In this document: positions 1 through 34,815 of the stretch, one piece after another
Layout: the number at the start of each line of letters is the position of its first letter
Position numbering within the stretch: position 1 is the stretch's first letter
Assembly (NCBI GenBank): GCA_013044195.1
Contig: JABEUV010000078.1
Location: 1 to 34,815, forward strand
Length of the DNA: 34,815 bases
From: Elusimicrobiota bacterium
GTDB taxonomy: Bacteria; Elusimicrobiota; Elusimicrobia; UBA1565; UBA9628
Direction of reading: 5' to 3'
The notes under the pieces: generated by a model
What the model was told of the DNA's origin: nothing
Database searches by the model: none
The model's input: the letters and a program-made list of their open reading frames with translations, nothing else
Program-made: the position numbers and the translations under genes

Positions 1-1
1 C

Positions 2-3000
2 CAGGTAGCGCTCGGAGAGCAGGACCGGCAGGCCGTTTTCCTCGTAGTGGCTGAAGCGCACCTTCGTCGAGACCTCGCCGTCGGGAAGGCGCGCGTCGAC
101 GGTTTTCCCGTCCGAGTCGGCCGCGTAGGATTTCAGCGCCCAAGACGGCGCGGCCGCGTCGACCTGCGCGCCCGTCGCATAGGACTTCACGATGCGGCCG
201 GCGGCGTCCAGCACGGCCGCCGCCAAGCCTCCCGCGATGCGGCCGGCGACCGGGCCGCCGGCGATCTCCTGCGACAGCGCCAGCGGCCCGCGCGCCGCCG
301 GAGCCTGCGCGTCGACGACGTCGCCCGCGGCGTCCAGGCTCAGGACCAGGTCGCTGGTGCGGTAGAGCGTCCACGACTTGGCGTGCGCGAGCGTGACCTT
401 CAAGTCGTCGACCGCCTTCTGCGCGTTGACGACCTTGGCGTCGGCCAGGCGCAGTCGGTCTCCCGTTTTTTTAAGCGCCGCCAGCGCGGGGTCGATCTTG
501 GCCTTCGCGCTCGCCTGTCCCGGCGCCGTCTCGGCGTCGCGCGTCGCGGCCAGGAACGCGCGGCTTTCCGGCCCCGCAACGCCGCCGGGCGCCGAGACCA
601 TCGCCTTCGCCGCCGCCGCGGCCTTCTGAGACTGCGAAGCCGAAGCCTTGTTTGCCGCGGCCAAATCCGCCCCGGCGCCGTTATAGGCCGCCTGAGCCTT
701 CGCGTCGGCCGCCTTCGCCGCCGCCGACTCCGCCTGCGCGGCGGCCAGCGCGCTCTGGGCGGCGGCCAGGTCGGTCGGCGCGTGGTCGAACGCCTTCCAC
801 TGCGCGTTGAAGTCGTCGTTGGTGGTGTAGAGCTGGACCAGGCGGCCTTGCGCGTCGCGCGCGAAGCCCGCGCTGTCGAGCTTCACCTCGACCCAGCCGC
901 GGCGCAGAGACGCCGCCTCCTGCGCCAGCCGCGCCTTCTGCAGATCCGCCGCGCCCTGCGGCGAGGCGACGAGCTTGGCGAAGTCTCCCGCCTCCGCGGA
1001 GGCCTGCAGGCTGCCCAAGTTCGGAAATTCGTCGCGACCCGGGGGCGTGCCCGCGCCGGTGTAGGCCATCACCACGACCTTGTCGGCCGGCAGGGACTGC
1101 GCGGCCAGCGGCGTCATCGCCACCAGACCGGCCTCGGTCTGCACGTCGCCGGGCCGCAATTTCGGGTCCGGGCCGAAATAATAAAGCTTGCCCGCCTGAG
1201 ACAGGCCGCCGGGGCCGTACACGTCTTTGAAGCTCTGCGGCTTCAGCGGGCCGCCGTTCGCGTCGGCCAGCGCGAAGTCGCTGCGCGACAGCACGCCGTC
1301 AAGGGCGAGCGCGTTCGCGTTGTCGCTCAGCGCCGCCGCGGAGCCGTCGCGCACGGCCTGGGCCACGTCCACGCCGCCGACCACCTCGTAGGTCTTGCCG
1401 GACTGCGTGCCGCCCGCGCCGTCGCGTACGTACACCCGGCCTCCGGTGGTGATGAAGTCGTGGTCGGCGTTCCAGACCGTGTATTCGTCGGCGGACAGCC
1501 AGCGGCCGACGCTCCAGGTCCGCTGGCCGTTCGGTCCGACCTCCACCAGCGCGTACACCGGCTGGAGGTCCGTGGTCTTGGTCAGCCAGCGCGACTTCAT
1601 GTCGACCAACTGCTGCAGCGCCTGCGCGTCGCGGTCGATCTCCTGCGGCGGGCGGCCGGACCAGGTCGCGCCGCGCAGGCGCTCGCGCTCCAGCATGATC
1701 AACGCGTTGAGCGCGGCCATGCCGCGGCCGTATTTCGCCGTCTGGGCCGCGCGCGAGTCGTCGCCGATCACCTCGGCGCGCACGTCGTAGAGTCCGTCGA
1801 GAAGGCGCACGAGGCCGGGGCTGTGCTCGAACGCCGGCGACTCCAGCGCCGCCTCCAGCTCCGCGTCGAAGGCGGCCTGCGCTTTCAGATAGGCGTCGAG
1901 GCGGTCGTCGGTCAGCAGGAACTTCGTCGCGTTGTCGCCGTTGGCCGACAGATAGTCGGCCAGCAGGGCGTCCTTCGCGTCGTCGACGCCTTTCTGCAGA
2001 TTTTCCAGGCGAATAAATTCGGCCGCGACGGCGGGAGGCGGATTGTCCGCGCCCCAGAACGCGGTATCGAGCTGGCCCATCAGCGCGCGGCGTTGAGAGA
2101 GCGCCAGCGCGCCGTCGCGCGCCGAGTCCTCGGCCTGCGCGTGGAAGAAGGTCAGCAGTTCGGCCCCGGAGCCGGAACTGGGGTTCAAGCCGCCGAGCGA
2201 GGCGATCACCGCGTCCACGTCCTCGCGCACCGCCTGGCGCTTGCCCTCCTCGTCGTTGCGCGTGAGCAGATCGAGGCGCTGGGCGTCCGTGTAGTCGTTG
2301 CCGCGCACGCCGTCGGCGTTCGTCCGCGCGATTCGATAGAGCCGGGCGTCGGCGTCGAGCCGCGCGACAAGCCCCGGCTGGACGGCGGGCGAGAGCTTGG
2401 CCAACTCCGCGTCCTGAGCGGCCGCAAACGCCGGGTCGGCCATGCGCTCGGTCCAAAAATCAGCCAGCGCGCCGGTCGCGTCGGGCCGCAGGGACGGCGG
2501 CGGCACGGGCGCGACCGTGGCCTGCAACGGGTGCAGTGTCCCAGCCGAGCCCTCTCCGAGCGCCTGCAATTCGGTCACCAGGTCGATGAACGCCGATTTC
2601 GTGGCGACCATCGTGCCGCCGAAGTCGGACCAAGCCTGGGCCAGTCTCTGCTGGGACGCGGCCAGCGCGGCCGCACCCCCGGGCTGGTCGATGAGTGCCG
2701 TGCGCGCGCGCAGATCGGCCTCGTCGGCCTGGATCTGCGCGCCGCGCGCCTGCAGTTCTCGTTCGCCGTCCTGGACCTTGGTCATCAGCAGGTTGAGCTG
2801 GAGGGACAACTGCTGCATGCGCCCGTCGGACTCCAGTTGCTTGCGCAGGACGTCGGACATGATGCTCTCAAGGCCCTTTTGGATGTCGCGCGGATCGGGG
2901 GCCTCCAGGAAAACGCCGCTGATGCTCTGGCCCTGGAACAGGCCGCTGGCAAGCACCGGCGTGAAGCCCTTGTAGCTCATGCGCTCGGCGATGGTGTTGG

Positions 3001-6000
3001 CCCGGATCTGCTGCATCAGGCCGTCCTCGGTGCCAAAGTTCGCGGGCAGGCCGCCGTCGGAGAACAAGGTCTGTTGGATGATACCGACCTCGCGCTGTTG
3101 AATATCGGAGATCAGTCCCGCGGCCAAATCGGCCGGGCTCGCCGCCGCGGTCGCGTCCTGCGGCACGAGCGCGGCCAGCCCGGCCGCGGCCGACGGCGAC
3201 AGACCCAGCAGGGCCGCGATCCGCTCGGATTCGCCGGCCACGCGCGCGGCCGCGCTGGCGCGCAGCGCATCCAGCTCCGCGGGTCGGGCCGGGTCGCCGG
3301 GCCGCGGCGCCGCCGGCGCAATCGGCGGGAAGCCGCGCGCGCGCAACTGCGCCTCGGCCCAGCGCTCCAGGCGCACATCGGTCTGAAACCGCGCTTCCAG
3401 CACCCCGGCGTTCACCCGCGCTCCGGCCAGTTCGGTCTGATAGATGCGCGCCGCCTTCTGGTCGCGCAGGCGTGAGAGGGCAAGCAGGACGCTCGGCGGA
3501 GTGCTGGGATCGCGCAGACGCACCTCGATCCAGCCCTCGACGAAGTTCTTGTTGATCGGCAGTTCGCCCATCGTCTGCTTGGCGTAGTCGTAACGCATGT
3601 ACGCCGACGAGTTGCCCTGGGCCACGACGGGAGAAGGGATGTCGGGCGGCGCGGTCGGAGAAGCCGGCGCCAACGCCTGCTCGGAGCGGGCCAGCTCGGC
3701 CTGCAGTTGAGCCCAGTTCGTCGGCGGCGTCGGCGCGTTCGCGGCCGATGCGGCGGGCGCGGCGGGCGCTCCCGAGCCGTCGCCCAGGGCGTAGAGGCCG
3801 GCTTGTTCCTTGAGGATGTCGCCTTGGAGCTCGGCGGCGGTCACCGCCGCCGACGGGTCGGTCGAGCCGGCCAGCGCCGCGAGTTGGGCCTGATCGTCGG
3901 CCAGCCGCTGATGCAGGCGCGAGCGCTGGTCGGCGACCTGCGCGGGCAGGGCCGCCAGAGCGCGCTCCGCCGTCAAGGTGTTGATGCGCGCCGCGGCGGC
4001 CTTGTCCGGGTCGTAGATCGGGCCGTCGCCGAAGGCGCCGATGAGGCGCGTAAACGCCCGCACCACGATCGACACCGGCTCCAGTTGAAGCACCTGGACC
4101 TTCAGGTTTTTGTCGACCATCTGCTCGACGGCGCGCGCGACGGCCACGCGCGCGTCCAGCACGCGCGTCTGCGTGACGACGGGGTTCTGAGACTCGACCA
4201 AGGTCTTGAGCGCCGCCAGCGCCTGCGCCGGGTCCATGTCGATTTCCAGCGGCGCGCCGGCGGCGCGTCCCAGTAGAAAATTCAGCTGGGCGCGGGCCGA
4301 GTTCTCCGAGGAGAGCGCCAAGCCGCGCTTGACGCGCGCGTCATCGAGCTTCTGAGTCGCGTTCGCGCCGCCCGACGCGGCCGCCGCGGCCAGCGCCGGC
4401 AGGACGCGCGAATCGTAGAGGCCGACGGCGTTCTGCGCCGTGCGGTAGGCGACGACCTCTTGATAGAACTGCACGGCCAGACCGGTCTTGAGGCTGGCCT
4501 GAAGGTCCTCGTAATACGCTTTCTGTTGGTCGTGCTGGCGGACCTGCAGTTCGCGCAGTTCCTCGGGCTGGAACTGGAAACCGAACACCGGCGTCACCGG
4601 AATGCCGGTGATCGCGATCTGCGGAATCCAGCCCAACCCCGAGTCCGTGAGGCCGACGCCGACGTTGAGGTCGAGCCACGCCTTCTGGAGCCGGTGCTCC
4701 TGCGAACGCGCCATCTCCTCGGCCGCCTGCGCGCGGTCGGCGAGCGCGCCCAGGTTCTTGGAGTCGGCGACGGCCAGCGCGTACGCATCGTTGAACGAGG
4801 CGATGCGGGCGGGCCCCGACGGCAGGCTGGGCCGGCCCATCGAGGCCGGATCCTCGATGGCCGCCGCGGCGGCCGCGACGGAGGCGTTGGCGCTGGCGTC
4901 GAGCGCGGTCTGCGCATACCAGCGCCATGCGTCGAAGGCGCGACGCAGGTCGTCGGGGCCGATCTGGCCGTTGCGGTAGGCGCGGATGGCGTCGCCCAGG
5001 CGCGCGGCCGCGGCCGGCCCCTGCGGCGCCGACGCATCGGACGCCGCCTGCCAGGCGCGCGCGCGGTCGAGATCGGCCTGGCGCTGGACGTCGCGGTCGG
5101 CGTAGAGCTGGTCGATCTCCAAGTTGGTCGCCTGGCTTTCGAGCACGTAGGAGTGATCGGCCGCTTTCGAGGAGGGGTCGTAGATCGGCAAGCGCATCGA
5201 CACGCCCATGGTCAGCACCTGGTTGTTCATCATGTCCTGATACTGGACGCCGAAGCCGGCCGACAGCCGGTCGACCCACGGCAACCAGTTCATCACGTTG
5301 AACGGCACGGCGCCGACATCCTTGCGCAGCGCGGCGGGGTCGAGCGTGCCGAGGATCTTCGTCAGGCGGTCCGGCGCGGAGACGAGCGTGCGAATGTTGC
5401 CCATCAACTGCTGGAGGTCCGCCGCGTTGAGCTGGGCGAACGGCGAGGGTGCGGCCGGATCGCGGCCGGCCAGCGCGTTGTAGCGCGCGAGCGCCTGGTT
5501 GTAGCGGTCCAGCGCTTCGGACAAGCGCACGCGCGCGTCGGCGCGCACGGCGTCGTTGGGAGCGTTGCGCACCTCGTAATCGGCCAAGCGCAGGTCCCAC
5601 TGAGCTTCGGCCAGGGACGCCACGTCCTCCTGCCACTGCTTGGTCAGAGAGACAAGCCGGTCCTGAAGCTCGAGACCTTCCTTGGCCAGAGAGTAGGTCT
5701 TGTCGTCGATCAGCTTCTTCTGCGTCTTGGTCAGGGTCATCTCCGTATACGTGCCCACGGTCGGTCCGCCGCCGACGGCCAAGTCGGCGGTGGTGTTGTC
5801 GACGGCGCGCGAGACGAAGCCGACCATGCCTTGCGTGCGCGTGTTGTCCATAAACGCGCCGGCCTTGCGAAGTTGATCGATGTCGCTGGTCAGGCCGCCC
5901 ATGTCCTGAGTGATCAGCTTGCGCGCGACGTCGGTCGCGTAGACCTGGCTCAGCGCCTGCACGGTCGGCGAGGCGCCCTTCGCGTCGGGGCCGAAGAAGT

Positions 6001-9000
6001 CCGTCATGCCCTTGTCGAACGCCGCCAAGGTCCGGCCGCCTTGGAGCTCTTTGTGCGCATGGTCGGCCACCGCCTGCCACAGCTGAGCGAGCGTGAAAGA
6101 CGTGTCCATCGTCAGCGATAGACGGTTGCCCATGCCGATGTACTGGGAGCCGTAGCCGAGGTCGACCGAGGAGTTATCGCTGAGCTTCTTGGACAGCTGG
6201 GCGTAGTAGGTTTTCGCGCCGCCGATGATCTCCCCCTGGCCGCTCAGCGTGATGCCCTTGTCCGGCAAGGTGAACGAAATCTGGTCGCCATAAGTGTTGG
6301 CCACCTGCCCGGCTTCGGCGTTGAGGCTGTTGTTGATCTGCAGCCAGGTCTTGCCCTGGTCGTTCTTGATCGAGATGCCCTTGACGATCGTGGTGCCCAG
6401 CGACTGCTGCTGAATGTCGTCGGTGCCGCGCGTGTTGGCGTAATACATGCTGACGGTGAAGGAGTCGCCGGTGTCGTGGCCGAGGAGTCGGTTGACGTCG
6501 AACGTGGGGCCCACCTGCGTGCGCGAGTAGTATTTGTTGTCGCCGTTGGCCGTAATCGCGAAGTTCTGGTTCAAGCTGGGGTCGTAGCCGGTAAAGTTCA
6601 GATTCGCGGTCTCCAGGAACGTGCGCGGATCTTTTATGAACAAAGCCTGCTGGGAGGCGTCAAGGCTCATCACGTCGTTCATCTTGAACGAAGTCTTCAG
6701 GTTGCCGCCGTAGAAGTAGGGGTTGCTGCCCGGCTGATTGGCGAGGTCTCCGTAGCCGGCCAAGCCCACGTAGAGCTTGTTGTTGAGCAGCATCACCGCG
6801 TAGTCGTCGAAGATCATCAGGCGCGACGGGCTCAGCGTCGAGCCGATGGTGTTCGTAGTCGGGATGTCGAAGCCGAAGCGGTGCAGGTCGACGTTCAGGT
6901 AGTTGACCCAGTTCTGGCCCTGCAAAGACTCGACCTGGACCTCGACGCCCTTGTCGCCGTAGGGCGCGTTCTGGCCGCCGGAGCTGGGGGGGCTGGTGAA
7001 CTGGTAGCTGTTGACGCTGATGTTGTTGCCCCAGACGTGCGCGACGTTGCCGAGCGTCGCCCAGGTGCCGGTCTGCAGGCCATTGGGCACCGAGAAGTTC
7101 GACTGGTAGACCAGGTAGAAGCCGTCGGCGTTGTCGCCGAACTGCATGATGCTGGCGCCGGGGATGAAGTTCGAGATGCCCGCGGGGTCGGAGAGAAGGC
7201 TGCTCTTGAGCGAGGACAAATCCTGGTTGGCGATGTTCTGCGAATTCTGCGTGACCATGCCCAGCATCGCGTCGAGGAAGGACGAGAAGTCCGACTTCTT
7301 GATCACGATCGCCTGCGTCGAGTCGCCGCCGCCGCTCATGGCCCAGGCGCCCCCGCCCTGGCCCAGGCGCAGGGCCTCGATGCGGCGCACGAGGTCCGGC
7401 GGCAAAGAGCCCTGGACGGCGGGGTCGGTCAGCATCTGCGTGAGCTTCTGCTGGTCGCTGTCGACGCCGGTCAGGTCGGCCTGCACGATTTGCTGGGAGC
7501 GCGACAGATCGTTTTCAAGCTGGTGCCAGTTGATGTTGGCGTCGAGGACGGCCTTGGTCTGGTCCTGGAGCTGGGACACGTCGTCGGCGACGTTGCGCAG
7601 GGCGCTATGCTGGGCCGGGTCGAGCTGAGACATCCAGGACAAAACCTTCGCCTGCGTGGTCTGCAGGCCGCTCAACGTCGTCGCCAGCGCCTGGGACATG
7701 GTGTTGATCTCGGTCAGTTCGTTCTGGTTGACCGACGAGCCGTTGGAATAGATCGTGCCCAGCGAGTTGTAGTACGTCTGCACCGAGTTCAATGTACCGA
7801 ACGCCTGCTGGTCCCAGCCGGTCTTCATTCCGTAGAACGCGCCGGCCTGCTGGAGGAAGCCGTTGAGCTGGTTGTAGACCGCGACCTTGCGCGCGTAGAC
7901 GGCGGCCGGCGTCGCGTTCGTGCCGTTGGAGTTCACGTAGGCGTCGTCGATCTGCGTGTCGGCGATCGCGGCCCCCAGCGACTGCGAGGCCGTGTTCAGG
8001 AAGGCGACCGCCTGAGGAACCTGACTGCTCAGCGCCGACTGCGCGGACGCGACGACGGAGTTGGCGTAGAGATAGCGCGCGACCGCGTAGGCGGCCGGCG
8101 CTCCGGCGGGCTGGGCGATGCTGGACGGAACCAGGCGCTGGGCCGCGTTGAGCGCCAACATCGATATCTGCTGGTCGGTCGAGATCGTCGGCGAGGGCTG
8201 CTTGCCGACTGGAACCGCGCCGCTGCCGCCCGCGCCCACGCTGATCGACGTCGAGCCCGCGGCGGCCTGGGCGGCCTTGGCGATGGTCTGCAGTTCGGTG
8301 CCCAGGTTCGGGATAAGGCTTGCGTTGACGATCGCGTTGACCTTCGCGATGCTGCCTGCGTCGGTGCCCACGCCGGTGGGCAGCATGTAGGCCTGAAGAT
8401 TGTATTTCCCGTTCGACAAGGTCTGGATTTGGGTCAGGATCTGATTGATCTGGGTATCCTCGGTGTTGATCTGCGTCGCGCGCTGGGCCTCCTCGGCGTT
8501 GTACTGCGTGATCTTCATCGGCAGGCTGTAGGGCTGGACCTCGCCGTACAACGTCTCGGTGCGCGTGCAGCCGGACGCGCACTGGCGGTCCTTCATGTCC
8601 TGGAGGTACTGCGTGATGCCTTCGTGTTGACCGGCGGAATCCGTGTAGCCGGTCATGTAGTTCTGCAAGGTCTGGCGGAACGAGGCGATGTCGGCGTGCG
8701 CGGCCGCGGTGTTCCCGGTCGGCGCGCCCTGCGTGACGACGGCCCACGGGATCGTGTTGTTGTAGAGGCTGTTGGTCTGGGTCAGCAGGTTCTGCTCGGC
8801 GGTGAACAGCGTATAGTAAGACCCGTTGCTGTTGGCCGCGTAGGAGGCGATGCTGCTCTGCTGGTAGGGGATCAAGCTGCCGGTGATCATCTGCTGGGCG
8901 TTGCGCAGGGTCGGGAGGATGGTGTTCTGAAGGAGCGCGGTCTTGCGGTCGATCAGCGCCTGGCCGCCGCCTTGGCCGGTGTTGACGAAGTTCACGTCGG

Positions 9001-12000
9001 CCGAGATGTCGCTCAGGATCGACTGGTCCATGCTGACTAGGCCCTGTAGAGACTGCTGGACCTTGGGCAAGGTCGTCGTCATCGCGGTCTGGATGGCGGT
9101 GACCGTCGCTTGGTCTTCCGACCATTGGATGACCGCGCGCGCGGCCAGAGGGACGTTCTGCGCCGCCGTGATCAGCGCCATCTTGGCCTGGAAGGTGGCC
9201 ACCGAGCCGTCGTTGGGGAACTGCACGGCTTGGAGCTGCGCGCCGTAGTTCTTGATCGCGGTCTGCAGCTGGGTCAAAGACATCCCCGACAGCATGGGGA
9301 TGCTGGAGCCGGCGGCCTTGTTGATCTGCGTGGCCGTCGCGTCCAACTGGGCCAGGAGCTGCTGGGCCGCCGTCTGCTTGGCGCCCAGGTCCGTCTGGGT
9401 CTGCGCCAACCAGCGCGGCAGCGACTGGGGCAGGACGTCGCCGAAGACGTTCGTGGTCGTCGCCGCGTTGTTGGGATCCATCATCGCGTTGACCTGGTTC
9501 AAAAACGACTGCTTCGACGCCAGTTCCTTCTGCCAGCCCGCCTGGCGCTCGGAGAGGATCTGCAGGACCTGGGCCTTGGTCGGATTGCTCACGGTCGGGT
9601 TCGGCTGACCGGGCGCGGAGCCCGGCACCGCGATGACCAGCGCGCCGGCGAATTCCACCGGCACGGCCGGAATCTTCGCCAGGCCCGCCTGAGCCTGGCT
9701 CAGCGCGGTGTTGACCTCGGTCAGATCCGCCTGGAAGCCGGACAGCGAGAATGCCGACGGATCGTTGGGGTTGCCGGTGGTCGCCCACTGCGCGGCCTGG
9801 GGCAGGAGGGCCAGGCGGCGCGCGTATTCGGCGGCGGCGGTCGCGCTTTGGCCCTTGTCTTGCGCGTTGACCTCGGAGAGGAAGCCGCTGATCGTCTGCT
9901 GGAACTGGCCGATGTTCTGCGTCGCGGTACCGGCCTCGGTCTGCAGGCCCGCGAGGCTTTTCTGCGACGCCTGGTCCAGCGCGACCGCCTGCTGGGCCTG
10001 CTGCTGCCATTGCGTCTGCTGGGCCGAGGTCGCGTTGTTGGCGGCCAGGTTCTGCTGGTTCTGCGCGGCCGACGCATTGATCGCGTTGGTTTTCTGCTGG
10101 AGCAGGCCCTGCATCTTGGCGATCGCCGCCTCCGCCGCGGAAATCTCGTTGAGGGAGAGCGCCAGGTCGACGACGCTGTCGAGCTTGGCGAAATCGGTGT
10201 GGAACTGCATCATGCCCTGGCCGTTGCGACGGTCGGCCAGCGCGTGGTTGCGTATCCGGTTGGACGCGGCAAGCAGTGCCTCGGTCGCGTCGCGCTGGGT
10301 CAGCTCGGCCTTCACCTGCTCGCGCTCTTTGTAAATGCGATCGACCATGCCTTGGATCGCGGTCTCCTTAGTCTTGCTGAGCCGCGGGGTCACGGTCGGC
10401 CCCGCGACCCCGCCCGAGCCTCCATGGAGCAGTCCGTCGATGCGCGCGGCCAGCGCCTTATACGACGCCTCGCGCGCCGCCAGTTCGTCCGGCGTGCCGT
10501 CCTTATCCGTCGGCGGCGGAGGCAGGAGCGGTCCGTAACGGTCGCTCAGGGCCTTCAGACGCCGGAGGTCGGACAGGTCGGCCGCGGTCGGATTGGTGAT
10601 GTCGCGCTTCTCGGCCAGCTTGGCCTGGACGTAGGACTCGTCGCGCTTGGCCGCCAGTTCACGCAGGAGCGCTGCGTACTGCGCGCGCTCCACCGCCGTG
10701 ATCGGCCGGCTTTGAGACTTCAGCGCGGCTTCCTGCGCCGCGACGTCGCCGAGCTTGGCGCGCAATTGCGTCATGCGCGCCTCCACCGCCGAGGTCTCCG
10801 CCGAAAGCCCGCCCGCTCCCGCCGCCAGCGCGCGGATGCGCGTCAGCGCGTCGGCCGGGGGCCCTTTCCAAAGATCGGCGTCGAAGGGCAGCTTCGAGTT
10901 CGGCCGCGCTTCGGCCGCGCTCACCAGCGCCTGAGCCGGGGCGCGCGTCTCTCCCACATGCGCGGCGTCCTCGAAGCCCAGGCCGCTCTTGACGGTCAGC
11001 GCCGCGCCCATGACCGCGTCGGAGATGTGCAGGCCGCTGACTTCCTGCAGCTTGAAGAGCAAGGTGCTGCCCCAGGTGATCGCGCCGCCGAACGGGATCA
11101 CGCTCTGGCCCTTGGGCCGCTCCACGGCGGAGCCGACGGCCTCGAACAGGTGGAACTGCCCGCCGGTGGCGGCGTGGTAGGCGGGGTTGATCGAGGCGTC
11201 GATCTGGCCGGCGTAGGTCATGATGCCGGCGATCTCCGCGCCGACGGTCGAAAGGCCCACGAAGGACTTGAGGTTGGCGCTCCAGAAGGCGCGCGAGAAC
11301 GCCGTGCCGGCGATCACGCGCAGCCATTCCTGGGCGGTCAGGTCGGTCAGCGGGTGGCGGTCGCGGATCTTGGCGATGGCGTCGCGCGCGCTGGACGGGA
11401 AGGTCAGCAAGGTCGACAGGATCATGGTGTTGAGCAGAGGCCCCACCACCAGGTCCCGCGCCAGCCCCCCCGCCGCGGCCGCCACGACCGGCGCCAGAAG
11501 GTGGCCGACCAGCGGCGTGGCGCCGACGACGACGGGCAGGCCGTTGAGGCCCCAGACCAGCGCCGGACCGAGCAACGGGATGGAAGTCAGCGCAAAGGAC
11601 AGCGGCAGAACCGGCGCGAACGCGCCGAGCAAGCCCATGGCGACGGCGCTCAGCACCGCGAGCGTCAGGCGGCGCGCCAGGAAGGTCGCCAGCGGCCGCG
11701 CCAGCGGCGTCAAAAACCAGCGCTCGACTTCGCGAAACCAGGAGCGCGCGCGCAGGCGGCCCAGCGCGCCGGGTCCGCGCAGGCGCTCGCGGCGCAAAGA
11801 CGCCTCCAGCCACTTGCGCGCCAGGTCCGGCTCTTTCGACAACCCGAGAAAATCCTCGCCGGAGTGGAAGAACTCGAAGGAGATCGCCTGGCGGAAATAG
11901 CCGAACACGAACGTGTCGAACAGATGATACGGGAAGCGCACCGCCACGCCGAGAAAGAGCTTGTGGACTTCCAGCAGGCGCGCACCGACGCCGCGCCAGC

Positions 12001-13027
12001 CCGGCGCGTAGGACCGGTTCGTCAACTCTCGGAAACTCGCGAAGCCGTTGTACTTATGCGAGTCCAGGCGCTTGAAGTGATCGCGGTTGACCGCCTGAAG
12101 GCGGTCGTAGACGGACAGCCAGTTTTCGCGCGGGCTGCTCTCGTCGATGCCGAAGCCGCGCGCCAGTTCCAGCACCTCGCGGCGGGGCAGACCAAACTGT
12201 CCCGAGATCTGGTCGATCACGCGCGCCGCGTCCGCGTCGCGCGGCAGGCGGCCCAGCCCCGGCTCGCGCGTCAGGCCGCGCACGGTGCGGAAGCCGAGGA
12301 AGTCCTCGCTCAGATACTTAGGCGTGGCCGCTTTTTCGGCGCTCGGCGCGGGCGGAACGCGGGCGGCGGGTCCGGACGCCGGGCGCGCGGCCGACGCGGG
12401 CCGCAGTTGCGCCTCAGCAGGCGCGGGCCGCGCGGAGGACGCCGCGACGGGGTCCGCGACGTCGCCGTCCTCTCGCGGCGCGGCCTCGCCGGTCAGGCGC
12501 CGGAAGGAGGCGTCGGCCTCGGACTTCGCCGCGGCGGGAGACGACGCCTCGGACGCGCCCGCGGCGGACGCGTCAGGGTTCAACGCGGCGGAGCGTCCCG
12601 TCGCGGCGCGCAGCCAGGCGCCGGCGCGAGCGACCGGCCCCTCGTCGGCGGGTGCGGCGAACGCCGCGGCGGGCGCGGCCGCCAGGGCGGGCGCCGGCGC
12701 GGGCAGAAGGCTTGGCGCCGCGACGGCGGCGGACGGGCGATCGTGGCCGCCGAGCGCCGCCGAGGCGGGCGCCGACGCGGGCGCGGACAGCGCCAGCGAA
12801 AGCGCGCCCAGCGACGCGGCCGACAGCGCCGGAGCCAGCGACGCGGCCGACGGCGGCAGGGCGGCAACGGCGGGGCGCGCGGCGGGCGCCGCGTCGGCGG
12901 GCCGGTCCATGTCGATTTCCGCCGCGACGGCCGCGGCTCCCGGACCAAACGACGTCATGAGGACGGCGGCCGAGACGACGGCCGCCGCCGCACGCGTCAA
13001 CCACCCTCGCTTCGGGCGCGGGTTCAT
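2..13027 (-). CDS. Giant exported protein with TolC-like outer-membrane region (C-terminus beyond window)
   Basis: An uninterrupted minus-strand frame of 4342 codons runs from ATG 13027 off the left edge; in-frame triplets spot-checked across the whole span held no stop. Residues 1-36 look like a Sec signal peptide: basic start, Ala/Val core, cleavage after AVAA. An Ala/Pro-rich stretch follows to about 225, then hydrophobic segments at about 440-545. Residues 720-1950 are largely helical and Gln/Asn/Ala-rich. Residues 1990-2310 are beta-rich with alternating aromatic/polar strands, as in outer-membrane proteins. Residues 2300-2930 resemble the TolC family: a beta segment ending GVSMRLPIYD, long helices, and the typical QLNFLLGRAAGAPLEID ending. 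The rest mixes coiled coils with short beta motifs such as GWVEVKLD. Known TolC proteins are about 400-500 aa, so here the fold would be one module of a giant. A role in efflux or export is inference only. The exported, envelope location is better supported than any function. Confidence 0.85.
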   Translation of the reverse strand, partial: MNPRPKRGWLTRAAAAVVSAAVLMTSFGPGAAAVAAEIDMDRPADAAPAARPAVAALPPSAASLAPALSAASLGALSLALSAPASAPASAALGGHDRPSAAVAAPSLLPAPAPALAAAPAAAFAAPADEGPVARAGAWLRAATGRSAALNPDASAAGASEASSPAAAKSEADASFRRLTGEAAPREDGDVADPVAASSARPAPAEAQLRPASAARPASGPAARVPPAPSAEKAATPKYLSEDFLGFRTVRGLTREPGLGRLPRDADAARVIDQISGQFGLPRREVLELARGFGIDESSPRENWLSVYDRLQAVNRDHFKRLDSHKYNGFASFRELTNRSYAPGWRGVGARLLEVHKLFLGVAVRFPYHLFDTFVFGYFRQAISFEFFHSGEDFLGLSKEPDLARKWLEASLRRERLRGPGALGRLRARSWFREVERWFLTPLARPLATFLARRLTLAVLSAVAMGLLGAFAPVLPLSFALTSIPLLGPALVWGLNGLPVVVGATPLVGHLLAPVVAAAAGGLARDLVVGPLLNTMILSTLLTFPSSARDAIAKIRDRHPLTDLTAQEWLRVIAGTAFSRAFWSANLKSFVGLSTVGAEIAGIMTYAGQIDASINPAYHAATGGQFHLFEAVGSAVERPKGQSVIPFGGAITWGSTLLFKLQEVSGLHISDAVMGAALTVKSGLGFEDAAHVGETRAPAQALVSAAEARPNSKLPFDADLWKGPPADALTRIRALAAGAGGLSAETSAVEARMTQLRAKLGDVAAQEAALKSQSRPITAVERAQYAALLRELAAKRDESYVQAKLAEKRDITNPTAADLSDLRRLKALSDRYGPLLPPPPTDKDGTPDELAAREASYKALAARIDGLLHGGSGGVAGPTVTPRLSKTKETAIQGMVDRIYKEREQVKAELTQRDATEALLAASNRIRNHALADRRNGQGMMQFHTDFAKLDSVVDLALSLNEISAAEAAIAKMQGLLQQKTNAINASAAQNQQNLAANNATSAQQTQWQQQAQQAVALDQASQKSLAGLQTEAGTATQNIGQFQQTISGFLSEVNAQDKGQSATAAAEYARRLALLPQAAQWATTGNPNDPSAFSLSGFQADLTEVNTALSQAQAGLAKIPAVPVEFAGALVIAVPGSAPGQPNPTVSNPTKAQVLQILSERQAGWQKELASKQSFLNQVNAMMDPNNAATTTNVFGDVLPQSLPRWLAQTQTDLGAKQTAAQQLLAQLDATATQINKAAGSSIPMLSGMSLTQLQTAIKNYGAQLQAVQFPNDGSVATFQAKMALITAAQNVPLAARAVIQWSEDQATVTAIQTAMTTTLPKVQQSLQGLVSMDQSILSDISADVNFVNTGQGGGQALIDRKTALLQNTILPTLRNAQQMITGSLIPYQQSSIASYAANSNGSYYTLFTAEQNLLTQTNSLYNNTIPWAVVTQGAPTGNTAAAHADIASFRQTLQNYMTGYTDSAGQHEGITQYLQDMKDRQCASGCTRTETLYGEVQPYSLPMKITQYNAEEAQRATQINTEDTQINQILTQIQTLSNGKYNLQAYMLPTGVGTDAGSIAKVNAIVNASLIPNLGTELQTIAKAAQAAAGSTSISVGAGGSGAVPVGKQPSPTISTDQQISMLALNAAQRLVPSSIAQPAGAPAAYAVARYLYANSVVASAQSALSSQVPQAVAFLNTASQSLGAAIADTQIDDAYVNSNGTNATPAAVYARKVAVYNQLNGFLQQAGAFYGMKTGWDQQAFGTLNSVQTYYNSLGTIYSNGSSVNQNELTEINTMSQALATTLSGLQTTQAKVLSWMSQLDPAQHSALRNVADDVSQLQDQTKAVLDANINWHQLENDLSRSQQIVQADLTGVDSDQQKLTQMLTDPAVQGSLPPDLVRRIEALRLGQGGGAWAMSGGGDSTQAIVIKKSDFSSFLDAMLGMVTQNSQNIANQDLSSLKSSLLSDPAGISNFIPGASIMQFGDNADGFYLVYQSNFSVPNGLQTGTWATLGNVAHVWGNNISVNSYQFTSPPSSGGQNAPYGDKGVEVQVESLQGQNWVNYLNVDLHRFGFDIPTTNTIGSTLSPSRLMIFDDYAVMLLNNKLYVGLAGYGDLANQPGSNPYFYGGNLKTSFKMNDVMSLDASQQALFIKDPRTFLETANLNFTGYDPSLNQNFAITANGDNKYYSRTQVGPTFDVNRLLGHDTGDSFTVSMYYANTRGTDDIQQQSLGTTIVKGISIKNDQGKTWLQINNSLNAEAGQVANTYGDQISFTLPDKGITLSGQGEIIGGAKTYYAQLSKKLSDNSSVDLGYGSQYIGMGNRLSLTMDTSFTLAQLWQAVADHAHKELQGGRTLAAFDKGMTDFFGPDAKGASPTVQALSQVYATDVARKLITQDMGGLTSDIDQLRKAGAFMDNTRTQGMVGFVSRAVDNTTADLAVGGGPTVGTYTEMTLTKTQKKLIDDKTYSLAKEGLELQDRLVSLTKQWQEDVASLAEAQWDLRLADYEVRNAPNDAVRADARVRLSEALDRYNQALARYNALAGRDPAAPSPFAQLNAADLQQLMGNIRTLVSAPDRLTKILGTLDPAALRKDVGAVPFNVMNWLPWVDRLSAGFGVQYQDMMNNQVLTMGVSMRLPIYDPSSKAADHSYVLESQATNLEIDQLYADRDVQRQADLDRARAWQAASDASAPQGPAAAARLGDAIRAYRNGQIGPDDLRRAFDAWRWYAQTALDASANASVAAAAAAIEDPASMGRPSLPSGPARIASFNDAYALAVADSKNLGALADRAQAAEEMARSQEHRLQKAWLDLNVGVGLTDSGLGWIPQIAITGIPVTPVFGFQFQPEELRELQVRQHDQQKAYYEDLQASLKTGLAVQFYQEVVAYRTAQNAVGLYDSRVLPALAAAAASGGANATQKLDDARVKRGLALSSENSARAQLNFLLGRAAGAPLEIDMDPAQALAALKTLVESQNPVVTQTRVLDARVAVARAVEQMVDKNLKVQVLQLEPVSIVVRAFTRLIGAFGDGPIYDPDKAAAARINTLTAERALAALPAQVADQRSRLHQRLADDQAQLAALAGSTDPSAAVTAAELQGDILKEQAGLYALGDGSGAPAAPAASAANAPTPPTNWAQLQAELARSEQALAPASPTAPPDIPSPVVAQGNSSAYMRYDYAKQTMGELPINKNFVEGWIEVRLRDPSTPPSVLLALSRLRDQKAARIYQTELAGARVNAGVLEARFQTDVRLERWAEAQLRARGFPPIAPAAPRPGDPARPAELDALRASAAARVAGESERIAALLGLSPSAAAGLAALVPQDATAAASPADLAAGLISDIQQREVGIIQQTLFSDGGLPANFGTEDGLMQQIRANTIAERMSYKGFTPVLASGLFQGQSISGVFLEAPDPRDIQKGLESIMSDVLRKQLESDGRMQQLSLQLNLLMTKVQDGERELQARGAQIQADEADLRARTALIDQPGGAAALAASQQRLAQAWSDFGGTMVATKSAFIDLVTELQALGEGSAGTLHPLQATVAPVPPPSLRPDATGALADFWTERMADPAFAAAQDAELAKLSPAVQPGLVARLDADARLYRIARTNADGVRGNDYTDAQRLDLLTRNDEEGKRQAVREDVDAVIASLGGLNPSSGSGAELLTFFHAQAEDSARDGALALSQRRALMGQLDTAFWGADNPPPAVAAEFIRLENLQKGVDDAKDALLADYLSANGDNATKFLLTDDRLDAYLKAQAAFDAELEAALESPAFEHSPGLVRLLDGLYDVRAEVIGDDSRAAQTAKYGRGMAALNALIMLERERLRGATWSGRPPQEIDRDAQALQQLVDMKSRWLTKTTDLQPVYALVEVGPNGQRTWSVGRWLSADEYTVWNADHDFITTGGRVYVRDGAGGTQSGKTYEVVGGVDVAQAVRDGSAAALSDNANALALDGVLSRSDFALADANGGPLKPQSFKDVYGPGGLSQAGKLYYFGPDPKLRPGDVQTEAGLVAMTPLAAQSLPADKVVVMAYTGAGTPPGRDEFPNLGSLQASAEAGDFAKLVASPQGAADLQKARLAQEAASLRRGWVEVKLDSAGFARDAQGRLVQLYTTNDDFNAQWKAFDHAPTDLAAAQSALAAAQAESAAAKAADAKAQAAYNGAGADLAAANKASASQSQKAAAAAKAMVSAPGGVAGPESRAFLAATRDAETAPGQASAKAKIDPALAALKKTGDRLRLADAKVVNAQKAVDDLKVTLAHAKSWTLYRTSDLVLSLDAAGDVVDAQAPAARGPLALSQEIAGGPVAGRIAGGLAAAVLDAAGRIVKSYATGAQVDAAAPSWALKSYAADSDGKTVDARLPDGEVSTKVRFSHYEENGLPVLLSERYL

Positions 13028-13063
13028 TACTGGAAGCATAGCTCCAGTACGGCAATAAGTCAC
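13028..13063 (-). promoter_or_regulatory. Probable leaderless promoter with palindrome before the giant gene
   Basis: On the minus strand a TATGCT -10-like hexamer (13035-13040) ends 7 nt before the ATG at 13027; a weak -35-like GTGACT lies 17 nt further up (13058-13063). The -10 sits in the loop of a perfect 7-bp inverted repeat, TACTGGA/TCCAGTA, with arms at 13028-13034 and 13043-13049. Transcription would start at or next to the start codon. The palindrome could be an operator. Promoter activity is inferred from sequence only. Confidence 0.45.
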
Positions 13064-13126
13064 GCCCTCAAAAGCCTGAAAAAGACAGGGAAAATGACCA
13101 CCCGGGGACCTGGGACTAAGGGCCCT

Positions 13127-13139
13127 CAGTGCCAGGCTT
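13127..13139. repeat. Direct repeat copy 1 flanking the RAYT-like gene
   Basis: The 13-mer CAGTGCCAGGCTT lies at the 3' end of the transposase-like gene, its last base touching the stop codon. An identical copy in the same orientation lies upstream of that gene. The 111-bp gap between the transposase-like gene and the giant gene also holds a GGGCCC palindrome at 13120-13125. Confidence 0.65.
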
Positions 13140-14038
13140 CAATTCATTGAGGAAAGTCGGGAATCTTCCAGGGCGCGGATGGTCTGGCTGATGGCGCTGG
13201 GCGTGCGTTGGAACAAACGCGCCAGTTCGGTGACACCCATGCGCGTCTCGCGCCAGACCCGGTGGACGGCCTCGCGGCGCACGGAGGACACCTCGCGCCA
13301 CTGGACGCGACCGAGTATTTTCTCCTCGCTGACGCCCCGACGGGCGGCGACTTCGGCGATGATGCGGCGCGCCGCCTCGATGGGAACAGGGCGCGGCGCC
13401 GGAGTGGCGCGCCAGGCGCCGACCCGGTCCAGGAACTCCGACCCGCCGATGGCCACGCCGCCGACGATGGGCAGGCCGTCGCCCGCCGACGCCGGACGTT
13501 CGCGCAGATATTGCAGGTAACGCACCGACTGCTTCAACCGAACGCCGCCGAAATCCCTCAGGACGGCACCCGAGTCCACGAGCGGATCCTTGTGCTGGGC
13601 CTCGACGTAGGCGGCGCACGACGACCACTGGTAGCGCCACGGTTTGTCTAAAAGGCCCTCGCGCGCGCATTCGAGATGGACCCACCGCGTCATCTCCGCC
13701 AGGTGCGTGTCCTTGTCGACGACCCAGGCCTTGTAGCGGCCCTGGAACACGTGCCCGACGGTGCCGTGCGCGGCGTTGAAGGACTTCGTGTATTGGGTGT
13801 TGAGGCCCTGCATGGCGGCCGAAAGGTTCGGCCGGACGGTCTCAAGGAGAAGGCTCGCCGAGCGTCCGAGAAGGCTGTAAGCGTAGACCTTGAGAGCGAA
13901 GCGCTCTTTATACGCCTTCAACTGCGCCAAGAACAAACGGCGGTCCTGATTCGACACGAACAAGTCCTGGCGGTTGTTGCCCTGCAGCGCGACCAAGTAG
14001 CAGGCTCCGGCAAATTGAATTCTTTTTGGTCTTCCCAT
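13139..14038 (-). CDS. RAYT-like (REP-associated) transposase relative lacking catalytic residues, with DnaA-like C-terminal domain
   Basis: The 299-aa product begins like Y1/IS200-type REP-associated transposases and keeps the family block HVFQGRYKAWVVDKD followed by a WSS motif (residues about 95-145). RAYTs normally use a His-X-His pair and a tyrosine to cut single-stranded DNA. Where the family has roughly NHYHLLLET, this protein reads GRSASLLLET, so both histidines are gone. Where the family has RYIHLNP it reads RWVHLEC, so the tyrosine I align with the E. coli RAYT active site is Trp. The C-terminal 75 residues or so (REAVHRVWRETRMGVTELAR, then RTPSAISQTIRALE) resemble DnaA domain IV, a helix-turn-helix. 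The frame is intact, which suggests selection on DNA binding rather than transposition. The catalytic alignment is from memory. The gene lies just upstream of the giant gene on the same strand. Confidence 0.85.
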   Translation of the reverse strand: MGRPKRIQFAGACYLVALQGNNRQDLFVSNQDRRLFLAQLKAYKERFALKVYAYSLLGRSASLLLETVRPNLSAAMQGLNTQYTKSFNAAHGTVGHVFQGRYKAWVVDKDTHLAEMTRWVHLECAREGLLDKPWRYQWSSCAAYVEAQHKDPLVDSGAVLRDFGGVRLKQSVRYLQYLRERPASAGDGLPIVGGVAIGGSEFLDRVGAWRATPAPRPVPIEAARRIIAEVAARRGVSEEKILGRVQWREVSSVRREAVHRVWRETRMGVTELARLFQRTPSAISQTIRALEDSRLSSMN

Positions 14039-14050
14039 TTCCTGATTCTA
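14039..14050 (-). promoter_or_regulatory. -10-like hexamer 6 nt before the RAYT-like start codon
   Basis: TAGAAT (14045-14050, minus strand) is separated from the ATG by only CAGGAA. Transcription would begin at the start codon, or AGGA could act as a very close ribosome site. The direct repeat just upstream supplies a weak -35-like CTGGCA with 18-nt spacing. Confidence 0.4.
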
Positions 14051-14065
14051 CAAAATAAACTCCAG

Positions 14066-14078
14066 CAGTGCCAGGCTT
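14066..14078. repeat. Direct repeat copy 2 flanking the RAYT-like gene
   Basis: Identical to the 13-mer at 13127-13139 and in the same orientation, 28 nt upstream of the RAYT-like start. The pair delimits a unit of about 950 bp. RAYT genes are known to be flanked by REP-type repeats, so these may be element ends. The 13-mer itself is not a full palindrome. The rest of 14079-14153 shows nothing recognisable. Confidence 0.65.
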
Positions 14079-14153
14079 TTAATGATTTCGATGTCGAAGA
14101 AATCTTTTGAGGGACGGAATTGGGTGCCCGCGCGCGTTCCTCCCGATCTCAAT

Positions 14154-15173
14154 TCAACGGCCTTGAAGCAGTTGGTATCCGCAGCGCCAGGGGCCGTCCG
14201 CGTTTCGGAACTCCGGGTCCCCGCCCCGGCAGACGTCCCATTCCTCGCAGCCGGCGCATAGACCGGCGCGCCAAGCGCCGTTGGACTCCCGTCCCAGGAG
14301 CTGGGCTTTGGGCCCATCGGCGGACGCCGTCAGCCGATAGGATGCGACGGGCTCGAGCACGCGCCCGAACTGGTCGACGTCCACGGTGACGCCCCGGGTC
14401 TCGTAGGCACGCCGTCCGTCCGGGCGAAGGTTGATGGCCTGCTCGAGCTTGCGGCCCCACCAGAGCTGGGTCACAAAAGAGGTGGGCGGCGATTCATCAC
14501 CCAGCAACCTGCGGTCGGCAAGCCAGTGGAAGAACGCGAGATAGTCCTCGCGGAGGGGCCGCAGAGCGTCGAAGGTCTCGGGCCGCCATGGCCCCAAGTC
14601 GTAGATCCGCCAGCCCTTGAGCCGGCGCTCCGCCAAGATGCGGGCGAGCGGGGGCAGCCAGTCCATCGCGCCCCGGCGCAGGACCGTGTTCACGTAGCAA
14701 GCGACGGGCCCGCCCGGCGCAAGGCGATCGAGAAGCCGCAGAACGCTGTCATAGGATTGGCCGTCGTTGCGTACCTGCCGATGCTCCTCAGGAGTGCCGT
14801 CGATCGACAGCCAGAGCTGCATGCTCTCGAACCGGGCAAAGCGCTCTTACCACGCCTCGGGCTGCCGGGCCAGCTTCAGTCCGTTGCTCGCCACGACGAG
14901 CCGGCGGCAGCCCAGGTCCTTGATTCCGTCCAACAAAGGCTCCAACCCGGGGTAGAGGAAAGGCTCGCCGCCGGTGAGGATGACGGTGAAGGCCGGGCTG
15001 GCCATCAGCGGGGCGAACCGCCGCAGGGCGGCGAGAAACACCCCATGCCCGGCGAACGGCCGGCGTTGCTGCGTCGGCGACGCGCAGTGGAGACAGGCGA
15101 GCTCGCACTCGTGCGTCAGACGGACCCTGACCGCGGCGATGTCGGCGACGACGCGCTCGTCCTGTGTCGTCAG
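14154..15173 (-). pseudogene. Radical SAM/SPASM protein interrupted by in-frame TAA
   Basis: Read through, this frame gives about 339 aa, a normal size for a peptide-modifying radical SAM/SPASM enzyme. The N-terminal part has the CX3CX2C iron-sulfur motif CELACLHC, followed by the GGEP motif in LTGGEPFLYPG. The C-terminal part has a SPASM-like cluster, CAGCEEWDVCRGGD, with a further Cys near the end. The two parts are split by TAA at 14847-14849 between PEAW and ERFARF, with no frameshift: the same frame continues through LWLSIDGTPEEH. An ATG at 14822 could restart the second half alone, without the cluster motif. No ATG, GTG or TTG exists between the upstream gene's stop region and the Cys motif. 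The best candidate is CTG at 15173, overlapping the upstream TGA as CTGA. Family enzymes cleave S-adenosylmethionine to crosslink peptides. It is probably decayed unless the stop is read through or is a sequencing error. Confidence 0.75.
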
Positions 15174-15622
15174 CAGGGCGTGCCGGGGGTGCCGCCGCAG
15201 CCCGGCTCTCCAGGATCCCCGCCGCAGTCGCCGACGATCTCTCCGGATTTTCTCGAAGCGTTCTTCGCAGTCTTCGTCGCAACCTGACGGCGGAGAAGCT
15301 CGTCGAGCTTGCCGTCGAGCTCGGCCAATTTCGTATCCGCGGCGTTCGAAGACTGCTCGGCGGAAAGATTCTTCGGCATCTCCGCAAGTTCGAGAGGCTT
15401 GGAGGCGACGGCGCTCTTCGCAAGTTCGGAAGGCCTGGCGGCGACGGCGCTCTTCGCAAGTTCGGGGAGATTGGCGGCGACGGCGCACGCGTCCTTGTCC
15501 GGCTTCGATGGATGAGCCTGCGTGTCGGTCGCCGCGTCGGCGGAGCGGCCGCCCGACAACAGCATGGAGACGGCAAACCCCAGATTGCACAGAATCACTT
15601 TACGCCCGAAATTCTTAGCCAT
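15170..15622 (-). CDS. Small secreted Cys-tailed protein, possible radical-SAM peptide substrate
   Basis: The product has 150 aa. A GAGAGGA ribosome site lies upstream of ATG 15622. The N-terminus (MAKNFGRKVILCNLGFAV, ending SADAA) looks like a signal peptide. Residues about 47-82 hold three degenerate 12-residue repeats around ELAKSAVA. A Lys-rich helical stretch follows. The C-terminus is Gly/Pro/Cys-rich: GDCGGDPGEPGCGGTPGTPC. Its stop overlaps the first possible codon of the radical SAM frame downstream. That layout, small Cys-ended protein then radical SAM/SPASM enzyme, resembles RiPP precursor-maturase pairs. However, a Sec-type leader is unusual for a cytoplasmically modified peptide. 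The pairing is inference; I recognise no named family. Confidence 0.7.
   Translation of the reverse strand: MAKNFGRKVILCNLGFAVSMLLSGGRSADAATDTQAHPSKPDKDACAVAANLPELAKSAVAARPSELAKSAVASKPLELAEMPKNLSAEQSSNAADTKLAELDGKLDELLRRQVATKTAKNASRKSGEIVGDCGGDPGEPGCGGTPGTPC
15381..15488. repeat. Three 36-bp tandem repeats inside the small secreted protein gene
   Basis: Units begin at 15381, 15417 and 15453, each starting near (T)TCGCAAGTTCG and containing GGCGACGGCGC. Units 2 and 3 are nearly identical at their starts; unit 1 is more diverged. They encode the 12-aa repeats of the small protein. Confidence 0.75.
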
Positions 15623-15805
15623 GATTGATCCTCTCTCGGAGCTGGGCGATCATCCGCGACTCTCGCCTCCCCTTCATTGAGGATACTCGCTCGCGCCCCG
15701 TGCCGCATGAAGCCAAAGGCCTAAGCCGGCCAGGCCTTGGGCCCACGGGCCCCGTACCAGGGCCGCAACGTGCCGCAAGGCTTCCTGCGCAAGCGGGGCT
15801 CCCCG
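15623..15805. other. Gap between potassium channel and small secreted gene
   Basis: This 183-bp gap holds the ribosome site of the downstream gene and several GC-rich inverted repeats downstream of the channel stop, for example GGGGAGCCCC and GGGCCCGTGGGCCC on the minus strand. None is followed by a T-run, so I do not call an intrinsic terminator. No clear promoter is visible. Confidence 0.4.
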
Positions 15806-16831
15806 TTATTTACATCGCGCCAGACGCTCGCGCAGGGCTTGAAGCGCCGCGGTTTCGCCGATCAGCACCAGCCGATCTCCCGCGCGCACCAGGCGCTGCG
15901 GCGGCGGATTGATCTCGTAATTGTCCGCGCCCGCGGCCACGACCGCGACCAACAGCGGGCCTGCGCCCGTGCCGCGCAGTTCATCGACGGAGCGGCCGAG
16001 CGCGGGCGAGCCGTCGCCGACGACGATCTCATCGAAGCGCACGTGCACGCTGCGCTCGCGCAGCATCGCGTCGAGAAATCCCACGGTCGCCGGCCGAATC
16101 ATCTCCGAGGCCAGGCGCATCCCGCCGATGAACTCCGGGTCGACCACGCCGTCGGCGCCGCTGCGCAGGAGCTTGTCGCGCACGCCGATGGTCTTCTGGC
16201 AGGCCAGCACGCGCGCCTTCGCATTGAGACCCTTGGCGCTCAGGACCACGAACGCGTTGTCCTGATCGGTGGCCAGCACCGCGAACACGCCGCAGGCGCG
16301 CTCGATGCCGGCCCGGAGCAGGACCTCGTCCTCGGAGCCGTCGCCCACCAGCCGCGGCACGTCCGCGCCCAGCCGCGCCACCAGCCGGTCAATGGCCAGC
16401 GCGTCACGGTCGACGACGACGAACGGCCTGCCGGTCTTGAGCAGTTCCGCGCAGATGACGCCGCCCGTGTGACCCGCGCCGCACACGATGAAGTGGCTTT
16501 CCAGCCGAGCAATGTCTTTGTCCATACGCCTCCTGCGCAGCGCCTTGGTGAGCTCTCCCTCGACGACGATGGCCGTGATCGTCGAGAACGCGTAGGCGAC
16601 CACGCCGATGCCGCCCAGAATCAACAGCATCGTGAAGGCCCGCCCGGCCGTCGACAGCGGATGCGTCTCCCCGTAGCCCACGGTGGCCAGCGTGATCACC
16701 GTCATGTACAGCCCGTCGAACAGGCTCCAGCCTTCGATGAGCCGGTAGCCGAGCGTGCCCGCAATCAGGCACGCGATCAGCAAGGACGCGACTCCCAGCA
16801 GGCGCCGCCGCACGTCGCGAAGCTGGTCCAT
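15806..16831 (-). CDS. Two-TM potassium channel with RCK domains (MthK/Kch type)
   Basis: The 341-aa protein has transmembrane helix 1 at about residues 10-30, a pore loop with the K+ selectivity filter TVGYG (TVITLATVGYGE), and transmembrane helix 2 at about 65-90. It then has an RCK/TrkA-N Rossmann domain with the GAGHTGG nucleotide loop, VVVDRD at the end of the second strand and GDGSEDE, and a TrkA-C domain at about residues 255-338 ending in RAGDRLVLIGE. The order and length match MthK-type channels, which form tetramers gated by ligands on a ring of RCK domains in the cytoplasm. The start has a TAGAAT hexamer only 8 nt upstream. It is divergent from the ATPase gene and has no evident functional link to the giants. 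Confidence 0.93.
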   Translation of the reverse strand: MDQLRDVRRRLLGVASLLIACLIAGTLGYRLIEGWSLFDGLYMTVITLATVGYGETHPLSTAGRAFTMLLILGGIGVVAYAFSTITAIVVEGELTKALRRRRMDKDIARLESHFIVCGAGHTGGVICAELLKTGRPFVVVDRDALAIDRLVARLGADVPRLVGDGSEDEVLLRAGIERACGVFAVLATDQDNAFVVLSAKGLNAKARVLACQKTIGVRDKLLRSGADGVVDPEFIGGMRLASEMIRPATVGFLDAMLRERSVHVRFDEIVVGDGSPALGRSVDELRGTGAGPLLVAVVAAGADNYEINPPPQRLVRAGDRLVLIGETAALQALRERLARCK

Positions 16832-16845
16832 GGGCGTCGATTCTA
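16832..16845 (-). promoter_or_regulatory. -10-like hexamer close to the potassium channel start
   Basis: TAGAAT on the minus strand (16840-16845) lies 8 nt from ATG 16831. No good -35 match is seen. No Shine-Dalgarno sequence is visible in the 8 nt, so a leaderless transcript is possible. Confidence 0.35.
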
Positions 16846-16903
16846 CGAAAATTCGACCTCGGCCTTGCGAAGGGAAAGCACTCGGCCATCCGGATGATCA
16901 ATG

Positions 16904-16928
16904 AAATCAACCACTTTGTGGTTGATTT
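16904..16928. promoter_or_regulatory. Perfect 11-bp palindrome upstream of the ATPase gene
   Basis: The arms AAATCAACCAC and GTGGTTGATTT are perfect inverted copies around TTT. The right arm covers TTGATT (16922-16927), which pairs at 18-nt spacing with TATGAT (16946-16951) as a plausible promoter for the ATPase gene. A regulator bound here would block the -35. It reads better as an operator than a terminator, because it lies in a divergent promoter gap and has no T-run. Confidence 0.55.
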
Positions 16929-16951
16929 CTGACCATGTATGGGGGTATGAT

Positions 16952-18196
16952 ATGAGCATGTATTCCCGCCACCTCATGCCGGCGCTGCTGGACGCGCTCT
17001 CAGACAGTCCTGTCGTCTTCCTGAACGGAGCCAGGCAGACCGGCAAGAGCACGTTAGTTCAGGAACTCGCCGCCGGCCGACATCCGGCCCGCTACATGAC
17101 CCTGGACGACGCCGGCGCCCTGGGCGCCGCCAAGAACGATCCGAAAGGCTTCCTGCAGGGTTTCGACGGCCCAATCATTCTTGACGAGGCGCAAAGAGCC
17201 CCGGAGTTGTTCCTCGCGCTCAAAGCGGAAGTGGATCGCGACCGCCGACCGGGGCGCTTTCTGCTGACTGGCTCGGCGAACGTCCTCTTCTTGCCGCGCT
17301 TGTCCGATGCCCTGGCCGGGCGCATGGAGATTCTCACGCTTTGGCCTCTATCCCAAGGCGAGATAGAAGGAAAAAAAGAAGGATTCGTCGACGCCTTGTT
17401 TCAAGCCAATACCCGCTTTCCGGAGATCAAGCCCTCGTCGCGCGAAGACCTCTGGCAGAGAGTGGCGCTTGGCGGCTATCCGGAGCCCTTGACTCGCGCG
17501 CGCCTCGAGCGCCGGCAAGCCTGGGCGAAGGGCTACGTCACCGCCATTTTGGAGCGAGACGTACGGGACCTCTCCAATATCGAGGGCCTGACCCAATTGC
17601 CGCGGCTGCTCAATTTCTTGGCGGCGCGCATGGCCTCTCTCATGAATTTCGCGGAGATTTCCCGTTCAATGGGAATGCCGCAATCCACCTTGAAGCGCTA
17701 TCTCGCTTTGCTGGAAGCCACTTTCCTGGTACGGCGTTTGCCGCCATGGAGCGGAAATCTGGGCAAACGATTGGTCAAGATGCCGAAACTGTTTCTCAAT
17801 GATACCGGCCTTGGCGCCAACCTGCTTGGAATCGACGCCGCCCGCCTTTGCGAGGACGGGAATCTCACCGGCCCGTTTCTGGAATGCTTTGTCGTAGCCG
17901 AGATCGCGAAGCAAATCGGCTGGAGCGCCGCCGCGCCCCGGATGTATCATATGCGCACGGAAACAGGTCGTGAAGTGGACCTCGTCCTTGAAGACGCGCA
18001 AGGGCGTTGCGTCGGCATCGAGGTCAAATCCGCCGCCACGGTCGGCGCCGCAGAATTCAAGGGGCTCAAAGCCTTCGAGGAAGCCTTGGGCAAGCGCTTC
18101 CTGCGCGGAGTCGTCCTTTACACCGGGCGGGAGACGGTCCCGTTCGCCAACAATCTCCACGCCCTGCCGATCGATGCCTTATGGCAGTTGCGCTAA
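16952..18196 (+). CDS. AAA+ ATPase with C-terminal DUF4143 domain
   Basis: The product is about 414 aa from ATG 16952; an alternative ATG at 16958 gives the family-typical MYSRHL start. The Walker A motif is GARQTGKST and Walker B is IILDEAQ, followed by an AAA_14-type core with LLTGSAN as sensor. The C-terminal DUF4143 region starts near AARMASLMNFAEISRSMGM (a winged-helix-like segment) and ends in a nuclease-like fold: EVDLVLED followed by GIEVKSAA, reminiscent of the D-(E/D)xK pattern. Proteins of this class are widespread, often mobile and of uncertain role. It is the only confident plus-strand gene here and stands alone. TATGAT ends directly before ATG 16952, so initiation at 16958 on a leaderless message is possible. 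A GGGGG at 16941-16945 could instead serve as a ribosome site. Confidence 0.9.
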   Translation: MSMYSRHLMPALLDALSDSPVVFLNGARQTGKSTLVQELAAGRHPARYMTLDDAGALGAAKNDPKGFLQGFDGPIILDEAQRAPELFLALKAEVDRDRRPGRFLLTGSANVLFLPRLSDALAGRMEILTLWPLSQGEIEGKKEGFVDALFQANTRFPEIKPSSREDLWQRVALGGYPEPLTRARLERRQAWAKGYVTAILERDVRDLSNIEGLTQLPRLLNFLAARMASLMNFAEISRSMGMPQSTLKRYLALLEATFLVRRLPPWSGNLGKRLVKMPKLFLNDTGLGANLLGIDAARLCEDGNLTGPFLECFVVAEIAKQIGWSAAAPRMYHMRTETGREVDLVLEDAQGRCVGIEVKSAATVGAAEFKGLKAFEEALGKRFLRGVVLYTGRETVPFANNLHALPIDALWQLR

Positions 18197-18396
18197 CCGC
18201 GTTGCAAAACAGATTTCTGAGCCATCTCCGGGCTCACGATGCTACGCAAATGGATATTCTCGCCAGTGATCATGGGCAATAGGATATCCCCGCTCTGGAT
18301 CTGACCGAACTCTTCAAAGATCGTCCATGGCGAATTTCCCGCCGTTGTTGTCGTCGGCAAGGATGCGGAACCGGCGGCAGGGGATACGGCGCGCCG
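18197..18396. other. Convergent gap, possible gene remnant
   Basis: This 200-bp gap lies between the 3' ends of the ATPase and the SecA-like gene. A minus-strand stretch with no start reads ...FEEFGQIQSGDILLPMI... and ends ...KSVLQRG before a stop near 18198. It could be the tail of a lost gene, but I cannot name it. No strong terminator with a T-run is visible. Confidence 0.3.
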
Positions 18397-21300
18397 CTAC
18401 TTCAAGCCCTCGACGCCGGGGAACTGGCCGTTGGTCGTGGGACGGCCGTCGTTGAGAACCGAGGAGGAGCGCAGCTGGCCTTCCTCGACCTGGGCCTGCT
18501 GAATGTCGAGCGCCTTCTTGACGGCGGCGGCGTAGTCGGCGGCCAGGGCCGCGCCCTCGTCGCCGCCCTGGGCGGCGCGCAGGCGGACGTAGGCGTCACA
18601 GGCGGCCCAGTCCGGCGCGCCGCCGCGCGCCTTGACGAAGGCGACGAAGCGGGGGTCGGCGCGCAGCTGCTTGAAGAACGGGTCCTGCGCCAGCATGTCG
18701 CGGAAGACGCGGTAGCCGGCCACGGAGTCCATGTCCATCACCAAGGAGAAAGTCCGGTCGGCGTTGGGCAGGACGCGGCCCACATCGATGCGGCCCTCGG
18801 CCTGCAGAAGGTGGACGGAGGACATCTTGTGCGGGTCGACGATCAGCATCTCGAAGTCGGTGTAGCCGCGGAAGGCCTCCGGCACGGCGCTGCCGCGCTG
18901 GCCCTTGAAGTTCAAGTCCAGGCCGCGGCCGCCCACGCGCGTGTCGAGGATCAAGACGCGCGCCCGGCCCGTGTCGAGTGCTGCCAGGTTCATCTGCTCG
19001 GCCACGCGCGCTTCCGGAACGTTGTTGCGCAGGTACTCGGTGTCGGAGAACACCATGGAAATCTCGTCGGGCTTGAGGCCTTTGACGCGGATCAGGTAGT
19101 CGCGCACGGTCTTGAGCACGCGCGTGTCGGAGACGCTCAGGACCATCAGGCCTGACTCCTGGGAATCGGGCTGGGTCCTCAGCCAGGCGCGCGCGGCCTC
19201 GGCCTGGGCCTGGCTGACGCCGTCGCCGGCGCGCACGTCGGCCACGCGCACGACGGGCGTCTTGACGCCCTTGTAGCGCGGCGCGGACAGATACTGTTCG
19301 AGCGCGGGACGCGCGCCTTCGGGAATGTCTGCGGTATTCACGCTCACGGTCCGGCGCAGGTCCAGCAGCCACTGGCGCGCCGCGGCGGTGTCCGCGTCGG
19401 TCTTGCCGTGCACGTCGGAGACGCGCACGACGACGGAGTCCTTGCCCTTGAACTTAGGGTTGGTCAGGTAGGCGTCGATCGCGGGCCGGACGTCGGCGGG
19501 AATATCGTCGGCGGGCACCGCGCCGTCGGCGTTCACGCGCAGGACCACGCCGTCGGCGTCGCCGGTCCCGGCGCGCAGTTCGCGCAGTTGACCGAGGGCT
19601 TTCGCATAGACGCCGGCGCGAGGATCGTTGCGGGCGCCTTCGGCCTGCTTGGCGAAGTCGGCCAGCGTCAGCGTCGCCGGCCCGCTCATCGCGTCGAGCG
19701 CGGCCAGGCGCACATCCTCCGGCGCGCCCTTGACGTCGCCGAGGGTGACGGCGCCGTCGCCGGCGGTGCGGCCGTTGCGCTCAAGCCAGGCCCGGTCCGC
19801 CGCGGCCCCCTCGCCGGCGAAAGCGTCCAGACGCAGTTCCACCGGCTTGGGCAGCGCGCCGCCGGCTCGGTCCACCATGGCTTCGCGCACCTCCAGCGGC
19901 GCCCGCTTCAGGTCCGGCACCACCACCTGACCGCGCGCCGAGTCCAGGTCGGCCAGCGCGCGCCCAATGCGCGCATAGCTGTCGATGGGCCGCGCCGTCA
20001 GTTCCACGCCCACGTTCGGTGGCGGCGTGGAGCCCTGGCCCACCATCATGATGTCGTTCTTCTGGAAATGCTCGCGCAGCTTGTCTCCCGCCGTGCCCGA
20101 GAAGGAGATGAAGTTCGTCTCCTTGTCGGTGGTCAGGTCCTTGATCGTGCTGATGGACTGATGCGTGTAGGGCAAGGTCAGGTCGGTGCCGTAGGCCAGC
20201 TCCCAGTAGCGGCGCGTCTCGTTGTCCATCGACTCGAACCATTGGCCGTTGTGGACGACGTTGATGCGGCCGGTGCGGTTGTCCAGGCGGATGCCGGCCG
20301 GGTCCTCGAAGAAGCCGTCCAGCTGACGCTTGAGCTCCAAGCGCACCCAGGAGCCGCGCCCGCCCAGACCTTTCGGGTTCACGATCGAGCTGAGCAGATT
20401 CCAAAAAAGACCGTCGGCCTGGAGCCCGGGCATCGTCGGCTCTCGAAACAGCGCCTGGAGTAGCTGGGACGCCCGCAGCCGCGTCAGGCCCAGGTCCTCA
20501 AGCGGCACGTCGATGGGGCGGCCGCGCAGGACGTCCCAGAGCAGGCCGGCCGTCTTCCACGGCCCCAGACTTTTGCCGTCCAGCTTCGCTTCGAACGCCT
20601 TCTGGACCTTCTCATAGCCGAACTCCTTGGAGACCATCCGGTTGCCGGCGGCGTCGAAGACCTCCCTCCGGCCGGACTTCTCCTGACCGCGGAGCATCTC
20701 GCTCATCGCGAAGGTCTGCGCGTCGTCCTTCATTCGGCGGAAGACCGCGTACATCGGGTTCTCGTCGCCGGCGAAGGACTTGAGCAGGGCGCGGCGCTCC
20801 TCCATGAGACGGCGCGCGCGATCCTCCCAGCCGCGCTTGCCTTCGCGCACGATCGCGGCGATCTCATCGCCGGCCTGGCTCAAGCCCCGGCGAACCTCCG
20901 CGCGGGCCTTGTCGACCAGGCGCGCGCGCTCTCGCGCGCCGGGACCCTCGCGCGGCAAGGTCTCGATGCGACGCAGAAGGCCGCCCAAGTCCCCGCCTTC
21001 GGAACCGCGCCCAAGCTCGCTCTTGAGACGGGACTCCTCGGCGCGCACGGCCGAGTAGTCGGACTCCAGGGACTGCCGGCGCGCCTCCAGCTCCGCGGTC
21101 GATCCGCCGTCGCGCCGCGCGGCGACCAGAGCGTCGTCGATTTGCGCGGTACGCCGGCCGATGTCGTAGATGCGCGCCAGCGCCACGGCCCGTTCGCGCG
21201 CGACGGGCTTAAGCTCCGCGGGCAAGGCGTTTTCCAGGTCGGCGGCCTTCGCCTTCCAGTCCGCGAGGGACGCGGGCCTGCGAGCCTCGGGCCCGGCCTC

Positions 21301-24300
21301 GGCGGCGGCCACACGGTCCTGCAGGCCGCTGAGACGCCGACCCACGTCGACCGCCTGGAAGCGGTCGGTCATCGCCTTCTGGAGGCCGAGCAGGGACGCC
21401 TCGTCGCGCAAAGCCTGCGCGCGGCCGGAAGCCCCCGGCGCCGAGGAGCCCTCGGCCGCGTCGGCCTGCGCGGTCAGGCTGTCGATGCGCGCGCCCAGCT
21501 CCGCGGAGCGGACGGCGGCGTCGCTCGTCAGACGCTGAAGACCCTCTTGCCCGCCGCCCAGGTCCAGCAGGTTGCTCTCGCGCCGCAGATTGCCCTTCAA
21601 CTGGTCCAGCACGCCGCCGCGCAAGGACGCGTCGTCGGCCGGCGCGTCAAGAGAGGCCGCGACGTCGCTCAGCGCGCCGCGCGCCTGCGCCAGCGCCTGC
21701 GCGTCCAGGCCCGAAGCCGACGGCGAGGTCAGCAAGCCCTGAAGCTGAGCCGCGGCGTCGCGCACGTCGCTTTCCGCCTGGAACCGATCCAGCGGACCGT
21801 CGGCCTGAGCCAGACGGCCGGCGGCCCCGTCGAGCCGATCGAAGCCGGCCTTGACCGCCTCCGCGTCCAAGCCCGGCACTTTCGCCGCCAGCAGCTGCGC
21901 GCGGCCCGCCGCGGTCTGCGCGCGCATGCCGAGAGAAGACGCCGCGCTGTCGATGCGGCTCTGGACGCTGAGGTCCAGGGCGTCGGCGCGCGCGTAGAAC
22001 GGCGACAGCCGCGATACGCGCCCGGAGACCTGGCCGATGGTCAGCGCGGGCTGCATGGCCGCGCCGTCCATCTCGTCGCCCAGGATCCAATAGTCGCGCA
22101 ACGCGCTGCGGCCCTTGGTCTTGCCCTCGGCGGCCTTGGTCTTGAGGCTCTCGTAGGTCTCGAACGTCAGCTTCGAGCCGATCTTCTTGTAGGCGATGAA
22201 GTCCATCCGGGCCTGGGCCTCCAGGTTGGACTGCACCGTCAGGAACGCCACCTTCTTGCCCGTGGCCTGCGCGTCGGCCTCGACGAGCGGCAGAAGGCCC
22301 TCAAAAGCGACGAAGGTCTTGCCGCCGCCGGTTTTGAGCATCTGGAACACGCGCACGGAGCCCGTCGGCCGCCGCGCCACGAACGCGGTCAAAGCGCTCA
22401 TCAGCGCCTCGAACTGCTCCGGCCGCCAGCCCTTGAGCGCCGTGCCCTTCGCGTCGTGCAGGGCCCACGGCGAGGCCTCCATGTCGTCGATCGACCGGCC
22501 GATCTTCGCGCGTTCGTCCGGGGTCAGCCCTTCCGCGGACTGCAGGTCCTCGCGCAGGCCGGAGATCAGACGTCCGAAGGAGCCGTCGGCGCCCTTGCCC
22601 GCGACGGTCTCGTCCGGACGGCGGCCTTTTTTCCAATCCTGCAGTTTGGACTGAAAGCTGGTCAGCAGGGAGGACGGCGCCGGGCGCGAGCGAAACTCGG
22701 TGATCAGCGCCTGCAGGGACTCGTCGGCCAGCGCGTAGGCCTTCTCGACGCTGTTGAAGCTGTTGAAGCGCTTGTCGATGGCCGAAACGTAGTCGGCAAG
22801 CTTGGCCAGCACGTCGGCCTCCGGAGGCGTGAGCGTCCCGTCGGCCTCCCACTGCTTGACGCGGGAGCGAAGCCCTTCCAGGTAGTCCTTGTAGCCCACG
22901 CCTTCAGGCTCCTGCTTGACGCGCCATTCGGAGACTTCGTCGCGGATCTTGGCCAGTACGCCGTTGTCGCCGGAAAACGCGTCGCGCGGCTTGAGACGGC
23001 GCAGGGCCGCGTCCAGCTCGCGCGCCGGTTCGCGCGTGATCAGATTGGCTTCCAGGTAAGGCTTGAGCACCTTGTCCACGCTGGCGGCAAGACCGCGCGG
23101 CATCGCCTTGCCGATCTGTATGTCCGAGGAATACAGCGCGACCGCGACGTCCCGCTGGATCTCGGGAGTGACTCGTCCCACGCCGTCGACCATCTCTCCC
23201 GGCTTGGCCTCCAGGATGGCCTTCGCGCGCGCGGGGTCGGACAACAAGGCGCGGATGAAGTTGTTATGAGCGAGGAGACGGACCTCGTCGTTGACCTTCA
23301 AACTGCGCGCGAAAAGCTCTCCGTCCGCCATCTTCGTGATGCTTTGGAACACAAGCGGATCGGCCTTCTTGCCGCCGGCGGCCTCGAACATAGTCTTCTC
23401 GATGCCCTGGCGGCGGACCTGCTCGGTCACGGTCCACTTGCCGTTCGGCGGATCGCGAAAGAAGTGGAAGTCGAACACGCGCTGGGAGATCGGTGTCTTC
23501 GGCGTCTCAAGAAACGGCAGCTCCTTGCCCGATTCGGCGTTGGCGTACTCGTGCGTTCGACCGGCCGCGTCGTATTGGCGCATGCCCTCCGCTCCCCCCA
23601 TGAAGGGTGCGGCCTCCAGCGCCGCGTGGGCGGAGAAGGTCGGCAGGGCCAGCCAGATGGGCGCTTGCATCAACTCCTGGCCGGTCTGGTTGGCGCCCTT
23701 GATGCGCGTCTCGACGTCGGGAGAGCTTCCCCACGTCACCTGGCCGACGAAAGGCAGGCTGAGCGACGGCGCGTTGTAGGCCACCCAATGGCCCAAGCCG
23801 CTGGCGGCGTCGCTGACCAAGGCGTATTTGGCCACGTTGTCGGCCATGCTGAGCGGAAACGCCGCGATCTTGCCGGCCACGCCCTGCTCGGCCAGCCGGT
23901 CGATCAGGCCCTTGCCGGCGCCTCCCTCCACGGCCGGCCACAGGACGGAGTTGGCTTGAGTCATCGCGCCCGCCAGGGCCGAATCCTCGCCGGCCAACTT
24001 CACGGCCGTGGGCATCACCCAGGACGCCAGGCCGCCCAGGCCGCTCCACGCCGTGTCGACGACGCCGCGCGAGCCGAGCACGTCCATGGCGCCGGCCAGC
24101 CGCGTGCCGGCGAACGCCGACGAGGGCACGCCCACGTAGTTGAGCATCGGATGCCAGGATTCGTTGGCCCACCACGCGCCGCCCTTGGCGCCGGCCCAGA
24201 GAGCTTGCCCCGCGCCGGAAAGGTCGCTGGTATACACCGAGTGGCCGCCGGTCACGTCTTGATAAAAATGCTGTCCCAGCATGAAGCCGCCGGAAATTCC

Positions 24301-26430
24301 CGACGACATGGCGGTGAAAGTGGTCTGCCGGGCGGCGGCGTTGAGCGCGCGCACGCCGCTTTCGGCCAGGTAGCGCACCGCTCCGTTTTCGATGCGGCCG
24401 GTCATCGCCATGGACGTCTGCGTCTGCAAGGTGGTCAGACGAGCCGCGGTGTGCAGGGCCGCCTCGCGGGTCATGATCGAGGCGCGGGTAAGAACGCGGC
24501 GCATCACGCCCGCGTCCTCGCCCGCCGCCGTCAGGCCGGTGGCGTCCAGTCCCTTGGCCAGCCCCGTCAGTCCGCGCGCGGCCACGCCGCCGCCCAGGCC
24601 GATGGCGACACTCCACTCCACCAGGCTGCGCCCGGTGTCGATCCACTTGTTCTTCTCGAACACGGACACGATGCGGTCGCGGTTGGCGGTCAGGGAGGCC
24701 GCGATCTTGACGTCGTCGGTCACGCGCTTGGGCTGGTCGCCGAAGAGTGCCGACTGAAAGTGGGCGCTCGCCGCATCGGGGTTCATCGCGATGACCGAGC
24801 GCCGCGCGCCGGCCATGTCCCCGCCGGCGATCTGGCCCATGATGGCCTGGAACTTAGGCGTATCGGCCGCAAGCGTGTTCATGTTCGCGCGGTAGCCGCC
24901 GTCGACGCGGCCGTAGAGCCAATACGACCAATTCATGCCCGCCGCCTGGCCGCCCATTTTTTTCGCGGCCCAGGCGGCGGCCTTGTCGACGACGCCCACG
25001 TTGGTCTGGTCCTGGGTCAGCGCGGCCACGGTGGGAACCTCAACGTAAACGGAGTAGTCGGTCGAGATCGTGCCCAGCGAAGTCTGGCTGGCGGTCAGCA
25101 TGGCGTTGGCCGTGTCGAGGCTTGCGGACGGATCGGTCTTGTCGAGCAGCAGGCGCACGCGGTCCAACTGCGCGCGCACCTGCTGAAGCTGAGCGATCAT
25201 GTCCCGGCCGCGCTGTTTGTAGAGGACCTTCATCTTGACCGGAACGTTCAGCTTATCGAGAGCATCCATCAACTGCTTGGAGTCCGGCGAAGACGGGTCG
25301 AGCCGGTCCTCCTGGTTTTTGACGTAGTATTCCTGGGTCTCCAGCACCGCGCGCGTGAGTGCCACGCGCGCGACCTGCTCATCGAGCGCCAGGCTCTTGA
25401 CCGCGCCGTCGCTGACGACGGGGTTCTTGGACATGGAGCCCAGAAGGGCGGCCACGTCGCCCTTGTAGGCCGCGATGTCGTTATAGGCGTCCTTTAGGTA
25501 ATTCTTGCGTTTGAGAAAATGCTGCTCGACGATGTCGTAGACGCTGTAGGTCTTGCCGCCGCTGTCGTAAGTCTTTTTTTGGGCCTGCGCGATCAGGTCG
25601 CCTTCCAGCGTCTTGTCGGTAAACCACATGTCGTCGCGGTATTGGCCGGTCTTGCCCAGCAAGTCGGCCAACTCGATCATGCGGTCGCGGCGCAGTCCGT
25701 CCATGAGGGCGTTGTACTGGTTGTCGACGGCCGCATACGAGTAGTCGAACATCTGCCGGTTGTAGCGGCCCGTCTCCGGCACGAACGGCGCGCCGACCTG
25801 GGGCGCCTGGTTCATGGCGTGCTGCTGCTTCTGGAGCGCACGGTTGTAGACCGTGGTCTGGCCGGCGTTCATGACGTAGACCAGGTCGCCCTTCTTGTCG
25901 TAGAACTCGGCGCCGTCGGGAGTCTGGACGCGGACCATGCTCGCGGCGTTGGGCGGATCGACGACGGCCGCGCCCGACAGCGCGGCCTGGGCCAGCGCGC
26001 CGCGGCGGAACTCGTCCTCGGCGGAGGCTGCGGCGGGATCGGCGGGAGCGGGAAGGCCGGCAAGCTGTTTTTGCACCGTGCCGATCAGCTTGGACGCGGC
26101 CGCGGCACTCGTCGGCGTATACGCGCCATTGCCGCGCAGGACGTCGAGCGAGGGTTGAAGTGCCGCGGCGGCATCGGCGGGGTTGTCGCGGGGAGCCAGC
26201 GCGTCGTAGATGGCCTGGCCGATGGGCGTGAGTTGATGGCCGTTGCCCAGGTAGCTCTTGAGCACGTCGCCGTCGCCCTGATAGACGCCCCAGGACTTCA
26301 TCTGCTGGAGCGCCTGGGCCGGGCTGACGCTCGGCGCGCCGCCGTCGGCGAACGCGGCCGCAGGCCAGGAGCCGGTCGCAAGCGCCGCCGCGACCGCGGC
26401 GGCGAGCAATCGACGCACGAGGTTGTTCAT
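18397..26430 (-). CDS. Giant protein with signal peptide and SecA-like ATPase core
   Basis: The product has 2677 aa. Residues 1-28 form a clear signal peptide (MNNLVRRLLAAAVAAALATG, ending AAAFA). Residues 29-560 are mainly helical, 570-930 are Gly/Ala-rich and mildly hydrophobic, and 960-1340 are helical. The ATPase core then follows SecA order: Walker A KTGGGKT (1366-1372; SecA has MKTGEGKT), DEMD (1452-1455; SecA DEVD), a FSGTAG motif (2110-2115; SecA MTGTA), VGGRGLDL (2499-2506; SecA MAGRGTDI) and QAEGRIDVGR (2543-2552; SecA QLRGRSGRQG), followed by RTFSLVMDMD like SecA RFYLSLEDD. A long coiled-coil insertion separates DEMD from SGTA, and about 380 residues including repeats separate SGTA from motif V. 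SecA is a cytoplasmic motor of about 800-900 aa. An exported version is very unusual, and its energy source outside the membrane is unknown. It is last in a co-oriented envelope cluster and has its own promoter. Confidence 0.9.
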   Translation of the reverse strand: MNNLVRRLLAAAVAAALATGSWPAAAFADGGAPSVSPAQALQQMKSWGVYQGDGDVLKSYLGNGHQLTPIGQAIYDALAPRDNPADAAAALQPSLDVLRGNGAYTPTSAAAASKLIGTVQKQLAGLPAPADPAAASAEDEFRRGALAQAALSGAAVVDPPNAASMVRVQTPDGAEFYDKKGDLVYVMNAGQTTVYNRALQKQQHAMNQAPQVGAPFVPETGRYNRQMFDYSYAAVDNQYNALMDGLRRDRMIELADLLGKTGQYRDDMWFTDKTLEGDLIAQAQKKTYDSGGKTYSVYDIVEQHFLKRKNYLKDAYNDIAAYKGDVAALLGSMSKNPVVSDGAVKSLALDEQVARVALTRAVLETQEYYVKNQEDRLDPSSPDSKQLMDALDKLNVPVKMKVLYKQRGRDMIAQLQQVRAQLDRVRLLLDKTDPSASLDTANAMLTASQTSLGTISTDYSVYVEVPTVAALTQDQTNVGVVDKAAAWAAKKMGGQAAGMNWSYWLYGRVDGGYRANMNTLAADTPKFQAIMGQIAGGDMAGARRSVIAMNPDAASAHFQSALFGDQPKRVTDDVKIAASLTANRDRIVSVFEKNKWIDTGRSLVEWSVAIGLGGGVAARGLTGLAKGLDATGLTAAGEDAGVMRRVLTRASIMTREAALHTAARLTTLQTQTSMAMTGRIENGAVRYLAESGVRALNAAARQTTFTAMSSGISGGFMLGQHFYQDVTGGHSVYTSDLSGAGQALWAGAKGGAWWANESWHPMLNYVGVPSSAFAGTRLAGAMDVLGSRGVVDTAWSGLGGLASWVMPTAVKLAGEDSALAGAMTQANSVLWPAVEGGAGKGLIDRLAEQGVAGKIAAFPLSMADNVAKYALVSDAASGLGHWVAYNAPSLSLPFVGQVTWGSSPDVETRIKGANQTGQELMQAPIWLALPTFSAHAALEAAPFMGGAEGMRQYDAAGRTHEYANAESGKELPFLETPKTPISQRVFDFHFFRDPPNGKWTVTEQVRRQGIEKTMFEAAGGKKADPLVFQSITKMADGELFARSLKVNDEVRLLAHNNFIRALLSDPARAKAILEAKPGEMVDGVGRVTPEIQRDVAVALYSSDIQIGKAMPRGLAASVDKVLKPYLEANLITREPARELDAALRRLKPRDAFSGDNGVLAKIRDEVSEWRVKQEPEGVGYKDYLEGLRSRVKQWEADGTLTPPEADVLAKLADYVSAIDKRFNSFNSVEKAYALADESLQALITEFRSRPAPSSLLTSFQSKLQDWKKGRRPDETVAGKGADGSFGRLISGLREDLQSAEGLTPDERAKIGRSIDDMEASPWALHDAKGTALKGWRPEQFEALMSALTAFVARRPTGSVRVFQMLKTGGGKTFVAFEGLLPLVEADAQATGKKVAFLTVQSNLEAQARMDFIAYKKIGSKLTFETYESLKTKAAEGKTKGRSALRDYWILGDEMDGAAMQPALTIGQVSGRVSRLSPFYARADALDLSVQSRIDSAASSLGMRAQTAAGRAQLLAAKVPGLDAEAVKAGFDRLDGAAGRLAQADGPLDRFQAESDVRDAAAQLQGLLTSPSASGLDAQALAQARGALSDVAASLDAPADDASLRGGVLDQLKGNLRRESNLLDLGGGQEGLQRLTSDAAVRSAELGARIDSLTAQADAAEGSSAPGASGRAQALRDEASLLGLQKAMTDRFQAVDVGRRLSGLQDRVAAAEAGPEARRPASLADWKAKAADLENALPAELKPVARERAVALARIYDIGRRTAQIDDALVAARRDGGSTAELEARRQSLESDYSAVRAEESRLKSELGRGSEGGDLGGLLRRIETLPREGPGARERARLVDKARAEVRRGLSQAGDEIAAIVREGKRGWEDRARRLMEERRALLKSFAGDENPMYAVFRRMKDDAQTFAMSEMLRGQEKSGRREVFDAAGNRMVSKEFGYEKVQKAFEAKLDGKSLGPWKTAGLLWDVLRGRPIDVPLEDLGLTRLRASQLLQALFREPTMPGLQADGLFWNLLSSIVNPKGLGGRGSWVRLELKRQLDGFFEDPAGIRLDNRTGRINVVHNGQWFESMDNETRRYWELAYGTDLTLPYTHQSISTIKDLTTDKETNFISFSGTAGDKLREHFQKNDIMMVGQGSTPPPNVGVELTARPIDSYARIGRALADLDSARGQVVVPDLKRAPLEVREAMVDRAGGALPKPVELRLDAFAGEGAAADRAWLERNGRTAGDGAVTLGDVKGAPEDVRLAALDAMSGPATLTLADFAKQAEGARNDPRAGVYAKALGQLRELRAGTGDADGVVLRVNADGAVPADDIPADVRPAIDAYLTNPKFKGKDSVVVRVSDVHGKTDADTAAARQWLLDLRRTVSVNTADIPEGARPALEQYLSAPRYKGVKTPVVRVADVRAGDGVSQAQAEAARAWLRTQPDSQESGLMVLSVSDTRVLKTVRDYLIRVKGLKPDEISMVFSDTEYLRNNVPEARVAEQMNLAALDTGRARVLILDTRVGGRGLDLNFKGQRGSAVPEAFRGYTDFEMLIVDPHKMSSVHLLQAEGRIDVGRVLPNADRTFSLVMDMDSVAGYRVFRDMLAQDPFFKQLRADPRFVAFVKARGGAPDWAACDAYVRLRAAQGGDEGAALAADYAAAVKKALDIQQAQVEEGQLRSSSVLNDGRPTTNGQFPGVEGLK

Positions 26431-26458
26431 GGGAAGAGGGGACTTGAAGGACCCTCCC

Positions 26459-26517
26459 AGTGTAGCAGAGGAGGCCCAGCCTGTCAGGGCCTAAAGTACC
26501 GACACTATATAGGCCCT
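26459..26517 (-). promoter_or_regulatory. Promoter and upstream box of the SecA-like giant gene
   Basis: On the minus strand CTGACA (26482-26487), 17 nt, then TACACT (26459-26464) make a sigma70-like promoter about 28 nt before the ATG. The box CTTTAGGCCC (26487-26496) abuts the -35. It is half of a perfect 8-bp inverted repeat, AGGGCCTA (26486-26493) and TAGGCCCT (26510-26517), enclosing GTCGGTA. A related box lies before the next gene upstream. Confidence 0.6.
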
Positions 26518-26540
26518 ACGACCCGCCCCCGCCGGTCTTT

Positions 26541-29204
26541 TTAAAGGTGGCCCTGATTGCAGACCGCTTGAGCTTCGGCCAGGGTCATGCCGCGCCAGAT
26601 GACGGGGCCGGCGCAGTTCTTCTTCGCGTTCTTGATATTGCTGTTGTCGGGCGAGGGCACCGCGTCGCGGTAGACCACGTAGGCGCCCTTCGTCGCGTCG
26701 CCGAAGAACACGATCTTCGAGTTGTTGATGGGCACGGGTGCGGCGGCCTGCAGGCCTTGAAGCTGTACGCCGCCGTCCTTCATCCATTGCGCTATATCGC
26801 CCTGAAGCGGTATGTTCGCCGAACGCACGAGATGCGTCGTCTTTGAATCGGCGTCCTCCCGCTGCATGCGAAAGACGACCGACCAAGATCCGTCGTCGAC
26901 CTCATAGAGAGCGGCGTTAGGATTTTTCGCGTCGTCGGCCTGCTTGAAGCCGGGCTCGAAAGAGTGATCGCCGGACAGAGCGGAGACGTCCGCCATCTCA
27001 AACGCGGTGCCCGTGCCCGTACCGCTCGACGTCGCATCACGGGGAACCGTCTTTTCGACCGGCCAGATCTCAAAAAAAGGCTTGCTCTTGTCGTCGGGCA
27101 TCACGCGCAAAGTGCCCGACGTCTGCTTGCCGTCCAGCGAACCGCTGACCATATAACCGCCGTCTCCAAGCTGGGCCTCGATCTTCTTGAAATTCGCGGC
27201 GATGGCCTGGGCCGCCGCCTGGTATGCCACCGCCTTGCCCTGGGCGTCGGTGATGCCTTGGGAGTAAGTCGCGACGATGTCGATGGCGACGTCGATATCG
27301 GGAGCGCCGCTGATCACGTTGTTGCCCGTGTCGTATTGAGCGGGAGCGAAGGTCTTGCCGTCGTTGTATTGCGCCAGGATGGCGCTGATCGGGTAATAAG
27401 AAACGGTCACGTCCTGACCCTTGGCCTGCTCGAAGGCGATCTGATCCTCGAAGCCGCGCGCCCCGGTCAAGCCCGGCAGAACGTTGGGGCCGAACACCAA
27501 CGGCGAATCCGCCGGCGCCTGTCCGTGCGTCTTGACCAGGCCCTTGGCGAACACCAGGTAGAACGTATTCGCCTCGGTCTTGCTTTTCATGAGATGAACG
27601 CGCGCCAGGTCCGCCGCGTCGAAATCCGCATTCCCGTCGCGGCCCGTGTAGCTGTCGGTGAAGTCGCCGCACGCGGCCGCGCCGCATTGGCCGGAGGCAG
27701 TCGAAGGACCGCCGTTGCCGCCTCCGGCCTTCCCGCCCGTTAGAGCGGCCGCGTTCATATGGGCGGTGTCGGTGCTGCTGCTTGGCGGCGCGGGAGGAGG
27801 ATCTCCGGGGCCGGGCTTGACCTCCCACTGGCCGCTGGCTTGGTTGAATTGCAGGTGATAGGGGTCCTGCGCGCCGGTCGCGGAGTTGTAGAAGGTGCCC
27901 ATGTCCGGCTTCTTGCCCGAGGCGGGCACGGACAGCCCATCGGCGTCCACCTTCTCCACGCCGTCGGCGATGGCCGCCGGGCGCAGCAGGAGCGGGTTGC
28001 CGCCGTTGCCGCGGGCGTCGATCAGGCTCTTGTCGAAGAACAGATACGAACCCGTCGCCCCTCCTTGGCCCAGAACGTAGTAGCTCTTGCCGTCGATGCT
28101 GACCTGGCCGCCCTGTGTGGCGACCTGATTGGCGCGCAACGTCGCCAACTCACTGGGCGAGAACTTGGCCGCGCTGCCTTGCCCGTCCTGCGTCTTCGGC
28201 CTTGCCAGCGTGATGGTCCCGTCGGCGCCCACGGTCAGTTCGTAGTTGCGCGTGATCGGCGCGCCGCTGTCCTGACCGCCGTAGACCGAGATCGTGGTCT
28301 TGCCGGTGTTGATGGGAACGAAGGCCGGCGCGTAGATGTGCGCCGGGTCGGTGATGTCCACCACGCCGATCTTGCTGACCAACTGGCCGTTGGCGTCCTT
28401 GACGGTGTACTCCTTGATCGACAACTTGCGATAGCCGTCCTGCTTGTCGCGGTAGACGTTGGCCACCACGGCGCCGTCCACGTAGAGATTCTGGAAACTG
28501 CTGGCGGGCGCGTTCTGCAGAACGTTTCCACCCCCATTGCCGTTGCCGTATTGGGGCGACATGGGCGCCGGGTTGGTACCCTGATCGTTGGCGGCGATGC
28601 TGTTCTCGATCTGCCGCTTGTGCCCGCAATCCAGCAGAACCTTCTGCGCGTCCAATCCCGCGGCCTGCAAAAAATTGCCCAGCGACGCGGCCAGGCCGGC
28701 TTGCTGAATCAGCCCCACCTGAGAACCGGGCGGCGTCGAGAGACGGTCCGCCAGGCACGCCGGCAAATCGTATTGACCGGGCGTAAACAGCTTGGACGCC
28801 GTCGGATCATTCTTGATCCAGTCCGGCGCGGGGTCCTTGGACGCCAGCACGAAATAAAGCGTGGCCGCGGAAAGGGGCGAAGCCTTCACCCATTTGCCCA
28901 CCTCGGCCGCGATGAGCGTGGCGTCCTCCGCGCTGGCGCGGACGTCGTCAGCGGCGTATTTCTTCTTCGGATCAAGCACCAGGGCCTGCACCGCTTGGTC
29001 CACGTCCTTTTTGGCCTGATCGCCCTTCTTGATCAGCGCCTCCAGCGCATGCGGCGCGTCCGCCGTCTTGGCGGAAGGCGCCGGCTTGGACGCCGGGATG
29101 GGCGCTTTCGTCGCGGCCGCGTCGGCGAAAACCGGCCTCGGCGACAAGCATGCCGCCCAGACCGCCGCCCACACCGCCGCCATGACGGGACTATAGGGTT
29201 TCAT
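26541..29204 (-). CDS. Secreted protein of unknown function (887 aa)
   Basis: The start at ATG 29204 is supported by CTGGAG 6 nt upstream. Residues 1-28 form a signal peptide ending PVFADA, followed by an Ala/Pro/Lys linker and a helical region to about 215. A Gly/Asn-rich hinge (NGNGGGN) follows. The rest is mainly beta-rich with recurring segments such as VVDITDP and YELTVGADGTITL. Near residue 535, GRDGNADFDAADLA resembles a calcium-binding dockerin or EF-hand loop. A Pro/Ser-rich linker near 470-480 separates the two halves. Cysteines are few (for example CGAAACGDF) and the C-terminus ends CNQGHL. No family is recognised. It lies between the anchored proteins and the SecA-like giant, with a 110-bp gap to the latter and its own box-bearing promoter, so a shared envelope role is likely but inferred. 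Confidence 0.85.
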   Translation of the reverse strand: MKPYSPVMAAVWAAVWAACLSPRPVFADAAATKAPIPASKPAPSAKTADAPHALEALIKKGDQAKKDVDQAVQALVLDPKKKYAADDVRASAEDATLIAAEVGKWVKASPLSAATLYFVLASKDPAPDWIKNDPTASKLFTPGQYDLPACLADRLSTPPGSQVGLIQQAGLAASLGNFLQAAGLDAQKVLLDCGHKRQIENSIAANDQGTNPAPMSPQYGNGNGGGNVLQNAPASSFQNLYVDGAVVANVYRDKQDGYRKLSIKEYTVKDANGQLVSKIGVVDITDPAHIYAPAFVPINTGKTTISVYGGQDSGAPITRNYELTVGADGTITLARPKTQDGQGSAAKFSPSELATLRANQVATQGGQVSIDGKSYYVLGQGGATGSYLFFDKSLIDARGNGGNPLLLRPAAIADGVEKVDADGLSVPASGKKPDMGTFYNSATGAQDPYHLQFNQASGQWEVKPGPGDPPPAPPSSSTDTAHMNAAALTGGKAGGGNGGPSTASGQCGAAACGDFTDSYTGRDGNADFDAADLARVHLMKSKTEANTFYLVFAKGLVKTHGQAPADSPLVFGPNVLPGLTGARGFEDQIAFEQAKGQDVTVSYYPISAILAQYNDGKTFAPAQYDTGNNVISGAPDIDVAIDIVATYSQGITDAQGKAVAYQAAAQAIAANFKKIEAQLGDGGYMVSGSLDGKQTSGTLRVMPDDKSKPFFEIWPVEKTVPRDATSSGTGTGTAFEMADVSALSGDHSFEPGFKQADDAKNPNAALYEVDDGSWSVVFRMQREDADSKTTHLVRSANIPLQGDIAQWMKDGGVQLQGLQAAAPVPINNSKIVFFGDATKGAYVVYRDAVPSPDNSNIKNAKKNCAGPVIWRGMTLAEAQAVCNQGHL

Positions 29205-29235
29205 GGCGTTCTCCAGAACTTTTTCGTCGCGCGTC

Positions 29236-29288
29236 AGTGTAGCTCTTCGTCCTCCAACTTTCCTGGGTCTAAAGTCCTATACCGACTT
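29236..29288 (-). promoter_or_regulatory. Promoter region of the 887-aa secreted protein gene, with conserved box
   Basis: The minus strand holds TACACT (29236-29241) and, 23 nt further up, CTTTAGACCC (29265-29274) preceded by GTCGGTATAGGA. The SecA-like giant has the same TACACT, 22 nt, CTTTAGGCCC layout with GTCGGTA just above. AAAGTC/GACTTT also forms a 6-bp inverted repeat here. The -35 is poor, which would fit an activator-dependent promoter. Confidence 0.5.
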
Positions 29289-29300
29289 TGTGTGGGGCGT

Positions 29301-30870
29301 CTATGGTTTCGCTTTTACCGCCGCGCCCTGAACGGCATTAAGCACGCCCAACTGCGCTGATCGCATGTCGGAAATGGCTTTCATTAGGTCTTTAGCCGCT
29401 GTGTCATTAAACTTAGTTGGGGCAGGCTGTTGTGAAGGATTGTTGATTGGCGATGCCTTTGACTGGCTGCAGTCGTAACCGATATTCTGGCATGCCTGGT
29501 TGATCAGCTTTGTAACGGCCAATTTATCTGTATCAACCTGCGAGGCAAGCTGAGCCGCATTCTGTCCAGAGGCCACTACCGGGAAAGACACTTGGGCCGC
29601 AGGTACCGGTTTGCTTGGATCAATCACCGGCAAAGGAGATCCCTTGTTTTTCTCGTTGTAATCTGAAATCGCCGTCTGAAGATTGGCCGCATATGTATTC
29701 GCATTGCCGACTTTCAATATGGTCGGGTCGGTATTCTTACTAAACGGATCGTTGGAGTCCTGCCCCCCAGTCGAATCGGCATTCACGGCGTCGCTCAACT
29801 GCGTCAAGACACTTTGGAGCTGATTCGCGCTCGTTTGCAAGGTCGTCTGCACCGTCGTGACCTGTTTCGGCAAGCCCGAACTATTTCCCGGATCGACTTC
29901 CGCAGCAAGTTTCGTGTACTGGCTGTCCACACCCGAACCGGTCACCGGCTTTACATGACCCAGCATCGTGGTGACCTCTTGCAAGTATCCCTGCGCGCTT
30001 GTTTGAGCAGGGTTCGGCATGACACCCAGCTCTGCCGTCGCCGCGTTATATTCTTTCAGCGCGGTCGGCAAGAGCGTCTGCACCTTATCAGCCGTAAGAT
30101 TCGCGACACCTGGAGAAGCCAATAGGGGGTTTACGGCCGAATTAATATGACCAAAAACATCCTGGAGCATACTCTTAACATTTGCGCCACCATGCACGCT
30201 CGCAGCTGAGCATGACAGCCCGTTTGTTGCAGGGAAATTGGGCATCGAACTCCCATCAAGTTCATTCTTCCCTTGGGCAAGCAAATTTAAATCCGCAGCA
30301 ATTTGCTGCAGATAGGGTTGCGTCGTCTTGATATCTAAGGTGCCTCCAGCCAAACCTCCCGCAGCCCTGCAGTCCGAGGTGATTTGGCCGCCGATCTGAT
30401 CTACACCCGACTGAGGAGTGGAGGTGGCGTTGCCGTTGCCGCTTCCAGCGCTCCCGGAACAAATCGCGTATCCATAGCCCTGGTCGCACCCAGCGGAATA
30501 AGGACCATTTTTAATGAGTTGCTGTCCCGAACCGTTCGAACATGCAGCTAATATTGAAGTGCCGTCGGCTAACGTCTTACAGACCATCCAAACAGGAGAA
30601 ACTCCACCGGAGGTAGTTGCCGGCTGGCCCGCAGTCTGGCTCGTATTAGTTCCGGACGGAGCGCACGTGTTCCATCCAAGAGACGTGCCTCCCCAATTCT
30701 GGACGGGGAATCCGGCGGTGCCTCCCGCGCCAGCACAAGTGAGGTTGTTCATTCCAGCGCCGATGCAAGTCATGTTGTACTTGGAAAACATCGGAATACT
30801 ACAACCGACCACGTTCCCTAGTCCTGTGCCGATCGTTGAGGCGAATGTGCCGGCAATGCTCTCCATCGCC
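29301..30870. other. Low-GC segment within the 873-aa protein gene
   Basis: Base composition drops sharply inside a continuous reading frame and returns to high GC in the next gene. The right edge is roughly 30850-30900, where the helical region ends; the left edge is near the stop codon. I saw no flanking repeats or insertion sequence ends. It looks like domain-level transfer or a variable surface region. Confidence 0.65.
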
Positions 30871-31922
30871 GTGTTCTCAAGCTTGTACATTTCCAGCGTG
30901 CGGTCGCCCGCCTCCTGCTCTTTCCAGTACAGCTCCAGCTGCTTCTGGAGGTTCTGCTTCATCATCTCGTAGGCCAAAGACTCGCCGCCGCTTTTGGAAT
31001 CCTTGGGGCCGCCGCCGTTGCCGGGCTTGTCGGCGGGACCGCCGCCGCCGGGGCCGGAGCCGCCGCCGGCAGATTGGCCGCCGCCGCCCGGGATGGATTC
31101 ATTGGCGGCCGCGTTCAGGTTTCCTTGGGCGGAGCCGGCGGCACGGTCGAACATGCCTCCGGCTTTGTCGGCCGCGGCCTTGAGCGCGGTCTGGGCGTCC
31201 GCGCCGGTGGTCTGGCCGCGCGGGCCCACGCTGGCGATGTTGCCGCCGCCCTTGACGCCGGCCATGTTGTTGGCCACGTTGCCGTGACTGCCCAGGCCCA
31301 GGCCCTGAGTGGACACGCCGGGGCCGGCGGTGGCGCTGGAGGTGCCGCTGGCCACGCCCAGGCCGCGCAGACTGGAGCCGGAAAGAGAGATCTTGGGCAC
31401 CGGCAGAAGCGATTTCTTGACGGCGGCGCTGGCCGCGTGAGAGGCGGCGCCGGCCAACGCGTCGCGCACGTCCTGGTCGGAGCGGCCGGACCCGCTTACC
31501 GGGGGCGCGACCGAGGCCGAGGAATTGGTGGGCGGCTGGGAGGACGAGCCCGGGCCCATGATCAAAGATGAAGGGTCGCGCACGTTGAGCGGGGTGATCA
31601 CATCGGAGCCGCCCACGGGGCTGCCCACCGCGGTGCCCGAGCCGTCGCTGGTGCGGTCCTCCGCGCCGAAGATGCCTGGGCCGGCACCCTTGCCACTGCC
31701 GAAGCCGGGGCTGAGGCTTGCGTCGCCGTTGTCCGGGCTCATCATGAAGTGCTCGGCCAGCGGGGCCATGAACAAGGTGCCCAGTCCCGCCAAAATGAAG
31801 GCCAGATCCTTCTTGTTGAACTGCTTCATCCGGTCGAGAAAGGTAATTCCCGCACCCAGGCCGCGCACCTTCACCTGCGGCTTTTGGGAGTCCTTGAGAG
31901 TCGGGATCTTGGGCTGGTCCAT
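29301..31922 (-). CDS. Membrane-anchored Gly-rich protein with compositionally foreign Cys-rich C-terminal half
   Basis: The 873-aa product starts at ATG 31922 with AGGAGA 8 nt upstream. There is a short cytoplasmic N-terminus, then one transmembrane helix (DLAFILAGLGTLFMAPLA, about 39-56), then a long Gly/Ser/Ala-rich stretch to about 320 and a helical region (MMKQNLQKQLELYWKEQE). From about residue 350 the protein becomes Ser/Thr/Asn/Gln-rich with many cysteines (for example CSIPMF, NMTCIG, NLTCAG, GYDCSQSK), suggesting disulfides outside the membrane. The matching DNA (29301 to about 30870) is far less GC-rich than the rest: 27 of 60 bases at 29401-29460 against 51 of 60 at 31021-31080. 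That suggests a replaced or acquired C-terminal module. The start lies 24 nt after the stop of the gene before it, so the two are probably co-transcribed. No known family is recognised. Confidence 0.85.
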   Translation of the reverse strand: MDQPKIPTLKDSQKPQVKVRGLGAGITFLDRMKQFNKKDLAFILAGLGTLFMAPLAEHFMMSPDNGDASLSPGFGSGKGAGPGIFGAEDRTSDGSGTAVGSPVGGSDVITPLNVRDPSSLIMGPGSSSQPPTNSSASVAPPVSGSGRSDQDVRDALAGAASHAASAAVKKSLLPVPKISLSGSSLRGLGVASGTSSATAGPGVSTQGLGLGSHGNVANNMAGVKGGGNIASVGPRGQTTGADAQTALKAAADKAGGMFDRAAGSAQGNLNAAANESIPGGGGQSAGGGSGPGGGGPADKPGNGGGPKDSKSGGESLAYEMMKQNLQKQLELYWKEQEAGDRTLEMYKLENTAMESIAGTFASTIGTGLGNVVGCSIPMFSKYNMTCIGAGMNNLTCAGAGGTAGFPVQNWGGTSLGWNTCAPSGTNTSQTAGQPATTSGGVSPVWMVCKTLADGTSILAACSNGSGQQLIKNGPYSAGCDQGYGYAICSGSAGSGNGNATSTPQSGVDQIGGQITSDCRAAGGLAGGTLDIKTTQPYLQQIAADLNLLAQGKNELDGSSMPNFPATNGLSCSAASVHGGANVKSMLQDVFGHINSAVNPLLASPGVANLTADKVQTLLPTALKEYNAATAELGVMPNPAQTSAQGYLQEVTTMLGHVKPVTGSGVDSQYTKLAAEVDPGNSSGLPKQVTTVQTTLQTSANQLQSVLTQLSDAVNADSTGGQDSNDPFSKNTDPTILKVGNANTYAANLQTAISDYNEKNKGSPLPVIDPSKPVPAAQVSFPVVASGQNAAQLASQVDTDKLAVTKLINQACQNIGYDCSQSKASPINNPSQQPAPTKFNDTAAKDLMKAISDMRSAQLGVLNAVQGAAVKAKP

Positions 31923-31946
31923 GGGGGTTTCTCCTGAATTAAATCA

Positions 31947-33419
31947 CTAGTGCGACGGGGCGCTCTGCACTCCCTGCCCGTCGGCGTTGCCGCTCTGGTC
32001 CTGAGACACGTTCACCTTCTGAGCGGAGATGCCGTTGCCGATCTGGTTGCACTCGTCGTTGCAAGTGGACGCCGAATCCGCGGCGGTCAGAGGACAAGCC
32101 CGCGAGTGCTGGCAACGCACGGACATGTATTGACCGCAGGTCGCGCGCATCTGGCTTGCCAACGCGTTGCAGTAATTGAGCTTGCTCTTGCTGCAGCCGC
32201 CGCTGCCGCAGCTGGCGGCGGCGAACTGCTGGGACTGGTCCTGCATTTGCGCGTTGAGATTATCCTCCTGCGGGCCGTACTGCGCGTCAAGCGCCTTGCA
32301 CGTCTGCGCGTCCTGGTTCATCTGCTGAGCGTTCTGTAGGTAGGTCTGCCCCAGCCCCGAACTGGGCAGGTTTGGCGAGCCGCCGGGATCCATCGGCGTA
32401 CCCGTGACCAATCCATTGGTCGCGGGATTGTTGACCGCGTTGCCGTCGTAGATCGCGCCGGTGTTGGCCGCGGCGAACTCGCTCGGGCAACCGGCGCCGC
32501 AGTTCGGCGTGACGGAAATCTGCGCCTGGGCGTTGCCCTGAGCCAACTGCGTGTACGCGCGGCCCGCGCCCAGCGAGGAGGCTCCCGCCATGCCTTGGGA
32601 CTCGTGCGCCTGCAATTCCCGCGCGAAGCGCCCGGAGATGCGTCCGCCCACGCCGCTGACGGCCGCGCCGCCGGGGCTTGACGCCGTCGGCAGATTCGCC
32701 AGGCCCGCCTGCGCCGCGCTGCCCGAAACCGCTCCGACCGAGCCGCTGAAGAATCCCCGGCCCGCGTACGCGCCGCCGGACAGCGCGTCGGCGCCCGTAC
32801 CGCCCGCGCCGCCCATCAAGCCGCTGAAAAATCCGCCCGCGAACGCGGCCTTGACGAAGCCCTCGCGCCGGTCGCCGACGTCGCCCGGGCCCAAGGTCAA
32901 CGCGTCGCCGTCCTTAGCCGCCTGCGCCGGATCGACGATTCCTTTGAAAGGACCCGTGCCGCCCGCCGCGGAACCGGAGTTGGATCCGGCTCCAGTTCCG
33001 GAGCGGTCGCCGCCCTCGCCCAAGTCGGCGCGGCTGCCTTTGACGTATGCCAGCGAACCCGCGCCGTAGTCGGACTTTCCGTCGCCGGAAGCGGCGAAGA
33101 ACGGCCCCCAGCCCGCGCGCTTGCCGCCCGCGCGAGCCGATTCGAAGGCCGCCAACAAATCGCCGAACCGGGCGTTGCCCGACGCCAAGCCCCAGCGTCG
33201 CACGTCCACGCCCATGCGCGAGGCCAGCCAGGCGATCCCGGCTTCCATGCGCGAGCCTCCCGGGATATCGCCCCAGAACGCCGACGGCGACACAAAAACG
33301 GTCGACGCTCCGATCAGGAGCAGCAAGAGCAACGCCAGAACCTTGTGTTCCCGCAGGAACAGCAACAGAGCCGCCAGCAGGCTCTTCTTCTTGTTCCGCT
33401 CCAGGAATTTATTGGTCAT
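31947..33419 (-). CDS. Membrane-anchored Gly/Ala-rich protein with Cys-rich C-terminus (490 aa)
   Basis: I chose ATG 33419. A TTG at 33470 in the same frame lies inside an excellent -35 element and cannot be translated from that promoter. The N-terminus is basic (NKFLERNKKK) with a transmembrane helix at about residues 13-43 (KVLALLLLLLIGASTVFV). A Gly/Ala/Ser-rich middle follows with small segments such as GGRISGRFARELQ. The last 170 residues contain many cysteines: CGAGC, CKALD, CGSGGCSK, CNALAS, CGQYM, CQHSRAC, CNDECN. The build matches its neighbours on both sides: anchor, Gly-rich stalk, distal cysteines. An envelope structural role is likely. No named family is recognised. Confidence 0.82.
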   Translation of the reverse strand: MTNKFLERNKKKSLLAALLLFLREHKVLALLLLLLIGASTVFVSPSAFWGDIPGGSRMEAGIAWLASRMGVDVRRWGLASGNARFGDLLAAFESARAGGKRAGWGPFFAASGDGKSDYGAGSLAYVKGSRADLGEGGDRSGTGAGSNSGSAAGGTGPFKGIVDPAQAAKDGDALTLGPGDVGDRREGFVKAAFAGGFFSGLMGGAGGTGADALSGGAYAGRGFFSGSVGAVSGSAAQAGLANLPTASSPGGAAVSGVGGRISGRFARELQAHESQGMAGASSLGAGRAYTQLAQGNAQAQISVTPNCGAGCPSEFAAANTGAIYDGNAVNNPATNGLVTGTPMDPGGSPNLPSSGLGQTYLQNAQQMNQDAQTCKALDAQYGPQEDNLNAQMQDQSQQFAAASCGSGGCSKSKLNYCNALASQMRATCGQYMSVRCQHSRACPLTAADSASTCNDECNQIGNGISAQKVNVSQDQSGNADGQGVQSAPSH

Positions 33420-33441
33420 GGCTTGTTTGCGCGACTTGTCC

Positions 33442-33470
33442 AGTGTAGCGGCCGACGCCGGCTTTGTCAA
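33442..33470 (-). promoter_or_regulatory. Strong sigma70-type promoter TTGACA-17-TACACT
   Basis: On the minus strand a perfect TTGACA (33465-33470) is 17 nt from TACACT (33442-33447). Transcription would start near 33435, leaving about 15 nt before ATG 33419. No clear Shine-Dalgarno sequence is seen in that leader. The TACACT -10 is the same as at the two other promoters of this cluster. Confidence 0.7.
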
Positions 33471-33505
33471 CCGCGGCCATATGCATTTACCGCCTTTTTA
33501 CGCGT

Positions 33506-34815
33506 CTAATTCTTCGCCCCTCCGCTGCCGGCCACGGTCCCGCCGTTGGTCGTGGCTCCGCCCGTGTTGCTCAGCGTCGGACTCCCCGTTTCGGTCGTGC
33601 TTTGCTGTTTGAGGGCGGCGCCGTTGCTGCCGCCCGGATCTCCCGCCGAGGTGGTGCCGCTGACCTGTTGCTGCACGGTCGTGGTCTCCTGAGGCGTGCA
33701 GTTGCTCTGCCCCTGCAAGGACTGGGCGGTGCATTGGTGCACGATCTGACCCTGATACGGGCCGACCTGGGACGCGACCTGGTCGCCCATCTGGTTGGCC
33801 ATATTGGCCATCTGCTTGGCCATCTGCTCCATCATGTAGCCCATACCCACCAGCATGGCGCCGATAGCGATGAGGACCGCCCCCCACGGCAAACATCTGG
33901 AACCGATGCCGATCAGCACAATGCCGATCACAATCATCTCCATGCCTTGCTTCTGCATCTGGGCGGCCTGCTGAGCCATCTGCTGAATCTGGTTCATGGA
34001 GTTTTGCAGGCCCGGATCGGTGATGGTACCGGGAGGTGTGGGCGGCGCGCCGGGCATCGTGGTGTCCGGCGCGCCGGACCCCGACGACGCCCCGCTGGTC
34101 GGACCGCTGCCGATGCCGGCGCCGCCGATGGTGTTGAGGTCGCCGCCCATCGCGTTCTGCTGGTCGAACGCGCCGTTGGCCGCCGACGCCGCGCCCTCCG
34201 CCGTCGCGGCGCCCGCGCCCATCGTAGACATGCCGCGCGCCATCCTGAGCTGGCCGATGGCCTGGCTTGAGCGCGCGCGCTGAACCTGCATACCGGCAAT
34301 CGAGCCGCGCGGCGACTTCGCCGCCATCGAGCCCAGGTTCCCCTTGACTCCCGGCTTGCCGCCCATGCCCGAAAGCTGGGACAGTCCCGCGTTGAATTTT
34401 GGCGCGTAGCCGCTGTTGCCGCCCGCGAAGATATTCTTGCCGCCGAAGTCGCCGCCCAGGCTCGACGACAGCTTCGCCCCGCTCAAGTTGTGCGCAAGCA
34501 CGTCCTGACGCACGTAGGGCTGAGAGTCGGCCGGGTTCGGCGCCGGCTTGTCGTCCGCCTTCGGCGCAACCTTGCCGTCGGCCTTCGCGCCCGCGGCCGC
34601 GTCCTTCGGCGCGGCCGGAGCCTTGGCCGCGCCGAAGGCCAGCTCGCCTTTGCCGTTGACGCCCATCATGTCGCCGTCGCCGCTGCGCACATGAAGCGAC
34701 GAGGATATCCCGCCCAGGTCCGGCCGTCCGATGCCGCCCGCGCCCGCATTCGCGCCGCCGTGCAGCAAGGAGTACGCAAGCGCCCCCGCCCCCATCGTCA
34801 TCAACAGTGCCGCCG
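33506..34815 (-). CDS. Gly-rich membrane protein with C-terminal transmembrane hairpin (N-terminus beyond window)
   Basis: The frame is open to the right edge. The hydrophobic stretch ALLMTMGAGALAYSLL is at the very edge, so the true start is probably outside the window and this is its N-terminal helix. The Ala/Lys/Pro- and Gly-rich region that follows includes GQLRMARGMSTMGAGAATAE. Near residues 285-325 (counted from 34804) two closely spaced transmembrane helices (MEMIVIGIVLIGIG, then WGAVLIAIGAMLVGMGYMM) are flanked by Met/Gln-rich amphipathic helices. The tail has a Cys pair (CTAQSLQGQSNC) and is Ser/Thr/Gly-rich. No family is recognised. It is first in the visible co-oriented envelope cluster, 86 nt before the next gene. 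Confidence 0.75.
   Translation of the reverse strand, partial: AALLMTMGAGALAYSLLHGGANAGAGGIGRPDLGGISSSLHVRSGDGDMMGVNGKGELAFGAAKAPAAPKDAAAGAKADGKVAPKADDKPAPNPADSQPYVRQDVLAHNLSGAKLSSSLGGDFGGKNIFAGGNSGYAPKFNAGLSQLSGMGGKPGVKGNLGSMAAKSPRGSIAGMQVQRARSSQAIGQLRMARGMSTMGAGAATAEGAASAANGAFDQQNAMGGDLNTIGGAGIGSGPTSGASSGSGAPDTTMPGAPPTPPGTITDPGLQNSMNQIQQMAQQAAQMQKQGMEMIVIGIVLIGIGSRCLPWGAVLIAIGAMLVGMGYMMEQMAKQMANMANQMGDQVASQVGPYQGQIVHQCTAQSLQGQSNCTPQETTTVQQQVSGTTSAGDPGGSNGAALKQQSTTETGSPTLSNTGGATTNGGTVAGSGGAKN

Follow-up and report, generated by a model that had tools for sequence, protein, structure and literature searches.

A giant envelope protein of Elusimicrobiota carrying a putative single-chain, pseudo-trimeric channel of the TolC type

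An envelope protein of ~4,770 amino acids (aa) from an uncultured member of the Elusimicrobiota carries, with a probability that we put at roughly 60%, a complete outer membrane factor (OMF, a TolC-type channel) in the form of one pseudo-trimeric chain. Residues ~2400 to ~3510 are predicted from structural models to consist of six successive OEP half-repeats, u1 to u6, which would alternate between the OEP1 and OEP2 types as [u1 u2][u3 u4][u5 u6] and would correspond to the 3 x 2 repeats of the TolC homotrimer. All TolCs known to us consist of three separate copies of a ~450-residue protein. Six half-repeats are about three TolC protomers' worth, so the giant need not be a protomer awaiting partners.

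The giant gene and its family

The window, that is the whole stretch of DNA analysed, is the entire contig C288 of 34,815 bases from a metagenome-assembled genome (MAG) of 3.36 Mb. The giant open reading frame (ORF) and the parts of its product lying outside the TolC-like region are located as follows, all on the minus strand.

2..13063 (-): giant ORF, residues 1-4354 of ~4,770, 4354 codons long and running off the contig
12920..13027 (-): signal-peptide-like N-terminus, residues ~13-48, read by eye, with similar N-termini in homologues
Following the signal-like stretch: Ala/Pro-rich linker by composition, extending to residue ~250
10424..12316 (-): N-terminal domain, residues 250-880, its conservation being restricted to the long form
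7394..10426 (-): extended conserved stretch, residues ~880-1890, Ala/Gln/Asn-rich
6074..7096 (-): beta-rich region, residues 1990-2330, with the highest conservation in the chain
2..2491 (-): C-terminal region, residues 3525-4354, with the last 413 aa on contig C197

The ORF 2-13063 (-) is one real gene, because third-position G+C is about 90% throughout (0.87-0.95 in each 300-codon block of the frame), dN/dS is low and ~50 stop-free homologues of the protein exist. The long ORFs of the opposite strand fit the shadow ORFs expected at such a G+C content. In comparison with two relatives (~90% and 77% identity), dN/dS amounts to 0.10-0.26 over residues 250-3525, to 0.42-0.51 in the N-terminal linker and to 0.23-0.35 in the C-terminal region; purifying selection on the gene and its conservation across an order are demonstrated. 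The end at 13027 given in a previous sequence-only reading coincides with the ATG that is probably the true start, directly ahead of the signal-peptide-like stretch MNPRPKRGWLTRAAAAVVSAAVLMTSFGPGAAAVAAE, and the frame itself is open to 13063.

The same reading had described a giant single chain that was unfinished at the window edge, and the remainder has now been located in the same genome, residues ~4356 onward lying at the start of contig C197, where positions 1-1239 comprise 413 codons, ending FWDWVFVLFALSGLLSALWTLLRSRARARA, and then a double stop. Since these 413 aa complete the 4354 codons of the window, the full chain is ~4,770 aa long. The two contigs are joined without sequence overlap, on the basis of alignment to the homologue L006, of which the residues up to 4185 align to the window and those from 4187 onward to C197.

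The contig is a fragment of a MAG and its edge cuts the giant gene, as might be expected of an artefact of assembly or gene calling in which a TolC gene became chimeric with its neighbours. However, many independent genomes share this collinear layout, their stop-free frames being 3,300-5,650 codons long, and dN/dS is low; the probability of an artefact is negligible, and the existence of independent homologues already refutes it.

With residues 1700-2990 as the query, matches were obtained in 43 of the 58 related genomes, in stop-free frames of up to ~5,650 codons (above 5,000 codons in several homologues). Collinearity among the full-length homologues extends from residue ~250 to the C-terminus. 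Two forms stand side by side in several genomes, namely, a long one of ~4,600-5,650 codons and a short paralogue of ~3,300-3,900 codons without the N-terminal domain. Among 294 sampled genomes of the phylum, members occur only in three families of one order and in a few relatives of the same class. In the complete chromosome of Elusimicrobiota bacterium JAD_PAG50586_1 (CP096137.1), both giant genes (L007 and L054) are split into several frames, by either sequencing indels or real decay.

Regions outside the TolC-like region

A search of the whole window protein against Pfam and NCBIfam gave nothing useful, and neither adhesin or repeat domains (in these searches) nor an energising domain were found in the giant protein. 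The N-terminal domain contains conserved hydrophobic stretches around residues 461-540. In three long homologues (L030, L033, L044), extra hydrophobic N-terminal extensions of several hundred residues are present; a SWEET/PQ-loop assignment of the TM-rich extension of L030 was dropped, as it had no Pfam match. The region of residues ~880-1890, for which no family match was found, is probably mostly helical. The beta-rich region had been outlined previously as residues 1990-2310 and likened to a membrane protein; the conserved stretch and a periodicity of the beta type are borne out (the latter by hydrophobic-moment analysis, which is only mildly informative), and a membrane barrel may or may not be formed there, no meaningful match to residues 1990-2330 being found in Pfam, NCBIfam or PDB sequences. 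By hydropathy, the part of the chain encoded on C197 closes with a single membrane helix and the Arg-rich tail RSRARARA, and such a C-terminal hydrophobic helix with an Arg-rich tail is present in most of the complete long-form homologues.

Sequence homology to TolC

The half-repeats are listed below, with strand and helix limits in the numbering of the first AlphaFold2 model, to which 2339 is added to obtain the residue.

5468..5842 (-): OEP half-repeat u1, residues ~2408-2532, strand pair (69-78/94-106) and helices of 53 and 29 residues (108-160, 165-193), ending YNALAGRDP
4844..5269 (-): OEP half-repeat u2, residues ~2599-2740, strand pair (260-270/276-289) and helices of 66 and 38 residues (293-358, 364-401)
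4274..4795 (-): OEP half-repeat u3, residues ~2757-2930, helices (418-448), strand pair (453-469/484-492) and helices of 63 and 31 residues (495-557, 561-591), ending LNFLLGR
3788..4231 (-): OEP half-repeat u4, residues ~2945-3092, OEP-like helices (606-645, 680-725, 731-753) with a short strand (651-655), hairpin degenerate or unmodelled
3209..3607 (-): OEP half-repeat u5, residues ~3153-3285, strand pair (814-824/830-841) and helices of 53 and 26 residues (851-903, 921-946)
2561..2959 (-): OEP half-repeat u6, residues ~3369-3501, strand pair (1030-1037/1040-1047) and two long helices (1076-1116, 1124-1162)

When a profile of residues 2340-3530 was run against the 294 genomes of the phylum, only four genes outside the family were matched, all of TolC size (~430-490 aa), whose translations we take to be TolC proteins. 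Three of them (in G146, G222 and G163) match profile positions 279-390 and have a repeat-2 motif in common with the giant family (RYRNGLIS and AYRNGLI, respectively), while the fourth (in G266) matches positions 555-608, with NFLMGRAPDAP for NFLLGRAAGAP of the giant. At L088, L089 and L090, the TolC genes are followed by frames that appear, by eye, HlyD/RND-like (MFP + RND). Within the giant, u2 contains the motifs LPIYDP and YRNGQI (most homologues have YRNGLI), as in the second repeats of TolC, and u4 keeps the strand-to-helix junction GPIYDP, comparable to LPIYDP of u2.

Profile-profile comparison with 33 TolCs of the phylum gave an E-value of 2.5e-8 over 300 columns, with negative reversed controls, and in the segment-wise comparison (hhalign) u1, u2 and u3 match TolC and the reversed controls do not. 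Against a null set of 76 windows from the rest of the protein and the reversed sequence, with a maximum score of 25.3, all 200-residue windows with starts between 2345 and 2905 (residues 2345-3105) scored 30.8-64.8, above all 76 nulls; the u6 window (3305-3505) passed the maximum by a narrow margin (26.0), and the windows of u4 and u5 were not above the null. Outside ~2345-3110 and u6, no TolC similarity was detected by hhalign. The Pfam family OEP (PF02321) is recognised at u2 of the homologue L034 (27.0 bits vs the cut-off of 22), the window protein itself being below the OEP threshold, and the profile of residues 2340-3530 gave no meaningful match when searched against PDB sequences. Internal repeats were detectable by profile for u1 vs u3 only; a strong C1-C2 internal-repeat score was discarded as trivial, since the two segments overlap. 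Weak as they are, the sequence alignments of u4, u5 and u6 are in the registers expected of OEP2, OEP1 and OEP2, respectively. By profile comparison, the homology of u1-u3 to TolC is demonstrated.

Structural models of the six predicted units

The first model (residues 2340-3530, 19 sequences) was of pLDDT 65.7 and pTM 0.63. In Foldseek, its top 39 matches were all OMFs (1ek9 with E 1.3e-4 and probability 1.00), and VIA comparison with OMFs gave Z of 11.0-14.4 over ~330 residues, within model positions ~117-600. Since these alignments did not cover units 4-6, residues 2935-3525 were modelled alone (49 sequences, pLDDT 71.7, pTM 0.68). The top 40 Foldseek matches of the second model were again all OMFs (5azp_B with E 5.7e-5 and probability 1.00), and the first unrelated protein followed at E 0.52; in VIA, positions 199-577 (u5 and u6) align along an entire protomer (1ek9 1-406), with Z of 9.9-11.5 in the top 25 rows vs 9.4 for the next unrelated protein. 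Because the TM-scores of the second model are low and the VIA margin over unrelated helical proteins is modest (1-2), the case for units 4-6 is made by the concordance of Foldseek, the order of secondary structure and the register rather than by a single strong statistic. Foldseek and VIA matches beyond the OMFs (ABC transporters, vinculin-like proteins, FAT domains) were judged to be generic helical ones.

Altogether, the OEP repeat, i.e., two strands, a long helix and paired shorter helices, is seen as five clear units in the two models, with u4 as the exception. Its hairpin is absent from the models, and pLDDT is low in the hairpins of u1, u5 and u6. The sequence-only reading had placed a TolC-like region at residues 2300-2930 of an exported giant chain; the signal-like N-terminus and the TolC homology support such a chain and the region is real, but it extends from ~2400 to ~3510, and the six half-repeats had been undercounted. 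That reading had also named the lack of both an OEP match and a helical-tunnel or barrel pattern as the outcome that would tell against it, and this outcome did not occur.

The restriction of clear sequence homology to u1-u3, as well as the missing hairpin in the models of u4, might be explained if u1-u3 alone made up an OMF-like protomer, u4-u6 being a helical extension, and the giant homo-oligomerised like a normal TolC. We regard this as improbable, since u4-u6 modelled alone give OMFs as their 40 top Foldseek matches, u5 and u6 together cover a full TolC protomer, the weak alignments of u4, u5 and u6 keep the expected registers, and six units are already enough for a closed ring.

Proposed arrangement in the envelope

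In the preferred reading of a single-chain OMF, the six units would most likely come together in the outer membrane as a single pseudo-trimeric beta-barrel with 10-12 strands (the full 12 being uncertain because of the low pLDDT of several hairpins and the unmodelled hairpin of u4), with a 12-helix periplasmic tunnel beneath. A closed ring of six units would provide a TolC-like barrel and tunnel without oligomerisation; we infer that the monomer would close on itself, sit in the membrane, enclose an open pore and have a role in transport.

A Sec-type signal would export the giant chain, and the C-terminal membrane helix with the Arg-rich tail, probably together with the hydrophobic N-terminal domain, may anchor the chain ends at the inner membrane, as the hydropathy suggests. 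According to the positive-inside rule, the Arg-rich tail would be left in the cytoplasm. The remainder, which is probably helical in part, would then span the periplasm, so that the two membranes would be connected by a single polypeptide whose long regions would assume the bridging role of a separate adaptor protein. It is conceivable, though we hold it rather doubtful, that the giant is such a one-polypeptide trans-envelope conduit, anchored in the inner membrane by its own N- and C-terminal extensions and replacing both the oligomeric channel and the adaptor.

Gene neighbourhood

No adaptor or transporter gene adjoining the giant gene was recognised in the flanks examined, and for this reason no cargo is suggested by the context; in our own reading, a TolC-MFP-RND set lies several kb from the giant gene in one genome only (G031). 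Elsewhere in the genome of the window, 23 ordinary OEP matches occur. The absence of an adaptor or transporter gene next door, the ordinary OEP matches, by which the channel role is not vacant, the lost hairpin of u4 and the low pLDDT of several others would all suit a degenerate OMF that serves as a scaffold, its repeats acting, without an open channel, as a rigid spacer or inter-membrane tether or as a surface structure. Such a scaffold is unlikely, in view of the purifying selection and high conservation across an order and of the junction and repeat motifs retained in many units.

Directly upstream of the long form and on the same strand, a gene for a ~300 aa relative of REP-associated/IS200-like Y1 transposases is found at 17 loci, namely, in the window and at L008, L007, L123, L032, L041, L043, L124, L126, L039, L051, L146, L140, L034, L145, L042 and L033.

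13139..14038 (-): RAYT-like protein, HUH-transposase-derived, with a C-terminal HTH; syntenic upstream gene, HUH motif lost

The family matches were Pfam Y1_Tnp (E 1.2e-14, L124) and NCBIfam RAYT (8.4e-11, window). The expected first His of the HUH motif is missing in all 16 aligned copies and the second in about half of them, which suggests a catalytically dead protein. Because of the loss of these His residues, the gene product is probably a domesticated DNA-binding protein, and by its position it may regulate the giant gene. In the short-paralogue loci searched, covering part of the upstream region, the gene was not found.

Further genes of the window include two halves of one radical SAM/SPASM protein (14154-14822 and 14847-15590, minus strand) in different reading frames, the upstream ORF matching the N-terminal part of the profile and the downstream ORF a later part, by either a frameshift or decay of the gene. 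A TrkA-type potassium channel gene (15806-16831, minus strand) is near the giant gene in three genomes (also at L123 and L132). A second exported giant of 2,677 aa, without a family match, is encoded at 18397-26430 (minus strand) and has partial relatives (43-48% over 270-345 aa) near the giant loci in G016 and G036. In G020 and G019, exported ORFs of 2,447 and 2,595 aa, respectively, are situated upstream, with no kinship to the second giant implied. Four more large proteins at 26541-34814 (minus strand) had no Pfam, NCBIfam or PADLOC match, and one of them (29301-31922, minus strand) has ~40% identical relatives near the giant loci in G035 and G036.

Secreted-looking neighbours, as well as the signal-like N-terminus and the very long conserved regions that flank the pore on either side, might also befit a one-protein secretion or adhesion device, as suggested in the sequence-only reading, in which the remaining parts of the chain would be secreted or displayed through its own OMF-like pore. 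This appears highly improbable, given the C-terminal membrane helix and Arg-rich tail, as expected of an inner-membrane anchor, and the lack of adhesin or repeat domains in the searches above.

Comparison with known systems

The OMFs described in a review (PMC8277102) assemble as homotrimers from protomers of two repeats each, with 12 strands and 12 helices per trimer; in OprM, the helices H3/H7 are of 67 and H4/H8 of 36 residues. A mean length of 472 +/- 30 aa is given for the OMF family in PMC4827864. With the OMFs (TolC, OprM, CusC, CmeC; PF02321, TCDB 1.B.17), the giant shares the unit of a strand pair, a long helix and a second helix, the repeat-end motifs LNxLLGR and YRNGLI, and the homology of fold and profile. 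In contrast to their two repeats per protomer in three protomers, it would have six repeats in one chain, and it differs in being about ten times the usual length, in its extra domains and C-terminal membrane helix, and in the lack of an adjacent adaptor or transporter gene. With six predicted repeats and a length of ~4,770 aa, it is classed as a single-chain derivative rather than an ordinary OMF.

If the tethering is right, the giant would resemble the tripartite pumps and type 1 secretion systems (OMF, periplasmic adaptor and inner-membrane transporter) in forming a conduit across both membranes; unlike them, it would unite the outer-membrane and periplasm-spanning parts in one polypeptide, and it has no energising domain that was found. 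Fused outer-membrane pore proteins with two or three pore domains per chain are described in PMC4827864 and are similar in the tandem fusion of pore-forming domains, but the examples consulted there are whole porin-type domains joined together, whereas the giant would join the subunits of one oligomeric channel. A search of the open literature turned up no paper on a single-chain OMF, which does not prove that none exists.

Significance

If true, a natural single-chain OMF would mean that the TolC trimer can be concatenated and that its three protomer-equivalents are free to diverge. The units are asymmetric, with u1-u3 close to TolC and u4-u6 far from it. There would also be one gene in which the gating and docking of the pseudo-subunits may change independently. 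The Elusimicrobiota have been noted as rich in proteins above 5,000 aa without a COG assignment, and the giant differs from such huge bacterial proteins in that a recognisable architecture is proposed for it (PMC11573180). The proposed architecture would be the first for one of the huge unannotated proteins of the Elusimicrobiota.

What the first reader, a model, noticed from the sequence alone, without database searches (positions are those of the whole stretch)
18397..26430. SecA-type motor core in a protein with a Sec signal peptide
All main SecA/SF2 landmarks occur in order (KTGGGKT, DEMD, SGTA, GRGLD, QAEGRIDVGR) but within a 2677-aa protein carrying an N-terminal signal peptide. That places a translocase-like ATPase on the outer face of the membrane, where ATP is normally absent. 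Either the leader is an uncleaved anchor with unexpected topology, or the fold has been reused for a new job.
Basis: partly seen in the sequence, partly recalled or inferred. Interest (0 to 1): 0.85.

Follow-up and report, generated by a model that had tools for sequence, protein, structure and literature searches.

The report
Exported giant protein with SecA-like motor
A family of giant bacterial proteins (2,400-6,000 residues) carries an intact ATP-burning motor related to the SecA protein pump, yet its members begin with an export signal and the motor half is almost free of cysteine, so the motor probably works outside the cell that makes it, perhaps inside a cell it touches.

Summary
All named motifs are there, in order, conserved in a family found in 20 of 20 sampled relatives and 45 of 295 genomes sampled across the phylum.

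Profile comparison shows a real SecA relation: compact distant members align with SecA over 432 columns, motif I to VI (pairwise E 3.7e-8, probability 95%; controls far below). It is not SecA: no SecA_DEAD match, almost no chain after NBD2, and the genome's normal SecA lies elsewhere.

Members with an intact N-terminus carry Sec-type leaders; a conserved promoter-like element fixes the start codon; family motors hold 7 Cys in 33,903 residues against about 0.7% in cytosolic SecA and helicases of related genomes. Catalytic motifs are intact in 33 of 33.

The gene ends a conserved locus with a secreted partner, TadE/TadG-like proteins, an FtsH-like protease and, in some genomes, Tad core genes 38-51 kb away.

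Best reading: a secreted SecA-derived ATPase of a Tad-linked surface system, probably acting where another cell supplies ATP (inference). Main rival: a membrane-anchored protein whose motor stays cytoplasmic. Structure prediction failed.

The parts
18400..26430 (-). Giant protein P0001, 2677 aa: signal peptide + SecA-related motor
26459..26487 (-). Promoter-like CTGACA-17-TACACT upstream of the ATG, conserved in 7 genomes
26347..26430 (-). Sec-type signal peptide, residues 1-28 (AFA|D)
   Evidence: rule-based scan on window and homologues
24613..26346 (-). N-terminal part, residues 29-606; in homologues holds Cys, often in even number
24556..24612 (-). Hydrophobic segment, residues 607-625: candidate membrane segment (KD 1.22 here, up to 2.5 in homologues)
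22429..24555 (-). Conserved middle part, residues 626-1334, Gly/Ala-rich up to ~960; no known domain
21991..22428 (-). NBD1 first half, residues 1335-1480: Walker A KTGGGKT 1366-1372, DEMD 1452-1455
20314..21990 (-). Helical insert between motifs II and III, residues 1481-2039, absent in compact relatives
20026..20313 (-). PPXD-end-like stretch and motif III SGTA (2111), residues 2040-2135
19159..20025 (-). Variable insert with degenerate repeats, residues 2136-2424
18691..19158 (-). NBD2, residues 2425-2580: SVSDTR 2432, GRGLD 2501, QAEGRIDVGR 2543
26541..29204 (-). Gene D, 887 aa, signal-peptide protein; conserved partner upstream of the motor gene
29301..31922 (-). Gene C, 873 aa, N-terminal membrane segment; conserved at 8 loci including this one
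31947..33470 (-). Gene B, 507 aa, membrane-anchored, Cys-containing
33506..34804 (-). Gene A, 432 aa or more, membrane-anchored, reaches the contig end

Best explanation
SHOWN: this is one member of a family of giant proteins that join a Sec-type leader, a long N-terminal part and a SecA-related SF2 motor (NBD1, a PPXD-end-like stretch, NBD2) with complete ATPase motifs; the gene is the last of a conserved locus with a secreted partner D, membrane-anchored proteins, an FtsH-like protease, TadE/TadG-like proteins and, in several genomes, Tad core genes. WELL SUPPORTED: the whole chain, motor included, is exported through an oxidising compartment. INFERRED: after Sec export and signal cleavage the protein reaches the surface, perhaps with D and the Tad-type machinery; the N-terminal part engages a target cell, the hydrophobic 600-960 region enters its membrane, and the cysteine-free motor runs on that cell's ATP, pulling a polypeptide or other polymer much as SecA does.
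For: SecA relation: hhalign probability 95%, pairwise E 3.7e-8, 432 columns; Mfd-containing cluster score 45 (motifs V-VI only), second control cluster 16, shuffled SecA maximum 22. Motifs intact in 33/33. Leaders on nearly all intact members; start fixed by a conserved promoter-like element. Cys 7/33,903 in family motors versus 77/11,764 in canonical SecA motors and 150/21,278 in SF2 helicases (per-protein Mann-Whitney p 2e-14); no Cys after the hydrophobic segment in L042-L046 and L119, whose N parts hold 2-6. Family K/(K+R) in the motor 0.48 versus 0.28 in cytosolic SF2. Locus: D, TadE and FtsH-like, RcpC, secretin, T2SSE, T2SSF in G213; RcpC on the same contig and strand 38-51 kb away in G181, G010, G203, G168, G104. 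Leader-bearing true SecA paralogues L067/L068 have 0 and 1 mature Cys. Tad complexes and giant ORFs are tied to attachment/predation in Omnitrophota (PMC10066038).
Against: No ATP source outside the cytoplasm is shown, and delivery into another cell is inference. Some homologues have a segment hydrophobic enough for a stop-transfer helix, which would put the motor inside. In the window protein itself the motor's K/R make-up looks cytosolic. The Cys counts are not phylogenetically independent. RcpC is near-universal in the phylum (238/295) and not linked in every genome, so the tie to Tad is circumstantial. No model confirmed the fold.
Confidence: 0.45

Rival explanations
1. Type I membrane protein with a cytoplasmic motor: the leader is cleaved, residues 29-606 lie outside, the 607-625 segment stops transfer, and the motor works on ordinary cytoplasmic ATP, for instance driving assembly or secretion of the neighbouring surface proteins.
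For: A hydrophobic segment at this position is among the most hydrophobic stretches of most homologues and reaches KD 2.5 in L044/L045. Cys, often in even number, lie only before it in many homologues. It removes the ATP problem. K/R make-up of the window motor is cytosol-like.
Against: The segment is weak in the window protein (KD 1.22, with an Arg inside) and in its closest relatives. The part after it has 14 Cys in 46,728 residues, against about 0.7% in cytosolic proteins of related genomes. Family-wide K/(K+R) and N/Q/S/T content of the motor are closer to the exported part than to cytosolic helicases.
Confidence: 0.25
2. The motor is exported and stays in the periplasm or on the surface of the producer, using ATP released or exported by the same cell, or using nucleotide only as a switch.
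For: Same export evidence. Some relatives have ATP/ADP-translocase-family (TLC) matches.
Against: No TLC match in the window's own genome and only weak, patchy ones in relatives. Full hydrolysis motifs are kept in 33/33, which a mere switch would not need. No known periplasmic ATP pool (general knowledge).
Confidence: 0.15
3. A surface or structural protein in which the motor fold is a relic and no ATP is used.
For: Giant surface proteins are common in such phyla (PMC11573180, PMC10066038); large inserts split the motor.
Against: All catalytic motifs are kept in 33/33 across very divergent members, and the motor blocks are the best conserved parts of the protein.
Confidence: 0.08

Closest known systems
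SecA (preprotein translocase ATPase; Pfam SecA_DEAD PF07517)
   Same: Order and register of motif I, motif II, end of PPXD, motif III, motifs V and VI in one 432-column profile alignment of compact relatives
   Different: No SecA_DEAD match; almost no chain after NBD2; inserts of about 560 and 290 aa; signal peptide; no Cys in the motor; the genome's true SecA is a separate gene
Other SF2 helicases/translocases (ResIII, DEAD, Mfd-like)
   Same: Sub-threshold to weak ResIII matches to NBD1 in 12 of 14 members
   Different: Profile scores lower than to SecA, and confined to motifs V-VI for the Mfd-containing cluster
Tad (type IVc pilus) loci
   Same: TadE/TadG-like proteins in the locus and, in some genomes, RcpC, secretin, CpaE/CpaF-like and TadB/C-like genes
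   Different: Described Tad loci carry no FtsH-like protease, no C/D-type partners and no SecA-like giant protein (general knowledge, not tested)
Giant ORFs of Omnitrophota and similar phyla (PMC10066038, PMC11573180)
   Same: Very large, mostly domain-poor proteins in genomes with Tad genes
   Different: The Omnitrophota paper does not mention SecA, helicase or signal peptide (text search); adhesion and polysaccharide roles are proposed there

Membership tests
SecA | SecA_DEAD (PF07517) match over the curated cut-off | tested here: not met
   None by hmmscan; the own-genome search finds only the separate canonical SecA
SecA | NBD1 - PPXD - NBD2 order with motifs I-VI | tested here: met
   hhalign of compact relatives, 432 columns, pairwise E 3.7e-8; in the window protein the order holds with large inserts and only the PPXD end is recognisable
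SecA | Helical scaffold, wing and C-terminal domains after NBD2 | tested here: not met
   Only about 97 residues follow NBD2; the alignment stops at NBD2
SecA | Cytoplasmic protein without signal peptide | tested here: not met
   Leaders across the family
SecA | Binds SecYEG and moves preproteins | not testable with these tools
   Needs biochemistry
SF2 motor proteins | Walker A and B, SGT, RG and Q..GR motifs | tested here: met
   33/33 motor regions for I, II, V, VI; motif III in the alignments; ResIII/DEAD matches
SF2 motor proteins | Two RecA-like domains in the structure | tested here: inconclusive
   AlphaFold2 pLDDT 44.7 and 46.7; Foldseek hits P-loop folds only at E above 0.01
Sec-exported proteins | Basic n-region, hydrophobic core, AXA-type cleavage site | tested here: met
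   Rule-based scan of window and homologues; no SignalP available
Tad locus component | Encoded with Tad core genes | tested here: inconclusive
   Full core upstream in G213; RcpC 38-51 kb away on the same strand in G181, G010, G203, G168, G104; on other contigs in G014, G131 and others

The most novel reading that the evidence does not exclude
A bacterial lineage exports a working SecA-derived translocase motor that enters another cell and, powered by that cell's ATP, pulls polymers across its membrane: an extracellular or delivered translocation engine with no known counterpart.
Probability: 0.25. Interest if true: 0.95.

Novelty: new variant of a known kind. Interest (0 to 1): 0.8.

Why it matters
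SecA-type motors are known only on the ATP-containing side of a membrane. An exported relative with intact catalytic motifs, conserved through an order and beyond, would mean either that ATP-driven motors operate outside the producing cell or that such motors are delivered into other cells. Both can be tested. It would also give a first likely function to some of the giant proteins that fill the genomes of these poorly known phyla.

Tried and rejected
Sequence and profile searches of the PDB gave no significant SecA or helicase relative. A first hhalign with shallow alignments caught only the Walker A region; adding class-level relatives resolved it. No relatives in viral contigs or plasmids; no anti-phage defence match. 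Tat export was considered and dropped: no consistent twin-arginine motif in homologues. Presence/absence co-occurrence with Tad cannot be tested, since RcpC is near-universal in the phylum. An ATP/ADP translocase as a general ATP supply is not supported: absent from the own genome. Literature searches found no description of this family. Charge composition was tried as a location test; it is ambiguous for the window protein.

Full report
WHAT IS THERE. The ORF at 18397-26430 is real but lies on the minus strand; the plus-strand reading of these coordinates contains stops. It encodes 2677 residues. The nearest named records are metagenome contigs titled only 'bacterium' (L003, L004), so the phylum is not established here; Elusimicrobiota is a guess of mine from genome habit.

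A CONSERVED FAMILY. The motor half matches in 20 of 20 relatives from three families and seven genera, mostly within single ORFs of about 2,400-3,300 aa where the contig is long enough, and by profile in 45 of 295 genomes sampled across the phylum, concentrated in the same order, with divergent members elsewhere in the class. No relatives were found in viral contigs or plasmids.

IS IT SecA? By one-sequence HMM search only weak SF2 signals appear: ResIII E 0.0036 for the window protein, ResIII in 12 of 14 members at E up to 0.1. SecA_DEAD does not match; the window's genome has one canonical SecA on another contig, and so do most relatives. With class-level relatives that lack the big inserts, hhalign aligns the family with SecA of the related genomes over 432 columns, from Walker A through the PPXD end and motif III to motif VI, with probability 95% and pairwise E 3.7e-8. 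The same alignment scores 45 against a cluster of Mfd-size helicases (motifs V-VI only) and 16 against a second SF2 cluster; the condensed full-family alignment scores 57.7 against SecA and at most 22 against column-shuffled SecA. These E-values are for a single pair, not a database search, and the control set is small. The stretch before motif III (TGR...W...Q...F...SGT) aligns with the SecA segment at the same place. The family lacks the C-terminal SecA domains. I therefore call it SecA-related, not SecA.

ATPase MOTIFS. GK[TS], DExD, RG and Q..GR are kept in 33 of 33 motor regions, although identity to the window falls to 27% even within the first alignment.

EXPORT. Nearly all members with an intact 5' end carry a leader with a basic n-region, hydrophobic core and AXA-like site; L101 is ambiguous and truncated ORFs (for example L035, L037, L039, L047, L102, L112, L116, L117) cannot be judged. 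A promoter-like CTGACA-17-TACACT lies 49-57 nt before the ATG in seven genomes, so the start is sound. Cysteine gives an independent test: 7 in 33,903 residues of family motor, against 77 in 11,764 for canonical SecA motors and 150 in 21,278 for SF2 helicases from related genomes (per-protein Mann-Whitney p 2e-14). The sequences are related, so the p-values overstate independence, but the contrast is about thirty-fold. Before the hydrophobic segment Cys occur at 0.37%, often in even number; after it at 0.03%. Two SecA paralogues in order-mates with full SecA_DEAD matches also carry leaders, and their mature parts hold 0 and 1 Cys.

TOPOLOGY CAVEAT. After the leader, the best candidate membrane segment is at residues 607-625 (KD 1.22). 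At about the same place most homologues have one of their most hydrophobic stretches, and in L044/L045 it reaches KD 2.5. If it is a stop-transfer helix the motor is cytoplasmic and the paradox vanishes. Charge composition of the window motor is also cytosol-like, although the family as a whole is not. Cys exclusion is the main reason I prefer export of the motor.

NEIGHBOURHOOD. A homologue of the secreted partner D (887 aa here) lies upstream of the motor gene at 19 loci including the window, usually next to it; in G006, G213 and G014 one or more predicted ORFs intervene. Gene C is found at 8 loci. Further upstream, in G181, G006, G014, G018 and G213, come TadE- and/or TadG-like proteins, and in four of these an FtsH-like AAA+/M41 protease. 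In G213 the Tad core precedes these: RcpC 1.8e-15, secretin 6e-39, T2SSE 1.8e-63, T2SSF 7.7e-17. RcpC is on the same contig and strand 38-51 kb from the motor in G181, G010, G203, G168 and G104, but it is on other contigs in several genomes and near-universal in the phylum. In the window only genes A-D are visible before the contig ends.

HOW IT MIGHT WORK. Steps shown: gene, family, SecA-related motor, intact motifs, leader, locus. Step well supported: export. Steps inferred: surface placement with D and the pilus-type machinery; membrane entry by the hydrophobic 600-960 region; ATP from a contacted cell. Omnitrophota work links Tad complexes and giant ORFs to attachment and predation (PMC10066038), and Elusimicrobiota and Omnitrophota are among the bacteria richest in huge proteins (PMC11573180); these are leads by analogy only.

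LIMITS. Structure prediction failed for lack of alignment depth, topology was judged by hydropathy alone, no SignalP was available, and no function was tested.

Noticed in passing
L067 (G013:C25) and L068 (G016:C33): Second, fully SecA_DEAD-positive SecA paralogues with signal-peptide-like leaders and almost Cys-free mature parts, beside a normal SecA in the same genomes.
   Followed up: partly
L100:7352-19999: A class-level family member joins leader, SecA-related motor, an M50-peptidase-like match and ClpB-type AAA+ domains in one ORF of about 5,000 aa.
   Followed up: partly
window 2-13063, minus strand: A second giant ORF (over 4,340 aa, runs off the contig) with a signal-peptide-like leader and only 2 Cys; no Pfam match.
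   Followed up: partly
window 13142-14038, minus strand; also near the motor or giant genes in G010, G018, G213, G267: A gene beginning MGRPKRIQ(F/Y).GACY (transposase-like, from memory) recurs close to giant genes in several genomes.
   Followed up: no
window 16901-18196, plus strand: AAA_14/DUF4143 ATPase gene convergent with the motor gene; similar-looking ATPase genes lie near the motor in G131, G213 and G113.
   Followed up: no
downstream of the motor gene in G181, G131, G215, G267: A TrkA-type potassium channel gene recurs shortly after the motor gene.
   Followed up: no
window 19159-20025, minus strand (residues 2136-2424): Degenerate repeats (VVLRV / VVVRVSDV / PVVRVADV) in the insert before NBD2; not detected by the DNA tandem repeat finder.
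   Followed up: no

Follow-up and report, generated by a model that had tools for sequence, protein, structure and literature searches.

The window analysed here is the entire contig C288 (34,815 bases) of an Elusimicrobiota metagenome-assembled genome, and all features described below lie on its minus strand. Between 18,397 and 34,815, five adjacent genes stand in the order Gly3, Gly2, Gly1, Beta and a SecA-like giant; their open reading frame coordinates and strand bear out an earlier sequence-only reading of this DNA, which had described five consecutive co-oriented genes. These five form the 3' section of a conserved locus that extends further and comprises a TadE/G-like pseudopilin, an FtsH-like AAA+/M41 protease, six Gly-rich membrane proteins (Gly6 to Gly1), Beta, the SecA-like ATPase, a RAYT-like protein and a giant outer-membrane-type protein. 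The three Gly-rich proteins of the earlier reading are thus present (Gly3, Gly2 and Gly1), but as the tail of a six-member array rather than as the whole set. Contig C235 of the same genome carries genes located between the Tad pilus genes and Gly4 (kinases, TadE/G-like, FtsH-like, Gly6, Gly5 and Gly4) and stops just beyond Gly4, about 115 bp from the window if the layout of the close relative G017 applies.

Pfam and NCBIfam gave no match above cut-off for any of the six proteins of the window; the earlier reading had likewise found that the genes fit no named secretion system familiar to it. All eight locus genes compared with G017 are under purifying selection, with dN/dS values of 0.07–0.20 and, for Gly1, 0.49. 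The FtsH-like gene, which lies off the window, scores above cut-off for PF00004 and PF01434 in the genomes G016 and G020; its protein has a HEAGH zinc site by eye, and the copy in this genome is 97% identical to that of G017.

Gly3 (33,506–34,813; 5' part off the contig) has a Gly/Ser-rich stretch and a C-terminal hydrophobic hairpin, with an N-terminal transmembrane (TM) segment in relatives, and is paralogous to Gly4 and Gly5 (hhalign Prob 99.5–99.9). Gly2 (31,947–33,419) is Gly-rich with a single N-terminal TM segment; its open reading frame extends to 33,470, but the true start is probably the ATG at 33,419, as judged from homology that starts only at residue 18 of the frame as listed and a promoter-like site just upstream. 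The distal cysteines once ascribed to all three proteins occur in Gly1 (three in residues 1–400, nine beyond) and, by eye, in Gly2 (11 in all), but Gly3 has few. Beta (26,541–29,204) is a secreted beta-rich protein with a signal peptide recognised by eye; its model reached a pLDDT of 62, and Foldseek returned no credible match to it.

A SecA-like giant with a predicted membrane anchor

The SecA-like giant (18,397–26,430; 2,677 aa) carries its ATPase domain in residues 1300–2677 (18,400–22,533), with Walker A at residues 1367–1372 (22,315–22,332). A coiled-coil insertion, helical in the model of orthologue L095, directly follows Walker B, the point at which the PPXD is inserted in SecA. A match to the giant's last 1,427 residues is present in 43 of 58 relatives, this genome included, and SF2 motifs I–VI (Walker A, DExD, SGT, GRG.D, Q..GR) are intact, their invariant residues being present in all 25 ATPase domains aligned of the 32 available.

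Structure comparison points to SecA as the closest fold of this ATPase. With the L095 model (pLDDT 78.8), the four best Foldseek matches in the PDB were all SecA (prob 0.98–1.00, at E-values of only 3.7e-3 to 1.9e-2), and the best 11 matches in VIA-align were all SecA or SecA2 (Z 13.7–14.9), followed by other SF2 helicases at Z of about 13.6; 374–485 residues aligned with SecA versus about 290–330 with RIG-I, MDA5 or RadD. In profile comparison, hhalign matched the giant's core to an alignment of 15 SecAs with Prob 93.7, and when single sequences were used, three of 12 SF2 controls (Prob 41.9, 58.5 and 82.1) scored above all 15 SecAs (7–38). The giant matched neither SecA_DEAD (PF07517) nor NCBIfam SecA at thresholds up to 0.1, PF07517 in this genome matching only an ordinary SecA on contig C285. 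Searched against the PDB with HMMER, the giant matched coiled coils and, at 0.03, a single helicase, and phmmer with the full-length giant gave no matches. A 2,729-aa open reading frame on contig C271, considered as a second SecA-like giant, was ruled out by profile.

Two hydrophobic segments set the giant apart from a soluble, signal-peptide-free SecA: a signal-peptide core at residues 9–27 (26,350–26,406; alignment-averaged hydropathy peak 1.49) and a conserved, predicted TM segment at residues 603–621 (24,568–24,624; averaged peak 1.39; mean −0.36, s.d. 0.43). Of the 30 orthologues scored, 21 have their highest hydropathy peak, the signal peptide apart, in the latter segment and nine do not, and the window's own copy is only mildly hydrophobic (best hydropathy window 1.22). 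Because this second segment comes after the signal peptide, the giant is probably not fully exported, and its intact ATPase is predicted to be cytosolic. The earlier description of an exported SecA-like giant therefore holds for the SecA likeness but not for simple export.

Downstream genes

The gene for the RAYT-like (REP-associated tyrosine transposase-like) protein (13,139–14,038) was called in 17 of 33 regions. The HUH (HxH) catalytic pair is a RAYT motif, and here the pair is lost: the first His is missing in 17/17 proteins and the second retained in 6/17, with the Tyr retained in 17/17. The protein scores 41.9 bits in NCBIfam (cut-off 80) and has a DnaA-type C-terminal HTH match.

The giant outer-membrane-type protein (2–13,063) has at least 4,354 aa, its 3' end lying off the contig, and probably starts at the ATG at 13,039 or 13,027. 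One conserved region (6,014–7,426), beta-rich by eye, keeps 66% mean column identity over eight orthologues and has no credible match in the PDB. A second, residues 2600–3120 (3,704–5,266), resembles TolC/OEP: hhalign aligned it to OEP proteins of the same genome with Prob 72.5 (reversed control 1.3), whereas HMMER found no TolC for it in the PDB (E up to 1) or Pfam, and OEP (PF02321) appears in the contig only at 5,468–5,686 with an E-value of 0.76. The TolC likeness is thus moderately supported, by profile–profile comparison only. The proposal that this giant is the outer-membrane partner was right about the shared strand, but no more than 11 of 33 regions had the gene called, and the downstream sequence of G018 and G205 did not yield it. 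A domain common to the two giants was ruled out (18 segment pairs, best Prob 1.4).

Conservation of gene order and linkage to Tad pili

Three families within one order keep the gene order of the locus. In 25/25 assessable order-level regions, no locus gene lies closer upstream of the SecA-like gene than Beta, and Gly1 lies upstream of Beta in all 21 that could be assessed for it. Between six f1 regions and three f2 regions, BLAST homologues were found for 49 of 80 locus genes and for 22 of 142 other genes. Conservation of the neighbourhood had been the check proposed for the sequence-only reading, with scattered homologues or matches to unrelated known pathways as the outcome that would speak against it. 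Because synteny is instead kept and no Pfam or NCBIfam cut-off is reached, the evidence supports a conserved set of envelope genes that has not been described before; the earlier picture of an undescribed envelope apparatus needs correcting in that the set is larger, is Tad-linked in relatives and has an ATPase that is probably cytosolic. Distribution beyond Elusimicrobiota was addressed only by a pattern scan that covered 84,980 species and relies on just one conserved motif.

In the near relatives G016 and G017, the conserved locus comes directly after a Tad (type IVc) pilus locus with the TadA ATPase, the TadB/TadC platform, CpaB, a secretin and Flp; there CpaB exceeds its NCBIfam cut-off, a secretin, T2SSE and two T2SSF proteins exceed their Pfam cut-offs, and Flp falls below cut-off (Pfam 0.028), as does TadE in G205. 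In 10/10 regions with a TadE/G-like gene, the FtsH-like gene comes next. In f2 genomes, Tad motor genes are absent among the assigned genes in the fetched stretches beside the locus, and the window's five proteins have no pilin, T2SS or Tad family match in Pfam or NCBIfam.

One promoter-like sequence, TGACA-N17-TACACT, is rare genome-wide and stands before Gly6, Gly4, Gly2, the SecA-like gene and the Flp pilin gene. The window holds it upstream of Gly2 (33,442–33,469) and of the SecA-like gene (26,459–26,486). Across nine genomes, 29 of 149 genome-wide matches fall in locus stretches, where 2.8 would be expected, the site before Flp in G016 being included.

A constant anchor and a hypervariable distal region in Gly1

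Gly1 (29,301–31,922; residues 1–873) divides into two parts that differ in conservation. Its constant anchor, residues 1–340 (30,903–31,922), is 94% identical to that of G017 and was found in 39 of 44 family-level genomes, whereas the distal region of about 530 residues (341–873; 29,301–30,902) was found in two of the 44, this genome included. At the boundary, DNA identity with G017 falls from about 0.9 to about 0.45, and GC3 is 0.58 in the distal region versus 0.88 in the anchor. A foreign-like GC3 of the distal domain recurs in G020, G022 and G019, and in G006 Gly1 occurs in tandem copies whose anchors are identical but whose distal parts have diverged. The distal half in this genome looks as if it had been exchanged horizontally.

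No credible toxin, enzyme or other known domain emerged among 16 Gly1 members scanned (best 0.0035, in one member). The idea that the variable parts are unrelated cassettes is unsupported: a jackknife search found the held-out distal part at E <1e-3 in 13 of 21 cases, but decoys often did equally well. Because of those decoys, this is a weak indication that the distal parts are remotely related to each other; we think that some decoys may score high as split Gly1 gene pieces or low-complexity sequence.

Discussion

Order-wide synteny, pilus neighbours, a membrane-bound SecA relative and a surface-type protein whose far half is variable together make it probable that the locus builds an undescribed machine that touches, or secretes to, other cells. 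Our preferred and still tentative account, to which we give a little under an even chance, is an envelope machine, linked to Tad and driven by ATP, whose task is to assemble or export Gly-rich proteins and which has a variable tip on display. The SecA-like giant would sit in the inner membrane by one TM segment, with its N-terminal third periplasmic and its ATPase cytosolic, and would use ATP to push or assemble locus substrates through that membrane. The TM-anchored, Gly/Ser-rich Gly6 to Gly1 would reach from the inner membrane across the periplasm, Beta would form the outer part, together with the giant TolC/beta-rich outer-membrane-type protein in those genomes that have it, and the membrane-bound FtsH-like protease could serve quality control or processing. 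Gly1 may be the exposed, exchangeable tip, its conserved anchor bearing the hypervariable domain that meets other cells or surfaces, and a shared promoter could coordinate production of the apparatus with that of the Tad pilin. A bolder version, which we regard as fairly unlikely, is a previously unrecognised class of ATP-driven trans-envelope machine that combines a membrane-anchored SecA relative, a Gly-rich inner-membrane array and a giant outer-membrane channel, is co-produced with Tad and carries a recombined tip that recognises or attacks cells.

The locus could instead be only an elaborated Tad pilus locus, in which pilus assembly, tip placement or base anchoring is the role of the Gly proteins, Beta and the SecA-like ATPase, Gly1 is a Tad tip adhesin and there is no separate export. 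The Tad genes directly upstream in two relatives, the constant pairing of TadE/G-like and FtsH-like genes and the promoter-like motif shared with Flp fit such a locus, but f2 loci without assigned Tad motor genes and Gly proteins without a pilin family match do not, and we know of no SecA-like giant in known Tad loci; overall we judge it rather unlikely. Variable Tad pilus tips do have a precedent in Myxococcus Kil (PMC12075869). Alternatively, the variable distal half of Gly1 might be an effector or receptor-binding domain that a contact-dependent killing or predation device delivers to other cells, as the constant anchor with a distal domain of foreign-like GC3 in four genomes, the tandem copies in G006 and the Tad complexes tied to predation in Omnitrophota and Bdellovibrio-like organisms (PMC10066038) would suggest. 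This we find improbable: the Gly1 proteins scanned carry no credible toxin or enzyme family, no immunity-like gene was recognised, and the distal parts look remotely related rather than like unrelated cassettes.

Still less probable in our estimation is a role of the giant as a nucleic-acid helicase of SF2, or as a signalling or scaffold ATPase, with its neighbours a surface-protein operon that shares no common machine. Its sole Pfam hint is ResIII (0.0036, below cut-off), DinG, RIG-I and RadD come within 1–2 Z units of SecA in VIA-align, and the three SF2 controls outscored single SecAs in hhalign. However, two programs rank SecA first, with more residues aligned to it; the giant has a signal peptide and a conserved TM segment; and the SecA-like gene is constantly linked to that of an exported protein.

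Several known systems share some features with the locus and differ from it in others. Tad loci (Flp, CpaB, RcpA, TadA–TadC, TadE–TadG) adjoin the locus 5' in G016 and G017, the first gene of the locus is TadE/G-like and Flp shares its promoter-like motif, but the window genes are not Tad components: the Gly array, Beta, the SecA-like giant and the outer-membrane giant are additions. With SecA and SecA2 the giant shares SF2 motifs in SecA-type order and its closest fold match; it differs in its signal peptide, TM segment, some 1,300 extra N-terminal residues, a coiled-coil insertion of several hundred residues and the lack of a SecA_DEAD match, in a genome with a separate ordinary SecA. West-Roberts et al. 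reportedly found divergent SecA DEAD domains in giant genes of Omnitrophota and Elusimicrobia. Giant genes in general are stated to be common in both groups, with products of up to 85,800 aa (PMC12057145, which cites the preprint of West-Roberts et al., doi 10.1101/2023.11.21.568195), but we know of no description of synteny with a Gly array, an FtsH-like protease, Beta and a variable Gly1. Elusimicrobia were earlier reported to have many Tad systems (PMC6668835). The proposed working recalls the Myxococcus Kil pilus in pairing a Tad machine with variable tip proteins (PMC12075869), but Kil tips are minor-pilin complexes, whereas Gly1 is TM-anchored, Gly-rich and without a pilin match. As for TolC, the matching region of the outer-membrane giant is embedded in a protein of >4,350 aa, elsewhere in which lies the conserved beta-rich region. 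We found no published description of the locus in the open subset of PubMed Central, preprints excluded; new here are the probable topology of the SecA-like giant, the anchor/variable split of Gly1 and the promoter-like motif before Gly6, Gly4, Gly2, the SecA-like gene and Flp.

If our account is true, a SecA-type motor has been recruited to drive a surface machine, anchored in the membrane and dedicated to that task, and not to act as the general exporter. The role of SecA-like giant genes in these bacteria would then become testable in terms of which partner, which substrate and which target cell, and the constant/variable split of Gly1 singles out one protein and one boundary as the first target. 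The variable domain of Gly1 would offer a direct way of learning what these uncultured bacteria make contact with.

A conserved envelope locus

The sequence-only reading described five consecutive co-oriented genes, which it took for a candidate undescribed envelope apparatus with a nearby TolC-like giant as possible outer-membrane partner. Gene calling and translated open reading frames (ORFs) of the window bear out these five minus-strand genes as described, and their neighbourhood is conserved. We collected the surroundings of the SecA-like gene from 32 further genomes by codon-score gene calling followed by profile assignment, giving 33 regions with our own, and one order recurs: TadE/G-like, FtsH-like, Gly6, Gly5, Gly4, Gly3, Gly2, Gly1 (membrane-anchored Gly-rich proteins), Beta (a secreted beta-rich protein), SecA-like, sometimes a potassium-channel/TrkA gene (Kch), a RAYT-like gene (REP-associated tyrosine transposase) and the outer-membrane giant. 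Going upstream from the SecA-like gene, the first locus gene reached is Beta in 25/25 order-level regions that extend about 1.5 kb or more in that direction, a count that excludes six regions not assessable; other ORFs lie between the two in G006, G020 (SecA-like gene called by BLAST only) and G036, and Beta is missing in two class-level outliers, G048 and G214. Wherever the sequence reaches far enough (21 regions), Gly1 precedes Beta; in G018 and G031 the Gly1 anchor matches on another contig, and the 1.5 kb upstream in G018 holds a different gene. Gene calling recovered the outer-membrane giant in 11 of the 33 regions; it was not found in G018 or G205, though downstream sequence is present in both.

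As a background comparison, 49 of 80 locus genes from six regions of family f1 have a homologue in three regions of f2, a second family of the same order, versus 22 of 142 other genes. By hhalign, Gly3, Gly4 and Gly5 prove to be paralogues (Prob 99.5–99.9). The window is a complete contig of 34,815 bases, without tRNAs, from a genome of 3.36 Mb in 299 contigs; another of these, C235, carries the missing half, with signalling genes, TadE/G-like, FtsH-like (97% identical to the copy in the close relative G017), Gly6, Gly5 and Gly4 before the contig ends, about 115 bp from the window's end in G017 coordinates. Against G017, dN/dS is 0.07–0.20 in seven locus genes and 0.49 in Gly1, so every gene compared appears to encode a genuine protein that selection maintains. 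The locus is real and conserved, and it withstands the gene-neighbourhood check that the sequence-only reading proposed.

Searching 84,980 species with the ATPase-domain profile of the SecA-like giant, reduced to one peptide pattern, gave 123 matches and 29 confirmed loci; every title naming a group names Elusimicrobia or Elusimicrobiota, and the remainder say only 'bacterium'. Across the phylum, profile A2 matches 39 of 294 genomes, including 36 of 43 listed order-level genomes and three outside the order. Outside the order, G048 (C13, L062/L063) encodes a 6,071-residue ORF with many predicted transmembrane segments and a SecA-like domain, without other locus genes.

The giant proteins and Beta

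None of the six proteins (the five minus-strand products and the outer-membrane giant) reached Pfam or NCBIfam cut-offs. The ATPase motif residues of the 2,677-residue SecA-like giant are invariant in 25/25 aligned domains. We modelled the domain of the orthologue L095, which shares 52% identity with that of the window (pLDDT 78.8, pTM 0.53). The four best Foldseek matches of this model are all SecA (E 3.7e-3 to 1.9e-2, prob 0.98–1.00), with no match of any kind at E below 0.001, and VIA-align puts SecA/SecA2 in its first 11 places (Z 13.7–14.9), followed within 1–2 Z by DinG, RIG-I and RadD. Against an alignment of 15 SecAs of relatives, the giant's core scores Prob 93.7 (P 1.9e-7) in hhalign; comparison with single sequences does not favour SecA, because SecAs score Prob 7–38 and 12 other SF2 ORFs 0.1–82, three of them above every SecA. 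Hydropathy averaged over the alignment shows just two clear peaks, at residues 9–27 and 603–621; of 30 orthologues long enough to be scored (two fragments were not), 21 have the second as their highest peak once the signal peptide is set aside. The predicted topology is a signal peptide, a periplasmic N-terminal third, one transmembrane segment and a cytosolic ATPase, which, being intact, would have ATP.

The outer-membrane giant (window 2-13063, minus strand; at least 4,354 residues) is TolC-like by a moderate match: hhalign pairs residues 2600–3120 with own-genome OEP (TolC-type outer-membrane factor) proteins at Prob 72.5 (1.3 for the reversed control), whereas HMMER found no OEP or TolC there. 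Residues 1880–2350, beta-rich by eye and 66% conserved, gave no match, and a structure model with fold search placed no fold for Beta. Elsewhere in the genome, contig C271 (L170, 8919-17108, minus strand) holds a 2,729-residue giant ORF with, by eye, an S2P-like membrane protease region and Clp-type AAA+ modules.

Variable Gly1 and a promoter-like motif

The first 340 residues of Gly1 are 94% identical to G017 and matched in 39 of 44 family-level genomes, and the last 533 in two, our own and G017 (30%). Between adjacent 60-bp bins within Gly1, DNA identity to G017 drops from about 0.9 to about 0.5; it recovers at Beta. In the window, GC3 reaches 0.88 for the anchor against 0.58 for the distal part, with neighbouring genes at 0.83; of 21 sequences compared, 18 have the higher value in the anchor, the gap being strong in the window, G020, G022 and G019 and slight or absent in G040, G045 and G036. 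G006 carries two tandem Gly1 genes (L040, region 14567-19823) with anchors 100% identical and distal halves diverged. Fast divergence of one domain could also explain the variability; exchange of the distal part by recombination is the simplest reading. Across 16 sequences, two cysteines of the distal part are fully or almost invariant, so the distal parts likely share a common scaffold.

The motif TGACA-N16..18-TACACT lies upstream of Gly2 (13/18), SecA-like (7/31), Gly6 (5/11), Gly4 (5/14) and Gly1 (3/22), and is absent upstream of the eight remaining locus families; its loose form occurs in 0/199 inside-gene controls. Our genome has 14 copies, four in the locus including C235 (reversed control, 0). 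Across nine genomes, 29 of 149 matches fall within the locus stretches examined versus 2.8 expected (25 of 135 versus 2.6 without the discovery genome). By eye, the ten other own-genome sites include Flp-like pilins, a GspF/PilC-like protein and exported proteins, and also antitoxin-like and HTH genes, so the motif may be the lineage's ordinary strong promoter; its weight lies in its locus enrichment. In G016 it ends 9 bases 5' of the Flp start codon, and on own-genome contig C277 (L192) two tandem Flp-like pilin ORFs, seen by eye, follow it.

Neighbouring genes

The RAYT-like gene (13139-14038, minus strand), conserved before the outer-membrane giant, has a DnaA-type HTH at its C-terminus, has lost the first catalytic His in 17/17 homologues and shows the lowest dN/dS of the locus (0.07); its product has the look of a domesticated transposase that now serves as a DNA-binding protein. 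Of the 33 regions, nine have Kch (15806-16831, minus strand) next to the locus; it is an ordinary neighbour. Between it and the SecA-like gene, on the opposite strand, a DUF4143/AAA_14 ATPase gene (16901-18196, plus strand) is likely a mobile insertion; G017 lacks it at the corresponding place, and related genes occur elsewhere in the G018 and G020 loci. A fragment with weak radical SAM/SPASM similarity (14154-14822, minus strand) was likewise not found at its own corresponding place in G017.

A link to Tad pili

In G016 and G017 a Tad pilus locus precedes the envelope locus, with CpaB (TIGR03177, above cut-off), a secretin (PF00263), a ParA-TadA fusion (T2SSE), two T2SSF proteins and Flp below cut-off (0.028). 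In G205, which belongs to another genus, similar signalling genes occur with a sub-threshold TadE match (0.0058), the FtsH-like gene and the Gly array; in the f2 genomes G045, G040 and G036 the order is conserved from TadE/G-like onward, with other genes in the upstream stretch examined. Literature searches of the PubMed Central open subset, preprints excluded, found no description of the locus. One paper reports Tad systems in Elusimicrobia (PMC6668835), and another records giant genes there (PMC12057145). We infer that the locus proteins build a single machine. Because the Tad link is its only firm functional anchor and giant genes of Elusimicrobia are on record, we regard the locus as attached to Tad rather than categorically new.
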